Part shown: piece after piece, positions 1 to 64,000 of the stretch | Position numbering within the stretch: position 1 is the first letter of the stretch | How the letters are laid out: every line of letters begins with the position of its first letter | Source of the DNA: a virus | DNA length: 64,000 nt | Virus record (IMG/VR): IMGVR_UViG_3300042934_000547 | Span: 126,001 to 190,000 of that record | Direction: 5' to 3' (one strand) | Notes under the pieces: generated by a model | Databases searched by the model: none | What the model was told of the DNA's origin: nothing | What the model saw: only the letters and a program-made list of their open reading frames with translations | Program-made: the position numbers and the translations under genes

Positions 1-35
1 GTGATGGACTTTAGATTATTTTATTTTCTCATTCA

Positions 36-56
36 TATCTATAATATACATTTGAA
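36..56 (-). promoter_or_regulatory. Phage promoter motif (copy 1)
   Basis: On the minus strand this reads TGTATATTATAGATATGAAT, preceded about 20 bases upstream by a GTAAAA tract. It matches the motif repeated through the window and points to a gene beyond the left edge. Confidence 0.6.
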
Positions 57-71
57 AATCTTAACTTTTAC

Positions 72-104
72 AGTAAAAAATAATGAGTGAATTTTTCACT
101 CATT
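72..104 (-). terminator. Intrinsic terminator
   Basis: A 9-bp perfect stem (AATGAGTGA / TCACTCATT) is followed on the minus strand by a T-rich run. It ends the transcript of the gene at 112-714. Confidence 0.85.
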
Positions 105-111
105 ATTACCT

Positions 112-714
112 TCATTTTGAATTCATTGCCACCCTACTTTTAGCATCAGAGATCATTTCTTTATCAATTGGTATGTATTCGATTTGCTTAATATTCTTAT
201 TTCTTTCAAAAATAATAATTGGTTGTTCTACCCAATCGGCATCATTGTCATCGATAGTCCCATCATAACCACGTTCTTTAAGTTCTGTAAAATATATACT
301 TCTATTATAATCAGATGTAACTAAAGATGATATAAAAGATATATATGACTCATTACTTATCTTTTTAGTAGACCTATTCTCCCATTCTCTAAGAAATTTA
401 TCTGAATCATTTCTATACTTTAATACCGAAATATCTTTAGCTACTTTATTAACATCTGCTTTTTCAACAGAACTGATAAATGCTTCGACACGCTCTTTAT
501 GATTTGGTATTTTTATATCGTGTATAACCTTCAGTATAACTTTATATCCTCTGTTACCCCATTCGATTAAATATTTATCATTATCTAATGCAAGTTGTGA
601 AACATACACGTGACGTTCGTTATTTACTTCGTTCTTATTTAAAGTAAGGCGTTGTAACAATGTTCCCTTTTTTAGTATTAGTGAATCGTTATTGAATTTA
701 ATATTGTAGATCAT
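112..714 (-). CDS. Hypothetical protein, possible ART-like fold
   Basis: This is a 200-aa soluble protein. A GAGGTG ribosome site lies 6 bases before the ATG at 714; the in-frame ATG and GTG further upstream overlap that site and are unlikely starts. The C-terminal part has a GYDGTIDDND stretch followed by a hydrophobic strand (PIIIFER), an arrangement I associate with ADP-ribosyltransferase-like domains carried by phages. The N-terminal part contains an IKIPNHKER segment that also fits such proteins. No catalytic residues can be assigned with confidence, so the fold is a weak inference. It is a single-gene unit with its own terminator. Confidence 0.75.
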   Translation of the reverse strand: MIYNIKFNNDSLILKKGTLLQRLTLNKNEVNNERHVYVSQLALDNDKYLIEWGNRGYKVILKVIHDIKIPNHKERVEAFISSVEKADVNKVAKDISVLKYRNDSDKFLREWENRSTKKISNESYISFISSLVTSDYNRSIYFTELKERGYDGTIDDNDADWVEQPIIIFERNKNIKQIEYIPIDKEMISDAKSRVAMNSK

Positions 715-757
715 ATTCATCACCTCATTTTTATATTAAACTACAGTTGAAAAAAAT

Positions 758-779
758 AAAGAGAGAATATTCTCTCTTT
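758..779 (-). terminator. Intrinsic terminator overlapping a stop codon
   Basis: The inverted repeat AAAGAGAGAATATTCTCTCTTT is followed on the minus strand by a run of eight Ts. The TAA stop of the upstream gene lies inside the stem. Confidence 0.85.
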
Positions 780-1176
780 ACCATGATGGGCATATACCTT
801 TACATCCAATGGTTGTATTACCATCATATGTATATACTGCATCAGCTACACAGTACAATTTATCTGAATAACCAAATAAATGTGCATAAGCTTTAGCATA
901 CATTGCTGATACAATATAGATATCGTATCCTTCAGGAAGTGGATCACAATTTACCACTTCTTTATCGAATACTGGGATACCACCTTGTTCAGTAACTCCA
1001 TTAAAAGTAGTGTTAATGGTAGCATTTAATTTTCCATCAGATGGTAGGCAGGCTACTACTTTGGGCTTTAAATCACGTACAATCATTTTCCTTCTAACGC
1101 CATCATATACTGCATTTTCTATAACAACTACTTTATGTGGCACTCCCACATAAATTTTACCTGTTATTTTGTTCAT
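778..1176 (-). CDS. Hypothetical protein (132 aa)
   Basis: This is a compact 132-aa protein with a good AGGTGAGGTGAT site before the ATG. A central segment, LPEGYDIYIVSAMYAKAYAHL, is strongly conserved-looking (strand, then an Ala/Tyr-rich helix), and the end carries two Cys. I do not recognise the family. It is a monocistronic unit with a copy of the phage promoter about 80 bp upstream and a terminator on its stop codon, an arrangement typical of independently expressed accessory genes. Confidence 0.85.
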   Translation of the reverse strand: MNKITGKIYVGVPHKVVVIENAVYDGVRRKMIVRDLKPKVVACLPSDGKLNATINTTFNGVTEQGGIPVFDKEVVNCDPLPEGYDIYIVSAMYAKAYAHLFGYSDKLYCVADAVYTYDGNTTIGCKGICPSW

Positions 1177-1245
1177 ATATAATCACCTCACCTATTTGTA
1201 TTCTATACAAACGGATTTTAAATAGGATTTCGAATTATTTATCCG

Positions 1246-1286
1246 TTCATAGTTATAATATATATTTATAATTCCTAATTTTTACA
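1246..1286 (-). promoter_or_regulatory. Phage promoter motif (copy 2)
   Basis: The minus-strand core AAATATATATTATA is at 1254-1264, with a GTAAAAATTAG tract upstream. It drives the gene at 778-1176. Confidence 0.7.
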
Positions 1287-1295
1287 AAGAAAAAC

Positions 1296-1319
1296 TGGGT
1301 TAGGAATTAACCTAACCCA
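1296..1319 (-). terminator. Intrinsic terminator overlapping a stop codon
   Basis: The stem TGGGTTAGG / CCTAACCCA is followed by TTTTTC on the minus strand. The TAG stop of the gyrA-like gene is in the stem. Confidence 0.85.
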
Positions 1320-3672
1320 TTATTGTGCAATCAAGTAATATAACACCCTTAGATGGAATCAATTTTGTTCCTTTAGAAATACTACTACCAATTTTTATAG
1401 TATCTATAGGTACGCCAATCTCACACTCAGTCGTTTTATAACCAAATGTCTGACACGGATTTTTATAGGCTAATACTTTGAATATTTCATCACCATCGCC
1501 TAACTTAATAAAATTAGCACCAACATTCGCTCTCTTACCATGTTTGATTGATTCAATGTCCAGTCTATTAACGTAACCTTTTCTAGTCACAATCAATACA
1601 CCTTGAGTATCTGCATCCTTAGATATACTTACTCCTTGCATACCAGTACTATTACCCATAGAACGAACACCTTTTGAATGACGTCTTTGTAATGGTATTT
1701 CAGTAGCATTCATAGCCAATCCTTTTTCCCTATCATATATAAATATGATGTCAGAATCTTTAATGAAATCTACATCAACCAGATAGTCATCATTCTCTAG
1801 ATTAATGGCATACATTCCAGCCTTGGAAACATTCATGAAGTCTTTTACATTAACCTTCTTAATATTACCATTATAGGTAAGAAGTAATATATAATTCTTA
1901 CGAACTTTCTTAGCCAGCTCATTTATTACTGAGTCTGTTGTAACATACATAACTTCCGATGTTAAATTCTTAGATATAAATCTTAAATCAACGCCAGTAG
2001 TATTTGGGTCCATCATAGGCATTGTACTAAGTGGAATACTGAATATACTTCCATTCTTACAGAATAATATAATACTATCTCTATTATCTATAAGGGTGGT
2101 GAACTTCGGTGCATCGTTATTAGCAAATGCTCCTAATCCTAGATTTTGATCTATTTTCTTTATAAAGTTATTTTTGGTAATAACCATTTGCATCATACCA
2201 CCACTAACTGCTACAGTTGCTGGATCAGGTATTACTTTACTTCTTCTAGGTCTACCATATTTAACTTTGAATCCATTGAGTTCATTTTTGATCTCGTCAA
2301 ACAGTAGTTTCTCATTATCTAACTTCATCTTTATATTTTCAATTTGAGATGATAGTTCGATTTGATCCACCTTATACCTATCTAATCTGGTCGGAGATAG
2401 ATATTTGAGAGGTGCATTAATTATAAATAATGCCTGATGTTCAGTTATCTTAATCTCTTTAATCAAGAACTCAACTAATTCTAAATCATCCTGCTTTGTT
2501 CCTTTACGAATCTTTTGGATTATATAATCAATATAACCAGATTCCATTACAGTAATAAACCCAGCTTTCTCATGTCGATTTGTTGATAACATTTGAAGTT
2601 TATTGGTATATAATCTATGCTTAGTCATTAATCTAAAGTCAATCCATTTCAATAAATATCCTTTATAAGAGTATCTATCTAATTTCAATCCATCAAGTAA
2701 CTGCATATTAACTGTGTATGTCATCTGTAAATCCGTATGTTTATATAGGATTTCTCTATTGTATTCTGGGTCAGCACCTTTTTTAAGTTCTAACCATAGA
2801 TCTACGTCACGCTCCCCAGATTGATCCTTATAATCTACAACTTGTAGCTTTTTAGCATCTATGAGACCAACAATTCTTTCTAAGATATTATTTAACGTTC
2901 TCATATCTGGAGTTGATTTAATGACCAAAAACGTTTTTTCTTTCTTGGTATCTCTCACAATTTCAATTTTTCCTCGAACACGAAAACTTCCGTGACCAGT
3001 ATTTGATATTGATTTGAAATTTGATTCTATTATATCAGAACCTAATAATTGGTCTGGAGTCAACACTATTGGTGCTGATGGATCATCTATTAATTTAAGT
3101 GTAGCATTTATAACCTCATTTAGATTATGGGCTGGTATATATACTTGTAATCCATATCCTATACCAAAGTGCCCATTAATCAATAATACCGGAGCTGCTG
3201 ACGCAAATGCTTCCGGTTCTTGATAATCCCTATTATACGTTTCAATATAATCTAAAACATTTTTATTGACATCGACATCTCGTACAAACATGTCGATAGC
3301 AAATTCAGATAACCGCATCTCTGTATATCTTGGAGCGGCTTCTTCATCTCCCTGTGAATTACCCCAGTTACCTTGACCAGTAAATAGTGGATAATTTATA
3401 TTGAAATCAGTCATGGAGTTAACTACCGCACTTTGTAATCCTTGATCACCATGTGGGTGGGATATCTCCATCGTTTTACCTATTACTGATTGAGTCTTAA
3501 TAAACTTCTCTCGTTTCATATGATAAATTAAACTACCAAGTAATCGTCGTACAGATACTTTTAATCCGTCTCTATAGTCTGGAGTAATCCTGTCAAAGTT
3601 AACAGATGTTGTATATATCTCTGCATCACGTTCATATGAATTTAAAAGATTTTGTTCAATTATTTTGTCCAT
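1312..3672 (-). CDS. gyrA: DNA gyrase/topoisomerase IV subunit A
   Basis: This is the 786-aa DNA cleavage subunit of a type IIA topoisomerase, acting as an A2B2 complex with the product of the next gene. The breakage-reunion domain runs over roughly residues 15-480, with the catalytic pair R115-Y116 in APRYTEMRL and the helix-turn region HPHGD at 72-76. The C-terminal 280 residues look like the GyrA beta-pinwheel repeats (for example SIILFCKNGSIFSIPLS). A degenerate GyrA box, QRRHSKG, is at 662-668, favouring gyrase over topo IV. The E. coli Ser83 and Asp87 positions are Gln77 and Ser81. The AGGAGG site lies inside the end of the upstream gyrB gene, so the two genes are co-transcribed. Confidence 0.96.
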   Translation of the reverse strand: MDKIIEQNLLNSYERDAEIYTTSVNFDRITPDYRDGLKVSVRRLLGSLIYHMKREKFIKTQSVIGKTMEISHPHGDQGLQSAVVNSMTDFNINYPLFTGQGNWGNSQGDEEAAPRYTEMRLSEFAIDMFVRDVDVNKNVLDYIETYNRDYQEPEAFASAAPVLLINGHFGIGYGLQVYIPAHNLNEVINATLKLIDDPSAPIVLTPDQLLGSDIIESNFKSISNTGHGSFRVRGKIEIVRDTKKEKTFLVIKSTPDMRTLNNILERIVGLIDAKKLQVVDYKDQSGERDVDLWLELKKGADPEYNREILYKHTDLQMTYTVNMQLLDGLKLDRYSYKGYLLKWIDFRLMTKHRLYTNKLQMLSTNRHEKAGFITVMESGYIDYIIQKIRKGTKQDDLELVEFLIKEIKITEHQALFIINAPLKYLSPTRLDRYKVDQIELSSQIENIKMKLDNEKLLFDEIKNELNGFKVKYGRPRRSKVIPDPATVAVSGGMMQMVITKNNFIKKIDQNLGLGAFANNDAPKFTTLIDNRDSIILFCKNGSIFSIPLSTMPMMDPNTTGVDLRFISKNLTSEVMYVTTDSVINELAKKVRKNYILLLTYNGNIKKVNVKDFMNVSKAGMYAINLENDDYLVDVDFIKDSDIIFIYDREKGLAMNATEIPLQRRHSKGVRSMGNSTGMQGVSISKDADTQGVLIVTRKGYVNRLDIESIKHGKRANVGANFIKLGDGDEIFKVLAYKNPCQTFGYKTTECEIGVPIDTIKIGSSISKGTKLIPSKGVILLDCTIMG

Positions 3673-3684
3673 TTGTTGTTCCTC

Positions 3685-6030
3685 CTATAAATCAAATCGG
3701 CTAACTGAAACAATTCTTTTAGCTAATATAGATTTCTCACTATTCAGTTTATGAATACCATCAATATCCCTCTTAAAGTCATCTGATGTGTATTTAATGA
3801 TAGTTCTAGTATTGATATCAACAGCTGATTCAAATAATCTCTGACCATCCATCTCACCTAAGCCTTTATAACGCTGAAGTGCTGGTATGGATTTATCAAA
3901 GATTGTCATCAATTTAAATAATGTAACTGGTTGATCATTAATGATATAATTGATTTGTTTATCATTAACTTCGTTGATTAAATGGTCCATGTTTTCACAG
4001 AACTTTAAGAATCTTTCATTCATTACTATGAATTGCTGGGTTAAATCAACTTCACCTGTGATCATCACATTACCTGAATCAAGTTTTGAAACTGTGATGA
4101 ATCTATATTCATTTTCTATAGCCTTTTTAAATTTATTGTATGGAAATTTGTAATTTAATATTATACTTTCTAATAATCGTGGATTAACTGCGAAATTCTT
4201 ATTCATCTTAGTCACTTCTGAGACGTAATCTATATTACGTGATAATAAGTCGAGTAATCCAGCATTAGAAAGCTTTTTACCATGAATATCAGTAACAACA
4301 TTCTTCTTTATAAAAGAGTTGTTTACAAAATCCTGATATTCTGTTTTGTTGATAAAATATTCATATTTTCCTTTTTTCTGTTCTATTCCATATAATGGTG
4401 GCATACCAATATATATAAGTCCTGCTTCTAATAGTGGTCTCAAATATACTGCTATAAACATGATGATCAATGTTCGTATATGTGCACCATCACTATCAGC
4501 ATCGGTCATAATTATGATCTTCTTAAACCTACATTTTGCTGGATTACAATCTTTGAGAACTGTATTAGGATTATATCCAAACAATCTAATCATTCCAGAT
4601 ATTTCTGCATTGTCTAAGAATTTATGTTTTGGGGTACTTAGAGCATTAGGTATTTTACCCCTAAGTGGGAATACACCTTGATGAACTTTATCTCTAAAGC
4701 TTTTGATACCACCTTTAGCTGAATTTCCTTCAACTATAAATAACTCTAAGTCCTTATTACCAGTTGGTCTAACATACTTAGATGGTAATCCTCCAGATAA
4801 ACTATTTGTTTCATATTTATCTGCAATCCTCAATGTTTCTGTAGCTAATTTAGCTCTCATATCAGATATATCTTTTAAATATCTACAAATTTTGTTTATT
4901 TCTTTTGGATTTTTTGTTACCCATTCTCCAAAACTACTTTGTACTAAATCAGAAACAAATTTCTTCATGTCAGAGTTAGATAATTCATCTTTTGCCTGAC
5001 CAACAAAGTTTGGTTCTAAGTGAGCTACAGATACAACAGCCCTCAATGTATATAATATATCTTCTCTCTCTATCTTACGTTTAGCGTTAGCTGGTAAGAA
5101 TACTGTATTCATATATTTTTTCAGAAACTTCACTATACCATCTTTAAATCCTTCTATATGCGTACCCTTTGATGTAGGTGTCATATTACTATATGACCGT
5201 TCAATAAAATCTGGAGTTCCTCCAGCATCATAACTAAATACAACGTAAGCTTGCATGAATCCTGTATCAGCAAAGAATTCTATTGGTACAGTAAGTGAAT
5301 TAGCTGTTATTTCTTCAAATTTAGCAGCAACACCTTTCCTATTATCATACACTTCTGATGTCGTACTACCATCTTTGTTATAACAAGTTATATATATCTT
5401 ATTTACATCACTCCTTGGAGTAAGTATAAATAAACTTCCTGTAAGATATCTAATATCCTGACTAGTCAATGTTAGTTGTCCAAGTATTGAGAGTAATGGT
5501 TTAAATTTAACAATTGAACCTTGCATCTTTTGAGGATTCTTGATATCTTCAATTTTTTGAAGTCTTCCATCGATTAATGTCATCCTCTTTGCTTCACCGA
5601 GTCTATAAGATTCAACTATAAAATATTCTGATAAGGCATTAACTACTTTTGCTCCTACTCCATTTAATCCAGATGAATATTCAAATGGTTTCTTTTCATA
5701 GTTTGAGCCTGTATGTTGTGCAGTAAGCATTGACTCCATTTTATCGAATGGAAATCCTCTTCCGTTATCCTCTATAATAACCTCAAATGTTGCTTCATTA
5801 TAGATAACCCTTATTGTATCACACGGTGATGCTTGTTTAACCATTTCGTCTATGGCGTTTTGAAGTATCTCCCTGAACATCTGAAGCATACCTCTATCTT
5901 CTAATGGTCCTAAATACATGCCCGGACGTTTTCTAACCGCTTCAACAAAGTCCTTTAAAGTCTTAATTTCATTACTATAATTCTTAATGTTTTCTATCAT
6001 CTCTTTCGAGAGTTGATGCTTTTCTGCCAT
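3685..6030 (-). CDS. gyrB: DNA gyrase/topoisomerase IV subunit B
   Basis: This is the 781-aa ATPase subunit of the type IIA topoisomerase. GHKL ATPase motifs are visible: Glu/Asn in REILQNAIDE (53-62), DNGRGFP (88-94) and GLNGVGAK (121-128). The TOPRIM domain has VEGNSAKGG and TDADSDGAH, followed by PPLYGIEQ and the late QRYKGLGEMD motif. The start is placed at 6030 because AAGGAG lies 8 bases before that ATG; the longer reading frame would need a TTG that overlaps the ribosome site. The gene is followed 12 bp later by gyrA, so the pair is one operon making a complete phage topoisomerase, comparable in role to the T4 enzyme but with bacterial-like subunit lengths. Confidence 0.96.
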   Translation of the reverse strand: MAEKHQLSKEMIENIKNYSNEIKTLKDFVEAVRKRPGMYLGPLEDRGMLQMFREILQNAIDEMVKQASPCDTIRVIYNEATFEVIIEDNGRGFPFDKMESMLTAQHTGSNYEKKPFEYSSGLNGVGAKVVNALSEYFIVESYRLGEAKRMTLIDGRLQKIEDIKNPQKMQGSIVKFKPLLSILGQLTLTSQDIRYLTGSLFILTPRSDVNKIYITCYNKDGSTTSEVYDNRKGVAAKFEEITANSLTVPIEFFADTGFMQAYVVFSYDAGGTPDFIERSYSNMTPTSKGTHIEGFKDGIVKFLKKYMNTVFLPANAKRKIEREDILYTLRAVVSVAHLEPNFVGQAKDELSNSDMKKFVSDLVQSSFGEWVTKNPKEINKICRYLKDISDMRAKLATETLRIADKYETNSLSGGLPSKYVRPTGNKDLELFIVEGNSAKGGIKSFRDKVHQGVFPLRGKIPNALSTPKHKFLDNAEISGMIRLFGYNPNTVLKDCNPAKCRFKKIIIMTDADSDGAHIRTLIIMFIAVYLRPLLEAGLIYIGMPPLYGIEQKKGKYEYFINKTEYQDFVNNSFIKKNVVTDIHGKKLSNAGLLDLLSRNIDYVSEVTKMNKNFAVNPRLLESIILNYKFPYNKFKKAIENEYRFITVSKLDSGNVMITGEVDLTQQFIVMNERFLKFCENMDHLINEVNDKQINYIINDQPVTLFKLMTIFDKSIPALQRYKGLGEMDGQRLFESAVDINTRTIIKYTSDDFKRDIDGIHKLNSEKSILAKRIVSVSRFDL

Positions 6031-6077
6031 TTGTGATGCTCCTTCCAATAAAAAATCAATTAAGTGTTCACAATAAA

Positions 6078-6112
6078 AACTAGATGTAAGTCGTTAAACT
6101 TACACCCAGTTT
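6078..6112 (-). terminator. Intrinsic terminator
   Basis: An imperfect 13-bp stem (AACTGGGTGTAAG / CTTACATCTAGTT) followed by TTTTTATTG on the minus strand ends the gene at 6121-6990. Confidence 0.7.
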
Positions 6113-6120
6113 AATTTGTA

Positions 6121-6990
6121 TTAGTCTTCAAATGCTTTTTTATTTGCTGCAACGCCATTATTAGCAGGTGCTGCCTGTTGGTTTCTCATATTGAATCCGT
6201 TATTCGCTGTTTGAAAATTGTTTTGCATTGGATCAGCAGCGAATGGTGTATCATAACCGCCCATACCCATATTCATCATATTTGGATTTTGGTTAGCTCC
6301 GAATTGAACTCCACCTTGTGGCATTCCTTGTGGCATTCCGAATTGAACTCCACCTTGTGGCATTCCCCAATTCTGGTTCATAGCTGGGTTTTGATTAGCA
6401 CCGTAATTCATATTCATTGCCGGATTAGCTCCCATGCCGAAATTGTAGTTTCCGCCTAGTATGCCCTGTAACATAGCAAAGTTGTTGTTATTTGAATGTA
6501 TATTTGTATTCATTGAACTAAATTTACTGAAGCTGTTTATTGCAACTTCATATACTTTAGGTAACTTCTTGATGTATGGTATCATCTGAGCATACACACT
6601 CAAGAAGTCTCCTGCTAAATCAACTCCGAAGAATTTGATATTTTGAAGCAGGAACACAGCTTTATTCACGATATTTTGTACATCTTCTAAGCTGAGATTT
6701 TCCCAAATTGGAAACTGTTCTTTACACCAATTACAGAAGTAAACTGGGAATCCATTCTCATCTACTTTGCCTGTAGCTTCAACAATAAAATTTTGTGCAT
6801 TTTTGTGTGTACATAAAGCAGCAGCCGCTTCCACGTCAGTTACTTCGAATACACCTCTTGATGTTCCTTTTAATAATTCTGCATTCTTTCCTTCCATGGC
6901 AGGATTTTCCATAGTTGGTTTTTGAAACACTGGTGGTGTTGTAACTCCACTATTAAACATAAATCCTGCATTATTGCCAAAATAACTCAT
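6121..6990 (-). CDS. Zinc-finger-like protein with Gly/Asn/Met/Gln-rich tail
   Basis: This 289-aa protein has a possible metal site made of C60-x-H62 and C86-x-x-C89 (CTH and CNWC). It is followed by a helical region (about 95-165) and a long low-complexity tail rich in N, M, G, Q and A. The tail contains two copies of a GMPQGGVQFG-type unit encoded by a perfect 27-bp direct repeat. The N-terminus carries ENPAMEGKN, echoed in the protein at 22353-23624. Expression is from its own phage promoter. The tail resembles those of nucleic-acid-binding or phase-separating proteins, but no specific function can be assigned. Confidence 0.85.
   Translation of the reverse strand: MSYFGNNAGFMFNSGVTTPPVFQKPTMENPAMEGKNAELLKGTSRGVFEVTDVEAAAALCTHKNAQNFIVEATGKVDENGFPVYFCNWCKEQFPIWENLSLEDVQNIVNKAVFLLQNIKFFGVDLAGDFLSVYAQMIPYIKKLPKVYEVAINSFSKFSSMNTNIHSNNNNFAMLQGILGGNYNFGMGANPAMNMNYGANQNPAMNQNWGMPQGGVQFGMPQGMPQGGVQFGANQNPNMMNMGMGGYDTPFAADPMQNNFQTANNGFNMRNQQAAPANNGVAANKKAFED
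6301..6366. repeat. 27-bp direct repeat inside a coding sequence
   Basis: Two perfect 27-bp copies lie at 6301-6327 and 6340-6366, separated by a 12-bp partial third copy (TTGTGGCATTCC). They encode the GMPQGG/VQFG units of the low-complexity tail and are a likely site of length variation by slippage. Confidence 0.9.
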
Positions 6991-7029
6991 TTTGTTATTT
7001 CCTCCTAAAATTTTATTTGGTTTTTATTT

Positions 7030-7052
7030 CACATTTATAATATATATTTATA
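7030..7052 (-). promoter_or_regulatory. Phage promoter motif (copy 3)
   Basis: The minus-strand core AAATATATATTATAAA is at 7036-7046. It lies about 45 bp upstream of the start at 6990. Confidence 0.7.
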
Positions 7053-7059
7053 AAGTGTT

Positions 7060-7392
7060 TTAATACAATGCCAATATAGCTGTTTTATCATCTTGTTCGT
7101 TCACTGGTATTTTATTAATAAAGCTATTCAAATGGTCTTTATTAGAAAAATACTTTTGAACGTATTGAACCACTTCGAAATGAAAAATTTCACATACGAC
7201 TGGAAATATCGTTATATCTGAGCCTTTATTACTCAATTTATAATGATATATCAATTCATTAGTCCAATCAATGATTAGCTTTGAACCTTCAAAGTTACCA
7301 TATGCAACTCTTTCGTTATCCATATATAGTGCAAATGGGGCTGTTTCTCCCTCAATCTGAGTGTATATATTCTGGAATGTAACTTTATCCAT
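7060..7392 (-). CDS. Hypothetical protein (110 aa)
   Basis: This is a 110-aa soluble protein with alternating strands in its first half (FALYMDNERVAYGNF) and a helical second half. No recognisable motif is present. An AGGAGG site precedes the ATG, and a weaker copy of the phage promoter lies about 45 bp upstream. The end of the gene abuts the promoter of the following gene. Confidence 0.8.
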   Translation of the reverse strand: MDKVTFQNIYTQIEGETAPFALYMDNERVAYGNFEGSKLIIDWTNELIYHYKLSNKGSDITIFPVVCEIFHFEVVQYVQKYFSNKDHLNSFINKIPVNEQDDKTAILALY

Positions 7393-7429
7393 TAAACAAG
7401 TCCTCCTAATTCGAATTAAATTATTTAAT

Positions 7430-7452
7430 GGTTACATAATATATAATTATAA
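7430..7452 (-). promoter_or_regulatory. Phage promoter motif (copy 4, weaker)
   Basis: The minus-strand core is ATTATATATTATG (7435-7445), one or two bases away from the consensus. It precedes the gene at 7060-7392. Confidence 0.5.
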
Positions 7453-7881
7453 AACAGCTTTGAATTCTTTGATTTGATTTGTCAATATTAATAACGGTTC
7501 AACAGTACGTGTATCTTTAACTTTATTGAATGCCTGAATAATAAAAGTGTAAGCTTGTAACTTCTGCTCTAACTCTGCTATATAGCTATTCATTTGTGTT
7601 AATGATATTTGATCAGTTGGCGGTTGTGTTATCATAAGAAGTCTCAATCCCTCATAATACAACCTGTTTCTTTGATATCTTTCATTAGCGGCTGCAATAC
7701 ATGGAACTAATAACAAATCACTTGTAAGATAGTTCACATATTCATTTGGAGCCACTGACCCATAGGCTATGTCTTTAAATAACCTATCACTTTCTCTCAT
7801 TATTGTATCCTGACTTTTCTGTACTAGAAAATTAGGACCGAATTTTTTGATTGCATCTGAAATATAATTTTTTGCATTCAT
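7447..7881 (-). CDS. Hypothetical helical protein (144 aa)
   Basis: This 144-aa protein is predicted by eye to be almost wholly helical, with no Cys cluster or membrane segment. GAAAGGGAG precedes the ATG. It is the last gene of a run (8908 down to 7447) that begins at the promoter near 8935. Function is unknown. Confidence 0.75.
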   Translation of the reverse strand: MNAKNYISDAIKKFGPNFLVQKSQDTIMRESDRLFKDIAYGSVAPNEYVNYLTSDLLLVPCIAAANERYQRNRLYYEGLRLLMITQPPTDQISLTQMNSYIAELEQKLQAYTFIIQAFNKVKDTRTVEPLLILTNQIKEFKAVL

Positions 7882-7901
7882 CTTGTTTCTCCCTTTCTTA
7901 T

Positions 7902-8453
7902 TTATTCTTCTTCTTCAGTGTCGTCATCGTCTTCATCATTATAAAAGTCAATATCAAACTCTTTCTTAAAATCAGACGAAGCTTCTTCACAAAATTCACG
8001 GAGAGTCATCTTTTCATCGAAACCTCTATCGCCTCTCCATACGATTGATTCTTCTAATGTTTCTTCAACCATATATTCTTTATATTCCTCAATATATTCT
8101 TTAAGGAAATTAAAGGCATTTTCATAACCTGTTACTAATTCCCATTCTGGCATTTTATCGCCTTCATAATCATACAATGCGAAGCAGAATAAGAACTCAA
8201 CATTTTCTGGATTAGTTGCTAATCCATCAACTCTACTCACCAGCTTCATAGGATCTCTGCTAATTGGTGACTTCGATAAATCCCTACTGATTGGTGAATT
8301 GAGTTTAGTTTCTTGATACTGTGATTTATTTTGGTTCAAAAATTCCATTATAACTTTAGCCACCAACGAATCTACATTCATATTGTTCTTCTTTGCAATA
8401 ATCGTTAGATTATTATATATGGCTAATGGTAAAATTTGTTTAATATCTGCCAT
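7902..8453 (-). CDS. Hypothetical acidic protein (183 aa)
   Basis: This 183-aa protein has a basic N-terminal helix region, then a direct peptide repeat (SPISRDLSK and SPISRDPMK around residues 53-70), an acidic central domain and a C-terminal tail of almost only D and E (DDDDTEEEE). Acidic tails of this kind occur in DNA-mimic or DNA-binding-partner proteins, but there is no direct evidence for either here. A GGGAG ribosome site is present. Confidence 0.8.
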   Translation of the reverse strand: MADIKQILPLAIYNNLTIIAKKNNMNVDSLVAKVIMEFLNQNKSQYQETKLNSPISRDLSKSPISRDPMKLVSRVDGLATNPENVEFLFCFALYDYEGDKMPEWELVTGYENAFNFLKEYIEEYKEYMVEETLEESIVWRGDRGFDEKMTLREFCEEASSDFKKEFDIDFYNDEDDDDTEEEE

Positions 8454-8477
8454 TTTTATTCTCCCATTTTTGTATTT

Positions 8478-8693
8478 TTAATATCCGTAAAAATTCTTAG
8501 TACCACGTAACAATTTTTCATTGTATTTATCTTTCAATTGCTGAAGTTCTTGTTTCTTTATTTCCTTAATTTCTAATCTTAATTTTTTACATTCCAAACC
8601 CAATTCGAATTTAGTCTGTTTGTCTTTACAGTGCTTTCTTTTATACTCCAGTTGATTTAACCGTAGTTCTTTTCTTTCAATTAAACTTTTCAT
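8478..8693 (-). CDS. Small coiled-coil protein (71 aa)
   Basis: This is a 71-aa Lys/Glu/Leu-rich coiled coil with two Cys and a Tyr/Gly end. The start codon overlaps the stop of the preceding gene (ATGA), implying translational coupling. It resembles its neighbour at 8690-8908 in length and heptad pattern, so the pair may form a heterodimer or derive from duplication. Confidence 0.75.
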   Translation of the reverse strand: MKSLIERKELRLNQLEYKRKHCKDKQTKFELGLECKKLRLEIKEIKKQELQQLKDKYNEKLLRGTKNFYGY

Positions 8694-8908
8694 TTGAAGA
8701 ACCCCCGTATATCTGGGAATGGGAAATATGCTTCATGTGAACGCATACGCCGATCCATGATATTATTCTTTATACTTCGAATTTCATTCTTTAATGCGGT
8801 GCATTTCTTAGATATTTCCGTAATATCTTTACCTTTAAATCTCATTCCGTCACGCTGGCGTTCAAGTCTTCTTAATTTAATTTCAAGTCTTTGTAAAGTT
8901 TTATTCAT
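8690..8908 (-). CDS. Small coiled-coil protein (72 aa)
   Basis: This is a 72-aa Arg/Lys/Leu-rich coiled coil ending in an aromatic segment (YFPFPDIRGFF). GAAGGAGG lies 8 bases before the ATG at 8908, so the longer upstream reading is rejected. First gene after a phage promoter copy. Confidence 0.8.
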   Translation of the reverse strand: MNKTLQRLEIKLRRLERQRDGMRFKGKDITEISKKCTALKNEIRSIKNNIMDRRMRSHEAYFPFPDIRGFFK

Positions 8909-8925
8909 GTATCCGTCCTCCTTCA

Positions 8926-8953
8926 TCATTATAATATATATTTATTATAACTT
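8926..8953 (-). promoter_or_regulatory. Phage promoter motif (copy 5)
   Basis: The minus-strand core AAATATATATTATAATGATG is at 8930-8940. It sits directly upstream of the ribosome site of the gene at 8690-8908. Confidence 0.7.
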
Positions 8954-10126
8954 TTAAAAGTATTTACGTTTCTTTTTAACAAGTATCAATCCATTCTTGA
9001 ATCTAGTGATACCAGTATACATAAACCTATTACGTAGGTCTCCACCCATATCTTCTTCAAAGAAGATTCCACTATTATACTCACTACCTTGAGCCATATG
9101 ACAAGTAATAGCGTAACCGAATTCTAATTTCTCCCCAGTTTGATATTTATCAAATTTTAAGAATTTTCTTTCATTATGAGGAGCCAGTAAATATTTATAA
9201 TCACATGGCAAATCATAAAATACCTGCTCAAATTTATCTGGTTGAAAATCCACCATAAAGTTACCATCTCTCATGTCAACTGGATTTGGACTATTAACGA
9301 TTGTGCCCCTTAATCCATTAGCTATATTGATTCCATCACATTCTATAGTCCAGTTATTCTTTCTGAATACAACTTTCTCGCCGTATACTGGAAGTTCATT
9401 ATTGATATGCAATAAGTCATGACGGATTTTATTCGTTAACTTATCCCTCATTCTATTAGTACCACATATGATAACTCCAGCCTTTTTGAGTATTTCATCA
9501 GTGATTTCATCCTCATCTACGACTATACAGTCTTTATAATTACCATATTGTAATGGTAACCCAGCTAAGGCTCTTTGACCTAAATACAGTATACCTGAAC
9601 CCTCTTTTTGACGAATGATGGTCCTTAGTCTTGTTATTTTTTCTGGATCAGTTAAATATGCTGGTTCATCCATCACTGGTGGTAGTTGGTCTATGTCTCC
9701 AGATACTATTATTTTCTTACCATGCTTCTCTATATCAGCTTTATTTCTAAGTGGAACTGATCCACCCTCATCAATAATCATAGCATCAATAGCAGATAAA
9801 TCCTTATCTACTGTAACAAATTTAACTTTAGGGCGATTATAATATTCATCAACCTCATCTAAAACTTCTTTGGTCTCATAGATACTAGAATGTATAGTCT
9901 TAGCATTGGGTAATCCCTTTAAACGCATATTTATTGCTGCTTGACCTATATATGCCATGGATAATACTTTTAATGGATTGAGATTTAGTCTCTCTAAAAT
10001 CCCCAGTAAAACTGTTGTTTTACCAGTACCCGGTCCACCACTAAATTCGTAAACTTGCCTATTTGGGTCTTTATAAAATTCATAAGCTTCATTGATTACT
10101 TTAAGCTGGTCTTCATTGTATATCAT
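8954..10126 (-). CDS. Dda/RecD-like SF1B DNA helicase
   Basis: This is a 390-aa ATP-dependent 5'-3' type helicase. Walker A SGGPGTGKT is at 29-37, motif II IIDEGGS at 117-123, motif III SGDIDQLPP at 142-150, a motif V-like region AITCHMAQGSE near 340, and motif VI YTGITR at 370-375. The length and motif spacing fit the phage Dda family, which helps start replication and clears proteins from the fork. An AGGAG site precedes the ATG. Its position among other replication and repair genes supports a replication role. Confidence 0.92.
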   Translation of the reverse strand: MIYNEDQLKVINEAYEFYKDPNRQVYEFSGGPGTGKTTVLLGILERLNLNPLKVLSMAYIGQAAINMRLKGLPNAKTIHSSIYETKEVLDEVDEYYNRPKVKFVTVDKDLSAIDAMIIDEGGSVPLRNKADIEKHGKKIIVSGDIDQLPPVMDEPAYLTDPEKITRLRTIIRQKEGSGILYLGQRALAGLPLQYGNYKDCIVVDEDEITDEILKKAGVIICGTNRMRDKLTNKIRHDLLHINNELPVYGEKVVFRKNNWTIECDGINIANGLRGTIVNSPNPVDMRDGNFMVDFQPDKFEQVFYDLPCDYKYLLAPHNERKFLKFDKYQTGEKLEFGYAITCHMAQGSEYNSGIFFEEDMGGDLRNRFMYTGITRFKNGLILVKKKRKYF

Positions 10127-10144
10127 TTAATCAACTCCTAAAAA

Positions 10145-10166
10145 AGAAATAGATTTCTCTATTTCT
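10145..10166 (-). terminator. Intrinsic terminator
   Basis: A perfect 9-bp stem (AGAAATAGA / TCTATTTCT) is followed by TTTTTTAGG on the minus strand. It ends the gene run from 11106. Confidence 0.85.
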
Positions 10167-10181
10167 TCTATTCATGAATAT

Positions 10182-10487
10182 CTATTTTGGAATGTCATAA
10201 TTATCCATCATTTTCTTTAGATGATCGTCTATTAAACAGATTTCTTCAGATTTGATTGTAATAGGCATATGTCTATCCGTATAAAAATCAATTTTTTTCT
10301 GTGTAATAAATTTTTGCATTTTTTCTAAAAATTCATTACGCATATCTATAAATGATTTGGCATTCATAAAATTTGGTAATTTCATTACGATAAGTGAATC
10401 GTCTTTTATATTATCCTGTTTCATCATTTTGCGTATTTTATGAACATACATTTTATATTTTTTCTTAGCCTTAATATATTTATTCAT
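10182..10487 (-). CDS. Hypothetical basic protein (101 aa)
   Basis: This is a 101-aa protein with a strongly basic N-terminus (KAKKKYKMYVHKIRKMMK). The start at 10487 is preferred because GAGAGGTTGG precedes it and it overlaps the stop of the small gene upstream by ATGA. The longer frame reads back through that small gene. Function is unknown. Confidence 0.75.
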   Translation of the reverse strand: MNKYIKAKKKYKMYVHKIRKMMKQDNIKDDSLIVMKLPNFMNAKSFIDMRNEFLEKMQKFITQKKIDFYTDRHMPITIKSEEICLIDDHLKKMMDNYDIPK

Positions 10488-10618
10488 ATCCAACCTCTCA
10501 TACAATATTGTAGATATATATGAATACCCATTAAGAATAGAATAAATAACCATTCAATCATTTTTCTTGATAATGGTTTACTATAACTATTATATTCATT
10601 ATATTTCTTCATATTCAT
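10484..10618 (-). CDS. Small membrane protein (44 aa)
   Basis: A 44-aa reading frame fills the gap between two genes exactly: its ATG overlaps the upstream TGA and its TGA overlaps the downstream ATG. The N-terminal half is polar (MNMKKYNEYNSYSK), followed by one hydrophobic segment (WLFILFLMGIHIYL). The double ATGA overlap is good evidence of a coupled real gene. Function is unknown. Confidence 0.65.
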   Translation of the reverse strand: MNMKKYNEYNSYSKPLSRKMIEWLFILFLMGIHIYLQYCMRGWI

Positions 10619-11106
10619 CTACCCTGAATATCTTTCAATGTCATATCGACATTATTCATTCTAAAGCTTTCTCCATTAAGCATGAATATCAAATCTATAT
10701 AACCAATCAATTGATTGAAATATGGATATGATGTCAATCTACGTCCATCACTAAAACGTATTTCCCCTACAGTTCTATAATCACTTAGAGTTACTTGATA
10801 GAATGATGAAACCTCATCACCGGTATTTACTGAATATATACTGATAGCCATTGCTAGTAATATATTAACCAATTTTGAATTATGAGTAATATCGAATGGA
10901 GTTTCAACGTTATTGTTCACAATCTCATTATAATCACCATTCTCATCCTTTGTTACTCTTTTTACCAACTTCTTATTTACTAAAATCAATTCCCCGTACT
11001 CATCATATAGAATATCATTTACAAACTGAAGTCCTAATGTGAGAATTAATTCATATTCTAATTCACTTTCATTTATTATCATTCTTGGTCTTTTTATTGG
11101 ATACAT
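10615..11106 (-). CDS. Hypothetical protein (163 aa)
   Basis: This 163-aa protein starts at 11106, 7 bases after AAAGGAGG. A longer frame to 11154 would lie inside the promoter and is rejected. It is a mixed alpha/beta soluble protein with no known motif. It leads a three-gene coupled unit transcribed from the promoter at about 11140. Confidence 0.8.
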   Translation of the reverse strand: MYPIKRPRMIINESELEYELILTLGLQFVNDILYDEYGELILVNKKLVKRVTKDENGDYNEIVNNNVETPFDITHNSKLVNILLAMAISIYSVNTGDEVSSFYQVTLSDYRTVGEIRFSDGRRLTSYPYFNQLIGYIDLIFMLNGESFRMNNVDMTLKDIQGR

Positions 11107-11125
11107 CCCAGTACCTCCTTTCTTA

Positions 11126-11160
11126 TTCATATCTATAATATATATTTCAAACATTTTTAC
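11126..11160 (-). promoter_or_regulatory. Phage promoter motif (copy 6)
   Basis: This is one of the fullest copies: on the minus strand a GTAAAAA tract, then GAAATATATATTATAGATAT ending GAATA (core 11134-11144). Confidence 0.75.
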
Positions 11161-11184
11161 ATTAATATAAAGAGGTGATTAAAT

Positions 11185-11547
11185 ATGGCAGAATATAATT
11201 ATAAAAATATACTATCACAAGTTTTAGAATGCACAACATTGGATTATTTCACATTTGGGGCAACTTGTACAGTGCCATTTCATATCCCATTATTATTGCC
11301 ATTAACTAACTCAAAAACGTGGAGTGGTGGTTCTATAGGTCATAGTCAAGTTATTAATGATATACCAGAAAAAATAACCGGTATTTCAAATACTGGTCAT
11401 ATAATGATAAAAATTCCATTTTATATGACTGAGGATTTAGTAAATCGTCCATATTCATCAAGTAAAGGAATGACATTCTATATGACATTCGTAAATGCAG
11501 ACATCAAAAAACCAATCATATTAAGAAGAGGAGATGACACATTCTAA
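11185..11547 (+). CDS. Hypothetical, probable virion protein (120 aa)
   Basis: This is a 120-aa beta-rich protein with a GAGGTGAT ribosome site. Its last base overlaps the start of the next gene, which looks like a gp53-type baseplate wedge protein, so a baseplate or tail role is inferred from context only. No family is recognised. Confidence 0.75.
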   Translation: MAEYNYKNILSQVLECTTLDYFTFGATCTVPFHIPLLLPLTNSKTWSGGSIGHSQVINDIPEKITGISNTGHIMIKIPFYMTEDLVNRPYSSSKGMTFYMTFVNADIKKPIILRRGDDTF

Positions 11548-11915
11548 TGAAACCACATTTAACGTATAGTGTCGGAGATTTTATTGCCAGTAGTGACCAA
11601 GCCCCTATATATCTTAAGGATTTTCTGGAATGGTCTCAAATAGGTGATGTTCAATACCCTACATATAATGCCTTGCATGAGTATAGGGATATATTATCAA
11701 AATATGCAGTAAGATTAGCCCTCACCGAAGAAGAGTACCAGAGATTTATATATAAACCAGAATTATTAGCCTTTGAATTATATGGTTATACTGATTTATA
11801 TTTTGTTTTGCTATTCATGAATAATATCTATAATAACAAGGATTTTAAGTTTAGAGAGCTTAATGTTCTTTTACGTGACCATATTCCACTATTAGCAAAA
11901 TTAAAATTAAGGTAG
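11547..11915 (+). CDS. Baseplate wedge gp53-like protein
   Basis: This is a 122-aa protein. The segment LLAFELYGYTDLYFVLLFMNN (about 76-96) closely follows the pattern of T4 gp53-type and related wedge proteins, where a yrPELvAyelYGt-dlwwlillxN motif is characteristic. Its length is within the short forms of that family. It would sit in the baseplate wedge. Translation is coupled to the preceding gene, and a bidirectional terminator containing its stop codon follows. Confidence 0.6.
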   Translation: MKPHLTYSVGDFIASSDQAPIYLKDFLEWSQIGDVQYPTYNALHEYRDILSKYAVRLALTEEEYQRFIYKPELLAFELYGYTDLYFVLLFMNNIYNNKDFKFRELNVLLRDHIPLLAKLKLR

Positions 11916-11932
11916 TTTTATAAAACTACCTT
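11909..11932. terminator. Bidirectional terminator
   Basis: The perfect palindrome AAGGTAGTTTTATAAAACTACCTT lies between convergent genes, with T-rich flanks on both sides. It contains the stop of the plus-strand gene. Confidence 0.85.
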
Positions 11933-13692
11933 TATCTTTTTACTCTATGTACTGGTATACATTTGGTCACAAACTCACCCTCAGTAATATCATACCTCGT
12001 AAGAATACTATTATCATATGCAGGAGATTTCTTAAAGGTCAATTCATAGATACTTTCTTTCGAAGGTGATGTTATAGGGGATTGTTCACTCATTATTTCA
12101 TCAATACTTCTTCTTGACTGGAAAATACTATCCATTGTCGGTGCTTCCATACGTTCCATTTGTTCCATTAATGTGGTTTTAAATAATGGATAATTCCAAG
12201 ATACATCTTGCTTACAGCCTATACCACACTCCTGAATAGGTTGATAGAACATCTCCAATGTGAGTTTTGCATACCTAAGTTTAATACATTTAAACCCTTG
12301 ATACCATTCGCCATTCAATGTCATATCTTTCTTGATAATACATCCAAAGTCAATATTTTGCATAATTGAATAAGACTCTGCTATATGAGTTTCATTTAAA
12401 TATTTGATTACATCTATTTTACCAACATTCGTAACGTTTTCTATTACAGCCTTAGCGTCCTTATTTAACTGAGACGCACATATTACTGGTATATCTCTTA
12501 ATATTGCAACAGTCTTTAATTCATTAACAACTGCACCTAATTCTAATCTTAAATCTTTGTATCTCTCAACACTTCTTATTCTAAATAAATAGTCATGTAT
12601 AAAAGCTATACATTCCATCCCTTTATCTTCTAATTCATCCAATAATTCGTATACATATGATGTATCTATAGAACCATTTGGCTTAAATTTGATTATGATA
12701 TTTATAGGGCTATCATCAGATAGACACATCTCACCTTGAGTTTGTAATATTCTTATAGCTTCTTCAACATCGTAATCGTTAATTTGTTTGTTACTATTTG
12801 TACTCATGCTGAATAATCTACATACAGACTCTCTAACAGAGTTCTCTTGAGTTAATAACACAACACATGGTCTCTTAGTTGGGTCTTTAGTTGTTACATA
12901 TGGATTATATTTCTTGATTTGCTCCATTATATCAAGTAATAGATTTGATTTACCTGTGCCCGGCAATCCGAAATAACAATATATTCTACCTGACTCATAT
13001 CCACCGGCAGTCATTTCGTTCATTCCACGCATTCCGGTTATTAATCTAGATGATGGGTTACTAAGGTATGTATGTACACCTCTGATATATTCGTCCATAT
13101 ATCCACTCTCTAATGAGAACATCGTGTCATCTACACCGTTACTAGATTTATTTACTCTAAATTCATTTTGTAATTGCTTTAGTAACTCTTCTGTTTGGAA
13201 TATGGTATGTTCCATATTATTGAACATATCAGTCTTTAATTTGGTTCCGATATCAATAAACTTGTCCGCCTGATTAAATAAAAAGTAGTAGTTTAATGTG
13301 CTAGCTACCCTCGAAACGATATGTTCAACTTCACCATTACCAAGCTCACTGATGTTGCTGAAATCGAAATCTAATGAACCTAAACTACTTTGTATAAAAT
13401 CTATGAGTATAACAGGGTTAACGATATCATTCGTTAATCTTCCCTCTAAACCCTTGGAAATAATCCTGAGATATTTCATCTTTTCAGGTTCATTCATATA
13501 TGTATCTAAATTAATAATACCCATTAATGATTTGAGCATTATTAAATTTCCACGCTTTATTTTTGTATTCTTTGAAAATATCAAACTACAAAACATATTG
13601 AGTGTATTTATATCAAAATTTATACCCTCTGCCTTAGGCTCTAAATTATTTACTTTACCATATTTTTTGGTTCTAACCTGTTGTATACTCAT
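11932..13692 (-). CDS. DnaB-family replicative helicase
   Basis: This is a 586-aa hexameric replicative helicase of superfamily 4 (DnaB/T4 gp41 type). The RecA-like core has Walker A GLPGTGKS (242-249), the TQEN segment with the conserved Glu (281-284), Walker B AFIHDYL (363-369) and the SQLNKD motif (407-412). The N-terminal 200 residues are helical and would form the collar; the C-terminal about 100 residues are unusual and extended. The gene is co-transcribed after the SbcD-like nuclease, its ribosome site lying in the end of that gene. Confidence 0.93.
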   Translation of the reverse strand: MSIQQVRTKKYGKVNNLEPKAEGINFDINTLNMFCSLIFSKNTKIKRGNLIMLKSLMGIINLDTYMNEPEKMKYLRIISKGLEGRLTNDIVNPVILIDFIQSSLGSLDFDFSNISELGNGEVEHIVSRVASTLNYYFLFNQADKFIDIGTKLKTDMFNNMEHTIFQTEELLKQLQNEFRVNKSSNGVDDTMFSLESGYMDEYIRGVHTYLSNPSSRLITGMRGMNEMTAGGYESGRIYCYFGLPGTGKSNLLLDIMEQIKKYNPYVTTKDPTKRPCVVLLTQENSVRESVCRLFSMSTNSNKQINDYDVEEAIRILQTQGEMCLSDDSPINIIIKFKPNGSIDTSYVYELLDELEDKGMECIAFIHDYLFRIRSVERYKDLRLELGAVVNELKTVAILRDIPVICASQLNKDAKAVIENVTNVGKIDVIKYLNETHIAESYSIMQNIDFGCIIKKDMTLNGEWYQGFKCIKLRYAKLTLEMFYQPIQECGIGCKQDVSWNYPLFKTTLMEQMERMEAPTMDSIFQSRRSIDEIMSEQSPITSPSKESIYELTFKKSPAYDNSILTRYDITEGEFVTKCIPVHRVKR

Positions 13693-13697
13693 AACAA

Positions 13698-14867
13698 TTA
13701 TAACTCCCCGCTCAAGTATTTATTAAGTTCATCAACTGTTGTGTATTCGCTTCCCATTTTCTGATTAACAAATTTAACAAATTTCTCTTTATAATCTAAT
13801 GAAGAGTCTAGTAAGAATGCGTATTCATCCCCTAATAATTCTTCATCTACAACCAATTTAGATTCATTTTTAAAATTGCTTCTGTCAATTTTTATAAGTG
13901 TGTTGCCCCTAAAGTGATTAATTAAAAATTGCATATTAGTCCTAGTTAGGTCATTTACGTGAGCCTTTATGGTAAGCCGTAAATAATCTATATTATTATC
14001 ACTTTTGTATGTATTGATATATGAAATTATTTCTTCTATTGGGGTCTCCATTATTGTATCAAGCTCTATTGTTTTATAAACCTTGGAAATAATAGGTTCC
14101 ATATGTGCATAATGCGTATTATTATCAAGGTCAGAGAAAACAATTAAAAATCCCTTTGTGTGGTCATCAGCATACGTCCAAGCATATGGCGAACCCACAT
14201 AATACATATATTTCTCTAGACACATTGGAGTATGTATGTGACCACCGATAATCACATTTCTACAATTGCAAAAATCTGTTATACGAAATACTGGTCTTGA
14301 TGAATGTAATCCTTGTGACTCTAAATCAGCTATATACATTGCACCTGATATCACACCATGTAATAGACAAATATCATAACCACCACTATAAAAAAGAGAC
14401 TGTTCATATACTTCTTTAGGTACATCATATAATTCTGGTATACACAGAATTCTAGCCCCTCTAAAATCAATAAATTTTATAGTTTCAACAATTGCTATAT
14501 TTAAGCTTTGTTTATTTAGGTAATGATAGAATAATTTCAATTGATTAGAATCGTGAGAACTTGTCCCTTTAAGTATAACAACTAAAGCATTTTTTGATAA
14601 AGCATCCTGAATAGCTTCATCAACAAACATAAGCCCGTACATAACTGGATCAGATTCAGACATAAATTTATGGTCAAAAATATCTCCACATATATTTAAT
14701 ACGTCATACTCAAACGGTTGTATTTTTTCTAGAAATTGTTTTTTTAAATATAAATATTGTTCCTTAGGAGCAAAAGCTCCAAAATGTAAATCTGCTAAAT
14801 TAACGGTTTTTAATATTCCTCGGTTTTTAAATTTATTATACCTAATAATAGGTGGTCTAACGTCCAT
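13698..14867 (-). CDS. SbcD/Mre11-like nuclease (T4 gp47-like)
   Basis: This 389-aa calcineurin-like metallophosphoesterase has the two-metal motifs DLH (26-28), GDIFD (61-65), a GNHD variant GTSSHD (101-106), LLHG and GGHIHTP. The fold and size match the SbcD/Mre11/gp47 family of DNA end-processing nucleases, which pair with an SbcC/gp46 ATPase; no such partner is in this window. The start is set at 14867, preceded by GGAGG. The longer frame would cross the terminator of the upstream gene. Note that Asn of GNHD is replaced by Ser/Ser. Confidence 0.88.
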   Translation of the reverse strand: MDVRPPIIRYNKFKNRGILKTVNLADLHFGAFAPKEQYLYLKKQFLEKIQPFEYDVLNICGDIFDHKFMSESDPVMYGLMFVDEAIQDALSKNALVVILKGTSSHDSNQLKLFYHYLNKQSLNIAIVETIKFIDFRGARILCIPELYDVPKEVYEQSLFYSGGYDICLLHGVISGAMYIADLESQGLHSSRPVFRITDFCNCRNVIIGGHIHTPMCLEKYMYYVGSPYAWTYADDHTKGFLIVFSDLDNNTHYAHMEPIISKVYKTIELDTIMETPIEEIISYINTYKSDNNIDYLRLTIKAHVNDLTRTNMQFLINHFRGNTLIKIDRSNFKNESKLVVDEELLGDEYAFLLDSSLDYKEKFVKFVNQKMGSEYTTVDELNKYLSGEL

Positions 14868-14931
14868 TTTCCCATGCCTCCATATTTCCGTATGCCTAGT
14901 AATATGTCCCATACGAAATAGAAAATAAAAA

Positions 14932-14956
14932 TCCCATATCAAAAAATGATATGGGA
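14932..14956 (-). terminator. Intrinsic terminator
   Basis: A 10-bp stem (TCCCATATCA / TGATATGGGA) is followed by TTTTTATTTT on the minus strand. Confidence 0.9.
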
Positions 14957-14961
14957 GAAAT

Positions 14962-15411
14962 TTACACGTTTTTAATGCATTCAGTGTAGTAAACTTTAAT
15001 AGCATCCATAATAAGATTATTAACAGAATCATGGAATTCACTTCCATATATAGAAGCGTTTTGAAAGTATTCCTTTGTTTGAAAACTATTCGAGTCAGTG
15101 AATATCACTTTAATATGATTTCTATCAATGGTCATAGTTATTGTTATATAACCCCTATATTCTATCTTTACTGTTTTGAATATATTTGTTATAATTCTAA
15201 TCTCGCCATTGTAAATTTCATCATTTTTAGTGATTTCAGCATGACGTTTCAAATCTTTCACATATGAAATAATTTCTGATGATTCTGATATAGATTTTGA
15301 TATGGATTGCTGATATTTTCTATAATTAAAGAATACCAGTAGAGAGTAAAATTTCTTATATTTTATTTTCAATTTTTTTAAATGGAAATACCAATCATAT
15401 AAATCTCTCAT
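14962..15411 (-). CDS. Hypothetical protein (149 aa)
   Basis: This is a 149-aa protein with a basic, aromatic N-terminus (LKKLKIKYKKFYSL) and a beta-strand-rich middle (IRIITNIFKTVKIEYRGYITITM). AAGAAGGTGA precedes the ATG, and the first 17 bp overlap the nuclease gene upstream. Function is unknown; co-transcription with a nuclease suggests a DNA-related role. Confidence 0.8.
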   Translation of the reverse strand: MRDLYDWYFHLKKLKIKYKKFYSLLVFFNYRKYQQSISKSISESSEIISYVKDLKRHAEITKNDEIYNGEIRIITNIFKTVKIEYRGYITITMTIDRNHIKVIFTDSNSFQTKEYFQNASIYGSEFHDSVNNLIMDAIKVYYTECIKNV

Positions 15412-16063
15412 AATATTTCACCTTCTTGTATTCACTTTTAATTAATTGTTTTAATGAAAATCCTTCTAGTAAAATATTAAAAGTTTCAGTAGCTTTTTTG
15501 AATAAATATTGATGATCAATATTAGTAAATGAGTATACATTCATATTATATTTTTGAGAATGCTTATCGAGTTGTAATATAAAACAACCATCTGGTTGTA
15601 TACCTTTAGTCTCTTTTAACCCTTGGATATAACCAGCTACCTGTAGTATGTATCTATATGACAGAGAATTAGATGTTTTGAAGTCGCCAATATAAATTTT
15701 ACCATCTATTTCCAAAATAATATCACAAGTACCTTGATATTTATCAGTTTCAAAATGTTCTTCAGATGATATAATTCGAACGGTGTGAAATTTATTTAGG
15801 TTATTCCACCATAATATAAAACTCTGATATCCATACACAACTTCTTGATACTGATCATCTGGTATATCGTATTCGCCTTGATTAGAGTTCAATTTATCCT
15901 CTATCATACCATGCACCAATGAACCAATGCAAGCTGCCCTATCTCTAACTACATCATATCGCTGTCTTTTAAATCCTAAACTATTAGCCCATTTCATCAA
16001 GTATTCTTCATATATCATATCTGATAAAACCTCAGTCACTCTCGGTAATAAATTCGTATTCAT
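15395..16063 (-). CDS. PD-(D/E)XK nuclease, RecB/Cas4-like
   Basis: This is a 222-aa exonuclease-like protein. Motifs in order are GSLVH (47-51), Asp114 in GTCDIILE, GDFKTS with Asp127 and Lys129, and QVAGY (141-145), the full signature of the RecB-like PD-(D/E)XK superfamily. The iron-sulfur cysteines of Cas4 are not evident. It probably acts in DNA end processing or recombination with the SbcD-like protein encoded downstream. A GGGGG-type ribosome site precedes the ATG. Confidence 0.88.
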   Translation of the reverse strand: MNTNLLPRVTEVLSDMIYEEYLMKWANSLGFKRQRYDVVRDRAACIGSLVHGMIEDKLNSNQGEYDIPDDQYQEVVYGYQSFILWWNNLNKFHTVRIISSEEHFETDKYQGTCDIILEIDGKIYIGDFKTSNSLSYRYILQVAGYIQGLKETKGIQPDGCFILQLDKHSQKYNMNVYSFTNIDHQYLFKKATETFNILLEGFSLKQLIKSEYKKVKYYERFI

Positions 16064-16153
16064 CTAATGTTTATCCCCCTTAAAATGTGGTATTATACTA
16101 CTATGTAAACATATTAATAAAATTTTCAGATGAGCTTGAAAGGAGCTATAACT

Positions 16154-17122
16154 ATGAGTAAAAATACAATTAAAATGATAAATGAAACCTTTCTATACAA
16201 GTTAAATCAATCAAGAAATGATGCCGCAATTAAGACATACTTAACTAACGCACCACGTATTGATAGAAACACAGAAGGGTTTAAGGAATTTGAAACAATC
16301 GTGAATAGTTATATAAATTCGAAAACTATTATCGATTCAACATTAAATGCTGACCAAGTAGTTTTCACAATGGGCGAAACTCCTATGTCATTTACTGTCC
16401 TTACAGCTAAGGATATTCTAAAAGACAATAAGCATAAAATATTTGTTTCATTATTACCATATGTGAGATATGAGACTAAAGATAGTAACGTCGAAGGTGG
16501 TTTAAGCGTCTCAAACAGAGATATTGATAAATTGATATCTAGATTATATTCAGTTATCAATCATCAGGTATATTATTCTCAATATAAAAAATTGAGTCTT
16601 GATAGCACTATACTTGAGACTGGTGCTGAAATATTTGCATCATTATATGGATACATCTTTAATTATCTATATAAGATCAACCAAAATGATATCATGTTTG
16701 CTAAGGTTAAATACTTGGCTGCTAGATATTATTTAGAGGGAATTCTTAATATAGAAAGAGAGAATATCCATAAATATGCGTTATCAATTTCTAAACTTAC
16801 TGAACGTCAGGCTAACGTAATTGATATTTCCAAGACAAAAGATAATACGTTTAGTGATCTACAAATGTTCACTAAAGCTGTAGCTGACGTAACTGGTATC
16901 GATGTTAAATTGGATGCATTCATAGAAAAATGGTCTTATGTATTTTCAAGTACGACATTCTATGCTTTAGAATCATTCACTCATTTTGCTGATTTAGTAT
17001 CAAACGTTTATGTTGGTGCATATGCTAATAACCAGAAAACAATTGAAAAAATCTGCGGCATAGAAATGATTAAAGAATTTACCTTGGCTATACATAAACT
17101 AAATAGAGAAAGATTATCATAA
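16154..17122 (+). CDS. Hypothetical, probable structural protein (322 aa)
   Basis: This 322-aa largely helical protein starts at 16154, 8 bases after GAAAGGAG; the longer frame starting at 16130 would include the ribosome site. It leads the plus-strand tail-fibre block, 33 bp before the LamG-type gene, so a tail or baseplate adaptor role is inferred. No motif is recognised. Confidence 0.8.
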   Translation: MSKNTIKMINETFLYKLNQSRNDAAIKTYLTNAPRIDRNTEGFKEFETIVNSYINSKTIIDSTLNADQVVFTMGETPMSFTVLTAKDILKDNKHKIFVSLLPYVRYETKDSNVEGGLSVSNRDIDKLISRLYSVINHQVYYSQYKKLSLDSTILETGAEIFASLYGYIFNYLYKINQNDIMFAKVKYLAARYYLEGILNIERENIHKYALSISKLTERQANVIDISKTKDNTFSDLQMFTKAVADVTGIDVKLDAFIEKWSYVFSSTTFYALESFTHFADLVSNVYVGAYANNQKTIEKICGIEMIKEFTLAIHKLNRERLS

Positions 17123-17155
17123 TCCTTCCTCTATTAAATAAAGGAGGGAATAAAA

Positions 17156-19915
17156 ATGTATGAACCAGTTTTATGGTATGATTTTAGTGAATTGATACAA
17201 GGTACCATTAGTATTACCGATAAATCGAATAATGGACATAATGGAAGTATTTCTGGAAATTATGCAGTAGGTGATGGGTTTATTATACCTAATCAAGATA
17301 TGGTAATTTCCCATGATAATTTTCTATTCAATACTATAAATCAACCATGGTCGATAAGTCTTCATTGTCTGATTAATACTCTTCCTAATGATAAACCGAT
17401 ACTCGATATATTTGACGGGATTTATTTATCATTACTTGACCGTGGAGTAATTAATATAAATAAATTTTTCTTTGCCGAATTTGCATACATTAATTCCAAA
17501 ATCATCACACTTTGTTATGATGGGGTTGCAAGTTTCAAAATATTCGTTGATGGGTTCAAATTACCTATTAATATAAATGACTCTGAAATTAATCTAAATG
17601 GATTAATTATAAATCCATCGGTTAAATTGATGAATTTGGGTTCTGGAAATTTGTTTTCATATAAATTATATGATTCATATCTTCCAGATTACATAATCGT
17701 CGGAGAGCATAAAGGAATAATCGTTCAGAATAACTTTGTTGAACCAACTGAACTTGGTACTGAAAAGTTATTTCTAAGTGATGAATTAAAAGGGATGATT
17801 GATAATATCAAATCATCCTTTAATGATACCTATATATCAAGACACAATGCTCAGTATCTACCTAAACTTGCAACTACGTTTATTAGATTGGGAGATGAGT
17901 TTAAATATGAAGGTAAAAAATATAAAACAACTAAACCTTACCTATATACAGTAGAAAATACAGCTCTATTCAAAAAAGAGGATAAGATATCTAAATTTAG
18001 GAAAACACACCAAGAATTATTAAATCTTGGTGTTAAATTAGCTGATATACTCGTTATCAGTGATGGTGAAATATTTCCTATGAGTAATGCTAATCTTATA
18101 TTTACATACGATGGTAAATATCTCTATGTAGAATCAGATATCAAAATGGATCAATGGTTATTGTTTTATAATAAAAACTTTTCTTTAAGCAATATCATTG
18201 AGCCTAATAGCATAAAGGTAGGTAGTAAATATCTTGTACTCAATGACATCACAGTTAGAGAAATACATAGTGATGTGTATATGATGGAAAAATATGATAA
18301 TATAGAGGAAAATAGTTTCTATTATCTTAATCCAACAACTGGTATATTTGAATATGCTAAACCTGAAAAGTTTCAAAGTGGTATAAATGTATTTTTCAAG
18401 TTCTTTAAAGTTGGCGATACAATATTATTATTAACACCAAAATATCCTGAAGTATCTAACGTCAACAAGAAATTTGATTTACTTAACATTCCACAAATCA
18501 GATTACCTAATATGAATTACATCAATTCTGATGGAACTAAAATCAATATACCATTATCAGAATTAGACAAATCCAAACGAGAATTATGGTTTATACATCA
18601 TATTCTTAAATCCAATTTAAGATTATTGGAAGATTATCAATTAGAAGATGTCAATGTGAAGTATTCTCGTGTATCTGGAAATAGAATAAAGACCTTAGCT
18701 AAAAACAATAAATATACATTTATTCCACCTATTGTTAAAGATAAGAAAAGCTACGTCTTAGTATTTAGAAATGGATTGTATGATACGTCGATTATTAAAG
18801 ATAAGAATAAATTTATCATAGATACAACAACAGTTAACTTATCTGACAATTTCGATATAATGACATTTGAATATCTTGATACAAGACGGACATCGATTAT
18901 TTATGATCATTCAATTGGTATTAATAAGACGTTATTAGACGGTAAGATAAGAATATTTGCTAGAAGTGATAGAACTGGTGTCTATAATAGAACCTTAGAT
19001 TATCATCTATTCGAGATATTCTATGATGATAGTAATGTTGATAAAATATTCTTATCACCATTGTATGATGGCGATGAAATAATAATTACGACTGATAGAT
19101 ACTTTAATCATCATCAATTCACTATTGATAGTAATGACAGTTGTGTACTAACATGGAACTCCGACGAACATCTTGGACATAAATTGAAAACGTTGTTATT
19201 TATAAATGGAGTATGGATACCTCACTCACAATATGAAATAACCAATCCAACCGATTACAATTTAACAACCAGATCATACTTAACAATTTATGGATTTCCT
19301 AAGAGCACTACTGGAATTTTCAAAATAGATTTATTTTGTACTCCCGTATCATTTATTCCATTAGTAGAAAATGAAACACTAGATGTGAATAATTTACTAT
19401 ATACAAGGAGTTCATTATTCACTCTACCATTTAATATTCAAAAAAATATCATATTTGCTGATGGTAAAATTATATCTGAAGAGTTAGTAACTCATATATC
19501 GTCTGATATAATTCATATAGATAATAATGATACTAATAATCTCTTTATGATTGGTATAGATTATGATAGAGATGAATTCATAACTAATCTGTCTGAAATC
19601 ATCGATAATATATGGGATACAACTGTAAGAACTTATTCCGAAAATGATATAATGACAATATTCAATCTTAAATATAAACCTGATATTAATAAGGAAGGTA
19701 TATTATACAAACTGAATAAACGCTTAGTTGATTTAGCTAACGTTTTTAAATTCGGATTAAGAAATATGACTGGAACAATAAATGTTGGGGAAATTCAGCA
19801 GTTACCGGGATTCAATTATGCTAAGACTGCTAAGGGGGAACTCTATCTAGATAGCAATTTAGACTTATATGAGGACCCACAAATACCAAATTATGCAACA
19901 GAAAGTGAGGTGTGA
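17156..19915 (+). CDS. Large LamG-like tail/fibre protein (919 aa)
   Basis: The N-terminus (about 5-190) has a LamG/concanavalin-like jelly-roll pattern starting LWYDFSE with NNGHNGS, shared with the gene at 21187-21921. The rest is beta-rich and Asn/Asp-rich and ends with YATESEV, a motif form also seen as RYAKESEI in the following gene. Length and position suggest a tail fibre or baseplate-bound receptor-binding protein. An AGGAGGG site is present, and the next gene starts 3 bp after the stop. Confidence 0.8.
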   Translation: MYEPVLWYDFSELIQGTISITDKSNNGHNGSISGNYAVGDGFIIPNQDMVISHDNFLFNTINQPWSISLHCLINTLPNDKPILDIFDGIYLSLLDRGVININKFFFAEFAYINSKIITLCYDGVASFKIFVDGFKLPININDSEINLNGLIINPSVKLMNLGSGNLFSYKLYDSYLPDYIIVGEHKGIIVQNNFVEPTELGTEKLFLSDELKGMIDNIKSSFNDTYISRHNAQYLPKLATTFIRLGDEFKYEGKKYKTTKPYLYTVENTALFKKEDKISKFRKTHQELLNLGVKLADILVISDGEIFPMSNANLIFTYDGKYLYVESDIKMDQWLLFYNKNFSLSNIIEPNSIKVGSKYLVLNDITVREIHSDVYMMEKYDNIEENSFYYLNPTTGIFEYAKPEKFQSGINVFFKFFKVGDTILLLTPKYPEVSNVNKKFDLLNIPQIRLPNMNYINSDGTKINIPLSELDKSKRELWFIHHILKSNLRLLEDYQLEDVNVKYSRVSGNRIKTLAKNNKYTFIPPIVKDKKSYVLVFRNGLYDTSIIKDKNKFIIDTTTVNLSDNFDIMTFEYLDTRRTSIIYDHSIGINKTLLDGKIRIFARSDRTGVYNRTLDYHLFEIFYDDSNVDKIFLSPLYDGDEIIITTDRYFNHHQFTIDSNDSCVLTWNSDEHLGHKLKTLLFINGVWIPHSQYEITNPTDYNLTTRSYLTIYGFPKSTTGIFKIDLFCTPVSFIPLVENETLDVNNLLYTRSSLFTLPFNIQKNIIFADGKIISEELVTHISSDIIHIDNNDTNNLFMIGIDYDRDEFITNLSEIIDNIWDTTVRTYSENDIMTIFNLKYKPDINKEGILYKLNKRLVDLANVFKFGLRNMTGTINVGEIQQLPGFNYAKTAKGELYLDSNLDLYEDPQIPNYATESEV

Positions 19916-19918
19916 TAA

Positions 19919-21142
19919 ATGTTTAATAAATTATTACAGATGATAATACCCAATCCTTCAACAAGATTAGTTTTTAATGATTTAGCATATAGTGTTGAAA
20001 ATATAAACAAAGCAAAACCGGGTGAACGTTTAATTGACTATGAAAATGGTCATATCTATATAAAGAAACTTGACGGTATTGGAATAGTTTGTAAGACACT
20101 TGAAATGGAAACTAGAGTGGGAATGATCGATGTTGATGCTGAAGGTAATCTCACATATAAAGACCATATTGTATGGCACGCAGGAATCTTCAACCCAGAT
20201 GATTATTTAAAACGTTCTGGTAATGTGATGACTGGTGCTATTGAATTTGTACCAGAAAGTGATGTCGATTTTACATTTATGAAATTAACATCTGCTATCG
20301 GAGACAGTTGGAAATTTGATTATCTGGATACTGCTAAAGGTAATTCAATAAAAATAACATCAATAGATACAAATAAATCTCTCGAATTGAGTCACAATGG
20401 TATATTGAGTGCTGATGAACTAAAAACTAATCTATCTAAGGTTTGGTTTGGTTCTAATAGATTTGAATACAATTATACTGATAATTTGATGGAATTGTTT
20501 ATTGGTGATAGTAATACTGGTAAGGTTCGATACGCTAAAGAAAGTGAAATTTTACATGCTGATACTGTAATATTATCCCCATCTGGAGATAATAAATTGA
20601 ATGTTGGTGTGAAGAATACTCTTAATAAAATTTTTATTGGTCATACACCAATTTCTGGATACAATAATCCATCTATATATAGTTTTGGCGATGGAACGGT
20701 ATTCAGAGATATAGAAGCTGGAAATGTAAAGTCATACGGTAATATCAATATCGTTGGTCTAGGTAATCACATGTTTTTACCTAATAATTCCTTTATCAAA
20801 GGTTCATTAAATGATGGTAGTATGTCGATATCATTGATTGGAATGAATATAGATAATAAGGTGACAATTAGTGATTCAGAGGCTGAAATATTTTTTAATA
20901 GCAACATGTTGTCATTACCAGTAGCAGGGGTTACTTCTCTATCGAAGAATACGACAAATATCGAAATTAGTGATAATGATACTCTTGTAGATATTAAAAA
21001 CAATGACGTCAGTATGGCTAAATTTAATAAAACAGGTATTATGGATGTTTTATCTGGTATTAATTTTAACGGTATTCTTATTAAGAAAAATACCAGTGAA
21101 AATACTTTGGATATTATATTCCAACCAATACCTATAAATTGA
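19919..21142 (+). CDS. Tail fibre protein (407 aa)
   Basis: The segment VWHAGIFNPDDYLKRSGNVM is the classic phage tail-fibre pattern (WHAGNF...YLKRSGDxMTG) around residues 84-105. The remainder is repetitive, beta-rich sequence expected of a trimeric fibre shaft and tip. No chaperone domain is seen. A terminator follows immediately. A role in host recognition is inferred with the flanking LamG proteins. Confidence 0.85.
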   Translation: MFNKLLQMIIPNPSTRLVFNDLAYSVENINKAKPGERLIDYENGHIYIKKLDGIGIVCKTLEMETRVGMIDVDAEGNLTYKDHIVWHAGIFNPDDYLKRSGNVMTGAIEFVPESDVDFTFMKLTSAIGDSWKFDYLDTAKGNSIKITSIDTNKSLELSHNGILSADELKTNLSKVWFGSNRFEYNYTDNLMELFIGDSNTGKVRYAKESEILHADTVILSPSGDNKLNVGVKNTLNKIFIGHTPISGYNNPSIYSFGDGTVFRDIEAGNVKSYGNINIVGLGNHMFLPNNSFIKGSLNDGSMSISLIGMNIDNKVTISDSEAEIFFNSNMLSLPVAGVTSLSKNTTNIEISDNDTLVDIKNNDVSMAKFNKTGIMDVLSGINFNGILIKKNTSENTLDIIFQPIPIN

Positions 21143-21164
21143 TAAGGAGAGATTTCTCCTTATC
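21141..21164 (+). terminator. Intrinsic terminator
   Basis: A 10-bp perfect stem (GATAAGGAGA / TCTCCTTATC) is followed by ATTTTTTT on the plus strand. It starts at the stop codon of the tail-fibre gene. Confidence 0.9.
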
Positions 21165-21186
21165 ATTTTTTTAGGAGGAAATAAAT

Positions 21187-21921
21187 ATGAATACGCAACT
21201 AAGAAATGGGTTAGTATGTTGGTATGATTTTGTTCGAGATCGTACTGGACGTAGTGATATATATGATTTCAGCGGTAATGGACATGATTTAATCATTGAA
21301 AATCCACAGAATGTTGTATGGCTTGGTAATGATAATATAGTAATCACTGATGATGGTGCGTTATCTTCTGAATTTAATATACCGCTAACTGCTATGTCTA
21401 CGTTCACAATAAGTTATAGGGTTTATTCAGATGCGAACCCTTATGATGTTTTTGGTATACAGATAAAGGGGATAGATGATGAAGTCGTATCTACATTCAA
21501 TTATATGAAAATTAGCGAAATGCATTATGTTGCATTTTCATTTGACCTATCCACCGAAACAGGTAAAGCTTATTTAAATGGCTCTTTGAAGAGGACGTAC
21601 GCAGTACCTCAGAGTGTGTATGTTGGTAAAACACTATCGAAATTACTAATTGCAGGGGGACCATCACCCACTCAAATCACATATGGTGATATAAGAATAT
21701 ATGACAGACAATTATCAGATGAAGAAATATATAATTTAGTTTATAGAAAAAGTTTTATTGATGAGAGTGGTCGGGTTTATTCTAAATCATTTAATACTGA
21801 CCAAGTTATTACACCAAAAATAAAAGAAACTGGTTTGGATTATCCTATTTTCGATGGAACCAAATTAGGTGTAAATCTCTCTGAAACAACACTGGGGTGT
21901 AATGATATCGAGGGCATATAA
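21187..21921 (+). CDS. LamG-domain protein (244 aa)
   Basis: A single LamG-like jelly roll covers residues 5-185: it begins LVCWYDF, has FSGNGHDL and ends with GDIRIYDRQLSDEEIYNLV, the usual final strand and helix of this domain. A 60-residue tail follows. It is likely a carbohydrate-binding tail or capsid decoration protein for host attachment. It is related to the N-terminus of the 919-aa protein. Confidence 0.85.
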   Translation: MNTQLRNGLVCWYDFVRDRTGRSDIYDFSGNGHDLIIENPQNVVWLGNDNIVITDDGALSSEFNIPLTAMSTFTISYRVYSDANPYDVFGIQIKGIDDEVVSTFNYMKISEMHYVAFSFDLSTETGKAYLNGSLKRTYAVPQSVYVGKTLSKLLIAGGPSPTQITYGDIRIYDRQLSDEEIYNLVYRKSFIDESGRVYSKSFNTDQVITPKIKETGLDYPIFDGTKLGVNLSETTLGCNDIEGI

Positions 21922-21964
21922 AGTATTAAACACAATTATAATCTAAGGAAAGGAGAATGATTGA

Positions 21965-22300
21965 ATGACTAATGAAATCATTTCGGCACTATTCCAAGCT
22001 ATAATGACAGGACTTGTTGGACTAGTAATAGCTTGGGTAATAAAAAGACCGATGGATAAATATCTAGCTAAAAGGGATCAAAAAGATATAGCGTTCTCTA
22101 AATATATAGCTACCTATTATTCATCCATTCTCAATAAAGTAGATACCTTGGGTGAGATTGTTATAATACAAGCATGTGCCACCAGTTGTGATAATGCAGA
22201 GATTATGAAATTGGTATCTGAATACAAACAACTGGACAAAGAATTTAGAGAAGATACTGCTAAAAAGATGGCAAGTTTTTCTCAGTTTGACTATAATTAA
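21965..22300 (+). CDS. Small membrane protein (111 aa), holin-like candidate
   Basis: One N-terminal transmembrane segment (about 8-27, ALFQAIMTGLVGLVIAWVI) is followed by a basic stretch and a soluble helical tail with two Cys. This topology fits some single-pass holins, but the position after tail-fibre genes is the only support. An AAAGGAG ribosome site is present. It could equally be a membrane-anchored accessory protein. Confidence 0.75.
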   Translation: MTNEIISALFQAIMTGLVGLVIAWVIKRPMDKYLAKRDQKDIAFSKYIATYYSSILNKVDTLGEIVIIQACATSCDNAEIMKLVSEYKQLDKEFREDTAKKMASFSQFDYN

Positions 22301-22317
22301 AACAAAAATAAAATATT

Positions 22318-22341
22318 TGGGTAACTCAATCGAGTTACCCA
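22318..22341. terminator. Bidirectional terminator
   Basis: The stem TGGGTAACT / AGTTACCCA lies between convergent genes, with T-runs on each side. Confidence 0.85.
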
Positions 22342-22352
22342 GTTATTTTTTG

Positions 22353-23624
22353 TTATTTTATTTCTTCAACTTCTACATCTTTAGATATAATCTCAGCAGC
22401 ATCAGTACCTTCCATCGCTGGATCTTGATAACCAGCCATCGATGCATCAAGTTGTAATTTAATTTCTTCTTCAACTATATCTACATTTTTGTAAGTCTGC
22501 TCAAACATTGGCTTGCTTATAAGTGGTTTATTTTTACATAAATCAACAAATAGGAACTCATCATCGGCAAGTTTAGTGTCAATATGATGTGCTATTGAAT
22601 TATATAAACCTCTGTATTCAGCGATTTTATCTAAAGCTGTATTTAATGCTTCAATAGAACTATTTTCGCCGGATTTCATATTATTATAACTGAATTCGAT
22701 TTCATTAACCAAAGTGTACAACTTAGATATATTACTTTCGTCAGTCATTTTTTCATTTATCAATGGCATATAGCTATATATAGTTTTATCCAATTTCTTG
22801 CCATCTTTATATACATCGCCACATCTATCAATTAAAACTGTCTTTGTACTAATAACATTAGCGATAGCCGCATTCATTATGTAATTCAAGCTCACAACCA
22901 TTTCACTTCCATTACTGATTCGATTAAGAACCATTTTGCCTTCATTATATGAAGCTATTGAATAGAGAATATCATTCACATATATGTATTTATTCTCATC
23001 TGGGTTGATTAAATATGGAAGTATTGCACCAACAGCATCATCATATTTAGATAAATCGCTTATCAATATTGAATCATCAACAATACCTTCATACAGTGTA
23101 TTCAAGATATTTAATCTAGGACTCAATGGAGATAATCTCACATATAGTGAAGCGGACTTAAACCTTCTACCACTTCTTATTATAGTTTTTATCTCTTTTT
23201 CAAATAGTGGATAATGTTTGATACATTCATAATCACCTTCGAGTATTGCCGGAATAGCATCAACAATATCAAAAAGAATGATATCTGAACCATCAGGACG
23301 TTTTCTTACATTTATAAGAACAAACTGGCGTGTTATTTCTTTAATAAAAACAGCCTCCTGATTTCTAAATACTGTAATCATATTCAGTGTGTCATGGTGT
23401 TTCGTGAATGTGATTACATCATCCTGTTTTAAGTTCAGCATTGTATCAGACCCAATACTAACCATTAGATTTTTAAATTCATCAGGATTAATTTGAATTA
23501 CTAAAACATCTTTCCCATTGATGTTTTTCTTTTCTAAACCAACCAAACTATTTAGACTTACTATTCCTTCAGTCCTTAATTGATCAAGAATTCTTGTATC
23601 AGCGTTTTGAACTTTGTTATCCAT
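22353..23624 (-). CDS. Hypothetical protein (423 aa)
   Basis: This 423-aa protein is beta-rich in its first 300 residues and helical after that, with an acidic C-terminus. It contains DPAMEGTDAA about 20 residues from the end, echoed by NPAMEGKNAE in the zinc-finger-like protein at 6121-6990. It has an AAGGAG site. A virion role is possible but unsupported by any family match. Confidence 0.8.
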   Translation of the reverse strand: MDNKVQNADTRILDQLRTEGIVSLNSLVGLEKKNINGKDVLVIQINPDEFKNLMVSIGSDTMLNLKQDDVITFTKHHDTLNMITVFRNQEAVFIKEITRQFVLINVRKRPDGSDIILFDIVDAIPAILEGDYECIKHYPLFEKEIKTIIRSGRRFKSASLYVRLSPLSPRLNILNTLYEGIVDDSILISDLSKYDDAVGAILPYLINPDENKYIYVNDILYSIASYNEGKMVLNRISNGSEMVVSLNYIMNAAIANVISTKTVLIDRCGDVYKDGKKLDKTIYSYMPLINEKMTDESNISKLYTLVNEIEFSYNNMKSGENSSIEALNTALDKIAEYRGLYNSIAHHIDTKLADDEFLFVDLCKNKPLISKPMFEQTYKNVDIVEEEIKLQLDASMAGYQDPAMEGTDAAEIISKDVEVEEIK

Positions 23625-23639
23625 TTATAATTCTCCTTT

Positions 23640-23909
23640 TTATACAAATCTCAATTCTTTCATTTTCTTTAATGCTAATTTAGTTTCATATTGATTTAAT
23701 CCAACAGCATTGTTTAATCCACTTTTGTTAACCCCTTTTTCATATGAGTTAATAATATGATTTCCACTATGCTTATGCATTATATCAATAACGTGAACGT
23801 ATCCGTATTCAGATATAATTTTTTCATAACATGCACCAAATTCATTTTCCTTGACTTTGATAAATCCAATTTCCTCAAATTTTTCATCAGTGGTTTTAAA
23901 TATCTTCAT
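23640..23909 (-). CDS. Hypothetical small protein (89 aa)
   Basis: This is an 89-aa soluble alpha/beta protein with an AAAGGAG site, preceding and probably co-transcribed with the 423-aa gene (15 bp gap). The middle contains His and Ser residues (IMHKHSGNHI), but no motif can be named. Confidence 0.75.
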   Translation of the reverse strand: MKIFKTTDEKFEEIGFIKVKENEFGACYEKIISEYGYVHVIDIMHKHSGNHIINSYEKGVNKSGLNNAVGLNQYETKLALKKMKELRFV

Positions 23910-23984
23910 TTTGACCGCTCCTTTACTTTATTGTATTGTTGTATGGGTGATATTTTTTAACTATAAGATAAGGAGGTGTTATTT

Positions 23985-24314
23985 ATGTCAAAATTCATGA
24001 AGACATTTTTAACAGACGATGATGGAGTGACTGCTATCGATTTCCTTACAGCGGTGATATTTTTTCTATATGTAATAGCAAAAGTATTTCATATCATAGT
24101 TATATTCAATTATAGACAAGATTTGGTATTTATTGATTTAATTGACGATGTACTATTAGATATCACTGTATTTATGGAAATGATAATTAAATTCTATTTC
24201 GCAATAAAGGGTACCTCTATAGTAGCCAGCTATTTCCTAACAAAGAAAACTGGCAAACCGCAAATCATAACCTATGATAATGCTACAAACAAAAATGAAG
24301 GAGGAAATATTTAA
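23985..24314 (+). CDS. Membrane protein (109 aa)
   Basis: Two or three hydrophobic segments (about 20-45, 60-75 and 80-95) are visible. The start at 23985 follows AAGGAGGTG by 6 bases. The stop and next start overlap (TAATG), coupling it to another membrane protein. A holin or antiholin pair is one possible reading of this arrangement; there is no sequence proof. Confidence 0.75.
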   Translation: MSKFMKTFLTDDDGVTAIDFLTAVIFFLYVIAKVFHIIVIFNYRQDLVFIDLIDDVLLDITVFMEMIIKFYFAIKGTSIVASYFLTKKTGKPQIITYDNATNKNEGGNI

Positions 24315-24748
24315 TGAATAATGAGCAAGTAATTATGATGATTCTTTTTGGAATCATATTGGTAGCTAGTATGGTGGTTACCGTGATGAAAACGAACAAA
24401 TCCAACCAAACGAAGGAAAGTAAAATTCAGTCTATTATAGTTGAATTCTCCGAAACTATTATTCGCTTAGCTAAATCTGTAATCGATTCTTTAGAAATCG
24501 ATCCAGAAGACTATGCTTCAGACCAATTATATAAGAGGGCTCTTGCAGAATTAGTGGCTCGGGATTTTAGAATATTCTTAGAAGATACTTTACCAAAAGA
24601 GGAATATGAATCTATACTCAATCTTCTAGATGAAACCACACTTATTAATATGATAACCCTAATTTTAAATTTACAGGTACCTACGCAGACGGAAGTCAAA
24701 CAGGAAATTCCTCCAGATTCAACAAAAGAAAATGAGGATAGCGAATAA
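24314..24748 (+). CDS. Single-pass membrane protein (144 aa), LLH-type holin candidate
   Basis: An N-terminal transmembrane segment (7-24) is followed by a long soluble helical domain and a charged tail. This layout resembles the LLH/holin_6 group of phage proteins, which have one TM segment followed by a long helical domain; assignment is tentative. It is translationally coupled to the membrane gene upstream and ends in a terminator. Confidence 0.75.
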   Translation: MNNEQVIMMILFGIILVASMVVTVMKTNKSNQTKESKIQSIIVEFSETIIRLAKSVIDSLEIDPEDYASDQLYKRALAELVARDFRIFLEDTLPKEEYESILNLLDETTLINMITLILNLQVPTQTEVKQEIPPDSTKENEDSE

Positions 24749-24758
24749 TCGCTATCCT
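24735..24758. terminator. Bidirectional terminator
   Basis: The stem AGGATAGCG / CGCTATCCT contains the stop of the plus-strand gene and is followed by TACTTTTTAAC. It also lies just past the end of the convergent minus-strand gene. Confidence 0.8.
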
Positions 24759-24764
24759 TACTTT

Positions 24765-26012
24765 TTAACTTTTAATTACATCAATGGCATCATGTATATA
24801 TTTACTATTAGCGTAAATGAATATTTCTGATGTATGTGTCGCCGCTATACCGTCAATACTCATTTCATTTGTCACCCAATCTATCATCACTGGTAGATAT
24901 GTACCATTATTATGGAATTTAATATCTATATACATTTCAGGTGGAAATGCTTCTCTATGTTTTAATAATTCAACTATATCTGGTAATTTACCTATTAAAT
25001 CTAGTACAGGTATTCCAGAAATATTTTTAGTTAAATCTTCCTCAAAATACTGATGGCTAGTAAGTATATTCCATCCATTTTCATTTATTTTTGGTACCTG
25101 CACATGATACAATGTGATTACATAATTCATGATTGACTTCAAATATAAATCAGATAATGCCTCGAACTGTGGTAATATTTGAGGGAATTCTGAATGATAC
25201 ATATATGAATGAGGAGCGTTCATATACACTTTAAACATGCAGTCTATATTGAAATTGTCGTTTAATGAGCCTTTTCTTTCTCCATCATCTGGATTTGTTT
25301 TATCAGTCATATCAATTCTAACTTGTACTCCCGGAAATATAAATCCATATGTAGAATAACCAACATGAGTGTTATATTTACAAACGAATTTAAGGAAGGA
25401 ATGTGAATTAAGATATGATAACATAGCTACATCATCTTTAACATGATCTACCCCATGAATATCTTGTTTTAACTCAAATGATAAATCTTTAGCAATTTGT
25501 ACAATGAAATCATTTGATATAGGGTATTCGATATCTTTATATAGAATTATATTGTGTCCCATTCTGAAAGCATTATTAATGTAATTATGATATTCCATTT
25601 GTTGTGAACGGGATTCAACTCTAAAACGCACACCAATATCTGCTTTAATTTCGACGAATCTAGATACACTTAAAAATATATTATTTTCATAATCCCTTAA
25701 TACTGGCTCACCCTCTCCATCAGGTAAATGCATCATATTAATACCAAATGGATTATCAGAAAAAGGATCTCCATCATAATCAAAATCATATTTTGGAGAA
25801 GCCAATAACATTGGTTTATTCTTCTTTAGTATATCTTTAAAGTTAAACTCTCTATACCCAAATAATGGATGTGATTCATTGATTGCTATTGTTGGAAAGA
25901 AATCTTTTGGGAATTTCTCTAATATCGTATCCATGACAACACCAAACATTTGGCTATACGAGTGAAATCTTGAAGCCATTTGTATTGATGAATATAATTG
26001 TTTACTTTCCAA
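24765..26012 (-). CDS. Hypothetical, probable virion protein (415 aa)
   Basis: This 415-aa protein uses TTG as its start: AAAGGTGG lies 9 bases before it, the nearby ATG is in another frame and hits a stop, and no ribosome site precedes the next in-frame ATG. The sequence is mixed alpha/beta with an N-terminal helix and many aromatic residues. Family unknown; its size and location near other virion-type genes suggest a structural role. Confidence 0.8.
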   Translation of the reverse strand: MESKQLYSSIQMASRFHSYSQMFGVVMDTILEKFPKDFFPTIAINESHPLFGYREFNFKDILKKNKPMLLASPKYDFDYDGDPFSDNPFGINMMHLPDGEGEPVLRDYENNIFLSVSRFVEIKADIGVRFRVESRSQQMEYHNYINNAFRMGHNIILYKDIEYPISNDFIVQIAKDLSFELKQDIHGVDHVKDDVAMLSYLNSHSFLKFVCKYNTHVGYSTYGFIFPGVQVRIDMTDKTNPDDGERKGSLNDNFNIDCMFKVYMNAPHSYMYHSEFPQILPQFEALSDLYLKSIMNYVITLYHVQVPKINENGWNILTSHQYFEEDLTKNISGIPVLDLIGKLPDIVELLKHREAFPPEMYIDIKFHNNGTYLPVMIDWVTNEMSIDGIAATHTSEIFIYANSKYIHDAIDVIKS

Positions 26013-26045
26013 TTTTCATAACCACCTTTCATAATAAAAAAAAAA

Positions 26046-26068
26046 GAAACAGACATCACATCTGTTTC
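26046..26068 (-). terminator. Intrinsic terminator
   Basis: The stem GAAACAGA / TCTGTTTC is followed on the minus strand by eleven Ts (TTTTTTTTTTT). Confidence 0.9.
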
Positions 26069-26082
26069 ATTATTAAATTGTT

Positions 26083-26424
26083 TTAATCTATAGGTATGTT
26101 TTTGTTTATACAGGTTTCATAAAGTGATTTAAAATGACTTGAACCGTATTCTTTATTTGCATAAAGAGTCCACAATTTAACATCATCTTTTTCATATTTA
26201 TCTGTACAATCACCTGTTATATCATAAATTCTGCCCGCATAATGATACACAAAATGATTTGATACTGGAATATAACAGACTTCACCAAGAGCAAATCTAT
26301 CATCTAACATCTGTGCAAAATGATAACAATATCCGTTTGAAAAACAATCTTCTATTTCTTTACCAGTACCAAACTTTTTAAAATCACTTATAAATTCTTC
26401 TATAGTAATCTCTCGAAATTTCAT
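26083..26424 (-). CDS. Papain-like/transglutaminase-like mini-protein (113 aa)
   Basis: Residues 31-72 show GYCYHFAQML, then NHFVYHYAGRIYDITGD. A Cys (33) at the start of a helix, a His (57 or 61) on a strand and an Asp (68 or 72) on the next strand is the order of a papain-like Cys-His-Asp site. At 113 aa it is minimal for such a fold. Substrate is unknown. It is the last gene of the unit headed by the RNA polymerase beta' N-terminal gene. Confidence 0.8.
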   Translation of the reverse strand: MKFREITIEEFISDFKKFGTGKEIEDCFSNGYCYHFAQMLDDRFALGEVCYIPVSNHFVYHYAGRIYDITGDCTDKYEKDDVKLWTLYANKEYGSSHFKSLYETCINKNIPID

Positions 26425-26428
26425 ATTC

Positions 26429-26596
26429 TTAATCCTCTCTCGGAAAATGTCTTATACTCTCTTGGATTAGGACCCCTATAAAAACACTAAACAACATTCT
26501 CATCCATCCAATATCATAAGCAATTCCTATATGACTTAAAATGATGGATATACATAATAATCCCATAATAATACAATGCGTTACATAACTACTCAT
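26429..26596 (-). CDS. Small membrane protein (55 aa)
   Basis: This is a 55-aa frame with a GAGGTGAAG site before the ATG. It contains a hydrophobic N-terminal segment (CIIMGLLCISIILSHIGIA) and a second one (MLFSVFIGVLI). It fills the space between the RNA polymerase fragment and the papain-like gene with 11 bp and 4 bp gaps. Function is unknown. Confidence 0.65.
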   Translation of the reverse strand: MSSYVTHCIIMGLLCISIILSHIGIAYDIGWMRMLFSVFIGVLIQESIRHFPRED

Positions 26597-26607
26597 ATAC
26601 TTCACCT

Positions 26608-28107
26608 CTATGCATTTACTTTATTATAGAATTCAATTAATGAACGTTTGTATTCTGGATCATATTTATCTCTACCCAAATTGATAAAGTTGTTTAAGTT
26701 AACTAATGTATTCTTTGTTGGTAGGTAGTTAACGTATAACAATCCATCATTTCTGTTTATAATCATAGCTCTTCTTGGATTATAAACTAATAATGCTGTT
26801 TGATAGAACTTGTCGTTGATTATCAACTTAACGTTTAATACGTCACCGTCAAAGTCTGCTTGTAGTGATGGCAATATATCAAGTGGAACACCCATTGTGA
26901 AATTATAGCATATTCCAATAACATGCATTTGAATCATACTACCATATTCCAATGTAGGATTTCTGTTTATCATTACTGGAATTCCAAATGGGTATGAGTT
27001 GATAATACTATTAATGATACTTATCAATTCATAATTCTCTTTAAGTCTTCCAACACTCCATATCATGTAAGCATCATTAATACTGATACTTCTTCTATGT
27101 GCAATTATATTTATAATTTTCTGTTGCAACAAATCACACAATGTATAATATGATAGAGTTATTTGGTCAACCTTAAGTGAAGCATCTGGTTTGATAACAT
27201 TTCTTGCTGTAAAGTTATATTTACCACCATATGCTCTCCTTATCAATCCAGTTTTACCTGACAAAATTTCTTCAATATCTGCATATACGTTCATGAACTC
27301 ATCTTGAAGTTTTTGAAGATATTCAGGTATTGATGTTTTATATAGAGTTAATTTATTCCTGTTTATTCTAGCTGTATACATAGCCATATTATTAAAATTA
27401 CCATTGATATCATAATATTCTAATTGTATACCAGAGGTTTTTAATAATCTTAATAATGTAGTATAAACAGGTATACAGCTTGTAAATATTAAGTCTCTAT
27501 TCTTTATGATTTCTTCATATGCATCCTGTTTACTTTGGGTATTAGCCATTTTCTTATAAAATGTAATTATTTCATCGAATCGATTGATGAATTCATATAT
27601 CCCGATTCTAAAGAATGGTTCTTTATCTGGATCTGGAGTCTCTACCGGAATCTCAATTCCATCTGAGTTAAAGTTTTCATCTAGATTCATCATATTATTA
27701 AATGCTTTTTGACCAATAAAACTTTGTATAGTCTTATACATTATTGGATGAATTACTTTATATCCATGCTGTATTACCAACCATCCCGTATAAGCAAAAT
27801 TATCGTCAACAAATTTAACTTTAGTTTTACATTTCGGGCACAGTATTCCTTCATTACTACGTGAACGTAAATTACCACATTCACATTTGTGTCGATCGCC
27901 ATTTGGACTAATATCATCAACACCTCTACCATATCGACTAGAGAATATTCCATCTGGGTCTTTTAATGCTTTTTTGATACCTTGGGCACCAGTAATTATA
28001 AATCCGTTGTCTGTTTCTAAGTCTCGTTTACATTCTTCTTCAAAATTGATTTTTACCAATCTAGATTGGTATTCAATTTCGTTACTATGTCCGTAATCAT
28101 TATACAT
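26608..28107 (-). CDS. RNA polymerase beta' subunit, N-terminal part
   Basis: This 499-aa protein carries the first part of a multisubunit RNA polymerase beta' subunit. A zinc ribbon has Cys75, Cys77, Cys90 and Cys93 (CECG and CPKC). The metal-binding active-site loop ADFDGD is at 417-422, preceded by PVMINRNPTLEYGSM as in the bacterial enzyme. The protein stops about 77 residues after the catalytic loop; the continuation is in the gene at 28829-30025. Split beta' subunits are known from phiKZ-like and AR9/PBS1-like jumbo phages. It would transcribe phage genes from phage-specific promoters. A GGGAG site precedes the ATG. Confidence 0.93.
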   Translation of the reverse strand: MYNDYGHSNEIEYQSRLVKINFEEECKRDLETDNGFIITGAQGIKKALKDPDGIFSSRYGRGVDDISPNGDRHKCECGNLRSRSNEGILCPKCKTKVKFVDDNFAYTGWLVIQHGYKVIHPIMYKTIQSFIGQKAFNNMMNLDENFNSDGIEIPVETPDPDKEPFFRIGIYEFINRFDEIITFYKKMANTQSKQDAYEEIIKNRDLIFTSCIPVYTTLLRLLKTSGIQLEYYDINGNFNNMAMYTARINRNKLTLYKTSIPEYLQKLQDEFMNVYADIEEILSGKTGLIRRAYGGKYNFTARNVIKPDASLKVDQITLSYYTLCDLLQQKIINIIAHRRSISINDAYMIWSVGRLKENYELISIINSIINSYPFGIPVMINRNPTLEYGSMIQMHVIGICYNFTMGVPLDILPSLQADFDGDVLNVKLIINDKFYQTALLVYNPRRAMIINRNDGLLYVNYLPTKNTLVNLNNFINLGRDKYDPEYKRSLIEFYNKVNA

Positions 28108-28187
28108 CTTGTCTCTTCTCCCTATATTTATATTTTTAAGTCTCTTTACCTTAACATATAGTTTTTACTCTTTTAATTTTCTATTAT

Positions 28188-28198
28188 TATAATATATA
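28188..28198 (-). promoter_or_regulatory. Phage promoter motif (copy 7)
   Basis: The minus-strand core AAATATATATTATAAT lies about 80 bp upstream of the beta' N-terminal gene, so the polymerase may be expressed from a promoter of the same class. Confidence 0.6.
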
Positions 28199-28239
28199 TT
28201 TGTAAAACAAATTATTAATGGTAAAGGAGGGAGTTATTA

Positions 28240-28794
28240 ATGATATTCAAAAAATACAAAATAACATGTCCATTTGGACCACGTTCAATAAAGGTGAATG
28301 GTAAAGTTGATAATAGAAACCATAATGGTATTGATTTTGTAGCTATTGGAGATACAACCGTTTATTCCCCAATATCTGGTAAAGTGATAACCAGTCAATA
28401 CATTACAGATAAGAATAATAGTCTATGGCAATATGGAAATTATGTATGCATTCAAAGTGCCGATAATCATGTTCACTATTTCGCACATCTAGCATCGAGA
28501 TATGTTAGGGTTGGCGATTTTGTTCAGCAAGGTCAAAGTATAGGAGTTATGGGTAATACTGGATATAGTACTGGTGCCCATACACATTACGGTATAAAAA
28601 GTCCAGTTTCAAATAAATTTATCAATCCAATTGATTATTACAATACAGTTCGACAAGCTCAATCGATGGGTTCTGCATCACAAGGTAATTCAGGTGGATT
28701 AGATGTATTTGGATATAATAAACTAGAAAAAGGTATCCAAGATATAATGGCTATTTCAATAGAGCAAGCACTTAATCAAAGACTTAAAAAATAA
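28240..28794 (+). CDS. M23-family peptidase, probable endolysin
   Basis: This is a 184-aa zinc metallopeptidase of the M23 (lysostaphin) family, expected to cut peptidoglycan cross-links. The zinc ligands are visible: His28 and Asp32 in NHNGID, His83 in YFAHL, and His114/His116 in GAHTHYGI. There is no signal peptide, so export needs a holin or tail delivery. The C-terminal 45 residues are a Ser/Gly linker and helix. AAAGGAGGG precedes the ATG, and the gene lies alone on the plus strand between two beta' gene pieces. Confidence 0.92.
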   Translation: MIFKKYKITCPFGPRSIKVNGKVDNRNHNGIDFVAIGDTTVYSPISGKVITSQYITDKNNSLWQYGNYVCIQSADNHVHYFAHLASRYVRVGDFVQQGQSIGVMGNTGYSTGAHTHYGIKSPVSNKFINPIDYYNTVRQAQSMGSASQGNSGGLDVFGYNKLEKGIQDIMAISIEQALNQRLKK

Positions 28795-28795
28795 A

Positions 28796-28819
28796 GGAGT
28801 AGACTTATAAGTCTACTCC
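28796..28819. terminator. Bidirectional terminator
   Basis: The stem GGAGTAGACT / AGTCTACTCC, with T-rich flanks on both sides, separates convergent genes. Confidence 0.85.
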
Positions 28820-28828
28820 CATTTTTAT

Positions 28829-30025
28829 TTACCAAATTTTAGTCACATCAACGTCAAATATTCTTATTGTAGAGTCATGGAATTTTTTCATATTTTTCTG
28901 CATTATCGTATTAGGGTATCCAACTGTTGTCATACCTATTTTAGTAATTCCTATACGTTTAAATAATGTAGAAGAACATGTTTGACATATACCATCCTTA
29001 CATTCACACATAGAACTATAACGCATTTTGACTTTCTTCCCAATATATTTATTCATATTGTCGGTTGTTAATTCTACTAGTTTAGTTCCTTCGATTATAT
29101 ATCCATAAATCCAACCTCTAATATTTCCATCAGTCAGTGCTACATCAATATACCTGTCCGTGTGACAATCATTAGTTTCAGATTGCACAACATGTTGTAG
29201 AGCCCTTATGAATAACTTAACCCAGTATCCACCAATAGCAGTATTGTTTGATTTCGCATATACCCCTGCTACAAGTGAGTTACCAAATAAGACATATTCA
29301 TCTTTAGAGATTCCATCCATATATGAGCTAACCCCAACATCGAAACCTTTAACTGGATCTATATTTTTAATAGCACCCTTCATTATGTAAATATTCTTGA
29401 AATGGTTATCAATAGAACCTTTTGCACCAGATTTAAATTGTTCCAGTCCCTCATCATTTGGACCTAGGATATTTATAGCTTCATTAGTTAACTCTTTTTC
29501 AATCTTGTCTGATACCTTAAAGTCGCCTTTTTCTAAAGCTTCTTTATTCTCCTTGATAAGTTTCTTCTTCTTGGTTCTAATTTTATCAGAAACTCTAAAG
29601 AAGTTCTCAGAATAATGAGAAGATAGAACAAAAATAAATGATAAGAAAAATTGATATTTATCTTCATATCTAACGAGTTGTTCAGCTGTGATTTTATCCT
29701 CATTTAGTGCAAATGATAGTTTTTCATCAAGTTTCTCATATAATTTCTGAGTTAATGGTTCATTGATATATCCCAAAACATTACTCACATCTTCGATAAA
29801 GTATTTATTAAATACCCATATCCCGAGTGTGGTCTTACATGGTTTGGTATTCTTTTTAACTTTCCCATACTTTCCAGCAGGTATAATGATAGTGTCCTGT
29901 GGATCATATTTGCGAACTTCATTTAAGAATCCAAAGTTTTTAATAATGAATGTTCTAGTTACATCTTTTTCTTCAATATTTAAGAAGTAATTTAGAGTAG
30001 TTTTATCAGTTATCATTTTCGCCAT
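28829..30025 (-). CDS. RNA polymerase beta' subunit, middle/C-terminal part
   Basis: This 398-aa protein aligns by eye to bacterial beta' from TTVGR (here TTLGI, 65-69) through SGARG (SGAKG, 199-203) and the bridge-helix/trigger-loop region (SYMDGISKDEYVLFGNS, 234-250) to the second zinc site. Cys287, Cys340/342, Cys347 and Cys350 match the second zinc site. It ends with KKFHDSTI, the counterpart of the MRTFH motif, so the canonical beta' C-terminal domain is absent here. The start at 30025 follows AAGGAG by 8 bases. It is the last gene of a unit with two virion-type genes. Confidence 0.9.
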   Translation of the reverse strand: MAKMITDKTTLNYFLNIEEKDVTRTFIIKNFGFLNEVRKYDPQDTIIIPAGKYGKVKKNTKPCKTTLGIWVFNKYFIEDVSNVLGYINEPLTQKLYEKLDEKLSFALNEDKITAEQLVRYEDKYQFFLSFIFVLSSHYSENFFRVSDKIRTKKKKLIKENKEALEKGDFKVSDKIEKELTNEAINILGPNDEGLEQFKSGAKGSIDNHFKNIYIMKGAIKNIDPVKGFDVGVSSYMDGISKDEYVLFGNSLVAGVYAKSNNTAIGGYWVKLFIRALQHVVQSETNDCHTDRYIDVALTDGNIRGWIYGYIIEGTKLVELTTDNMNKYIGKKVKMRYSSMCECKDGICQTCSSTLFKRIGITKIGMTTVGYPNTIMQKNMKKFHDSTIRIFDVDVTKIW

Positions 30026-30041
30026 AACTATCACTCCTTAA

Positions 30042-30866
30042 TTAGAAGAATAACTGATAAATTATATCCAGTGCTTTACCATCTTCTATAAGGAATTCAG
30101 TCATGAAGTGAACTAATGTAACTGGTCTAATTCTAGTATATTTAGCACCAGTTGGAGTCGTCTCTTTTAATGCACTACATAAATGCATAGAACTAACCAT
30201 ACAATCCAAAGGTCTACCAATTAAATTGAAATGTTCCTTGAAATCGTCAACAGTAACTGACATTATCAATTCGCTATATGTATCAATCGGTTTAGTGGTT
30301 GGCTCGTATAACGTAGTAAGAACTGTATTGTCAGATATTCTTCTAAATTGTGGAATATCATCAAATTCTTTAAAATAATACTTATCCAATCCGTCAATAG
30401 TTTTCTTTCCTGTGTATTTAGAATCAATACTTGTTCCAGTAGGAACACATCTAAACGGTAACAAATCAGCTGGTGCGATTCTTGAATTATACTCAGTTTT
30501 CTTACGAGCATTCGCAGCATTATCGCATCCAGTATTTGCCATACAGAATAAATATACTTTTTCAGCTGCTGTTATTTCTGTACTAGGAATAGTACCCTTA
30601 TCATTTAAATTTAGGTCTAAATCGTAGTAAACTAAACTAGCTGCTGGTGGTACATAACCTAACCATTTTTCTGCATTGAACATACTTCCATTAATATTTA
30701 CAATATTGGTTGTTTCGTGTTCATCAACAATCTTACCATTCTTTTTACTTTTAAATAATACCTTGTTTTGACGATACCTAACTTCATCACCAGAACCAAC
30801 ACCGTTGATTTGATAATCGTCATTTAGTTTTAATATATCTCTTTGTAATAAAATCTTTTTAGACAT
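30042..30866 (-). CDS. Hypothetical, probable virion protein (274 aa)
   Basis: This 274-aa mixed alpha/beta protein has a GAGGTGAGG site and an 8-bp overlap with the large gene upstream, and it is followed 17 bp before the end by the beta' gene. No motif is recognised. Co-transcription with a baseplate-like protein and an RNA polymerase part suggests a late/virion set. Confidence 0.8.
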   Translation of the reverse strand: MSKKILLQRDILKLNDDYQINGVGSGDEVRYRQNKVLFKSKKNGKIVDEHETTNIVNINGSMFNAEKWLGYVPPAASLVYYDLDLNLNDKGTIPSTEITAAEKVYLFCMANTGCDNAANARKKTEYNSRIAPADLLPFRCVPTGTSIDSKYTGKKTIDGLDKYYFKEFDDIPQFRRISDNTVLTTLYEPTTKPIDTYSELIMSVTVDDFKEHFNLIGRPLDCMVSSMHLCSALKETTPTGAKYTRIRPVTLVHFMTEFLIEDGKALDIIYQLFF

Positions 30867-33162
30867 TTATCCTCACCTCATCTATATAAAAATTATCTCT
30901 TGGTCTTACATTATCCTTAAATATTAACTTTGAAACAACGATTGGGTTTTCTTCATACATACTAGTTTTGTCGTGGTCTTTAAACGTAAGGCTTCCATGA
31001 ATACCAGCAATCTTATCATATATTTTAACTTGATTTTCCGTTTTATCTTTAAATATATACATATTAGAGATATTGGAAATATCAATCATATACGATTTGA
31101 AGAATGAAAGTATCTCGTATATATATCTAGAAATAGGATATATAGTTATAACTGGGATTGAATGCGATACGTATTTGAAATGACCTTCTTTTAGTAGCTC
31201 CTCGATAGCAAAAATGATATTTACGGATGCTTCATTTAGAATAGATTTAACCTCCTCAATATCTTTATCAATCACTTGATTAACAACTTCATACAATAGT
31301 GGGTCATTATATTGAATGAATTCACTATACGTATTTGCTATTCTACCTAGTTCATCAATATAAAAAACCTCTTTGTTTACTTTTGTATACATCAATGCAT
31401 CATGTATTTGTTTATATAGTTGATAGGTTCTGTGATCACTTGTGTTTTCCATGACACTAACCAAATGATTATAAACCTTTTCATTACTTAAATACACATC
31501 CATGACTTCGTTAAATGATAAAAATCTATCTTTAGGAATAATAAAATTATCTAGCATGAAATCAGCATTAGTAAACCCATTATCCCTTATTATTTGACTT
31601 AACTCGGTTAAATCTGCTTCAAAGTTAAATCCTTTGATTTGTAATATATCTGCCGTATCTGTAAAAATAGTATCAACAATTCCATATTTAGCGTATATTG
31701 TATAAAATAGGAATGATACTAAATCTATAATACGAAATTCGTGACCAGCACCTATTTCTGGAACTCTACAAGTTAAAGTTTCCACTAAATGCCCACTATT
31801 GACAATAGTATTGAATAAATAACAAAATTCAAATTCCAACACATTCATATCATATAATGTATTGATACTGATGTATTTAGATAGGTCAATGTTAAATTCC
31901 TGCTCTAATATTTTTTGTTTTATTACAGCTGGGTCTTCTCCACCTGTCCAATAGTAGTCTGAGCTGGTTACAGATTCATAACTTTCTAAAGACTTTTTAT
32001 CGAAGATATATTCATTGATATCTTTACCTACCTGAACTTTAAGAAATTCAAGTGAATAGTTTTTATCATAATCTTCTTTAGTTTCTCCGGTTTCTGGATC
32101 TTGAATATATTCTAAGACGAAATTACCACTTTCATCAAGTTTCCTATTACGAATTAGATAATATTGGAAAACCTTGATATTCTCAAATCCAAATAAGTTA
32201 CATACATCTATTACGTTTGTATTAGATGATTTATACTTGATAAATCTATTTAGATTCTGCATCATTAATCTACGATATTTACTTGGTATTGTATTAAAAG
32301 ACGGTAACCCGTTAGAGGCAAATATTTCATTCATTGTCTCTCTATCAAAGAAATCTTGTCTAATAAACATTTCCGGTAAATCGAGTATGACTTCATTCAT
32401 TGTCTGTATTTTGATAAACATTTCGATGAATTCATCATAATAAACAGAACTCAACTTTAATGCTTCAGAATAAACAGCCTTTAATGTATAGTGAATTTGC
32501 TGTTTTAATTTTTCTAAGTATAAGTTCCTAATATTCTCCATCTCAATGGTAGGAACAAATAGGATGTCAAGCTTTTTAGCCTTTCTAGCAGTATAATATG
32601 ATATTGATTTCGAACCTAAATAATTTAAATACTTTTCATCTGGATTCAATGCTATAAGATTTTTGATAACTCCTATTTTTTCTAATGTATCATATTGAGC
32701 TACATTTAATTGATGAAAAAATAAATTGTTATCAACTAAATCTCCACTGTAATAATCTCCGACTAATATTCCATCTTCACCAATGGGAGGAATACCATGG
32801 AGCATTCTATAATATGGATTTAAATCTTGGTAATTCTTTATCATATATAGACGCATTTCTTCAACTAAGATATTTCGTTTGAGTGGTGGAATTTTATTCT
32901 TATCAGCTATACATTCGTCAATTAATGGACCATCATCAAGTATTTTTAGTAATACCTCTCTAGGATACACATCCCATGTATTAAAATTTACTTTAAATTC
33001 ATTCCATGTGATAAATTTATCGCCCTCACGGATACTATCAACCGTTTCGTTGTTTATTGCCTTATCTTTATTTTTAAGAACAGTTCCAAATACCAGAATT
33101 TTTAGATTATGGACAATATTATCCATGACACTATTACTGGTATAAATCTTATTAATATCCAT
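30859..33162 (-). CDS. Large virion/baseplate-like protein (767 aa)
   Basis: This 767-aa protein has the segment NPYYRMLHGIPPIGE (about 117-131), and later FIKYKSSNTNVIDVCNLFGF (about 317-336), both of which I associate with large structural, probably baseplate, proteins of Firmicutes phages. The rest is mixed helical, without membrane segments. No RNA polymerase beta motif was found, so it is not a missing polymerase subunit. An AAAGGAGAGG site is present. It heads the operon that ends with the beta' C-terminal gene. Confidence 0.8.
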   Translation of the reverse strand: MDINKIYTSNSVMDNIVHNLKILVFGTVLKNKDKAINNETVDSIREGDKFITWNEFKVNFNTWDVYPREVLLKILDDGPLIDECIADKNKIPPLKRNILVEEMRLYMIKNYQDLNPYYRMLHGIPPIGEDGILVGDYYSGDLVDNNLFFHQLNVAQYDTLEKIGVIKNLIALNPDEKYLNYLGSKSISYYTARKAKKLDILFVPTIEMENIRNLYLEKLKQQIHYTLKAVYSEALKLSSVYYDEFIEMFIKIQTMNEVILDLPEMFIRQDFFDRETMNEIFASNGLPSFNTIPSKYRRLMMQNLNRFIKYKSSNTNVIDVCNLFGFENIKVFQYYLIRNRKLDESGNFVLEYIQDPETGETKEDYDKNYSLEFLKVQVGKDINEYIFDKKSLESYESVTSSDYYWTGGEDPAVIKQKILEQEFNIDLSKYISINTLYDMNVLEFEFCYLFNTIVNSGHLVETLTCRVPEIGAGHEFRIIDLVSFLFYTIYAKYGIVDTIFTDTADILQIKGFNFEADLTELSQIIRDNGFTNADFMLDNFIIPKDRFLSFNEVMDVYLSNEKVYNHLVSVMENTSDHRTYQLYKQIHDALMYTKVNKEVFYIDELGRIANTYSEFIQYNDPLLYEVVNQVIDKDIEEVKSILNEASVNIIFAIEELLKEGHFKYVSHSIPVITIYPISRYIYEILSFFKSYMIDISNISNMYIFKDKTENQVKIYDKIAGIHGSLTFKDHDKTSMYEENPIVVSKLIFKDNVRPRDNFYIDEVRINV

Positions 33163-33242
33163 ATTCCTCTCCTTTCATTGTATTTTTGCTTATATATATG
33201 TTTTCTTAAACATTTCTATAATACCATAGGGAGGGTTTGAAT

Positions 33243-33899
33243 ATGGAAGAATTAAATCAAATAATGAAACAAGAACCTATTAATGATAATCCGTTTTTGT
33301 ATTCACCAGAAGATGATATATCGATATTTTTTGCACAAACAAGAGAGACACTATACAATAGTGAATTATACAATAACTTCGTAAATAATGCTGTAAAAGT
33401 ATTCAGAAGTTCAAAAACTTACAAGAATTATAAGAGTTATTTAATGGAAATGGGATTGAATAGATGTCAGCATTTTAGTAATATAATTGCTGATGAAATG
33501 GCTGAGGTAGAATTACATCACAATATGCTTACATTACACGATATAGCTCTTATCATTTGTGAGCATGTTCTTAATACTATAGGTCAAATAACAACTTTCC
33601 AGTTACGTCAATTAATTAAAGAGGAACATAAGCAAAATCATGTGCAGATAGTAATGCTATCAAAAACGCCACATCAGATGTATACTAATACTGACCAAAT
33701 GTTTTACCATCCAGATAATACATTCGGAGATTGGGAATCATTCGTATTCAGATATAGATATGGAATTACATTTGATATAGCTAATAAACTTATTGCTTAT
33801 ATTGGATTAATACAGTCAGAAAAGAATTCATATGATAATAATGCTTTAAAATTAAGAGATGAGATATTGTCATTTGCTTATCAAAACGCAGAAATATAA
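33243..33899 (+). CDS. His-His/TPH-motif protein A (218 aa)
   Basis: This 218-aa protein is a diverged paralogue of the gene at 43381-44154. Shared features in order are NRC (73-75), LHHNMLTLHDI (91-101, with His92-His93), TPHQMYTN (142-149) and GDWESFVFRY. The double His on a strand followed by a second His-bearing motif is reminiscent of HNH or other zinc-dependent nuclease sites, but the function is unproven. The ATG at 33243 follows GGAGGG; the TTG two codons upstream is too close to it. It is a single plus-strand gene. Confidence 0.8.
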   Translation: MEELNQIMKQEPINDNPFLYSPEDDISIFFAQTRETLYNSELYNNFVNNAVKVFRSSKTYKNYKSYLMEMGLNRCQHFSNIIADEMAEVELHHNMLTLHDIALIICEHVLNTIGQITTFQLRQLIKEEHKQNHVQIVMLSKTPHQMYTNTDQMFYHPDNTFGDWESFVFRYRYGITFDIANKLIAYIGLIQSEKNSYDNNALKLRDEILSFAYQNAEI

Positions 33900-33912
33900 A
33901 AAAAAAAATAAA

Positions 33913-33934
33913 GTGGAACTCGTTTGAGTTCCAC
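33913..33934. terminator. Bidirectional terminator
   Basis: The stem GTGGAACTC / GAGTTCCAC has a long A-run on its left and T-rich sequence on its right, between convergent genes. Confidence 0.9.
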
Positions 33935-33938
33935 CATT

Positions 33939-34397
33939 TTATTCTTGATTTGCATTTATTAAGGTAACCTTTGTTTGACTCACAAATTTATTGTGTTTAT
34001 TTATACAATCACCCAATTGAAGTCTAATCTTTGGGGTTAGAATCAAATGTATATTTTCCTCATTATATACAATACTTATTCTATGTAAGAGTACAGGTGA
34101 TATATTATTTACGATTTGGGTTTTAACCTCATCCAATATTTCAACTTCCTGTTCATCCTTAATAACTGCTCGGTTATAATATATGAAGAGAAATTCTTCA
34201 ATCGTTTCTCTTATAAAAGCATTGAATAAAAGTATATCATCACCAACGCCTTCATAATTAAACTGGGCTAATTCATGATCTCTTTGTAATGAAGCAATTC
34301 TAAATTTGTTAATCTGATTTACGTACAATATAGCCACTATCAATAAACCGACGAGTGTAACCCATATTATGCATAATAAAGTTAAAATTAAATTCAT
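33939..34397 (-). CDS. Single-pass membrane protein (152 aa)
   Basis: An N-terminal transmembrane segment (2-28, LILTLLCIIWVTLVGLLIVAI) is followed by a soluble alpha/beta domain. AGGATGTG precedes the ATG. It is co-transcribed with the two-TM protein upstream (11-bp gap), which carries the structured leader. Function is unknown. Confidence 0.8.
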   Translation of the reverse strand: MNLILTLLCIIWVTLVGLLIVAILYVNQINKFRIASLQRDHELAQFNYEGVGDDILLFNAFIRETIEEFLFIYYNRAVIKDEQEVEILDEVKTQIVNNISPVLLHRISIVYNEENIHLILTPKIRLQLGDCINKHNKFVSQTKVTLINANQE

Positions 34398-34408
34398 ACT
34401 ATCACATC

Positions 34409-34858
34409 CTATTTACGTATTTTACACCATAATACAATTACATAAATGATTGAAACTAAAACTACACAAACCGTAAATATCACCGAAAACATACCATACA
34501 ATACCAATGGTTCTAAACCACTACCAACAATAAGTTCCGATGTTAATTGGTATTGTGCACTTGCCATTGCAACACATGTTGATACAAAGCCAAGTACCAC
34601 AGAAATCCACATCATTGCATTAATCTTAGATGCTGCATATCTGTATTTAATATTGTTAGATTCTTTATCTGAATAAGTATTAACTGTCTTACAATTTTCT
34701 TTTTGGGTCAACGATGGTAATTCTATATTACCTGTTGATTCTGATAGTAACTCATTTATTCCATTTAGCATACTATCATAAGCAGCTCTTAAACTGTTAT
34801 AGTCTTCCACTGATACATATTTTTGTACTTTAACGTTTTCTTGTTCAACTGAACTCAT
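34409..34858 (-). CDS. Two-TM membrane protein (149 aa)
   Basis: A soluble N-terminal half of about 75 residues is followed by two transmembrane segments (about 78-98 and 119-143) and a basic end (WCKIRK). GGAGG precedes the ATG. Its mRNA begins with the structured leader at 34879-34938, which recurs upstream of another small membrane protein at 54856. Function is unknown. Confidence 0.8.
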   Translation of the reverse strand: MSSVEQENVKVQKYVSVEDYNSLRAAYDSMLNGINELLSESTGNIELPSLTQKENCKTVNTYSDKESNNIKYRYAASKINAMMWISVVLGFVSTCVAMASAQYQLTSELIVGSGLEPLVLYGMFSVIFTVCVVLVSIIYVIVLWCKIRK

Positions 34859-34878
34859 TTTAAACCTCCAAATTACAC

Positions 34879-34938
34879 CTCACTTCTTTATAGAAGAATA
34901 GTTACGTGAGTTATATATCCAACCAAGGATATATTTCG
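34879..34938 (-). ncRNA. Structured 5' leader element, copy 1
   Basis: On the minus strand: a hairpin ATATATCC-TTGGTT-GGATATAT (34913-34934), then CTCAC...GTGAG (34879-34910) enclosing an inner TTCTT/AAGAA-type helix. The same element follows a promoter at 54778-54838 with compensatory changes in the first stem. It lies between promoter and ribosome site, so a cis-regulatory RNA is likely. Confidence 0.6.
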
Positions 34939-34959
34939 ATTATATTATTTACTATTCAA

Positions 34960-34997
34960 TTCTATAATATATATTTAAAAATACTAATTTTTACATC
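34960..34997 (-). promoter_or_regulatory. Phage promoter motif (copy 8)
   Basis: On the minus strand: GTAAAAATTAG, then AAATATATATTATAGAATTG (core 34963-34973). It starts the transcript carrying the structured leader. Confidence 0.75.
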
Positions 34998-35005
34998 TGT
35001 TATAA

Positions 35006-35251
35006 TTATGGGTATGGACTCAATCTTGGTGGACGCATGTTTGGCTTGCATAATGGTTCACCATATTGATTATTGATTATAGTTTTAAGTGCCTTAATTT
35101 GTCCTTCATAATATGCCTTCATAGCATTATATTCTTCAAGTGTTACAGTTTTAGTTTGTCTGTTTTTAGATTTAAATCCCTGTGTGTTTATCATAACTTT
35201 ATCTATTTCTTCTTGTAAACTAGGAATTGCTGGTTCATTAAACATATCCAT
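35006..35251 (-). CDS. Hypothetical small protein (81 aa)
   Basis: This 81-aa protein has a central helix with coiled-coil character (about 35-65) and a Pro/Arg-rich end. GAGAGGAAG precedes the ATG. It ends just before the promoter at 34960 and is probably the last gene of the run from 41229. Confidence 0.7.
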   Translation of the reverse strand: MDMFNEPAIPSLQEEIDKVMINTQGFKSKNRQTKTVTLEEYNAMKAYYEGQIKALKTIINNQYGEPLCKPNMRPPRLSPYP

Positions 35252-35260
35252 TCTTCCTCT

Positions 35261-36019
35261 CTAATAATATATTTTTGACAGAAACTTATTTAATTCTGTT
35301 AGTATCTTCTTATTATAACCAATTTTAATATTATTAACATCATCGCAAGTATTTACACCATACTTGTTATATATATTAAATTTGCTGGTATGATTAAGTT
35401 CTCTATAATAATTCACATTCAAACTTCTATTACTATATTGCTGATAAAAGAATCGTGAATTGACTATAGCTTGTGCTACATTACCCGTCATCACTAAGTA
35501 ATATATATGACATATAAAATCTAACATATAATCTTTATGTAATTCGAGAAATGTATCTTTTATACCCTTGATATCAAGTTTTTCTGTATCAGCCATAATA
35601 TCATATTGATAATACGTCTCTAATGCTCCAATCCTATTAAATAGATTATATCTGTTTTTCTCAATAAAATTAATGTTATCGAATTGTGTAACCATAGGTT
35701 TTCGATTTACCAGAAACACAGCATCATTCTTTACCGATAGTATGTCATCAGGTAGTATGTTATTTATTGAAATGAAGTTATCAACTACTTCTGTAAATCC
35801 ACTTGACAATGCTTCTGATAGCTCCTTATTATTTTGAATCAATAAACCAACCTTACGATTACGTTCTTCTTTGGGTAATATCTTTAATGCATCATACAAA
35901 TTATCTTCTATCAATCCATATCGTTTCATTACATTGATATTACCTTGTTGTATATCATATTCATAAATAAATTTATTAACAATGAATTCATAATTTGGAT
36001 TAATATAAAATTTGCCCAT
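35261..36019 (-). CDS. Hypothetical protein (252 aa)
   Basis: This is a 252-aa protein, Asn/Tyr/Ile-rich, with a recognisable core PDDILSVKNDAVFLVNRK (about 90-107) that looks like a beta-hairpin with conserved Lys and Asp. I do not recognise the family. The start abuts the stop of the upstream gene. It belongs to a five-gene cluster of unknown function (35261-37935). Confidence 0.75.
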   Translation of the reverse strand: MGKFYINPNYEFIVNKFIYEYDIQQGNINVMKRYGLIEDNLYDALKILPKEERNRKVGLLIQNNKELSEALSSGFTEVVDNFISINNILPDDILSVKNDAVFLVNRKPMVTQFDNINFIEKNRYNLFNRIGALETYYQYDIMADTEKLDIKGIKDTFLELHKDYMLDFICHIYYLVMTGNVAQAIVNSRFFYQQYSNRSLNVNYYRELNHTSKFNIYNKYGVNTCDDVNNIKIGYNKKILTELNKFLSKIYY

Positions 36020-36438
36020 TATACTCGCCTTTCATCAGCCACACTAATATCAATACCATGAGATCTACATATTTTACTAAGGCATATATAAGACATAAAA
36101 CTGTGTATATCGTTTTCAACGATAATAGCCCTTTGATCTTTGATTAAATCATCAATAGTGTATGATATACAATCCCAGATACTTTGGTTTCGTCTTTCAT
36201 AAACTATTAATTCTCCCGTGGTACTGGAAATTATTGCCCCTAGAACTATAGCCATTTTCATTTGATTCTGAAATTTAATATCATCATCAACCGACGGTTT
36301 TACAATTATATCAAATATTTCCCTAGAAAATAAATAATCGTCATCTGTTATGCAATTATCTAATATCCTAATAAATTTCTCAGTATCTAAGTCATAAATT
36401 TCCGAGTCGTTTGATAATATAATTCTTAGACTAGACAT
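36019..36438 (-). CDS. Hypothetical protein of a four-member cluster (139 aa)
   Basis: The C-terminal segment runs AIIVENDIHSFMSYICL-then-helix-then-DISVADERR, a strand-N/D-helix-strand-acidic pattern also seen in the three genes upstream. It overlaps the next gene upstream by 13 bp. Possibly one of four diverged paralogues. Function is unknown. Confidence 0.75.
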   Translation of the reverse strand: MSSLRIILSNDSEIYDLDTEKFIRILDNCITDDDYLFSREIFDIIVKPSVDDDIKFQNQMKMAIVLGAIISSTTGELIVYERRNQSIWDCISYTIDDLIKDQRAIIVENDIHSFMSYICLSKICRSHGIDISVADERRV

Positions 36439-36830
36439 AATAAATCTCCTCTGAAATCACATAAGACATAATCAGTTATTCTAGATACTTTCAATGCACC
36501 AATAAATTGTGTTAGTATCATATACAGTGGTGATGATATATTAAAATTATAAGGGATAAATATATCAAACCCTCTATTATAAAAATGTAATATTTCCATC
36601 ATAGGTAAGTGAATTTCGAAATTATCTATAACATGATCGACAAGGTTTGATACCTTATTACCTGATTTATTATAGTCAAATACACTCATCAACTCATTAG
36701 ATAGACGTTGAGATGATTGAAATTCCTCACCAATTTTAATAAGTCCCCTCATCAAATGCTGTTTATTTTTTAATTTAAATATTTCAAAACTTTCTTTATC
36801 AACATTCGTTGTATAGTATATATAAATCAT
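36426..36830 (-). CDS. Hypothetical protein of a four-member cluster (134 aa)
   Basis: This has the same ending pattern as its neighbours: FDIFIPYNFNISSPLYMIL, a helix, then DYVLCDFRGDLL. AAAAAGGAG precedes the ATG. Function is unknown. Confidence 0.75.
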   Translation of the reverse strand: MIYIYYTTNVDKESFEIFKLKNKQHLMRGLIKIGEEFQSSQRLSNELMSVFDYNKSGNKVSNLVDHVIDNFEIHLPMMEILHFYNRGFDIFIPYNFNISSPLYMILTQFIGALKVSRITDYVLCDFRGDLLCLV

Positions 36831-36860
36831 CTTATTGTCTCCTTTTTAAATAAAAATAAA

Positions 36861-36882
36861 AGGTATACTAAATAGTATACCT
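36861..36882 (-). terminator. Intrinsic terminator
   Basis: The stem AGGTATACT / AGTATACCT is followed by TTTATTTTTATTT on the minus strand. It closes the unit ending with 36881-37351, so the genes from 36830 may have their own promoter that I cannot identify. Confidence 0.8.
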
Positions 36883-37351
36883 ATCTTCTTATATTCGACA
36901 TCATCATTTCTCTTATGTCTTTATCAAGAACTTCTAGATATGGAGCAGCTATCTCTAGTTCTTTTATACCATCATAATCATCCATGCAGTTTATTTCTGT
37001 ATAGTTTGTATTATATCTATCAGTAATAAATCCTATAATTTCATATAACAAAATACCTTTTACGGTATATTTATTGTTACATACAATATATACATCTATA
37101 CCATTATAAATATAATACGAAAAAGCACTGAATAGAAATAACAGTGTACATCTAGCATGTGGATTACTGAATGGTGCTGTTAAGCTTTCTAAATATTGTC
37201 TACTGTACGCTGATATATCATTTTGTTTGTTACGTGAGACACAAGGTTGTATCCCAAAGACCATTTCCGCCAGACTCTCACCATCAGGTACAATTGATTT
37301 TTCATTTGTACTAGGTTGTATTAAACTCTGGTCATTTACTATATATAACAT
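36881..37351 (-). CDS. Hypothetical protein of a four-member cluster (156 aa)
   Basis: The middle contains VYIVCNNKYTVKGILLYEII followed by NYTEINCMDDYDG, again strand-helix-strand-acidic. AAGGAGG precedes the ATG. The stop lies next to a terminator. Function is unknown. Confidence 0.75.
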   Translation of the reverse strand: MLYIVNDQSLIQPSTNEKSIVPDGESLAEMVFGIQPCVSRNKQNDISAYSRQYLESLTAPFSNPHARCTLLFLFSAFSYYIYNGIDVYIVCNNKYTVKGILLYEIIGFITDRYNTNYTEINCMDDYDGIKELEIAAPYLEVLDKDIREMMMSNIRR

Positions 37352-37356
37352 TTTGG

Positions 37357-37935
37357 TTATATCCTCCTTAATATTGGCACTTGTGAAGCTGTTTTGATGT
37401 CATTTACTTGATAGTTAACCTGCTTACACGCTAACTCAAATTGTGGGTTATCAATAACCTGATTGATGTAACCAAATCTACGTACTGCTTCAATATACAT
37501 TGATGGACTTATATCTCCTATTGCATAAGAAGATTCTAACATACGCAATCCAGCATATTTACCACCCTGATAATCTACATTCATTGAAGGTATACCAAGA
37601 ATAATATCGAAATTCTCTCGTATATAATTGTGTAGTATCTCCAAGTAACCCATGTCAAATTCATCCTGAGTTACATAAATAAATATTGGTTCACTAGAAC
37701 CTAATAATCTAACTAAAAATGGTTTAGCATCATCAAGTTGCTTTCTGAATAATCTATTAGCTTCAACAGCATTATCTTCTATTATAGCTGTTACGGCATC
37801 GACCATTGGTATTAGACAAGCTAAATCTGGTAATATAGTTACATTAGGGTGAGTCATTGTTATCGACTCATACCCTAATGCATATGCAACACTACCTACT
37901 GGTAGACTATTTAGATTCGTTATTATATTTATCAT
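37357..37935 (-). CDS. Hypothetical protein of a four-member cluster (192 aa)
   Basis: The middle has PIFIYVTQDEFDMGYLEIL, a helix, then GIPSMNVDYQGG, matching the pattern of the three shorter neighbours; the C-terminal 60 residues are helical. It overlaps the upstream gene by 29 bp. Function is unknown. Confidence 0.75.
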   Translation of the reverse strand: MINIITNLNSLPVGSVAYALGYESITMTHPNVTILPDLACLIPMVDAVTAIIEDNAVEANRLFRKQLDDAKPFLVRLLGSSEPIFIYVTQDEFDMGYLEILHNYIRENFDIILGIPSMNVDYQGGKYAGLRMLESSYAIGDISPSMYIEAVRRFGYINQVIDNPQFELACKQVNYQVNDIKTASQVPILRRI

Positions 37936-39613
37936 TTTGTTCCTCTTTCTTTAAATTCTTAACGAATATTGAGTTTGGATCATTAGCCATGTTTTGCAGA
38001 CGGTCCATTAATGATTCATCCTCATTGAGAGTTGGATTAATTGTATCCTGAATTTTTTGATAATCTTCATCTAATTCTACTGGAACAATATCATCGTCTT
38101 CATCGTCATCATTTTCTATAGATACGCAATTAAATGTATCTCCCTCGAAACTGTTAACAAATTCTTCTACCGACTCCTTTTTAAGTTTATTATCCATAAT
38201 TGTATAAATCGATTCATCAACATTTGAATCAGCCTTAATTTCTTCCGGTGTTTCCTTAATAATTTCACTACCTAAAATCTTACCAGTTGATGTATCAATT
38301 GTTGCACGTATTGTGATTCCATCACTTACAGCAGCTTTATCTTCTGCTTTTATTTTGATTTCATCCTTAGCAACAACCAGTTTGGAAAAATCTACTTTAT
38401 CACCCTTATCGATGACATTGTTATCTATAGGTTTCAAACTAATTTCATCTTTCATTCTTACCATTTCATTGTCTGCTACTAGTTTCAATTTAGTTCCAAC
38501 AACATCTTTCAACTTTGGAACTGAATCATACTCTTCCTGAGTAACAACTTTATCCTCTATTACAATCACTTTTTTTAGAGGAGTTATTTCTTCTTTTTTG
38601 GCAATAAATGATTGGTAATTTTTATTTACCTTTGGTTCCACTTCTAATAATCTAAATCCTTTTCCCTCATTTACTGTTTTTGTTTCTACATCATATTTAT
38701 GAGGAACTGGTCCATCAACTTTAGGTGCTACTAATTTGCTTATATCAATTTTGTCAACACCATCATCTAATTGGTTACTCTTTTCTCCGCCAACTTCCTT
38801 TATGATTTGGTCTCCACATCTCAAAATTATTCTTTCATTTGATTTCATTATTTTGTTTCCTCCTATTATTTTTATGGAATCTGTTTTAATACTTAAATCT
38901 CTTGCATTATATCTTCTTCCGCATTTATCACATATCAATTCATTAAATCCATCGTCATAACCAATATGTCCCATACACGGTGTTCTCGATGGATCTTCTC
39001 TTTTGACATGGGTACAAAATACTTTTCCACCATCCATTGGATAAACATATGGAAAATCTATTATACCCGGTCCTCTTTTGAATACAGCCCAATTCATAAA
39101 ATAATTGGTTCCAAAGTCTGCCATAACATATTTACCGATAAAGTAATTTGTTATTATATCATATACATCAGATGCTATGTTTAAGAACTCCTGAGTATGA
39201 GTTATAGGTCGACCACGTTCTGCTGACAGCATAGTACCTTCAGGTGCTACTTCAAATATTTTCGAACAGAATGGTTTTAACATCTGTTGATTAATAAATT
39301 CAGCTGGATTATCTGTCAACGCTGTATGATCGACTGGAACTTTTACTATTATATCATTAAATTCGATTGGTCTATATATAACTCTGTTTGTTCCAGATGC
39401 AAATTTAACAAATCCCCTCGCTGTCATTATCTTATCAATTGCATCTTTCTTTTTCTTGAGCTTACCTGAATATCTAATTGATGAAGCAATATCATGTAAA
39501 TTTACAAAGTCATTTGTACTAAATGCTTGAAATATACTAAATGATGGTTTTAATTCATCAAATTCTACTTCTGAAGGTAATTTAACCTTATTGTATATTC
39601 TATCTAGCAACAC
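37907..39613 (-). CDS. Kinase-fold-like protein with zinc finger (568 aa)
   Basis: The N-terminal 190 residues follow the order of a protein-kinase/aminoglycoside-phosphotransferase-like fold: Gly-loop-like GTNRVIY (74-80), Lys91 on a strand, Glu105 on a helix, MADFGTNYFMNW (164-175) standing for the catalytic loop and IIDFPYVY (184-191) for the metal-binding Asp. A four-Cys site follows (200, 213, 228, 231). The remaining 330 residues are charged, Lys/Asp/Val-rich, low-complexity and probably extended. The start is GTG at 39613, 6 bases after GGGAGGG. Catalytic activity is uncertain. Confidence 0.75.
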   Translation of the reverse strand: MLLDRIYNKVKLPSEVEFDELKPSFSIFQAFSTNDFVNLHDIASSIRYSGKLKKKKDAIDKIMTARGFVKFASGTNRVIYRPIEFNDIIVKVPVDHTALTDNPAEFINQQMLKPFCSKIFEVAPEGTMLSAERGRPITHTQEFLNIASDVYDIITNYFIGKYVMADFGTNYFMNWAVFKRGPGIIDFPYVYPMDGGKVFCTHVKREDPSRTPCMGHIGYDDGFNELICDKCGRRYNARDLSIKTDSIKIIGGNKIMKSNERIILRCGDQIIKEVGGEKSNQLDDGVDKIDISKLVAPKVDGPVPHKYDVETKTVNEGKGFRLLEVEPKVNKNYQSFIAKKEEITPLKKVIVIEDKVVTQEEYDSVPKLKDVVGTKLKLVADNEMVRMKDEISLKPIDNNVIDKGDKVDFSKLVVAKDEIKIKAEDKAAVSDGITIRATIDTSTGKILGSEIIKETPEEIKADSNVDESIYTIMDNKLKKESVEEFVNSFEGDTFNCVSIENDDDEDDDIVPVELDEDYQKIQDTINPTLNEDESLMDRLQNMANDPNSIFVKNLKKEEQNDKYNNESK

Positions 39614-39615
39614 AA

Positions 39616-41229
39616 TCAACCCTCCCTTCTAGGTGGTATGGTATCTTCAATTCTTATTGTACCCTTACCATCATACTTTCTAGCAAGTTCTGCTTCAAAA
39701 TTAATATCATTCAAAATATTCATTGGAATATTATCAGCTTTAATCGAATTAATAAATCTGTTCTTCTGTTCGAATGTTGCCATAGATGGTGCTGGTATTC
39801 TTACTTCAATATCATCTAGGTTAATATCTTCACCTCGTTCGATTGCTTCTATGATATTACCATATTGATCTCTATGACCGTACATATAACCTAGTTTCTT
39901 ATAAAGTCCTCTATTATATTGACTATTTATGTCAAACCTAAGTTTATTACTTCTATCCATCATTAATTGCTCATCATACATATCACCAAGCACTCTTAAC
40001 ATTTCTGCTTTACATGAGCATTTCTTTAACACTTCATTTTGTTTATCTCTTGATGCTTGTAACATTTTTGTCATATAACTTGTGTCATATGCGTCATTAA
40101 CTCCAGCCCTCAATACATAATCAGTTTTATTCTGTCCAAGTTTTATTTTTGCTTCTTCTGGACTTGTAAATAATTTAGGTTTGTCGGCTTCCATAACTTT
40201 CTTTAAATTTTTGAGAGCCTCTTCCCTTAATTCAGCTGAAGTTTTTCTAATTCCTTTATTTGCGTATTCATGTCCTATTCTAACACTCTCCAACATAATA
40301 GCACTCTGGTTATGCATATCAATTGCTTGTTGTTGGTGAGGTGGCATCCACGGATTCTTCTCTAATAAATCCATGATTGTCTTAGGTCTTTGTGGTTGTT
40401 GATTCGGAAACATCATTGGACTATTCATCTGTGGATTTTGTATTCCATCAATTCTATCCATCTGTTCCTTAATTCTTAAGTGATGACGTCTCTCATCATC
40501 ACTCAATCGAATCTCATTAATCACTTCAATTTGAGGTTCACTTGGATTCTTCATCTGTTCCTTCTCAAGTTGAATCTCTTTATATCTATCTTCCATATCA
40601 CTAACCACATCTTTTAAACCTCTGTAAATAGGTCTTCCGAGATTTGGCTTAGTTTCAATACCACGTATTTCATTAAAGTCTTTACGGTTTAATAATATAT
40701 TATTTGTAGCACTATAATATGTCATTCCTACATTTGCATTAGGGAATCTATTTTCAAATGCAAACTTACTCGCCATTGGATTCCCAACAAAATCTGGCTG
40801 TCTACCAAAGTTTGTATTTATTGTAGGAAATCTCATACCGGTATTAGGATAATAATTATTTGCGTACATATAATTCTGTTGTTCTGGAGCATATCCTCCA
40901 ATGCTAATATTGTTATCATAATTATAAGTCTCTGGTATATATACATTGTCATGTGGCATCGTTTCATATATGGCTTCATCACCGTATACCTGACGATTAT
41001 ACATCGGGTTCATTCTATCTGTTATATATTGATCGAATGCACTATCATCATATATTTCATCAGTTTGAAATCGACTCAACTTCACGCACTCTTCATTGTT
41101 CTGCATAACTTCTTCAATCGATGGTCTCTGAACAAAACTAGTTGGTCCCATATCAGGTTGATAATCATTGGGTTCTAATTTATTTAAGTAAAATCTGTTC
41201 TCGTTTGGATCATAGTAATTTTGCAACAT
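39616..41229 (-). CDS. Hypothetical Asn/Met/Pro-rich protein (537 aa)
   Basis: The first 200 residues are low-complexity (N, Y, P, M, G), resembling a disordered or scaffold-like region. The second half is helical and charged, with coiled-coil potential (about 205-250 and 320-420). GGGAG precedes the ATG. It is adjacent to and co-transcribed with the kinase-fold-like gene. No family is recognised; a structural or scaffold role is only a guess. Confidence 0.75.
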   Translation of the reverse strand: MLQNYYDPNENRFYLNKLEPNDYQPDMGPTSFVQRPSIEEVMQNNEECVKLSRFQTDEIYDDSAFDQYITDRMNPMYNRQVYGDEAIYETMPHDNVYIPETYNYDNNISIGGYAPEQQNYMYANNYYPNTGMRFPTINTNFGRQPDFVGNPMASKFAFENRFPNANVGMTYYSATNNILLNRKDFNEIRGIETKPNLGRPIYRGLKDVVSDMEDRYKEIQLEKEQMKNPSEPQIEVINEIRLSDDERRHHLRIKEQMDRIDGIQNPQMNSPMMFPNQQPQRPKTIMDLLEKNPWMPPHQQQAIDMHNQSAIMLESVRIGHEYANKGIRKTSAELREEALKNLKKVMEADKPKLFTSPEEAKIKLGQNKTDYVLRAGVNDAYDTSYMTKMLQASRDKQNEVLKKCSCKAEMLRVLGDMYDEQLMMDRSNKLRFDINSQYNRGLYKKLGYMYGHRDQYGNIIEAIERGEDINLDDIEVRIPAPSMATFEQKNRFINSIKADNIPMNILNDINFEAELARKYDGKGTIRIEDTIPPRREG

Positions 41230-41248
41230 CTTGTTGTTCTCCCTCTTA

Positions 41249-41560
41249 TTATTTTATTTCCAACTCCGTTTTACAATATGGACATGTAAATATCTTTACG
41301 TTACCCATTTGTATCACTTTAGTTTCCCATCCATTTTTAAATATTATATGATTGCACATAGGGCATCGTTTAGATTTAGTTATAGATGTATACACAATAA
41401 GTCTCGCTTGTGATATATCTATTTTATTTAATTTCATTTGATTTAGTTCTTCTCCTAAACCTGTTACGTCTTCTTCTTCTTGTTCTATTTCTTTTTTCTT
41501 AAATATACCTGTAAAGAATTTCTTTACAAGATAGCTATAATATATTATATGGTCTAACAT
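41249..41560 (-). CDS. Zinc-ribbon protein (103 aa)
   Basis: A hydrophobic/basic N-terminus and an acidic stretch precede a classic zinc ribbon: Cys66-x-x-Cys69 (CPMC) and Cys93-x-x-Cys96 (CPYC) separated by two strands. Such ribbons occur in transcription factors and in RNA polymerase-associated proteins. AAGGAGG precedes the ATG, and a phage promoter lies about 30 bp upstream, so it heads a long unit. Confidence 0.82.
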   Translation of the reverse strand: MLDHIIYYSYLVKKFFTGIFKKKEIEQEEEDVTGLGEELNQMKLNKIDISQARLIVYTSITKSKRCPMCNHIIFKNGWETKVIQMGNVKIFTCPYCKTELEIK

Positions 41561-41586
41561 TTGTTGTCCTCCTTCAATATTATTAC

Positions 41587-41597
41587 TATAATATATA
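41587..41597 (-). promoter_or_regulatory. Phage promoter motif (copy 9)
   Basis: The minus-strand core AAGTATATATTATAGTAAT lies just upstream of the zinc-ribbon gene. Confidence 0.7.
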
Positions 41598-41658
41598 CTT
41601 ATTCACTATATTAAATAGTTTTTCAAATATTAATATTAAAATTTCTGGCATAGAAAAA

Positions 41659-41684
41659 TGGGATAACTAATTAAAGTTATCCCA
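41659..41684 (-). terminator. Intrinsic terminator
   Basis: The stem TGGGATAACT / AGTTATCCCA is followed by TTTTTCTATG on the minus strand. Confidence 0.85.
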
Positions 41685-41694
41685 ATTGATTTTA

Positions 41695-42042
41695 TTATAT
41701 ACAAAAATAAGATAATGCTTCCTTAACTTCATCCGGTAAATTTGGCGGATAAGAGAAAAACATTCTATCTTTATTTACTACTATACCTAAATTTGGTTTA
41801 TATTCGGGCAACCCGAATAACCAGCTTCCTAATGTATTTACAGATACTTCATTACTGTCGTATTGTATCACAATTGGTTCATCAGTTTCAATTTTGGCGA
41901 AATAGATTTTGTTAAACTTTTTCTTAAAAACCTTTCTAATGTTCACCATTGTTTTTACATAGTTATCCTTAACAAACTCTGGTTTAATTTCTTTTCTGGA
42001 AGTTTGTTTAGATAAACCCCTCAAACAAATACTCTCTGTCAT
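41695..42042 (-). CDS. Hypothetical protein (115 aa)
   Basis: This 115-aa basic N-terminal protein has a strand-rich centre and a C-terminal helix. Its start overlaps the end of the RNase H gene by 4 bp, implying coupling. Function is unknown. Confidence 0.75.
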   Translation of the reverse strand: MTESICLRGLSKQTSRKEIKPEFVKDNYVKTMVNIRKVFKKKFNKIYFAKIETDEPIVIQYDSNEVSVNTLGSWLFGLPEYKPNLGIVVNKDRMFFSYPPNLPDEVKEALSYFCI

Positions 42043-42713
42043 ATATAACGCTCCTTACTAATCAATTTAATATAGTTTTCGACGATTTCCTTTTTCATGC
42101 TGTTATGAGAATCTGTTCTATCAGAACTATACTTATTATTCATATTGTCCTCGATAAGCAGATTTCTGGTAATTTTATCTATTTTATCGTTAAAATAAGA
42201 AATCTCTTTAATAAAATTAATATCTGTTATGTTTTGTTTATTTGATTTGTTGAATACATTTCTAGCATTCTCTAATGATGAATCACTCTGCTTCACATGA
42301 CCTTTTTGATGGTAAAATCTTAAATCTAAACCACTATCTAGTATTAATTTCATACAGTATATAAGTTTTTCTTGATTTTTAACAATCCCATTACCACCAT
42401 AGAAGTTTCCATCTTTAAATCTCCAATTATGTACCCATTCTCTCAAGCTATTTATACAAATTAATGAATCAGAAAAAATATTAAATTTGGTAGTACCATA
42501 CGTATTATGAAAGTTTTTTGCTATTTTGATACCCAAAATTATTCCTTCTAGTTCCCCTCTGTTATTTGTTGTGTCTGAAATCACTTTGCCAAAAGCATTA
42601 GTGTATTCTTTTGATTTTATAATAGCTCCTGCACATGAATATGTAGTACCCTTATATATTCTCACTGAGGCGTCGGTAAAAATATTTACCCTGTTTTCGT
42701 AATCTAATTTCAT
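42039..42713 (-). CDS. Ribonuclease H (RNase HI family)
   Basis: This 224-aa enzyme cleaves RNA in RNA-DNA hybrids and would remove primers during replication. Conserved residues: Asp14 in FTDAS, Glu54 in NRGELEG, Asp82 in FSDS, and His135/His139 in YHQKGHV. The fourth acidic residue is not in its usual NExAD context; Glu148 or Asp144/145 may serve. The last 65 residues are an extra basic, Asn/Lys-rich helical tail. AGGAGG and a phage promoter precede the gene. Confidence 0.88.
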   Translation of the reverse strand: MKLDYENRVNIFTDASVRIYKGTTYSCAGAIIKSKEYTNAFGKVISDTTNNRGELEGIILGIKIAKNFHNTYGTTKFNIFSDSLICINSLREWVHNWRFKDGNFYGGNGIVKNQEKLIYCMKLILDSGLDLRFYHQKGHVKQSDSSLENARNVFNKSNKQNITDINFIKEISYFNDKIDKITRNLLIEDNMNNKYSSDRTDSHNSMKKEIVENYIKLISKERYI

Positions 42714-42743
42714 TTTGTTGTCCTCCTAAAATATTATCGAATA

Positions 42744-42754
42744 TATAATATATA
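42744..42754 (-). promoter_or_regulatory. Phage promoter motif (copy 10)
   Basis: The minus-strand core AAGTATATATTATATATTCG lies about 30 bp upstream of the RNase H gene. Confidence 0.7.
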
Positions 42755-42767
42755 CTTCTAATATGTT

Positions 42768-43379
42768 TTATTCAGTACATAAATTGATATTTAAACTTTG
42801 TTTCAAAAATAAAGCTTGATTAAGAATCTGGTTGAAATTAGTCATTTCATTTAGATCGTTGCATTCTTCGATCACTGATTCTTTTGGAAGTAAAACGTAA
42901 ATGTTCTCAGGCTCAATATTATGATATTCTAAAAGTTGTGATACGCAATAGTCAATGTTCATATTTTGGTGCTCATTGATATAATTGTGTAATATTTCTC
43001 CCGGTATTATATATACATATCCCGGGTCATTCCCCAAATGAGTTTCTACTATTGGAATATTCTCTTCACTGTATATAAAAGTAGACACTTTAGATTCATC
43101 AGTGTTTAGACCATTACATATCTGAGAAGCTACTTCACTTAATGAAAGTCCAGTATTTCTAGATACCAACATCGCCGTTGTGTGATCTATATCCACGATG
43201 CTTGAAAAGTCTTCTTTTAATGAAGAAACAAAAGATATATCATTAAATACGTCTTTACCATTCCAAAACGGAATATTATAAGATTCATCAAGATATTGTT
43301 TCTTTATCGTTTCTATAACAGATGAATTTTCTCCAATAATTCCATTTATCAAATATTCAGTTTGTTTTAAATCATCCAT
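42768..43379 (-). CDS. Hypothetical acidic protein (203 aa)
   Basis: This is a soluble, acidic, mainly helical protein. Two starts are possible: an ATG at 43394 touches the AAGGAGG with no spacing, while the ATG at 43379 directly follows the upstream stop (TAATATG), suggesting reinitiation; the latter is preferred. No motif is recognised. Confidence 0.7.
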   Translation of the reverse strand: MDDLKQTEYLINGIIGENSSVIETIKKQYLDESYNIPFWNGKDVFNDISFVSSLKEDFSSIVDIDHTTAMLVSRNTGLSLSEVASQICNGLNTDESKVSTFIYSEENIPIVETHLGNDPGYVYIIPGEILHNYINEHQNMNIDYCVSQLLEYHNIEPENIYVLLPKESVIEECNDLNEMTNFNQILNQALFLKQSLNINLCTE

Positions 43380-43380
43380 A

Positions 43381-44154
43381 TTATTTGTTGTCATCCTCCT
43401 TTTTTATTCTTATTATAGGACATGTGTTCATTAATTGCCCATACATTGAGTTTTGCGTAATTAATTTTCGTTCCTCTAATGTTTCTAGTAGATTATCGTA
43501 TGAAGAAACTTTATTCAACTCATGTTCCACATATAAATAATCCGTATCAAGGATATTATTATGCGGTGCTGAATGTGCCAAATACATAGCATCATAAGAT
43601 TTTTTCATGATGTATCTTTCCATAGCACTATCAGGAACATAAGCTCCATAAATTCTTAAAAATTCTTCATAGTTTCCCCTAACACTTGACATCGGGATCT
43701 GATAAAACTGATTATGAACTAATTCATGAGGAGTTTCTGATAATGGTATCAACCCTACCAATCCAATATAATGTAAATACGTAACTTCCATAGCAATCAT
43801 TTCAACTTCACAATTTTGACCTGAAGCTAAACGTTTATTATAGACTGTTTCAGATATATCATATAATGTAAATGGCTCATGATGAACGTGTATTTTAATT
43901 TTCCTGTTTTCCAGACAAGAAACATTTTGAAATATTGCACATCTATGGAACCCTTTATATTTCTTAAGAAATTCTATTATTTGTCTATATTCAAATGAAT
44001 TTCTACATACATATTCTATATCTTTAATAAATTTATCATATTGATTTGGTTCAGTTAAATCATAATCTATTTTGTCAAACTCCGGTATATTCTCGAGTTT
44101 TAAGGTACTAACTGCATGATTGGTATCAATACTTTTCTTTGCTACATATTTCAT
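43381..44154 (-). CDS. His-His/TPH-motif protein B (257 aa)
   Basis: This is a paralogue of the 33243-33899 product. The shared order is HRC (70-72), HVHHEPFTLYDI (89-100, His91-His92), LSETPHELVHN (138-148) and GNYEEFLRIYG (160-170). The clustered His residues suggest a metal site; nuclease-like activity is a hypothesis only. AAAGGTATGA precedes the ATG. It is coupled with a tiny membrane-type gene upstream and a hypothetical gene downstream. Confidence 0.8.
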   Translation of the reverse strand: MKYVAKKSIDTNHAVSTLKLENIPEFDKIDYDLTEPNQYDKFIKDIEYVCRNSFEYRQIIEFLKKYKGFHRCAIFQNVSCLENRKIKIHVHHEPFTLYDISETVYNKRLASGQNCEVEMIAMEVTYLHYIGLVGLIPLSETPHELVHNQFYQIPMSSVRGNYEEFLRIYGAYVPDSAMERYIMKKSYDAMYLAHSAPHNNILDTDYLYVEHELNKVSSYDNLLETLEERKLITQNSMYGQLMNTCPIIRIKKEDDNK

Positions 44155-44155
44155 A

Positions 44156-44245
44156 TTAAATCATACCTTTCGTTTTAGCACCAACATAGATTATACCTAT
44201 TGATAATAATCCTGACAATAAGCTATTAAGAATCTCTCCTAGCAT
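44156..44245 (-). CDS. Tiny membrane protein (29 aa)
   Basis: This 29-aa frame with AAAGGAG 6 bases before the ATG has one hydrophobic segment (ILNSLLSGLLSIGIIYVGA) and a basic end. It ends just upstream of the next start. The strong ribosome site supports translation, but its brevity leaves doubt. Confidence 0.5.
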   Translation of the reverse strand: MLGEILNSLLSGLLSIGIIYVGAKTKGMI

Positions 44246-44357
44246 ACTTAACTCCTTTCTTTATATCATAATTATTGTGCCCTGAGTTATATTTTATTTT
44301 ATTGCTTTATCTGTATGTTAAAACTTACCCATGTATGCATATCTAAAGAAAAAAAAT

Positions 44358-44382
44358 AAAGAGGGAAGTTATTCCCCCTTTT
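44358..44382 (-). terminator. Intrinsic terminator
   Basis: An imperfect stem (AAAGGGGGAATA.../...TTCCCTCTTT) is followed by ATTTTTTTTC on the minus strand. Confidence 0.8.
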
Positions 44383-44385
44383 TAT

Positions 44386-45207
44386 TTAATGATTATGGTT
44401 ACATCCACACGATTGTTCACCAGTATGAACATGACCGCAATTACAGTCACGAGGTTCTCTAGTCTGAATTTGTGGATTTCTTATAATCGGACTACCTCCA
44501 ATAATGTAATTAATATATGTGGTTGTAAATAACAAAGTTGGATGATCATTACCACCCACAGTCAAAGTCATTTTTGTCATAAGATCATTTTCATCAAATT
44601 CATATTGGATATGTTTAGCCCCTGTAACAGATTCTTCCAGCACTTGACCTAAATCATTATCACGATATATCATGTGCGAAAGTTCATTACCATCTTCACC
44701 GATAACTATTTCACTCTTTTTGTTTGGTGAATTTGGATAAAACTCGCCTGTTACCTTAAACCCATCAATTTCAAATGAATATTTATCACCATCGATTTTA
44801 ATATCATATAACGTTTCAATCAAAGCTTCTTTATTTTCTGAATCTTGAGAATCTACCGAATGTTTAATCATTCTTATTGGTCTTTCTAATTCATTGAATT
44901 CAGTATCCATATAATTTAAATAAAGACTACCACTTCTAGTTGTTTCAGTAAATTTGCTTTTTGTAAGTTTGTTATTTTCGTCATAAAAATTTTCTGTTAT
45001 AGAACTCGGTTCAATTTTTCTAATTATTTTATCAGTATCTTGTAAATAACTAATTGTTTTTTGATTACCTACATAAATAGACGTTTCATCATTAATACGA
45101 ACAATTCTTCCGAGTTCATCAGTAAACATCAATGCGTGAAAGCATTCTCCTTCGTTTACAACCTTTCTTGTCACTAATATCTTTTTATTTGCTAAATTTT
45201 CATTCAT
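44386..45207 (-). CDS. YD-repeat-like protein 1 (273 aa)
   Basis: This is one of five related proteins at 44-51 kb. The N-terminus (LVTRKVVNEGECFHALMFTDELGRIVR) is nearly the same as that of the next gene. Imperfect YD/RHS-type repeats are spread through it (DELGRIV, DENNKLTK, DENDLMTK). Uniquely, it ends in a Cys/His cluster (CNCGHVHTGEQSCGCNHNH) that could bind metal. The start at 45207 follows AAAGAAAGGG. It has its own promoter and terminator. Function is unknown. Confidence 0.85.
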   Translation of the reverse strand: MNENLANKKILVTRKVVNEGECFHALMFTDELGRIVRINDETSIYVGNQKTISYLQDTDKIIRKIEPSSITENFYDENNKLTKSKFTETTRSGSLYLNYMDTEFNELERPIRMIKHSVDSQDSENKEALIETLYDIKIDGDKYSFEIDGFKVTGEFYPNSPNKKSEIVIGEDGNELSHMIYRDNDLGQVLEESVTGAKHIQYEFDENDLMTKMTLTVGGNDHPTLLFTTTYINYIIGGSPIIRNPQIQTREPRDCNCGHVHTGEQSCGCNHNH

Positions 45208-45270
45208 TTTATTACCCTTTCTTTGCCTCATTTTAGGATAAGATATGAGGTCTTACACATTATTTTCTTA

Positions 45271-45310
45271 TCCATATCTATAATATACATTTGAAATAAG
45301 TTATATTTAC
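45271..45310 (-). promoter_or_regulatory. Phage promoter motif (copy 11)
   Basis: On the minus strand: GTAAATATAA, then AAATGTATATTATAGATATG (core 45279-45289). Confidence 0.75.
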
Positions 45311-45313
45311 ATG

Positions 45314-45333
45314 GGGAGTGAATATTCACTCCC
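45314..45333 (-). terminator. Intrinsic terminator (weak tail)
   Basis: A perfect inverted repeat (GGGAGTGAATATTCACTCCC) follows the YD protein 2 gene. The minus-strand tail is only moderately T-rich. Confidence 0.6.
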
Positions 45334-45340
45334 ATTATTT

Positions 45341-46030
45341 TTAATTAAAAATTCGGTTATAAAATGTAGTGGTGGTTTCTTCTGTATTATTATCTTTATG
45401 AGACACTTTCTTAGTTAATAATCCATTTTCGTCATATGTATATTTAGTTAACTTTCCATATTGACATGTTGAGTACCATTGATTTAATGGATTATCAATG
45501 TAAAAATTATGTATAACAACAGTATCTGTTTTTATTACCGTTGCTTTATATTCTTTCTTACGTGAAGAATTTGGGAAATAAGTAAAGTCCAATTTTCTGC
45601 CATTTATGATAAAAGTGTATGTATCATTAACTATAGTAGCATCCATGATTGTTTTTTCCTTTTTGGGATCTATATCACCAAAAATAGAATCAGTACTACC
45701 CTTAGTGATCTGTATTATTCTCCCTAACTCATCATATGAAAATATCCATATAAAAAGGTTTACACCATCTACGTCTTTTGTATACTCCCTACCTACTTCC
45801 AATTTACCGTTTTCATCATAGACATATTCGCCACACATTGTAGAACTTATTTTAATGATTTTGTCAGTATCATTGAAGTATTCGATATTTTCTGACGATC
45901 TCGTATACTTCTTTTCCCTCCTTACAATTCTACCGAGTCTATCGGTAAACATCAGTGAATGAAATTGTTCCTCACCATTATTCTTTCTCTTTGTTACCAA
46001 AATTACTTTCTTTTCCAAATTTTTGTTCAT
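45341..46030 (-). CDS. YD-repeat-like protein 2 (229 aa)
   Basis: This is a close paralogue of the gene just downstream: LVTKRKNNGEEQFHSLMFTDRLGRIVR matches it over about 25 residues. YD-like repeats include SYDELGRII, YDENGKLEV and YDENGLLTK. It lacks the Cys/His tail. AAAAGGAG precedes the ATG, and the gene has its own promoter. A recent tandem duplication is likely. Confidence 0.87.
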   Translation of the reverse strand: MNKNLEKKVILVTKRKNNGEEQFHSLMFTDRLGRIVRREKKYTRSSENIEYFNDTDKIIKISSTMCGEYVYDENGKLEVGREYTKDVDGVNLFIWIFSYDELGRIIQITKGSTDSIFGDIDPKKEKTIMDATIVNDTYTFIINGRKLDFTYFPNSSRKKEYKATVIKTDTVVIHNFYIDNPLNQWYSTCQYGKLTKYTYDENGLLTKKVSHKDNNTEETTTTFYNRIFN

Positions 46031-46086
46031 CTTGTTTATTCTCCTTTTTAGGTTTTTAAATAAAAATCTATGTTTTTATTCATATC

Positions 46087-46097
46087 TATAATATATA
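46087..46097 (-). promoter_or_regulatory. Phage promoter motif (copy 12)
   Basis: The minus strand reads AAGTATATATTATAGATATG followed by AATAAA. It precedes YD protein 2. Confidence 0.75.
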
Positions 46098-46125
46098 CTT
46101 GAAAAAATAACTAGAGAAAAAAGAA

Positions 46126-46149
46126 GGAGGATGAAATTAATCATCCTCC
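46126..46149 (-). terminator. Intrinsic terminator
   Basis: The stem GGAGGATGA / TCATCCTCC is followed by TTCTTTTTTCTC on the minus strand. Confidence 0.85.
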
Positions 46150-46157
46150 ATTATTAT

Positions 46158-46685
46158 TTACTTTCCAGTTGAGCCAAAGCCCTTCTCACCACGAGATGAT
46201 GGGGATAATTGTTTTTTAATTACCAGCTTATCAGGTTTAATTCCAGTAGATATAACTAGTTGAGCGATTCTATCACCGATAGAAACTATATATTCACTTT
46301 CACCTAAATTGAATAATACTACCTGAATTTCTCCTCGATAAGATTCATCTATTGTTCCCGGACTATTAAGAACAAATAAATCATGCTTACGAGCTAGTCC
46401 ACTTCTACTACGAACATCGGCGTATAATTCTTCCCAAGGGTTTAATCTGATATTAATAGACGATAAATCAATCCAAGTTCCAGTTGGTATGATTCGTTTT
46501 GATTTAGGTGGAATAGTAACATTTATAGTGCTTTGTAAATCCATTCCTATAGAACCTTCATCTTCGAATTTAGGTAAGAATTTTTCATCTGTAACCTTTA
46601 CATCCATTGTGATTTTTGGTATATTTGGTAGTGCTGACAGTGTACCAGTAAAACACATTTCTGAATTAACTATTAAATTATCCAT
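46158..46685 (-). CDS. dut: dUTPase
   Basis: This is a 175-aa trimeric dUTP diphosphatase that makes dUMP and keeps uracil out of phage DNA. All five motifs are present: GMDL (47-50), SRSGLA (93-98), GTIDESYRGEI (110-120), GDRIAQL (137-143) and the C-terminal SRGEKGFGSTG (164-174). The N-terminal 25 residues are an extra extension. AATAGGAG precedes the ATG. It sits within the YD-repeat gene cluster. Confidence 0.95.
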   Translation of the reverse strand: MDNLIVNSEMCFTGTLSALPNIPKITMDVKVTDEKFLPKFEDEGSIGMDLQSTINVTIPPKSKRIIPTGTWIDLSSINIRLNPWEELYADVRSRSGLARKHDLFVLNSPGTIDESYRGEIQVVLFNLGESEYIVSIGDRIAQLVISTGIKPDKLVIKKQLSPSSRGEKGFGSTGK

Positions 46686-46742
46686 TATAAACTCCTATTT
46701 ATTATATTTGATTTTATCTTATAGTTGATCATAAAGATTTTT

Positions 46743-47201
46743 TTAAATTTGTGGGAATAGTACGATATCTCTATATTGGGTCAAAATCAAAAATTCCCTT
46801 ATAGCCCTCACATGTCCTAGTTCCTCAATCCCATCTGTAATTAAAGTAAAATCCTTTTGTAATGTCTCTAACCTACTTATTATTAGATCATAATCATCTG
46901 CTGTTGAGCTACGAGTATTATAAATGAATGCATCTAATATACCGAACAATTCCGTTCGTTTATTATCACAATCTTCATTTATGAGAGGTAGACTTTGTTC
47001 TGGTGTGAGGTTTAATGAAACTTTAATTAATTCTACCTCTTGTTTAATTGCTAAGTCGCATGAAGCTAATTCAGTCTCTATTGATAGCTTAAGATCAGGT
47101 GATAAAGTTGTATCACTATAATTACTAAGTATTTCTTTTAATTCATCATTCTTTTTAATCAATGATCTTAAATTATTAAAACTAATTTTTTCATATATCA
47201 T
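46743..47201 (-). CDS. Hypothetical helical protein (152 aa)
   Basis: This 152-aa all-helical, coiled-coil-like protein (Leu/Glu/Lys-rich) has a GGAGG site. It is upstream of and probably co-transcribed with dUTPase. Function is unknown. Confidence 0.75.
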   Translation of the reverse strand: MIYEKISFNNLRSLIKKNDELKEILSNYSDTTLSPDLKLSIETELASCDLAIKQEVELIKVSLNLTPEQSLPLINEDCDNKRTELFGILDAFIYNTRSSTADDYDLIISRLETLQKDFTLITDGIEELGHVRAIREFLILTQYRDIVLFPQI

Positions 47202-47249
47202 AATATATTACCTCCAATATTGGTTAATTAGAATAGTGTCATAAAAAAG

Positions 47250-47273
47250 AAAGAGAGGGAATCCCCTCCTTTC
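47250..47273 (-). terminator. Intrinsic terminator
   Basis: An imperfect stem (GAAAGGAGGGG / CCCTCTCTTTC) is followed by TTTTTTATG on the minus strand. Confidence 0.75.
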
Positions 47274-47274
47274 A

Positions 47275-48006
47275 TTAAAAATATTGATACGAATCAATAT
47301 AATCAGTGGTAGATAATGAAACTAATCTTTGAACCCCATCTTCAAATTTATCACTATATATTGGAGTGAAGAGTTTAATCTTACCAAAATTATCAATGTA
47401 AGATAATAGTGAACCGAATTTGTCATAGATATATGTATCTACAGCATCTTCTTTATTTGGTTCAGATACGATTAAATATTTCTTTGTTCTACCTGTTGAT
47501 AGAGTCTCATATCTGTATAATTGAGTAATATTAGTTTTTAAATCTCTTTCTTTCGTAATTCTTCTGTTCTCGTCATAATCATAATCTATTGAAACAAATC
47601 CTCTCTGATTTATTAATAGATCACCATCATCATATGTATATTTAGAGATCATTCTACCTAAGTCATCGCACTCCTCTATTAATAAACAAGGATCATTATT
47701 GTCATATTTATAGAAGATTTCGTGTATCTTATTTTTTATACTATTTGTTGAATGTATAAGCCTTTGTAGTTCATCATAATAACTTTCTTTAATAACGTTT
47801 AAATTATTTTTAAAGTTAACTGCTGTGACAGATTTTGTATTATTATCAGAAAAAACTGTCATTTGTTCCCACTCTGGTTTAGCTGTAGGGTTCTTAAAAC
47901 TCTGCATCCTAATTACCTCATTTTCTCCATTGTAGAATACCTTATCTACTGAATTATTTGAATACTTTCTTGTTACGATTTTTGTAACTTGGTTTTTGTT
48001 AATCAT
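47275..48006 (-). CDS. YD-repeat-like protein 3 (243 aa)
   Basis: The N-terminus (MINKNQVTKIVTRKYS) matches that of the next gene upstream (MNSNKVTKIVTTKF). YD-like units include YYDELQRLIH, DDLGRMISKYTYDDGDL and YDYDENRRITKE. The ribosome site is GGGAG. No separate promoter was seen, so it may be read through from the gene upstream. Function is unknown. Confidence 0.85.
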   Translation of the reverse strand: MINKNQVTKIVTRKYSNNSVDKVFYNGENEVIRMQSFKNPTAKPEWEQMTVFSDNNTKSVTAVNFKNNLNVIKESYYDELQRLIHSTNSIKNKIHEIFYKYDNNDPCLLIEECDDLGRMISKYTYDDGDLLINQRGFVSIDYDYDENRRITKERDLKTNITQLYRYETLSTGRTKKYLIVSEPNKEDAVDTYIYDKFGSLLSYIDNFGKIKLFTPIYSDKFEDGVQRLVSLSTTDYIDSYQYF

Positions 48007-48035
48007 TTTGTTTGTCTCCCTTTATATTTTATTTT

Positions 48036-48056
48036 TAATAGAATATGATTCTATTA
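48036..48056 (-). terminator. Intrinsic terminator
   Basis: The stem TAATAGAAT / ATTCTATTA is followed by AAAATAAAATA on the minus strand. The tail is weak, so read-through is plausible. Confidence 0.5.
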
Positions 48057-48062
48057 TTACTT

Positions 48063-48896
48063 CTAAACGTATAATATCTGTTTTATGTAATTGCTGGATT
48101 TAATCTCAATTAATTGATTGTTTCTGGTATAATATAATTTATATGAGTCCTTAAATACCGTTTTATCGTCTTCGATTATTTCTGTAAATATTCTATCACC
48201 TTTATCATTAAATTCAGTAAAAGTAATATCAGTTATGCGTTTATTTTGTTCATTCTTATATTGCATAAATTCTTTATTTGTAGCTTCCTTACCATTTTCA
48301 TGATATGTGTATTCAGTAACATGAATTTTATCTGCATCATTATCATATGTATGAGTTATAGATTTAATCTGGTTCTCATCATTGTAATAATAATCAGTAA
48401 CAATACCATTTTTGTGATTTATGTATCGTGTCAAATCATTTCTGATATTATAATAGTATGATGATAATATTCTACCATTCTCATCACATATCTCACTTAT
48501 CATATCACTGTTTTCAAAATACTTCATTATCACAATATTATCATCTGAAACTAATTCTGATAATAATCCACTTCCATTATATTTATATAATGTGATTTTA
48601 GGTACACCAGTTTTGATATCAAAATCAAATGTACTAATTATCTTACCAGACAAATCATATTCTGACTTAGATAATACAACTCCATTAGTATTATACTTAG
48701 TTTCAATAATTCTAGTATTACTATGAGTAAAAACTGTTCTAAGTTCTTTAATAAGTTTACCCTTAGTATTAACCTCTTTCTCATATAGAGATTGACCTGA
48801 GTCATTAAACATCTCAAGTCCAATTTTAGAAATCTTACCTTCTCCATCATTAAATTTAGTTGTAACTATCTTAGTTACCTTATTTGAATTCATCAT
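48063..48896 (-). CDS. YD-repeat-like protein 4 (277 aa)
   Basis: This has the most regular YD/RHS-like repeats of the group: YDLSGKIIS, YKYNGSGLLSELV, DENGRILSSYYYN, YYYNDENQIKSITHTYDND and EYTYHENGKEA, about 20 residues apart. A GGGGGAATT site precedes two adjacent ATGs. The gene is preceded by a phage promoter. No signal peptide or toxin domain is present. Confidence 0.87.
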   Translation of the reverse strand: MMNSNKVTKIVTTKFNDGEGKISKIGLEMFNDSGQSLYEKEVNTKGKLIKELRTVFTHSNTRIIETKYNTNGVVLSKSEYDLSGKIISTFDFDIKTGVPKITLYKYNGSGLLSELVSDDNIVIMKYFENSDMISEICDENGRILSSYYYNIRNDLTRYINHKNGIVTDYYYNDENQIKSITHTYDNDADKIHVTEYTYHENGKEATNKEFMQYKNEQNKRITDITFTEFNDKGDRIFTEIIEDDKTVFKDSYKLYYTRNNQLIEIKSSNYIKQILYV

Positions 48897-48962
48897 TCGA
48901 ATTCCCCCTGTTATTAAGATTATTAATTCTATCCTATATTAGATTAGAATCAATTTCATAAA

Positions 48963-48973
48963 TATAATATATA
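48963..48973 (-). promoter_or_regulatory. Phage promoter motif (copy 13)
   Basis: The minus-strand core AAGTATATATTATATTTATG lies about 65 bp upstream of YD protein 4. Confidence 0.7.
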
Positions 48974-49029
48974 CTTATAAGTGTTTTTATGGAATTGAAA
49001 TGATTAAGTGATTTAATTGGGTAGAAGAA

Positions 49030-49240
49030 TTTTTTACCCTTCTCTTCTCCTTTCCCCCCTTAAACCCCCCTTTCCTCATCTCATCCCATTCACCCCTCTC
49101 CCTTATAATCTAGATTTAAATTATATTTATTTATTCTTTATTATTCTACCATCAATTCCATTATTCTTTATTTATCTTTAATTTTATTTATTTTTCTTCT
49201 TTCTCTTTATTTCTTTTCTTTATTCTTCCTGAGCTTCATC
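49030..49240. other. Polypyrimidine/polypurine tract in a noncoding gap
   Basis: Inside the longest gene-free stretch (48897-49491) the plus strand is almost all C and T for about 200 bp, first C-rich (two CCCCCC runs), then T-rich with CTTTATTT-type repeats. No convincing reading frame exists on either strand. It could be a replication, packaging or transcription-related site, or part of a noncoding RNA. Confidence 0.6.
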
Positions 49241-49361
49241 CATGAACCCCAATCTCGCTTCGCTCGTTCATTGGGTTCATGTCTCTACGAGACATTTTAG
49301 AGTCCAAAGCCCCCTATAGAAAACACCCGGTAGTAAAAAACTACCGAATGCGGGGGCTTGG
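49241..49361. ncRNA. GC-rich structured element (three hairpins)
   Basis: Three consecutive inverted repeats: CATGAACCC/GGGTTCATG (49241-49281) with a CGCTTCGCTCG apex; GTCTC/GAGAC (49281-49293); and a long CCAAAGCCCCC/GGGGGCTTGG stem (49304-49361) enclosing CGGTAGT/ACTACCG. The density of pairing and the high G+C, in an AT-rich genome, suggest a functional RNA or a DNA structure such as an origin. Strand is undecided. Confidence 0.55.
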
Positions 49362-49491
49362 ACATAGTTACAACGCTCGACAATATTAGTATCAACTTTT
49401 GTGATTATCCTATTGTTATTCGTAAATATTTTTTATAAATTTTATAGTCCTTCAACAATACTATAAATAATCCTTAGGAGGATATAAATAA

Positions 49492-50106
49492 ATGAATATA
49501 AAAAATAAGATTAGGTTATTCTTTCATAAATATAATTTAGATAATATATTTCTATTCTTTAATAATGATATAGATTTAGAAACTAAAACGACCATTCTGA
49601 GTGAGGAAGAAATATTAAGCAATCCTTTAGCTAGTTTATGTCAGCACCCATTTTATTCTATTATAGATATAAGCTTTGTTAATCAAAAAATAGTAATCAG
49701 TCTAGAGTCAATTATAACTCTAACCATATTACATGATTGTATTCAGAATATTTATAATAGAACGTCTGACTATATATTCACATTTGACATCACACGGTCT
49801 TATAAGATAGATAAGCTCGTAATCGATGTGGAAATACAATTCAGTACGACTCAGCAGGCTTATAAGTATTTACTCCTTTTACTGACTGACCTTAACCTAG
49901 AACTTATAGAAAGTGTAACTGTAGAACCTAAAAATATTTACGAGCATGATGATCTACTAAAATATTTCAATTCATATCAAGTAAATTATGAATCATATAT
50001 ACGATATTTGGATTCTAGTAAAACTAAACCTCAAATCAAATATATTATTGATGTACTTCATAATCATAATGATATGATTAAAAATATTCGTGATTTAATA
50101 CATTAG
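49492..50106 (+). CDS. Hypothetical protein (204 aa)
   Basis: This 204-aa soluble protein of alternating strands and helices has a strong TTAGGAGG site. It is a lone plus-strand gene between the structured noncoding region and a bidirectional terminator. No family is recognised. Confidence 0.8.
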   Translation: MNIKNKIRLFFHKYNLDNIFLFFNNDIDLETKTTILSEEEILSNPLASLCQHPFYSIIDISFVNQKIVISLESIITLTILHDCIQNIYNRTSDYIFTFDITRSYKIDKLVIDVEIQFSTTQQAYKYLLLLLTDLNLELIESVTVEPKNIYEHDDLLKYFNSYQVNYESYIRYLDSSKTKPQIKYIIDVLHNHNDMIKNIRDLIH

Positions 50107-50118
50107 AAAAAAAAATAA

Positions 50119-50144
50119 ACCTCTAGGACTTTAATCCTAGAGGT
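50119..50144. terminator. Bidirectional terminator
   Basis: The stem ACCTCTAGGA / TCCTAGAGGT, with a long A-run on the left and T-rich sequence on the right, separates convergent genes. Confidence 0.9.
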
Positions 50145-50155
50145 ATCTTTATTTT

Positions 50156-51175
50156 CTATAAATCCGTATATATTTCTTCTAATAGATTTCCATCCATATC
50201 ATAAATTTTTCTATGCTTTTGATACTTATCAAATCTTACAGCTTCCTTATTCCATTTAGAATAAATAAACTCTTTAAAATGACATTCTATATCATTATAA
50301 ATGAAATCTCTTTCCATCATCAACTTAGAGAAGTTTCCATCATGGAAATATATACTTCCACCATCAGGCATGATGATATTTTTGTATTCATAGTCGTCGA
50401 TTTTTTCTGTTACCATTACTACATCATGTGGTAACGATTCTATAGTAACGGTGTGCCCCTGATTAGCAGCTACTATTGTGTAAGAACTAGGACGTCTTTG
50501 AAGTACCTCAAAATTATCAGTTGGTTTTAATAATATCTTATCCCTAATTTTACTATAATTGATCTTACCATAAACTGATGAAACTAAATCTCTGAATGAA
50601 GAGTAATTACCATCTGTTAAAATAGATGTACCGTTCTCAGTGATATTAGCTAATAAGCCACTCTTGCTATAGAAATATTTAAACTCTTTCTTAGCTGGTA
50701 TTATGACTATCATTCGTTCCACATCGTGACGATATGATGTGTATGAATATATCATATGAGATACAGTACGTTGGTCGTTTAAACCTAAAACGCTTTTAAC
50801 TAACAACAATTTGGTATCCATATTATTATAAATGCTTATTGTTGCCTTACCAGTAACTTCATCATATATTATAACAGTATTACCATATTGCACTCCCTTT
50901 ATTTCACGTTTAGTAACTTCGCCAGTAACAAGATTTGTCGTCCTATGTATTTGGTGTGGTAAATCTTCACGCAGACTCATGTATTCAACATTTAATTCAG
51001 TTGATGCTACAAAGTCAGTCTTTGTCTTTATTCCACCATAGTTATTATAAATCTCTTCCTTTAGAAGTTTACCCTGAGACTCTTCGGTCCCCTGTTCATA
51101 AAGATATGTATGTCGTAACTTTGATTGTCCATCTACTAATGCATATACTTTCCTTAATTCATTTTTTCCTTCCAT
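50156..51175 (-). CDS. YD-repeat-like protein 5 (339 aa)
   Basis: This is the longest and most diverged member of the family. The N-terminus (ELRKVYALVDGQSKLRHTYLYEQG) and later stretches (YSKSGLLANITENG and IYDMDGNLLEEIYTD) keep the YD-like unit. The start is at 51175, 6 bases after AAGGAGG; the longer frame reads into the promoter. Its own promoter is present. Function is unknown. Confidence 0.82.
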   Translation of the reverse strand: MEGKNELRKVYALVDGQSKLRHTYLYEQGTEESQGKLLKEEIYNNYGGIKTKTDFVASTELNVEYMSLREDLPHQIHRTTNLVTGEVTKREIKGVQYGNTVIIYDEVTGKATISIYNNMDTKLLLVKSVLGLNDQRTVSHMIYSYTSYRHDVERMIVIIPAKKEFKYFYSKSGLLANITENGTSILTDGNYSSFRDLVSSVYGKINYSKIRDKILLKPTDNFEVLQRRPSSYTIVAANQGHTVTIESLPHDVVMVTEKIDDYEYKNIIMPDGGSIYFHDGNFSKLMMERDFIYNDIECHFKEFIYSKWNKEAVRFDKYQKHRKIYDMDGNLLEEIYTDL

Positions 51176-51213
51176 TTGTATCCTCCTTATATAACCTTTT
51201 AACTTATCGTTTA

Positions 51214-51224
51214 TATAATATATA
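51214..51224 (-). promoter_or_regulatory. Phage promoter motif (copy 14)
   Basis: The minus-strand core GGGTATATATTATATAAACG lies about 40 bp upstream of YD protein 5. Confidence 0.7.
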
Positions 51225-51253
51225 CCCATATCAAATTTTGAAAATAAAAGGGA

Positions 51254-51273
51254 GGAGTGAAATTAATCACTCC
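51254..51273 (-). terminator. Intrinsic terminator
   Basis: The stem GGAGTGA / TCACTCC is followed by TCCCTTTTATTTT on the minus strand. It is the second terminator in series after the one at 51340-51372. Confidence 0.65.
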
Positions 51274-51339
51274 CAACAAGATGATTTTTATTACTTTACT
51301 TATAACCGAGACTTATGATATAGTTATATATATTTAGAA

Positions 51340-51372
51340 AAAAAAATATCGGGTAGGAAATCAATCCTACCC
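51340..51372 (-). terminator. Intrinsic terminator
   Basis: The stem GGGTAGGA / TCCTACCC is followed by GATATTTTTTTTT on the minus strand. It ends the probable noncoding RNA at 51373-51480. Confidence 0.85.
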
Positions 51373-51480
51373 ATTAGGCATGTGTAAAAGTAATTGATTT
51401 ATATGAATTAAAAAAGGAACGTTGTTGATGGAAAACAAATTTTAGGAGTTATACATAACAAATTGTCTTCACATGCCTAT
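51373..51480 (-). ncRNA. Candidate structured noncoding RNA
   Basis: A perfect 10-bp long-range pairing (TAGGCATGTG at 51375-51384 with CACATGCCTA at 51470-51479) encloses about 85 nt without an open frame and is followed directly by a strong terminator on the minus strand. Smaller inner hairpins such as GTTAT-GT-ATAAC are present. No known family is recognised. It could instead be the 3' end of the transcript from 52496. Confidence 0.55.
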
Positions 51481-51530
51481 TTTATTTAACTGAAATTTTC
51501 TTATTCAATTACCTTATTGTTATTACCCTA

Positions 51531-51644
51531 TTAATTATTATTACGTTGAATTGGTATAATATTATGAGTAAATTTGAATAGTAATTGTTCAGACTCTTCC
51601 ACCATCAATGCCTCTAGTATGAATTTCTTTTCATTAATTGTCAT
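51531..51644 (-). CDS. Small hypothetical protein (37 aa)
   Basis: A 37-aa charged frame starts 3 bp after the stop of the ATP-cone gene, with AAAGGAAAA as its ribosome site. It has no membrane segment. Coupling is plausible, but evidence for translation is modest. Confidence 0.45.
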   Translation of the reverse strand: MTINEKKFILEALMVEESEQLLFKFTHNIIPIQRNNN

Positions 51645-51647
51645 AGT

Positions 51648-52496
51648 TTATTTTTCCTTTATTATGTATTCTAAATTATTCAGTTTAAGTTTATTAGCAT
51701 AACTAAATAATTCAGTGGCAAATATATCATCACATTGTTTATGCCAATTTATTTTTTCTTCATCTGTCATTTCCAACAGCGTACAAAATTCATCATATCT
51801 ATCTATATATAGATATACCTTAGATTTATTATCCCATACATCCAATGTTTTATCTAATCTCACTTTACGAACAATAAATCGTGCCAGTGTTTTTAATACA
51901 TTGATATATAATTCTTTATTGAAACGTCCTGATTCTTCAAATAACTGAAATACATTTACAGTAAATTTATTGTATCTAATTCTATCAAGACTAATATATC
52001 CACTGTATATATATTTAAATAAATCGTATCGCTCATTTATCTGTATTGGATAACTAAAATTATTCATATTAATATTGTGAGTACATTTCGATACCCAATC
52101 ATTAAATTTCTTTGAATTAATATTAGTATGTAATATCTCAGTTACCGTATAACTAGGTTGTATATTGATGAAATTACTTAATGGTATTTCATCTACACAA
52201 TTCACAGGAACATAGGAATTTGCTCGGTTATTATTATAACAGACGTAATACTTAAGAGCCATAGGTTCATATTTAATGAGTAATCGTTCAATAGCCTCCT
52301 GTATCTCACAGCTTTGAACTATATCCCTAGAACCAAATTCTTTTTTGATTTTTCCAGAGATAGTATAAACTAATGAAACGTCCTCTAGATATTTTTTAGG
52401 ATTGCAAGCCACCAAAACTGAATTTAAAATAATATTGAGTTTTTCTTTATTAAATGGTTCTACCGCCCCGTTCCGTTTAATAATTAAAGTAATCAT
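51648..52496 (-). CDS. Stand-alone ATP-cone domain protein (282 aa)
   Basis: The first ~95 residues are an ATP-cone: IKRNGAVEPFNKEKL near the start and EIQEAIERLL...LKYYVCYNNNRA at its end. These cones sense ATP/dATP in ribonucleotide reductases and NrdR. The remaining 185 residues are not a reductase core (no radical Cys, glycyl radical or Tyr motif) and no NrdR zinc finger is present. The protein may sense nucleotides to control another enzyme. GGGAG precedes the ATG. Confidence 0.75.
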   Translation of the reverse strand: MITLIIKRNGAVEPFNKEKLNIILNSVLVACNPKKYLEDVSLVYTISGKIKKEFGSRDIVQSCEIQEAIERLLIKYEPMALKYYVCYNNNRANSYVPVNCVDEIPLSNFINIQPSYTVTEILHTNINSKKFNDWVSKCTHNINMNNFSYPIQINERYDLFKYIYSGYISLDRIRYNKFTVNVFQLFEESGRFNKELYINVLKTLARFIVRKVRLDKTLDVWDNKSKVYLYIDRYDEFCTLLEMTDEEKINWHKQCDDIFATELFSYANKLKLNNLEYIIKEK

Positions 52497-52654
52497 ATTG
52501 TAAGTCTCCCTTCTAATGCCTATTAATTAAATTATCTTTATGTTTGTTTTTTCGTTAAATATTCTACAGTTACATAAATCAATATCTCCGTGAAATTTAT
52601 TATTTTATACCATTGCAACATTATAATAGTTGTGGAAGACTAAAGGAGAATATG

Positions 52655-53464
52655 ATGATGGAAAATAAAATAGATGTACAAGGATATAAGTATTATTCAA
52701 TAGAAGATAATATTATTAGAATCTCTAAAGATAAAAATGTTATTAATGATAAGTGGACTAAACTGAAAATGGATGCATTAATGGCTTTTCATATAATATC
52801 GAATGATGATGGAGCCAAATATATTATGGTTGCTATGTACAATAATGGTGACTATAAAAATCCTGTTCTGATATTTGTTTCAAATTTTATAAATGAATGG
52901 GACGCAAATATTGGTAATAGAATACTAGGGAAAACATTCAACAGGTATACTGGAATTGATGAAAATTTATTTAAGGTTATAAAAATAGAATATTCCGAAT
53001 ATGTTGCTATATATAAGGAAGATTCATTTAAAAATATTTATGACCAACTTATTAATAAAGATAAGTTTAATGAAGTCCTTAAAGCATTTAATTCTGCTTT
53101 TATAGAAATGGGTAATCTTAATATATCTCTACCTGATAATCTTTATGATTATATGAAACACGGTGCATTTGATTATGACTACGATAATGAATTAGGCATT
53201 GAGCAACTTGAATTTGACCTTGAAATAGATAATGAGAGACTAATCAACCAATTAGACTTAGAAACATTTCTCGGTCATAAATTAATTCAACCTGTTATAG
53301 TCAAATATAATCGAATTATAGTTTTAGAAGATATCAAAAAAGACTATGGATTATTCCGTGACGCCACTGATACATTATATCTAGTTACGTTTATTCGTGG
53401 AGATATAATAGATGATGAAAACCTAGATTTAATCGAGTGGAATAAGAGCTTTGGAGTGAGGTAA
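52655..53464 (+). CDS. Hypothetical acidic protein (269 aa)
   Basis: This is a 269-aa soluble, acidic protein. Three ATGs in a row (52652, 52655, 52658) follow AAAGGAG; the second has a more usual spacing. A longer frame from 52613 includes the ribosome site. Structure appears mixed alpha/beta; no motif is recognised. The gap of about 150 bp before it, shared with the divergent ATP-cone gene, probably holds promoters for both. Confidence 0.75.
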   Translation: MMENKIDVQGYKYYSIEDNIIRISKDKNVINDKWTKLKMDALMAFHIISNDDGAKYIMVAMYNNGDYKNPVLIFVSNFINEWDANIGNRILGKTFNRYTGIDENLFKVIKIEYSEYVAIYKEDSFKNIYDQLINKDKFNEVLKAFNSAFIEMGNLNISLPDNLYDYMKHGAFDYDYDNELGIEQLEFDLEIDNERLINQLDLETFLGHKLIQPVIVKYNRIIVLEDIKKDYGLFRDATDTLYLVTFIRGDIIDDENLDLIEWNKSFGVR

Positions 53465-53465
53465 T

Positions 53466-53500
53466 AAAATATATTATAAATATATATTATAACAATGAAT
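53466..53500 (+). promoter_or_regulatory. Phage promoter motif (copy 15)
   Basis: The plus-strand core AAATATATATTATAACAATG is at 53481-53491, 45 bp before the start at 53536. A second AATATATTATA lies just upstream. Confidence 0.7.
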
Positions 53501-53535
53501 TAAACAAATTTAAAATTTTAGGAGGAACAACAAAG

Positions 53536-54255
53536 ATGGATATGGATAATACATTCATGAACCCAAACCAAGTGAATCAAAAGGAAATAAAGGATTACGA
53601 AGCAGAATTCGATACTCCAATTACATTAAGTGAGCCGATGAGATTTTATATCGAGACCACTACACGTTTAGGTATGGAGATATTAAAGAAGTATACTCCA
53701 ATTTTCGGCGACTTAATCGGTACGTTTATTACGGTTAATACCAAAGGCGATCTTGAAGTATCATTACAGTTTGAGAAAAAAGGTGCTGGCAATGTTGTAG
53801 ACTTATTCAACAACAGTGACTTCAACCAAAGAATTACAGCGTTCAATACGCTTAACACAACAAACAGAATCTTCGATTTAGATGATACTGTTAAAGGAAC
53901 TTTCCAAAGATTCTTAATCAAAGCTAATCCAATGCAGAAAATTGATTGGAATCAATATATCAGACAAATAACAATCAACAACAACACTATGAGTGGAAAG
54001 CACACAATTCTTGAATTGGCTCACATTTCACTTGATAGATTGCTGCCTGAATTAATATTTGTTGGAGAAGATGCTAAGAAAAAACGCACTACTCAGATTA
54101 AGACTATTATAACTGGTTCTGTAAATCCAGCTTCACCATTATCAAAAAATTGGTTCGTGAAGATAGATATGCTGGATCAAGCTACTGTTGATTTCGTATC
54201 TAAAGAAGCAGGAATTGTTACAAGCACTTACGGCTTGGATATGATAACACTCTAA
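53536..54255 (+). CDS. Hypothetical, probably abundant protein (239 aa)
   Basis: This 239-aa protein has its own phage promoter, an AGGAGG site and a terminator, and its wording is richer in G and C than its neighbours, which suggests strong expression. It is a mixed alpha/beta soluble protein with a long helix at 35-50. No family is recognised. Next to the PC4-like gene, it may be another DNA-related or structural protein. Confidence 0.8.
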   Translation: MDMDNTFMNPNQVNQKEIKDYEAEFDTPITLSEPMRFYIETTTRLGMEILKKYTPIFGDLIGTFITVNTKGDLEVSLQFEKKGAGNVVDLFNNSDFNQRITAFNTLNTTNRIFDLDDTVKGTFQRFLIKANPMQKIDWNQYIRQITINNNTMSGKHTILELAHISLDRLLPELIFVGEDAKKKRTTQIKTIITGSVNPASPLSKNWFVKIDMLDQATVDFVSKEAGIVTSTYGLDMITL

Positions 54256-54263
54256 TATAGCAG

Positions 54264-54286
54264 AGGGTATACATTATGTATACCCT
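54264..54286 (+). terminator. Intrinsic terminator
   Basis: The stem AGGGTATAC / GTATACCCT is followed by TTAATTTTTCTC. Confidence 0.85.
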
Positions 54287-54313
54287 TTAATTTTTCTCTA
54301 TGGAGGTACACTA

Positions 54314-54643
54314 ATGGCTTTCGAAGACAAACTCGAATATGACATAGAACAAGAATTAGGTGTATTTGATGAAAAAGGAAATACATCACTTGAATTAAGA
54401 GTTGTAAGCTGGAATAAGAAGCCTGCTAAACTTGAATTAAGAAAATGGGTAACCAACAGCGATGGTCAAAATCCAAATAAAGGATTCTCATTCTTAACTG
54501 ATGAAGGTCCGCATCGTCTTGCTGAACTTTTAGTTGAAAATAATTTTGGAGATACAAAAACTCTAAAAGCTCTTTTAATTGATAGGGATGATTACGATGA
54601 ATCTGAATCAGATTATGACTATTTGGATGAAGAAGAAGAATAA
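54314..54643 (+). CDS. PC4/YdbC-like ssDNA-binding protein with acidic tail
   Basis: Residues 25-80 follow the PC4/YdbC fold pattern: LRVVSWNKKPAKLELRKW, a basic loop, then KGFSFLTDEGPHRLAELL (strand and final helix). PC4-like proteins bind single-stranded DNA as dimers. The last 18 residues are nearly all Asp, Glu, Tyr and Ser (DDYDESESDYDYLDEEEE), like the partner-binding acidic tail of phage and bacterial SSBs. It is 109 aa, the expected size. This phage may use it as its replication SSB. Confidence 0.72.
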   Translation: MAFEDKLEYDIEQELGVFDEKGNTSLELRVVSWNKKPAKLELRKWVTNSDGQNPNKGFSFLTDEGPHRLAELLVENNFGDTKTLKALLIDRDDYDESESDYDYLDEEEE

Positions 54644-54648
54644 CAATT

Positions 54649-54678
54649 AATGGTGGAACCTGTAATCGGGTTCCATCA
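54649..54678 (+). terminator. Intrinsic terminator
   Basis: The stem ATGGTGGAACC / GGGTTCCATCAT is followed by TTTTTTTT on the plus strand. Confidence 0.92.
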
Positions 54679-54719
54679 TTTTTTTTTGTATTATGACAAT
54701 ATTCGCATCAAGATAAGAA

Positions 54720-54765
54720 TGTAAAAATTAACTTTTTTGAATATATATTATAGATATGAATAGTA
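54720..54765 (+). promoter_or_regulatory. Phage promoter motif (copy 16)
   Basis: On the plus strand: GTAAAAATTAAC, then GAATATATATTATAGATATG and AATAGTAAATAATA (core 54742-54752). It matches copy 8, including the sequence after the core. Confidence 0.78.
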
Positions 54766-54777
54766 AATAATAAATAG

Positions 54778-54838
54778 TAGTATATTCTTAGTTGAATATA
54801 TAAACTCACATAACTATTCTTCTTTCATAAGAAGTGAG
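54778..54838 (+). ncRNA. Structured 5' leader element, copy 2
   Basis: Hairpin TATATTC-TTAGTT-GAATATA (54781-54800) is followed by CTCAC...GTGAG (54805-54838) around an inner TTCTT/AAGAA helix. The order, spacing and most unpaired bases are shared with 34879-34938 on the opposite strand, while the first stem differs by paired changes. It lies between promoter 16 and the ribosome site at 54843. Confidence 0.6.
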
Positions 54839-54855
54839 TAATAGAGGAGAATGAA

Positions 54856-54990
54856 ATGAAAGTAGCAATATTTATTTTAGGAGTAATGATTTTAACAGCA
54901 ATAATACCAGCACCATATAATGTAGTTGCAGCTGTTGCATTTGGATTTATATTATCTGGTATAGATTTAAAGAAGAAAAATGATAATTAA
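54856..54990 (+). CDS. Small membrane protein (44 aa)
   Basis: This 44-aa frame has GAGGAGAATG before its ATG. One or two hydrophobic segments (AIFILGVMILTAIIPAP and VVAAVAFGFILSGI) end in a charged tail (DLKKKNDN). It is controlled by the structured leader element. Function is unknown. Confidence 0.7.
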   Translation: MKVAIFILGVMILTAIIPAPYNVVAAVAFGFILSGIDLKKKNDN

Positions 54991-55010
54991 ATATGAATAA
55001 TAGAACGATA

Positions 55011-55050
55011 AAATAATATAGCGGGAAATAAGAATGCTATATTATTTTTT
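55011..55050 (+). terminator. Intrinsic terminator
   Basis: The stem AAATAATATAGC / GCTATATTATTT is followed by TTTATC, between the two small membrane-protein genes. It may act as an internal, partial terminator. Confidence 0.75.
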
Positions 55051-55068
55051 ATCTAAAAGGAGATAAAG

Positions 55069-55254
55069 ATGAATACAAAGAAGAGTAATACAATATTTTT
55101 ATTAACAGTTGTATTGAGTTTGTGTTATAGTATGCTTATATTTGGGGCAATACAACTTGCTAAAATATACGGTAAATTACCATTATTTATAGTAGGAATG
55201 GTTATGTATTTAATTGGAAAATTTATATATTTTAAAAGGATGAAAAATGACTGA
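55069..55254 (+). CDS. Two-TM small membrane protein (61 aa)
   Basis: Two hydrophobic segments (about 9-30 and 38-53) are joined by a short polar loop, and the C-terminus is basic. AAAAGGAG precedes the ATG. It overlaps the next small gene by 8 bp. Function is unknown. Confidence 0.75.
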   Translation: MNTKKSNTIFLLTVVLSLCYSMLIFGAIQLAKIYGKLPLFIVGMVMYLIGKFIYFKRMKND

Positions 55255-55393
55255 AATAATTTCATTGGCAATAATAATTATCTTTATCTTAAAATGCATA
55301 ACGACCGATCCACATGCTGTAATATACAGAGTTATTGGATTGGTATTCATTGTATGTTTTTTGTTATTAACTAGTATATTTGGAGGTTATTAA
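55247..55393 (+). CDS. Small membrane protein (48 aa)
   Basis: This frame starts inside the end of the previous gene and stops directly before the next ATG (TAAATG). It has two hydrophobic stretches (IISLAIIIIFIL and VIGLVFIVCFLLLTSIF). The ribosome site is AAAAGGATG, 5 bases away. The tight packing supports a real, coupled gene. Confidence 0.65.
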   Translation: MTEIISLAIIIIFILKCITTDPHAVIYRVIGLVFIVCFLLLTSIFGGY

Positions 55394-56443
55394 ATGAATA
55401 ATTATCAAGTAGAAGTAAGCCAATTATTGGGAAAATTCTATGTTGCGTATAGCAAATTAGAAACTATTGTAAATGCTTTATTTGCTGCATCCACAGAAAA
55501 TATTTCCCATATTAATATCTATCTAGATATTAATTCTATGACTAAGGTGCTATATGGAAATATTGACTTTAGAATGGATGAAAGACTTCTTATATCTGCA
55601 AGTATCGTAAACTTATGTGCTCATTATAGGTCTTTCTTTAGACGCTACTATAATACAGAGACTACATTTTATATTATAGATTCTCATAATTTACCCTTAA
55701 TTAATCGACGTATAATAAAGGATTACAATATCTCTTATGCAAAGAATATTGATACTAAAAGAGATTTATTGAATAAAGTTAAGGTGAATATAGAATGTAC
55801 AAAGATGCTATGCGAATATTTACCAGAAATATATGTTATCCCTACGACGTTTGAAACTGGTGTTATAGTACGTGAATTGATGGGGAGAGAACAGAATAAA
55901 CCTACGGCACACATGGTTATTACTAAGGACCCATATAATTATCAATTGATAACTGATGTAAAGAATTCATTTATATTGAGACCAGTTGATAAGGAGAAAA
56001 CTTATTTTGTTGAATCTTCAAATTTGTTTAAAGTAATTGAAATTGAACGAGGATTAAAAAGGGGACTCGAACCTCTTATTTCCTCACAACTATACTCTAT
56101 ATTATTATCACTTATTGGTATCAAAGAACGCAACATTAAAAGTATCTTCAGTATACACACGGCAATGAAGATGATCCAAGAGGGTATAGAGAGTAATTGT
56201 TTGGTTAATGGATATAATCATAATCCAAATTTATTCTTTAGTAGAATAAATGGGGTAAATCCAGAGGAACTAAAAAATAGATTTGAAGTGATAGATTTAA
56301 TTTATCAACATAAAATATTTGTGACTCATCCAGAATTTCAATTATTAGACACCTTTATAATAGACAAACATAATCCACAGGAAGTGAGGGAAATATGTAG
56401 TAAATATTATCTTTTAGATCCTATAGATTTAGAGAGACTGTAA
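55394..56443 (+). CDS. Hypothetical, probable virion protein (349 aa)
   Basis: This 349-aa mixed alpha/beta protein is co-transcribed with the hub-like gene that follows (12-bp gap). Central segments (YVIPTTFETGVIVREL and MVITKDPYNYQLI) faintly resemble PIN/FEN-type nuclease strands, but no acidic cluster can be confirmed. GGAGG is the ribosome site. The most likely role is structural, by context. Confidence 0.75.
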   Translation: MNNYQVEVSQLLGKFYVAYSKLETIVNALFAASTENISHINIYLDINSMTKVLYGNIDFRMDERLLISASIVNLCAHYRSFFRRYYNTETTFYIIDSHNLPLINRRIIKDYNISYAKNIDTKRDLLNKVKVNIECTKMLCEYLPEIYVIPTTFETGVIVRELMGREQNKPTAHMVITKDPYNYQLITDVKNSFILRPVDKEKTYFVESSNLFKVIEIERGLKRGLEPLISSQLYSILLSLIGIKERNIKSIFSIHTAMKMIQEGIESNCLVNGYNHNPNLFFSRINGVNPEELKNRFEVIDLIYQHKIFVTHPEFQLLDTFIIDKHNPQEVREICSKYYLLDPIDLERL

Positions 56444-56455
56444 AGGAGTTAGAAT

Positions 56456-57616
56456 ATGAGATATAGATATAAAGTAGGATTATCATGGACAGATCCAGTT
56501 GGAGTTGTAACAGAGTTTGATCCAGCTCTTGTGAAAAGTTTTATGATATATTCGGATTATGAGGGTAGTTTTTTACCAATGATTGTTCTTAATATGAAGA
56601 TTCGGGTTGATATATATGATAAAATAATACTTAATAAGGATAAAGGATTCTTTCTATTCACACTGAAGAAATACAAAGATTCTGATCCAAATTATGTAAT
56701 GGAGGAGTCATATGTCGGTGTACAGTGTTCCTATTATACACTGGATGATATTAATTATCGTGAAAAGATAGTCGAAAACGCATCTGATAAAGAGGATTAC
56801 CATAGGGTTGTAAATATCGGTTTAATCAGGGAGGATTTATTAACACAAAATAGATGCTCTGCTAATACTGTAATAAATACAAGTCTCATGGGAATAATAT
56901 CATCACAAACTAAAGTTAAACGATTATTAACTGAATATATTGGAAAGAGTTATTCCGGTATTATTCCTCCTATTAGTAAGGTTTCAGAATTATTAAATTT
57001 CTTGGAGGATCAAATAGGACCATTCTATCCAACACCATATAGGTTTTTTATTGATAATGATAGAACGTATTTAATATCATCTAGTGGGCAACCTATATAT
57101 GCTAAGGGAGACAAACAGTTCGCAGTCTCTATAGAAATATTAGATCCTACAGATGATAGAGTGCGTAATGATGGTGCAACCATGGACATATCAGGAAATA
57201 TTTGTAACGTTCTTGTTAGTGCCGAAAGAACTAGATTTCAAATTGATAGTATTGAAGGTTCAAAAACTAATAAATACACCCATATAGGTTATGATACGAG
57301 TGTTGGTAACGTCGATGTCAATTTAATGACAAGAAAAGAATTAATTGGGCTTAACAAGTTTAGTTATAGTCCAGCTAAATTCCTGAATCACGATAAATTT
57401 ACAGCTGAATTAAATAATAAGTCCCTAACAATCATGTTGGATGAATGTGACAATTCTATATTCACAATTAATCGTAAATTCATTATTAAAAATATTGAAA
57501 AATATAAACAGTATGACGGTGAATATTTATTGGTTAAGAAGATAGAAGGATTTATACAAGAAGGGGAAGTTTACAAAAGTATTGCGACAGTAGTTTTTAA
57601 AAAAATACCGAGGTAG
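56456..57616 (+). CDS. Baseplate hub-like protein (386 aa)
   Basis: This 386-aa beta-rich protein begins with a segment resembling phage hub proteins of the gp27/gpD type: FDPALVKSFMIYSDYEGSFL, then PMIVLNMKIRVDIYDKII and a set of strands. Late strands (EYLLVKKIEGFIQEGEVYKSIATVVF) fit a domain swap in such hubs. Assignment is tentative. An AAAGGAG site is present; a bidirectional terminator follows. Confidence 0.6.
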   Translation: MRYRYKVGLSWTDPVGVVTEFDPALVKSFMIYSDYEGSFLPMIVLNMKIRVDIYDKIILNKDKGFFLFTLKKYKDSDPNYVMEESYVGVQCSYYTLDDINYREKIVENASDKEDYHRVVNIGLIREDLLTQNRCSANTVINTSLMGIISSQTKVKRLLTEYIGKSYSGIIPPISKVSELLNFLEDQIGPFYPTPYRFFIDNDRTYLISSSGQPIYAKGDKQFAVSIEILDPTDDRVRNDGATMDISGNICNVLVSAERTRFQIDSIEGSKTNKYTHIGYDTSVGNVDVNLMTRKELIGLNKFSYSPAKFLNHDKFTAELNNKSLTIMLDECDNSIFTINRKFIIKNIEKYKQYDGEYLLVKKIEGFIQEGEVYKSIATVVFKKIPR

Positions 57617-57633
57617 GAAGAAATTCCTACCTC
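57610..57633. terminator. Bidirectional terminator
   Basis: The stem GAGGTAGGA / TCCTACCTC has TATTTTTTTTT on the right, and the left flank is A-rich, so it also serves the minus strand. Confidence 0.9.
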
Positions 57634-57647
57634 TAGTTTATTTTTTT

Positions 57648-59873
57648 TTATCGTTTCATTAGTTTTTGGAGGAATGATTTATCCTTCTCTTGTGTAGGTT
57701 CTGGAACATTAATGTTTCCATTCTTAGCATAATATTTGGTAATAGCCTTTAGTTGATCATCTGAATACACATCTTTACTATTGATAGCTTTTCCGTTAGC
57801 GTAATGTGTGATTCGTGTTTTTACAATCTTCTTCCCATTTTCCTCAACAGTAACTTCTTGTTGAGTGATGCCATCTTTAGGCATATCAGGTTCTTGTCTC
57901 TTGCCGCCATTATTTCCAACCCCATCTTTATCAATTTTATCATTACCTATATAAGAACGAACGTGTTTTTCAAGTATAGCTAAATACGTCTTCACACCTT
58001 CATCTAATGCTGTCATCTTAGCAGTCAATACAGCTGAACAAATTTCTTGATAACGAGTTACTAATTTAACGTCTTCAGAACTATCAACGACTTCTATTAC
58101 CTTTTCTTTAGTATTGATAGATTTTATCTGGTCTACAGTATTTTTATTATCCTTAGTGTCAATTGGAACTTCTTTAGGTTGTTCATTACCCTTAGGTTCA
58201 TCATTTGGTTTGTCCTGAGGATCTGCTTCTAATAATACCCTAGCTATAGATAACTCTGAATAAGATTCTTTGAATGATTTTCTCTTAGGAGATAATTTAG
58301 TGATGATATTATCAATCATTTGTGATTCTCTCACATTTTTAGCTTTTGGTTTTAATTTATTTATAGCAGCTACAGAATTATTTATGAGTATAACGTTTAC
58401 AGCTATACCAACATCTGTTACAGCTAATAATAACCCAGCTAGCAATCCGAGTATAGTTATACCTCCAATAAATGATAAAGTAAGAGTAACTCCTAGTATA
58501 ACTGTAGGGGCTCCTACTAAAACAGCTTGAGCTACTTTTCCGATAAGTTCAGCTATTTCTCCAGCAGTCTTTTCATCTTTAACTCGTTTACTATACTGAT
58601 GCTCTATAGTTCTAAGAAGTTTAGCCTCTTCTTTTGATAATTTATCAAAGTTGTTGGTAACTTCTTTCTTAGATTCACTCAGAATGTTGTTCAGAATGTA
58701 ACTAGTATCAGTATCCCCGTATACCATCCTGTTATAGTCATCAGTAAGTCTATTGATTAAGTTTGAAACTATATCATTACCAATCATGTGTCTAAATACA
58801 TTTTTATGTGAAATGGATATCATGTTCTTGACATAATTATCGTTAGGATATTTACCCACTTGTTGGATTATGAAATTTAGTATACAATAAACTGTGTTGA
58901 ATGATACCATATAGAATGTTTCACGCTCGAATTCAAATGATGGAATATTATCTATAATACATGCAGCCACAATTCTTTCGTATAGATTACCAAGTTGATT
59001 AACGGCTGATTCATGATCCTGCATTAAATCAGTAACTACCATTTTAAATCTGTCAACAATATTCGCTTCAACCGTATCTAAATAATCATAACCAAATTTT
59101 TCGTTATTGATATAGATAGTATTTTCGAACAATACGGAACCAACTTCTGTTACAGATTCACCCTGAGCTTTCTTCTCTAATTTTTCCTTATCCTTTTCAT
59201 AACCAGCATTACTAGCGATTTCAGCAATCTTCTTAAGAGCTGTTTCTAATCTATCTTTCTCTTTCTTGATAGATTCTACCTGAGTGATAGCTTTCTTACA
59301 ATATTGATAATATTCCCACATCGATTTATCTTTAAAATCGATACGTTCTACATCCATATTTTTTCCACCTTTGAATAACAATGATGCCATTTGTGAATAA
59401 TGACGATTTTTATCCATTAAGGCACTCCACTTAGCGTGGGTTAAGAAACTACTATCATCTTTTAATGCACCATTATTTTTCATTTGCTCAAAATCAAATA
59501 CTGGTATATCAGGGAAAGTTTCCATTTCCTTAAATCCATCTGGATAATAAGGGTACATGTCATATACTAAATCTATTTTAACCGGTTTACGGATGGCATC
59601 TTCGTGTTTAGCTAACCAATCGATTTTCTTCATAAATACAGACTGCATTCTATCAAGGAATTTAGCCCATAACTCCTTAAGTTTATCAATTAGTTTTTTC
59701 CACTTATCTTTAACCCCGTCCGCAAAATTAGCTTCTTGGAGAATAGCTAACTCTTGTAAATTATATTTTCCAAGTAAAGCATTAGTCTCATTAACAGCCA
59801 TCTTTAATAGAGCTTCTTGTTCTTCGTGTTTTACTATAACTGAATATTCCATATATTCATTTAAATAATTCAT
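57648..59873 (-). CDS. Large helical membrane-type internal protein (741 aa)
   Basis: Residues 44-48 read ILQE|A, a T4-type LxE prohead-protease site, preceded by a propeptide-like N-terminus. The region 50-75 is an amphipathic KDKWKKLIDKLKELWAKF helix. A large helical body follows, then a hydrophobic segment (about 450-505, with VLVGAPTVILGVTLTLSFIGGITILGLLAGLLLAV), then a charged, Lys/Asp-rich tail. The ribosome site is inside the end of the upstream gene. It belongs to a block of internal or ejected virion-type proteins; this role is inferred. Confidence 0.78.
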   Translation of the reverse strand: MNYLNEYMEYSVIVKHEEQEALLKMAVNETNALLGKYNLQELAILQEANFADGVKDKWKKLIDKLKELWAKFLDRMQSVFMKKIDWLAKHEDAIRKPVKIDLVYDMYPYYPDGFKEMETFPDIPVFDFEQMKNNGALKDDSSFLTHAKWSALMDKNRHYSQMASLLFKGGKNMDVERIDFKDKSMWEYYQYCKKAITQVESIKKEKDRLETALKKIAEIASNAGYEKDKEKLEKKAQGESVTEVGSVLFENTIYINNEKFGYDYLDTVEANIVDRFKMVVTDLMQDHESAVNQLGNLYERIVAACIIDNIPSFEFERETFYMVSFNTVYCILNFIIQQVGKYPNDNYVKNMISISHKNVFRHMIGNDIVSNLINRLTDDYNRMVYGDTDTSYILNNILSESKKEVTNNFDKLSKEEAKLLRTIEHQYSKRVKDEKTAGEIAELIGKVAQAVLVGAPTVILGVTLTLSFIGGITILGLLAGLLLAVTDVGIAVNVILINNSVAAINKLKPKAKNVRESQMIDNIITKLSPKRKSFKESYSELSIARVLLEADPQDKPNDEPKGNEQPKEVPIDTKDNKNTVDQIKSINTKEKVIEVVDSSEDVKLVTRYQEICSAVLTAKMTALDEGVKTYLAILEKHVRSYIGNDKIDKDGVGNNGGKRQEPDMPKDGITQQEVTVEENGKKIVKTRITHYANGKAINSKDVYSDDQLKAITKYYAKNGNINVPEPTQEKDKSFLQKLMKR

Positions 59874-59876
59874 TAA

Positions 59877-60908
59877 CTATTCACCTCCTTTATTGGTTTG
59901 AATCATTGTATAATATGCTTCATTACATATGGATACTAAATGAAGATGTTCTTCGATTAATGCTGATATACGATAAGCTAAAGCAGTAGTATATACCTGA
60001 GCAATAAACTCAAGTTCATTATATTTGACATCAAGTAATGTCTTTATAGCCTTTACATTATCTGTATATAGGGATTCCCTATTGTAAACAGATATATCTA
60101 ATCCTATTTCTGGAACTCGTATCCTACCAGTATTATTATCCATTTTATAACATTCTTCAATTGATTTTTGTATCAATGTAATTTGCTTTGTTATTTCATT
60201 TTTAAGATTAACTAATTCGGTCATTGTTTCATTGATATTGGATAATCTGTCAAGTGAATATTCTAATTCACTCTTATTAACCATTAATTCAACTTTATCC
60301 GAATTATTTCTAAATGATTTAAAAAGCATTGTTGTGTAATCTCTATTAGAAACACCAGAACCAATACCTAATATTTCGGCTCTTACTGCATTCTTATAAT
60401 TTTCAGTTTTAACTGTATTTATATACTCTTCCAGAATTTTTTCAGCAGATATATTTGTAGATGTCAGAGTAGCAAATTGTGTATTGAGTCTTTCATATAT
60501 CTGTACCCTAGGCACATCATTTTCGAGTGTGTAGGAATACCCATTTACCTTAAATGCTAATAAATCATCAAAGTCATGTAGTAAGTCAGCCTTACCATTT
60601 AGAATGCGTTTTACTTCTTCTTTTATGGCTGACAACTTATTTATACCAAGTTTAGTATATGCATCCATTTGAGCTTTATATTTATTAACAACATCTGCTG
60701 ATTTCTTATGAAGAGAATTTATGTCTGTTGATGGATTAAATCCATTAAATGCTAATACTCGAGTCATCATTGCTTTTGCTGAATATGAATCTTCATTCAT
60801 TGAATTGAGGAAGAGACAATGTTCCAATATAATATCAGTCTCTTTTTCTTTAACTGATTCGTATACAGGAGTAGTAGGATTTAAAGCTGAAGTCAATTTT
60901 AGCTTCAT
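59877..60908 (-). CDS. Helical virion-type protein (343 aa)
   Basis: This 343-aa, almost wholly helical protein has coiled-coil stretches (about 70-110 and 215-250) and no LxE site near the N-terminus. AAAGGAG precedes the ATG. It is co-transcribed with the 741-aa gene (4-bp gap). Function is unknown; virion context. Confidence 0.75.
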   Translation of the reverse strand: MKLKLTSALNPTTPVYESVKEKETDIILEHCLFLNSMNEDSYSAKAMMTRVLAFNGFNPSTDINSLHKKSADVVNKYKAQMDAYTKLGINKLSAIKEEVKRILNGKADLLHDFDDLLAFKVNGYSYTLENDVPRVQIYERLNTQFATLTSTNISAEKILEEYINTVKTENYKNAVRAEILGIGSGVSNRDYTTMLFKSFRNNSDKVELMVNKSELEYSLDRLSNINETMTELVNLKNEITKQITLIQKSIEECYKMDNNTGRIRVPEIGLDISVYNRESLYTDNVKAIKTLLDVKYNELEFIAQVYTTALAYRISALIEEHLHLVSICNEAYYTMIQTNKGGE

Positions 60909-60939
60909 AACAATTCTCCTTTCAAAAATTTAAAATTTA

Positions 60940-60965
60940 GAAGCTACCCTTCAATGGGTAGCTTC
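60940..60965 (-). terminator. Intrinsic terminator
   Basis: The stem GAAGCTACCC / GGGTAGCTTC is followed by a moderately T-rich tail on the minus strand (TAAATTTTAAATTTTTG). Confidence 0.75.
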
Positions 60966-60982
60966 ATAAATATCTTTTATGA

Positions 60983-62125
60983 TTATATTAATTTAGGCAT
61001 TGATAAAGTAGCCGTTACCTGAGGTTCAGCTTCTTCTTTGAATGCTTCTTTACCCTGAGTTAATACTTTAACACAGATTGCTTTTGCTTGTCTGTTTTCT
61101 GCTTTAAGAGCTGATAACATAGTAGCGTTAGCTGTTTGAGAAAGAGTTAACAGTTTCTTACCATAAGAGCAAGCTATATGAGCAACTTTAACTTTTAATT
61201 GGTAAGTTTGACCGAAACGTTCTTCAGAACCAGCAGCAGAAGTATTTCTGTCTTTTTCAGCTGAAGCCAATGATGTTTGAAGTTTATCACACATTTTAGT
61301 GAATTCATCGCACATTTTCTTAATTGCCTTCATGTTGTTTTCAGCAGTTTTCTTCTGATCTTTGTAATTTGATATGATAGATAATTGAGCTGCAACAGAA
61401 ATATCGGAATCTTCAAGAGTCACTTTATTCTTTTCGCCGTCTCTTAATACTTCATACAAATTGTCTCTGAATTCTTTAGTAGTCATAGATGCTTCTGCTG
61501 AACCAGCAACGACTGTTTTGTATATTTTAGCTGTGAATTTCTCCATAGCTCCTTCACTGTCGTCACTATAACCAGCAACTGATTTCTTAGCTTTTTCAAG
61601 GTTAGCAGCGTCAACCTGAACTCCACTATCTGATAATGTAACACCAAGATCTGTTGATATTCCATCTTTAATAGCTGTCATAGCACTCAAATTCAAGTCA
61701 GCTTTGCTGATTGTGTATTTGAATCCTTTAAATTTAAAGCTGTCTTTAATAGTAGTCTTAGCTAATTCACCTGAATACTTCTTAACAAATTCTTTGTCAG
61801 AAAGCATGAATGAATCCATCATAGAGATGAATTTCTTGAATAAAGCTACAGCCTTTCTATAAAGAGCAACTATCCAGTCTTTTACCTGATTGAAGAAATC
61901 ACCAACGAATCCTTCAGTAAGTAAGTAATCCTGTCCATTAGCAGCTTCTTGGAGCTGTCTTTGTTCTATATATGTTTCAATAGCATTCCAATTAGCTTCA
62001 TTTTCATAAAGAGCCTGCTCATTTATTTCCATGACACTCTCGCCAATTGCCGCTTCTATTGTATCGAATTCCGGTAAGATGCTCGCATCTTCTGATAGTA
62101 CTTTTTTGCTATCTAAATTTATCAT
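60983..62125 (-). CDS. Internal virion-type protein with propeptide (380 aa)
   Basis: An acidic N-terminus is followed by LQE|A (58-61) and LLTE|G (68-72), both fitting an LxE protease consensus, then FVGDFFNQVKDWIVALYRKAVALFKKF, an amphipathic helix. The next segment KEFVKKYSGELAKT matches KEFVKKYKDKFITN in the gene at 62156-63232, so the two are paralogues. The body is Lys/Ala-rich helical. A strong AGGAGG site is present. Likely packaged in the capsid and processed during maturation. Confidence 0.8.
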   Translation of the reverse strand: MINLDSKKVLSEDASILPEFDTIEAAIGESVMEINEQALYENEANWNAIETYIEQRQLQEAANGQDYLLTEGFVGDFFNQVKDWIVALYRKAVALFKKFISMMDSFMLSDKEFVKKYSGELAKTTIKDSFKFKGFKYTISKADLNLSAMTAIKDGISTDLGVTLSDSGVQVDAANLEKAKKSVAGYSDDSEGAMEKFTAKIYKTVVAGSAEASMTTKEFRDNLYEVLRDGEKNKVTLEDSDISVAAQLSIISNYKDQKKTAENNMKAIKKMCDEFTKMCDKLQTSLASAEKDRNTSAAGSEERFGQTYQLKVKVAHIACSYGKKLLTLSQTANATMLSALKAENRQAKAICVKVLTQGKEAFKEEAEPQVTATLSMPKLI

Positions 62126-62155
62126 AACGATCCTCCTAATATCATTTTGTGATTA

Positions 62156-63232
62156 TTAATATGCATATTCTTCGCTTAATTCTTCAGCAGCTTCACTGAA
62201 TGCAACATCTTCCATAGCGTCAAGCAATGTTTCTTCATTTTTCTTACTGAAGTTAACACCTTTAACGAATATTGAATATGATTGCTGAACTAGGAACTTA
62301 TTAGCTGCAATAGCTGTTCCTGCTGCTAATGAGTAAAGATTACCGCAAATGTGAGCATGTTTAGATGCATTGCTTAAGCCTTTTGCATTTCTCATTCCAT
62401 TTTCATCTTTTGCAGCTTTTAATGCTTCATCTCTTGCATCATCGATAACTTTAATGATATCTTTGATTATTTTTTCATTGTTCTTTTTATCTTTTTCCAT
62501 GTTAGACACAAGTTTGTCATTCAATAATACTGACATGATTTGAGTCTTTTCAGTGCCGGAAATAACATCTGTTTCTTTTGATTTAGAATCGAAAAGGATA
62601 TCAAATGCTTCTTTCTTAAAGTTGTCTTCTGGAGTGATTTTCTTGAATTCGCCAACTAAGCATAATTTGTATACGCCGTCTTTAGCTTTTTCATCATCAA
62701 ATTCCTTGTCAGCCTGATAAGCATGAACATTCTCTTTGTCTCTCATTGCTCCACCAGCATTTTTTGCAAAGTGTTTGTCAATGTTTTTAACAACCTCAGC
62801 CTTGCTAACGATTGTTTCAATTTCGATACTCCAGTTAGATGGTTTTCTCCAATTAACTTTCATCTCAGCAAGATCATTAGTGATGAATTTGTCTTTGTAT
62901 TTCTTAACAAATTCTTTCTTAGATGTGAAGAATGATTGAACCTTCGCAATTACTTTTTCAAACATACCTTTGATTTTCTGTCCAAGTTTTACAAAAAACT
63001 CTTTCAATCCATCAAAGAATCCACCAACTCCAGCTTCTTGTATAGCCTGAATTTCAGCTTCTTCTGAAACAGCCAATTCCCTTACATCGTTTTCGATTGA
63101 TGCTCTAACTATAGCTGCATAATTGTAGCTATTTTCAGCTAATATTTGCATCACGTTGTTATCTGAATATCCTTCAGCCGCTTCCAATATAGCATTATTC
63201 ATATCTCCCAGTAAATGAGTATTTATTGCCAT
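62156..63232 (-). CDS. Internal virion-type protein with propeptide (358 aa)
   Basis: Its N-terminal acidic region ends at AIQE|A (64-67), followed by GGFFDGLKEFFVKLGQKIKGMFEKV, an amphipathic helix of the same type as in its paralogue, then KKEFVKKYKDKFI. The rest is Lys-rich and helical; the last residues are acidic. AAGGAGG precedes the ATG. The conserved layout suggests a family of ejected or internal head proteins. Confidence 0.8.
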   Translation of the reverse strand: MAINTHLLGDMNNAILEAAEGYSDNNVMQILAENSYNYAAIVRASIENDVRELAVSEEAEIQAIQEAGVGGFFDGLKEFFVKLGQKIKGMFEKVIAKVQSFFTSKKEFVKKYKDKFITNDLAEMKVNWRKPSNWSIEIETIVSKAEVVKNIDKHFAKNAGGAMRDKENVHAYQADKEFDDEKAKDGVYKLCLVGEFKKITPEDNFKKEAFDILFDSKSKETDVISGTEKTQIMSVLLNDKLVSNMEKDKKNNEKIIKDIIKVIDDARDEALKAAKDENGMRNAKGLSNASKHAHICGNLYSLAAGTAIAANKFLVQQSYSIFVKGVNFSKKNEETLLDAMEDVAFSEAAEELSEEYAY

Positions 63233-63358
63233 AATATATTTCCTCCTTAAAATGTGATTAAAATAATTTTATAAATTAATTGATGACCACATCTATTAAT
63301 TCATATCATTCTAATAATATGTCATTATAGATTTGCATCAATCTGCTTTATAATGGTG

Positions 63359-64000
63359 TTAAAAGAGAGAATCAGGTTTTTTATTATTATCAATAATATC
63401 ATTAGCCTGTATTTTCTCTGCCTTTTCGATTTCTTTTTTAGTTTTAGATTCCGCTGTGTTGTGCTTAACTCTTATCTTGTCGGAAAGTTTTTCAATATTA
63501 CCAATGATGGCTTTCTGTTTTTTAGAAATTTCTTTTCTATCTTTTCTATCAGATGATTCGAGTTCCAGAACATTCATCTTTAATATTTCAGATTGAATAT
63601 CAAGGTAATCTGATACACTCACCCTTGCATTATAGAAAAAATAAATAAGATTTCTCAAAATTGGTATTATTATCATTATAATACCAATAGCGAGCATACC
63701 ATTTAAAGCTACAAATCCAGCAAATCCTCTAGCTCCATTAGCCTCTCTATTTAAATCTTGTAATACTTTTTTCATCTTACCGTTACTACAAGAATTATTG
63801 AATGATTTAAGCGTTTGGAATAGGATATTACTCTTAGTATCCCTTAAAGCAGCCTTATCTAAATTAATAGAAAAGTCTTTATTAGTGCTCACCATATAAT
63901 CGGTGATAGCAGCTAATAAATGAGATACACTTGCTATAATTCCTAATACTATATTATTATATAATATTTTGATTATATCGACACCTGTTGTGTATCCCAA
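63359..64000 (-). CDS. Membrane/internal virion-type protein, 3' part (partial)
   Basis: The frame is open to the right edge; only the C-terminal 213 residues are here, and the TTG at the edge is not a supported start. A hydrophobic segment (FVALNGMLAIGIIMIIIPILRNLIYFF) is followed by a charged coiled-coil end rich in Lys and Glu. The layout (hydrophobic stretch, then basic tail) recalls the 741-aa protein at 57648-59873. Confidence 0.75.
   Translation of the reverse strand: MGYTTGVDIIKILYNNIVLGIIASVSHLLAAITDYMVSTNKDFSINLDKAALRDTKSNILFQTLKSFNNSCSNGKMKKVLQDLNREANGARGFAGFVALNGMLAIGIIMIIIPILRNLIYFFYNARVSVSDYLDIQSEILKMNVLELESSDRKDRKEISKKQKAIIGNIEKLSDKIRVKHNTAESKTKKEIEKAEKIQANDIIDNNKKPDSLF

Follow-up and report, generated by a model that had tools for sequence, protein, structure and literature searches.

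Giant phages related to AR9 carry two multisubunit RNA polymerases (RNAPs), one associated with the virion (vRNAP) and one nonvirion enzyme (nvRNAP). A review of their subunit layout describes a virion beta' distributed over three polypeptides and a virion beta over two, while the nonvirion enzyme has two of each (PMC7598289). The C-terminal part of the virion beta', missing until then, was identified as gp244 in SPN3US (PMC5105663), and gp125 is its AR9 counterpart (PMC5312081). The early promoter of AR9, AAATATATATTAT-6N-G, has been assigned to the vRNAP, and the late promoter, AACA-6N-TA/G, to the nvRNAP (PMC5312081). In the AR9 expression data, the vRNAP subunits all belong to the late class, whereas those of the nvRNAP are classed as continuous or early.

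The locus described here lies in a jumbo-phage record of 231,975 bp. The window, meaning the whole 64,000-nucleotide stretch that was analysed, covers bases 126001-190000 of this record. The two ends of the record overlap by 127 bp, indicating a closed, essentially complete genome. An initial annotation of the window had described a single beta' subunit split in two and separated by an endolysin gene on the opposite strand. Our phylogenetic trees and subunit inventory instead assign the two genes to two different polymerases. We consider it about 95% probable that they encode subunits of the two multisubunit RNAPs of an AR9-like jumbo phage, the left gene belonging to the nvRNAP and the right gene to the vRNAP.

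Two beta' genes of different polymerases

The ORF listing confirmed the positions given in the initial annotation for both RNAP reading frames and for the M23 peptidase gene on the other strand. The features of the locus, in window coordinates, are as follows.

26608-28107, minus strand: predicted nvRNAP N-beta' gene, 499 aa (PDB, PHROG, tree and motifs)
28189-28201, minus strand: early promoter core AAATATATATTAT, exact match, 94 nt before the N-beta' ATG
28206-28217, plus strand: late promoter motif of the AR9 type, AACA-N6-TA, preceding the M23 gene; modest enrichment
28240-28794, plus strand: M23 peptidase gene, 184 aa (PF01551, phrog_7767), outside the polymerase and a unit of its own
28795-28820, no strand: two-way terminator-like hairpin where the convergent M23 and middle-beta' units meet
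28829-30034 (or 30025), minus strand: predicted vRNAP middle-beta' gene, 401 aa (GTG start) or 398 aa (ATG start)
30042-30866, minus strand: second gene of the middle-beta' operon, 274 aa, no family match
30859-33162, minus strand: head gene of this operon, virion structural protein family, AR9 g260 homologue
33191-33202, minus strand: late promoter motif of the AR9 type, AACATATATATA, 40 nt before the operon

Neither Rfam families nor tRNA genes were found in the window.

On the basis of its sequence, the left gene is the orthologue of AR9 gp270, the N-terminal beta' part of the nonvirion enzyme. Its product matched the beta' chain (chain E) of the AR9 nvRNAP in the PDB with an E value of 1.2e-36, and matched phrog_2987 at 5.5e-57; the family that holds the AR9 virion N-beta', phrog_2986, was reached only weakly (5.8e-9). 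BLAST scores were 123-159 bits to the nonvirion subunits of Bacillus phages, as compared to about 20-33 bits to the virion ones. The active-site ADFDGD motif noted initially is kept (D at residue 418), and no introns were found in the gene, two traits that set it apart from AR9 gp270. The N-terminus contains a zinc ribbon of the CxC...CxxC type, formed by C75, C77, C90 and C93. The Fusobacterium phage has a similar ribbon, as does phiR1-37, though with altered spacing, and it is absent from the orthologues of AR9, BpSp, LPJP1 and MarsHill; the AR9 gp270 exon, unlike the gene described here, lacks it. Since the ribbon was not seen in the compared Bacillus, Listeria and Staphylococcus phages, it bears on how these polymerases lost features of the cellular enzyme.

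The right gene, likewise by its sequence, is the orthologue of AR9 gp264, the middle beta' part of the virion enzyme. Its best phage matches are AR9 g264, annotated as virion RNAP, and the relatives of g264, and it scored 196 bits against g264 versus 40 bits against the nonvirion AR9 g154. It matched phrog_2962 with an E value of 8.6e-59, and none of the AR9 nvRNAP chains in the PDB matched it. The second zinc site reported initially is present (CECKDGICQTC), and where an SGARG and an MRTFH-like motif had been proposed, we observed SGAKG and, near the end, KKFHD. The reading frame opens with a GTG at 30034, but the ATG at 30025 has an AAGGAG about 8 nt upstream and is therefore probably the true start. 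The end of the protein aligns within some 20 residues with the ends of the virion orthologues of AR9, BpSp, MarsHill and phiR1-37, and AR9 gp264, also 401 aa long, ends alike. Thus, the KxFHD terminus is the usual end of this subunit, and the gene is not truncated.

In two maximum-likelihood trees, each built from 14 rows (AR9, BpSp, LPJP1, MarsHill/Madawaska, phiR1-37, a Fusobacterium phage and the genome's own counterparts), the left gene fell in the nonvirion clade and the right gene in the virion clade, each with a support of 100/100. Both groupings were recovered in all bootstrap trees and agree with the BLAST scores, with some branches long, among them that of the left gene. Protein identities to the relatives are only about 25-35%, and the viral_contigs scans revealed no close relatives of either gene.

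The virion and nonvirion subunit sets

The initial annotation had stated that the C-terminal part of beta' is missing from the window. This is correct for the window, but the part is not lost from the genome, which carries a separate virion C-beta' gene. A separate gene for C-beta' is normal in the virion enzyme, and it was found elsewhere in the record, so that the "missing" C-terminus is another gene. The search of the remaining genome for this part and for the beta pieces, as initially suggested, was successful for both enzymes: all eight other RNAP subunits are present in the same record, at the following record coordinates.

80456-82267, minus strand: nonvirion C-beta' (genome family search)
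105936-107192, minus strand: nonvirion N-beta (genome search)
113811-115772, minus strand: nonvirion C-beta (genome search)
match at 74-1258 (record start), plus strand: gp226-like specificity subunit, nonvirion (alignment of five gp226 homologues)
5640-7166, minus strand: virion N-beta' (genome family search)
214522-217896, plus strand: virion N-beta (genome search)
121984-122634, minus strand: virion C-beta (genome search)
91061-91774, plus strand: virion C-beta' (phrog_2926, E 3.4e-22; SPN3US gp244/AR9 gp125 family)

A genome search with PF04998 gave no match; this model failed because the phage sequences are too divergent, and the searches relied on PHROG families and on AR9 proteins instead. 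Similarly, phrog_25005, the gp226 family, matched nothing in the genome, and the gp226-like gene was then found with the alignment of five homologues. Its reading frame runs back over the circular junction of the record. The ORF that follows, as we read it, is a primase-like gene, just as AR9 g226 is followed by the primase gene g225.

The genome thus holds homologues of all five subunits of the AR9/PBS1 nvRNAP (gp270, gp154, gp105, gp089 and gp226), at about 25-30% identity, and of all five subunits of the AR9/PBS1 vRNAP (gp145, gp264, gp125, gp189 and gp078). The beta' subunits are also the same as those of phiR1-37, at identities of about 28-29%, and the virion C-beta', assigned by profile (phrog_2926), is a divergent separate gene of the same family as SPN3US gp244. 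Read in this way, the ten-gene RNAP set is complete and divergent.

Some details of subunit architecture differ among these phages. At 238 aa, the virion C-beta described here is short, and the HD domain that the Bacillus phages fuse to the N-terminus of theirs, as in AR9 gp078, is missing. No introns were seen in the virion subunit ORFs. In the Fusobacterium phage JD-Fnp4, the virion N-beta' and middle beta' form one ORF of 930 aa, indicating that this split is not universal in the group. In the Listeria phage LPJP1, the annotation of the virion middle beta' breaks off before a KxFHD end is reached; a long stretch without annotation follows, and the gene may be interrupted by an intron.

Promoter motifs and the proposed transcription program

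The full early promoter pattern occurs 15 times in the genome, whereas the reversed control gave 0 matches. Seven exact copies of the core were found in the window versus 0.27 in shuffles, on the minus strand at 1255, 7037, 8931, 11135, 28189 and 34964 and on the plus strand at 53478. A variant, AAGTATATATTAT-6N-G, also recurs. The initial annotation had proposed that the left gene has a promoter of its own, and an exact AR9-type early core indeed lies upstream of it, with an A rather than a G at the expected +1 position. The early motif is also found upstream of the other nonvirion genes, at 84 nt from C-beta' (one mismatch), 46 nt from C-beta and about 67 nt from the gp226-like gene; for N-beta, a copy with one mismatch immediately precedes the head gene of the apparent operon containing this gene. 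All five nonvirion genes therefore lie behind an early motif, either directly or via an operon. By comparison, AR9 has the early motif within 200 nt of g270, g154 and g226. None of the virion subunit genes has an early motif directly upstream; the virion C-beta gene has an early-type motif with one mismatch at a distance of about 1.35 kb, two genes upstream.

The late motif precedes the middle-beta' operon, which has no early motif before it, as well as the virion N-beta' and N-beta genes. The virion C-beta gene has a one-mismatch version only, and the C-beta' gene a distant one only. Several virion genes thus carry late-type motifs, as in AR9, where the motif is found within 200 nt of all five. 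This short motif is modestly enriched, with 12 upstream regions versus 5.2 expected, a value reached in 1 of 500 simulations. Matches to sigma-70-type promoters were no commoner than in shuffles and were ignored for this reason.

The middle-beta' gene was correctly described as the end of an operon of virion-type genes: the head gene belongs to phrog_20751, a virion structural protein family (E 2.2e-44), and scored 135 bits against the AR9 virion protein g260. The middle-beta' gene is the last gene of this minus-strand operon and is followed by a terminator-like hairpin. Eight such hairpins were found in the region, as compared to 2.3 in shuffles. The one described here separates the M23 gene from the middle-beta' operon, so that the left gene is probably its own transcription unit. 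The M23 gene itself (PF01551, E 2.9e-23; phrog_7767, E 2e-29) has a late motif 34 nt upstream; it is unrelated to the polymerase and transcribed separately. The early motif before the left gene and the late-type motif heading the middle-beta' operon agree with the initial suggestion that the two genes differ in timing.

By analogy with AR9, phiR1-37 and SPN3US, packaging, injection, assembly and timing may be outlined as follows. The vRNAP, with the middle beta' as one of its subunits and completed by the separate N-beta', C-beta', N-beta and C-beta gene products, would probably be packaged, injected with the DNA and transcribe the early genes. The packaging that had been raised as a possibility is therefore probable for the middle-beta' product, whose phiR1-37 orthologue, g231, is annotated as structural. 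The nvRNAP subunits, including the product of the left gene, would be made from vRNAP-type early promoters, the enzyme being completed by the separate C-beta', N-beta, C-beta and gp226-like promoter-specificity subunits. The nvRNAP would then transcribe the late genes, including the operon of virion proteins whose last gene is the middle-beta' gene, and the vRNAP subunits from late transcription could supply the next virions.

The early promoter, with its 13-bp core, 6N and G, is identical to that of AR9 even though the subunits have diverged to the identities given above. This combination of a conserved promoter and diverged subunits makes the phage useful for studying promoter recognition by the virion polymerase. 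In the 132-bp gap between the left gene and the M23 gene, the leftward early core and the rightward late-type motif are only four bases apart. Initiation by the nvRNAP at the late motif could conceivably shut the early promoter of the nvRNAP subunit gene, a switch that would constitute negative feedback between the two polymerases, though we regard it as very improbable.

Alternative readings and comparison with related phages

In a subunit exchange, the product of either gene would function in the vRNAP as well as the nvRNAP during some part of the infection and form a hybrid polymerase. The idea is invited by the adjoining genes and by the position of the N/middle split, which follows the active-site domain in virion as in nonvirion beta' (PMC7598289). 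However, each enzyme has a full set of its own in this genome, and in phiR1-37 the annotation as structural protein is limited to the virion-type beta' subunits, g178 and g231, and does not extend to the nonvirion g274 and g102. We therefore find such an exchange even less plausible than the promoter switch.

The original reading, a single beta' divided by an inserted endolysin gene with its pieces working in one enzyme, has in its favor that the genes are neighbors and cover successive parts of beta'. It scarcely deserves credence given that they fall in opposite clades, have partners of their own elsewhere (the nonvirion C-beta' and the virion N-beta', respectively) and differ in promoter class. 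In addition, the AR9 orthologues g264 and g270 are about 4 kb apart with other genes between them, and g260, g261, g264 and g270 all lie within about 11 kb. This clustering suggests that the nearness of the two RNAP genes is more likely ancestral than caused by an endolysin insertion. In phiR1-37, which has a Gram-negative host, the two orthologues are about 34 kb apart; its nonvirion N-beta', g274, has N-terminal cysteines like those described here and an annotated promoter upstream.

The remaining idea holds that the genome has a complete third RNAP set and that the two genes are redundant or decayed duplicates. It was named initially as what would refute the split-subunit claim, and is next to negligible despite the low identities and the long branch of the left gene. 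Both reading frames run uninterrupted along the whole length of their relatives and retain the catalytic and zinc motifs. Genome searches with phrog_2986 and AR9 gp154 gave a single clear gene for each subunit and did not reveal a third beta' set, and another intact gene for the nonvirion N-beta' or the virion middle beta' was not seen in the genome.

The assignment to two polymerases is thus preferred, and the arrangement is ordinary for this phage group, as the two-polymerase scheme is already known from related giant phages. This removes the apparent oddity of one broken beta' and adds a divergent ten-gene set to a known group.

Several other genes in the window have AR9 counterparts. Beyond the operon head lies a plus-strand gene (33237-33899) whose AR9 homologues are the paralogues g261 and g242; together with its own paralogue on the minus strand (43381-44154), it belongs to phrog_12252 and matches this AR9 pair. 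The minus-strand ORF at 50156-51229 (357 aa) has a weak similarity (E 0.008), which may be due to chance, to the AR9 uracil-DNA-glycosylase inhibitor ORF; AR9 nvRNAP promoters need uracil. The plus-strand ORF at 54314-54643 matched AR9 g093 with an E value of 9e-5; this AR9 protein is annotated as a DNA-binding member of the PC4 family. Finally, two genes for type II topoisomerase subunits adjoin each other on the minus strand at 1312-6048, whereas the AR9 gyrase B and A genes are about 16 kb apart.

Follow-up and report, generated by a model that had tools for sequence, protein, structure and literature searches.

Early phage leaders predicted to pair with their own 5' ends in putative pseudoknots

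Several kinds of RNA structure are known to act at or near the 5' end of a message. The ompA and T7 leaders carry 5'-terminal stabiliser stem-loops. Flavivirus exoribonuclease-resistant RNAs are internal, structured elements that halt a 5'–3' exonuclease in transit. Stabilisation of mRNAs by 5'-terminal pairing, with papA and aprE as examples, is documented, as is protection in Bacillus by a hairpin, a ribosome site or a protein at the 5' end (PMC3997798). RNase J1 is blocked when the small RNA RoxS pairs with the 5' end of an mRNA (PMC5419742). In phages, the gene 32 leader pseudoknot of T4, T2 and RB69 is the autoregulatory site of one gene (PMC3014915). For the jumbo phage AR9, an early promoter consensus is available (PMC5312081), and the same study describes long UTRs and an early 5' UTR motif that is reported, where it is described, without a function.

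The window (the whole stretch of 64,000 nucleotides analysed here) contains two copies of a leader element, as an earlier note made from the sequence alone had claimed (Table 1). Both leaders carry the promoter, the hairpin P1 and the CTCAC/GTGAG stem (S2) that the note described, and that observation is upheld. The stretch CTCACRTAACTATTCTTCT occurs twice in the window, both times exactly, against a chance mean of 0.10 with three mismatches allowed. Aligned from +2, the two leaders have a mean column identity of 90%, and in a comparison over the whole record the match between copies 1 and 2 extends across 118 nt at 84% and ends there. Folded as nested single strands, complete leaders are unremarkable (z −0.92 and −1.39); the leader cores are somewhat unusual (z −2.28 and −2.11).

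Table 1. Leader-associated features in and at the edge of the window
Feature	Position	Strand	Details
Early promoter, copy 1	34957..34976	-	AR9 type (virion RNA polymerase), AAATATATATTAT-6N-G; exact match; predicted +1 is the G at 34957
S1 5' strand, copy 1	34951..34957	-	GAATAGT (+1 to +7); pairs with 34896-34902
Hairpin P1, copy 1	34913..34934	-	ATATATCC-TTGGTT-GGATATAT
Stem S2, copy 1	34879..34910	-	CTCAC (34906-34910)/GTGAG (34879-34883) around S1 3' strand ACTATTC (34896-34902)
Gene after copy 1	34409..34858	-	149 aa, hydrophobic stretches; Pfam, PHROG: no match
Early promoter, copy 2	54739..54758	+	GAATATATATTAT-6N-G; differs from the pattern by one base; +1 predicted at 54758
S1 5' strand, copy 2	54758..54764	+	GAATAGT (+1 to +7); pairs with 54813-54819
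Hairpin P1, copy 2	54780..54801	+	GTATATTC-TTAGTT-GAATATAT
Stem S2, copy 2	54804..54839	+	ACTCAC/GTGAGT around S1 3' strand ACTATTC (54813-54819)
Gene after copy 2	54856..54990	+	44 aa, hydrophobic (from sequence); PHROG: no match
Leader	1177..1248	-	S1 GAACGGAT (1241-1248)/ATCCGTTT (1209-1216); S2 CCTATTT/AAATAGG; gene 778-1176
Leader	45208..45273	-	S1 GGATAAGA (45266-45273)/TCTTATCC (45236-45243); S2 CCTCAT/ATGAGG
Early promoter	34..53	-	leader just outside the window (L003:1457-1525, minus); S1 GAATGAGA/TCTCATTC

The promoter is of the AR9 early type, which the virion RNA polymerase uses, with the form AAATATATATTAT-(6N)-G(+1); copy 1 has it exactly and copy 2 is one base off. Across the record, the pattern AARTRTATATTAT-6N-G has 29 exact sites and 46 with at most one mismatch, and a reversed control pattern gives 3 at the same setting. 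Given this promoter type, AATAGTAAATAATA, which had been taken for a distinctive box, is the predicted 5' end of the transcript from +2; as a box it stands at chance level (11 matches against 8.95 expected, two mismatches allowed). The +1 positions in this phage are predictions from the AR9 consensus. Counted from there, the first 7 nt of the transcript, including the G (GAATAGT), pair with ACTATTC inside the second stem.

The element is not limited to two copies. A covariance model found a third outside the window, at G000:C1:110441-110501 (54.6 bits). Two copies alone are weak evidence that pairing is kept despite base changes, because between them only one P1 pair is changed on both sides (C-G/U-A) and another on one side (A-U/G-U). 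With three copies, 7 of 24 pairs are changed on both sides (0 of 500 shuffles), including 3 of the 5 pairs of S2 and one in S1, the pairing of GAAUAGY (+1 to +7) with RCUAUUC inside S2 that the note had missed. A second paralogue group has 2 of 8 pairs changed on both sides (50 of 500 shuffles). A kissing contact of the P1 loop with the S2 bulge is less favoured, since its changes are one-sided only.

Searches outside the record, covering 8 named jumbo phages and 50 IMG/VR records of relatives, yielded no convincing further copy. Among the named phages, where the five best loci were viewed, the best match (31.2 bits, in Machias) is by eye a different hairpin without the promoter. Matches at E ≤ 1 occurred in 18 of the 50 records; of 28 listed places, 15 were viewed (the 14 best plus one), and by eye none of these lies behind an early promoter. 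A scan of viral contigs gave 4 matches, none with P1 by eye; in the viral contig L009, an unrelated, GC-richer phage without P1, the 19-mer is there by chance. The absence of copies from related phages, which the note had set against its own reading, thus applies in part, to the P1–S2 sub-family, although the collections searched may lack close relatives of this record. No Rfam family reached its gathering score over the window (0 of 4227), the copy 1 region had no match at E ≤ 5, and among 11 further loci the one match lay below threshold (25.4 bits against a cut-off of 45) and outside the element. The evidence supports a structured, covarying leader that lacks an Rfam match; a role as riboregulator or protein-binding leader, as had been proposed, is possible but not the best supported.

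Copies 1–3 are a sub-family within a wider group of early leaders, which is characterised by pairing of the leader with the 5' end of its own transcript. The S1 and S2 sequences differ from leader to leader, and P1 is not common to the class. Such 5'-end pairing is a well-supported prediction. The class was first noticed by eye and leader cut-offs of 58, 50 and 45 nt were chosen afterwards; in the test least dependent on them, with 27 leaders of at least 30 nt, own ends fit own leaders better than swapped ends do (z 8.7, 0 of 20000), and 15 of the 27 score at least 14 where 2.27 are expected. The 17 leaders of at least 58 nt, one of the cut-offs set afterwards, give z 8.65 (0 of 20000), and one representative per paralogue group gives z 6.4 (n = 11, 0 of 50000). 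The signal peaks at offset +1 (z 8.4), is absent at −4 (−0.4) and is weak at +5 (1.6). In silico, with +1 taken from the AR9 consensus, pairing from +1 occurs in 14 of the 17 long early leaders and is missing in 3. The 15 leaders of 25–57 nt have no excess (z −0.13). A lesser signal is seen in short leaders of this phage at +13 and +15 (z 2.1 and 2.9).

The set began as 40 extracted leaders, of which 4 were removed, i.e., a duplicate (L315), one site taken twice with A at +1 (L316 and L317), and a further leader beginning with A (L310). Two more leaders with A at +1 were retained, the leader at 51208 (minus strand) came from a looser pattern, and further one-mismatch promoter matches lie outside the set. 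Leader ends followed a simple Shine–Dalgarno rule, which wrongly placed the end of copy 1 at a TTG (the true ATG is at 34858) and that of copy 2 at an ATG further upstream; any leader for which the rule gave no start was truncated at 120 or 130 nt.

The earlier note tied the element to membrane proteins, and the first two products are indeed hydrophobic (maximum 19-residue hydropathy 2.98 and 2.31), but the tie fails because the copy 3 product (493 aa without a stop, 1.57) is not membrane-like. No protein relatives of the 149-aa product were found, nor any orthologue of the copy 3 gene in 9 records searched without a positive control. No match to single-strand-binding proteins was found in five downstream products (copy 1 in PHROGs and Pfam; copy 2 in PHROGs only; the partial copy 3 product and those of the genes behind the leaders starting at 1248 and 45273 in Pfam).

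A similar arrangement seems to exist in several related giant phages. Own-end pairing is in excess in G001 (z 4.1, 2 of 20000), nine leaders of G001 and G003, chosen by eye after the class had been noticed, fit an H-type pseudoknot from +1, and the early leaders of Machias have 5'-terminal hairpins. No excess was found in AR9 (20 leaders taken, median 33 nt; 13 tested, z 0.28), BpSp, LPJP1, G014 or G043. By the rule used, leaders are long in LPJP1 and G014 (medians 70 and 73.5 nt), which counts against the idea that long leaders are sealed. Leaders taken numbered 20 of 29 in Machias, 20 of 23 in AR9, 20 of 21 in G038 and 6 of 9 in G014; all were taken in G036 (20), BpSp (19), LPJP1 (10) and phiR1-37 (4, too few to test). 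SA1, G005, G031 and 17 further records stood outside this test.

The best explanation, to which we give an even chance, is that these leaders form 5'-terminal pseudoknots on early virion-RNA-polymerase transcripts of an AR9-related jumbo phage and block 5'-dependent mRNA decay. Transcription would begin at the G preceding AATAG, its first 7 nt would form S1 with bases in the large loop that S2 closes, just upstream of the ribosome site, and in the sub-family of copies 1–3 hairpin P1 would form between the S1 strands. The buried first bases would block a pyrophosphohydrolase plus a 5'–3' exonuclease such as RNase J, or enzymes of the RNase E/Y type, and the ribosome site would stay free in the folded leader. 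Early mRNAs with very short leaders may dispense with the fold, because the initiating ribosome sits near the 5' end. Protection from decay is the part of this explanation that we infer; the promoter context, S1, P1, S2 and covariation rest on sequence statistics.

The closeness of the leader to the ribosome site suits translational control equally. The fold could be an operator, like the T4 gene 32 leader, that binds a phage or host protein or a ribosomal component and controls early-gene translation, a reading we consider possible but on the doubtful side. S2 lies 20 nt (copy 1) and 16 nt (copy 2) before the ATG, and 4–23 nt before the start over 14 leaders by the script's rule; it is immediately 5' of the Shine–Dalgarno sequence in 6 of the 9 G001/G003 leaders; and CUURGUUG (the P1 loop and closing pair) is constant in the three copies while the stem varies, as for a protein site. 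An operator role is known for a phage leader pseudoknot (PMC3014915). However, the S1 and S2 sequences vary, P1 is not shared across the class, the scanned downstream products have no recognised family in common, and the constant feature, pairing from +1, is one that an operator does not need.

That S1 and S2 form together, as a putative pseudoknot, is likely but not proven. Rough energies do not require it, and it is not clearly favoured in them: with a penalty of 9.6 kcal the pseudoknot is better than the nested minimum for 2 of the 12 leaders modelled, equal to it for 1 and worse for 9 (by 2.5–6.9 kcal for the four G001/G003 leaders), and with 7 kcal it is better for 9 of 12. It is rather unlikely that the leaders are instead nested 5'-terminal hairpins, the 5' end being a simple stem-loop and S2 alternative or accidental. 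In favour of this, besides the lower nested energies, plain hairpins predominate in Machias (11 of its 13 strong pairings have loops of at most 12 nt) and account for three of the four strong pairings in G001, +1 is already paired in the nested minimum of 4 of the 12 modelled leaders, and S2 is weak leader by leader (p 0.02–0.55). Collectively, however, the stem around the S1 3' strand is strong, with a sum of 196 against a null mean of 153 from shuffled flanks (largest of 1000 null sums 184; z 5.3), and the G001/G003 S2 arms fit their own partners better than swapped ones (z 3.2, 80 of 20000). Of the 15 strong pairings in this phage, 12 have a span of at least 22 nt. A simple terminal stem-loop is not the form in copies 1–3, where the partner lies inside the covarying S2 and where P1 persists in the nested minimum and +1 has no partner there. 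Leaders L296 and L299 may be simple stem-loops.

A metabolite riboswitch or two-state switch, in which ARCUA pairs either with URGUU of the P1 loop or with the 5' end, as decided by a ligand or time-dependent signal, is very improbable: the URGUU/ARCUA pairing is possible in all three copies and overlaps S1, but it has one-sided changes only and is not obvious in other members, and the class is without an Rfam match or a conserved core. That the pattern belongs to the promoter DNA of the virion RNA polymerase, or is a duplicated cassette with no function as RNA, is hardly credible, for although the first transcribed bases fall in a promoter-like consensus and copies 1 and 2 could be a duplication, the distance to the partner segment varies (+26 to +68), the 15 leaders of 25–57 nt behind the same promoter type have no excess, and pairing is preserved through double-sided changes.

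A broader reading, offered tentatively, is that jumbo phages which bring an RNA polymerase of their own are designed to seal many long early mRNAs at the 5' end, with a solution that differs by lineage. It would be a pseudoknot here and, together with hairpins, in G001 and G003, and a terminal hairpin in Machias; AR9 and BpSp, whose leaders are very short, would do without it. LPJP1 and G014 have long leaders and no excess, and would be exceptions that this reading has to explain. If such sealing is real, DNA phages would have a counterpart of a cap or of an exonuclease-resistant RNA that preserves early messages in the host cytoplasm. It would also be a phage case of a self-sealed mRNA 5' end and a reason for the long leaders on some giant-phage early transcripts. 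The naturally varied leaders, with their built-in compensatory changes, are a direct test set for resistance to RNase J and RppH. They also offer a testable hypothesis for the long UTRs and 5' UTR motifs of the AR9 group, though AR9 itself is without the pairing.

Compared with known systems, these leaders have the same promoter type as the early transcripts of AR9, which have short leaders and no excess of 5'-end pairing. They would resemble the T4 gene 32 leader in placing a pseudoknot (putative here) ahead of the ribosome site of a phage mRNA; that leader serves one gene, whereas here up to 14 different early leaders in one genome are concerned and the defining strand is the +1 end. With the 5'-terminal stabiliser stem-loops they have in common paired 5'-terminal nucleotides (predicted here), presumably limiting 5'-dependent decay. 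Those stem-loops are local hairpins, which the Machias early leaders resemble, whereas the partner here lies in the loop of another stem, at +26 to +68. The flavivirus RNAs likewise set structured RNA against a 5'–3' exonuclease, a resistance that is only proposed here; they are internal, whereas in these leaders the natural 5' terminus itself would be paired.

The window, G000:C1:126001-190000 of a virus record of 231,975 bases, comes from a phage that is, by its proteins, a distant member of the AR9/PBS1/BpSp/phiR1-37 jumbo-phage group. Its RNA polymerase beta' fragment and a virion protein are 22-29% identical to their nearest named jumbo-phage relatives among the matches listed, and beta' is 41% identical in the relatives G001 and G003.

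The complement of a transcript's own first 7-10 nt recurs within the long early leaders of this record, and pairing of these leaders with their own 5' ends is well supported at the sequence level. Early leaders were taken as the 5' part of mRNAs from predicted AR9-type promoters, and 36 of 40 extracted candidates were retained. Each 5' end was scored against its own leader body, with permuted ends as the null. Leaders of at least 30 nt (n = 27) give z 8.7 (0/20000), with 15 strong pairings against 2.27 expected, and those of at least 58 nt (n = 17) give z 8.65 (0/20000); leaders of 25-57 nt (n = 15) show no excess (z -0.13). Reducing paralogue groups to one representative each (n = 11) leaves z 6.4 (0/50000). 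An 8-nt probe slid along the long leaders peaks at +1 (z 8.4), with z -0.4 at -4 and 1.6 at +5, and position -1 is able to pair in only 8 of 14 leaders, roughly our base-composition estimate for a U. The boundary of the pairing is therefore the RNA 5' end. The same probe in 10 short leaders (30-57 nt) gives z 0.4 at +1 and two unexplained values, 2.1 at +13 and 2.9 at +15. Long leaders without pairing from +1 are L300 and those at 48957- and 28182-, the last of which has an A at +1 and possibly no true promoter.

The start sites are predicted from the AR9 early promoter, AAATATATATTAT-6N-G, mapped by dRNA-seq according to excerpts of PMC5312081. Across the whole record, AARTRTATATTAT-6N-G has 29 exact sites and 46 with at most one mismatch (reversed control, 3). 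The earlier note had described two copies of a structured leader behind a common promoter; both copies are present as described, and the promoter is of the AR9 early type, exact before copy 1 and one base different before copy 2. Their predicted transcripts start GAATAGT, so AATAGTAAATAATA is the 5' end of the RNA rather than a separate box.

A covariance model built on the two copies recovered a third beyond the window, also preceded by an early promoter, at 54.6 bits (E 2.1e-9). The expectation of further copies before membrane-protein genes holds in part: the third copy covaries, but the reading frame behind it, at least 493 aa long, has no hydrophobic segments of the kind in the other two products, and no Pfam family reaches the cut-off for it. 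No convincing copy of this exact P1-S2 sub-family was found in eight named jumbo phages, viral contigs and 50 IMG/VR records, a set from which near relatives are possibly absent. Besides the leader hairpin (P1) and the CTCAC/GTGAG-type stem (S2), the three share a pairing overlooked earlier (S1), in which GAAUAGY at +1 to +7 pairs with RCUAUUC within the second stem. Pairing is kept in 71 of 72 alignment cells (98.6%), and 7 of 24 pairs changed on both sides (three in P1, three in S2, one in S1), a count matched by 0 of 500 shuffles, with slid versions reaching 0-1; the "further pair types" measure does not discriminate on this alignment. A second paralogue group (L313 and the leaders at 45273 and 34) adds two double-sided changes in S1, which 50 of 500 shuffles reach.

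Features of the window and of the compared leaders
Feature	Location	Remark
RNA polymerase beta' fragment	26608-28107	Named relatives AR9, PBS1, BpSp, phiR1-37, other jumbo phages
Virion protein	30859-33162	Named relatives AR9, PBS1, BpSp, phiR1-37, other jumbo phages
Leader copy 1	34879-34957 (-)	S2 end to ATG, 20 nt
Leader copy 2	54758-54839 (+)	S2 end to ATG, 16 nt
Leader copy 3	G000:C1:110441-110501	
P1 loop URGUU, complementary to ARCUA in S1 3' strand	34896-34927, 54788-54819	Possible competing pairing
Terminator-like hairpin	54650-54686 (+)	GGTGGAACC...GGTTCCATC, then T run; upstream of copy 2 promoter
Short repeat	6298-6366	30-nt unit TCCGAATTGAACTCCACCTTGTGGCATTCC; within reading frame 6121-6990
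S1 of second paralogue group	L313, 45273, 34	GAAUAAG/CUUAUUC, GGAUAAG/CUUAUCC, GAAUGAG/CUCAUUC
By-eye G001/G003 leaders	L187:8930-8989, L438, L439, L441, L443, L449, L185:2105-2160, L185:5590-5646, L452	
Machias 5'-terminal hairpin	among L338-L357	GAGGTAATGA...TCATTACCTC
AR9 leader L328	AR9 181695-181895	119 nt; GTTGAAG/CTTCAAC from +87

S1 starts at +1 in 14 of the 17 long leaders, its partner lying at +26 to +68 within the best enclosing S2. Against shuffled flanks S2 is weak leader by leader (p 0.02-0.55); collectively it reaches z 5.3, with a sum of 196 where the largest of 1000 null sums is 184 (Fisher p 2.8e-4). Rough energies for 12 modelled leaders depend on the pseudoknot penalty: at 9.6 kcal the pseudoknot has two wins, one tie and nine losses against the nested minimum, while at 7 kcal it wins in nine. 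Given this mixed outcome, the pseudoknotted form is graded as likely, short of proof, and the 5'-end pairing as well supported. For L296 and L299 the fold may be a plain hairpin.

Similar pairing is found in some other phages. The G001 and G003 promoters read TATATATTATA-4N-TG (18 and 25 sites), and an H-type pseudoknot from +1 fits nine of their leaders, picked by eye; S1 is just 5 bp in two, the script required a bulge in four, and S2 lies directly before the Shine-Dalgarno sequence in six. The third loop is A-rich in these compact leaders of two related uncultured phages. Own S2 arms exceed swapped partners (z 3.2, 80/20000), and the four modelled leaders lose as pseudoknots by 2.5-6.9 kcal at the 9.6 kcal penalty. 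Permutation gives z 4.1 for G001 (2/20000, n = 8), where simple hairpins make up three of four strong cases, and z 2.2 for G003 (488/20000, n = 11), where near-identical 5' ends blunt the test. Staphylococcus phage Machias gives z 7.8 (0/20000; 13 of 20 strong against 2.5 expected), mostly simple 5'-terminal hairpins with loops of at most 12 nt in 11 of 13. Two further records follow, G036 (z 5.6, 0/20000; 9 of 20 against 2.3) and G038 (z 3.4, 15/20000; 6 of 18 against 2.0). The excess is absent from AR9 (z 0.3), BpSp (0.6), LPJP1 (0.8), G014 (0.7, four tested) and G043 (-0.1). Median leader length is only 33 nt in AR9 and 35 nt in BpSp; the leaders of LPJP1 and G014 are long by our rule (medians 70 and 73.5 nt), yet without excess. 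L328 is the sole AR9 leader with strong 5' complementarity.

The constant feature of the class is pairing from the first base. Capture of the mRNA 5' end in this way would protect the end of the early transcript, and in leaders too short to fold a ribosome would sit near the end instead; both arrangements are compatible with end protection. Excerpts of PMC3997798 describe bacterial 5' hairpins that stabilise mRNA and impede RppH, and long downstream regions in Bacillus protected by a 5'-end hairpin, ribosome site or bound protein; in the part of PMC5419742 available, RNase J1 is blocked when the sRNA RoxS pairs with an mRNA 5' end. The main rival is translational control resembling that by the T4 gene 32 pseudoknot, which the P1 loop conserved in all three copies would suit.

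Covariance-model scans matched the leaders to no Rfam family, and no paper on 5'-terminal pseudoknots of jumbo-phage early mRNA appeared among the open-access titles and abstract openings listed. Among known kinds, the leaders come closest to the 5'-terminal stabiliser and the phage leader pseudoknot. For the rival reading, the T4 gene 32 element, as presented in excerpts of PMC3014915, offers a precedent in translational control.
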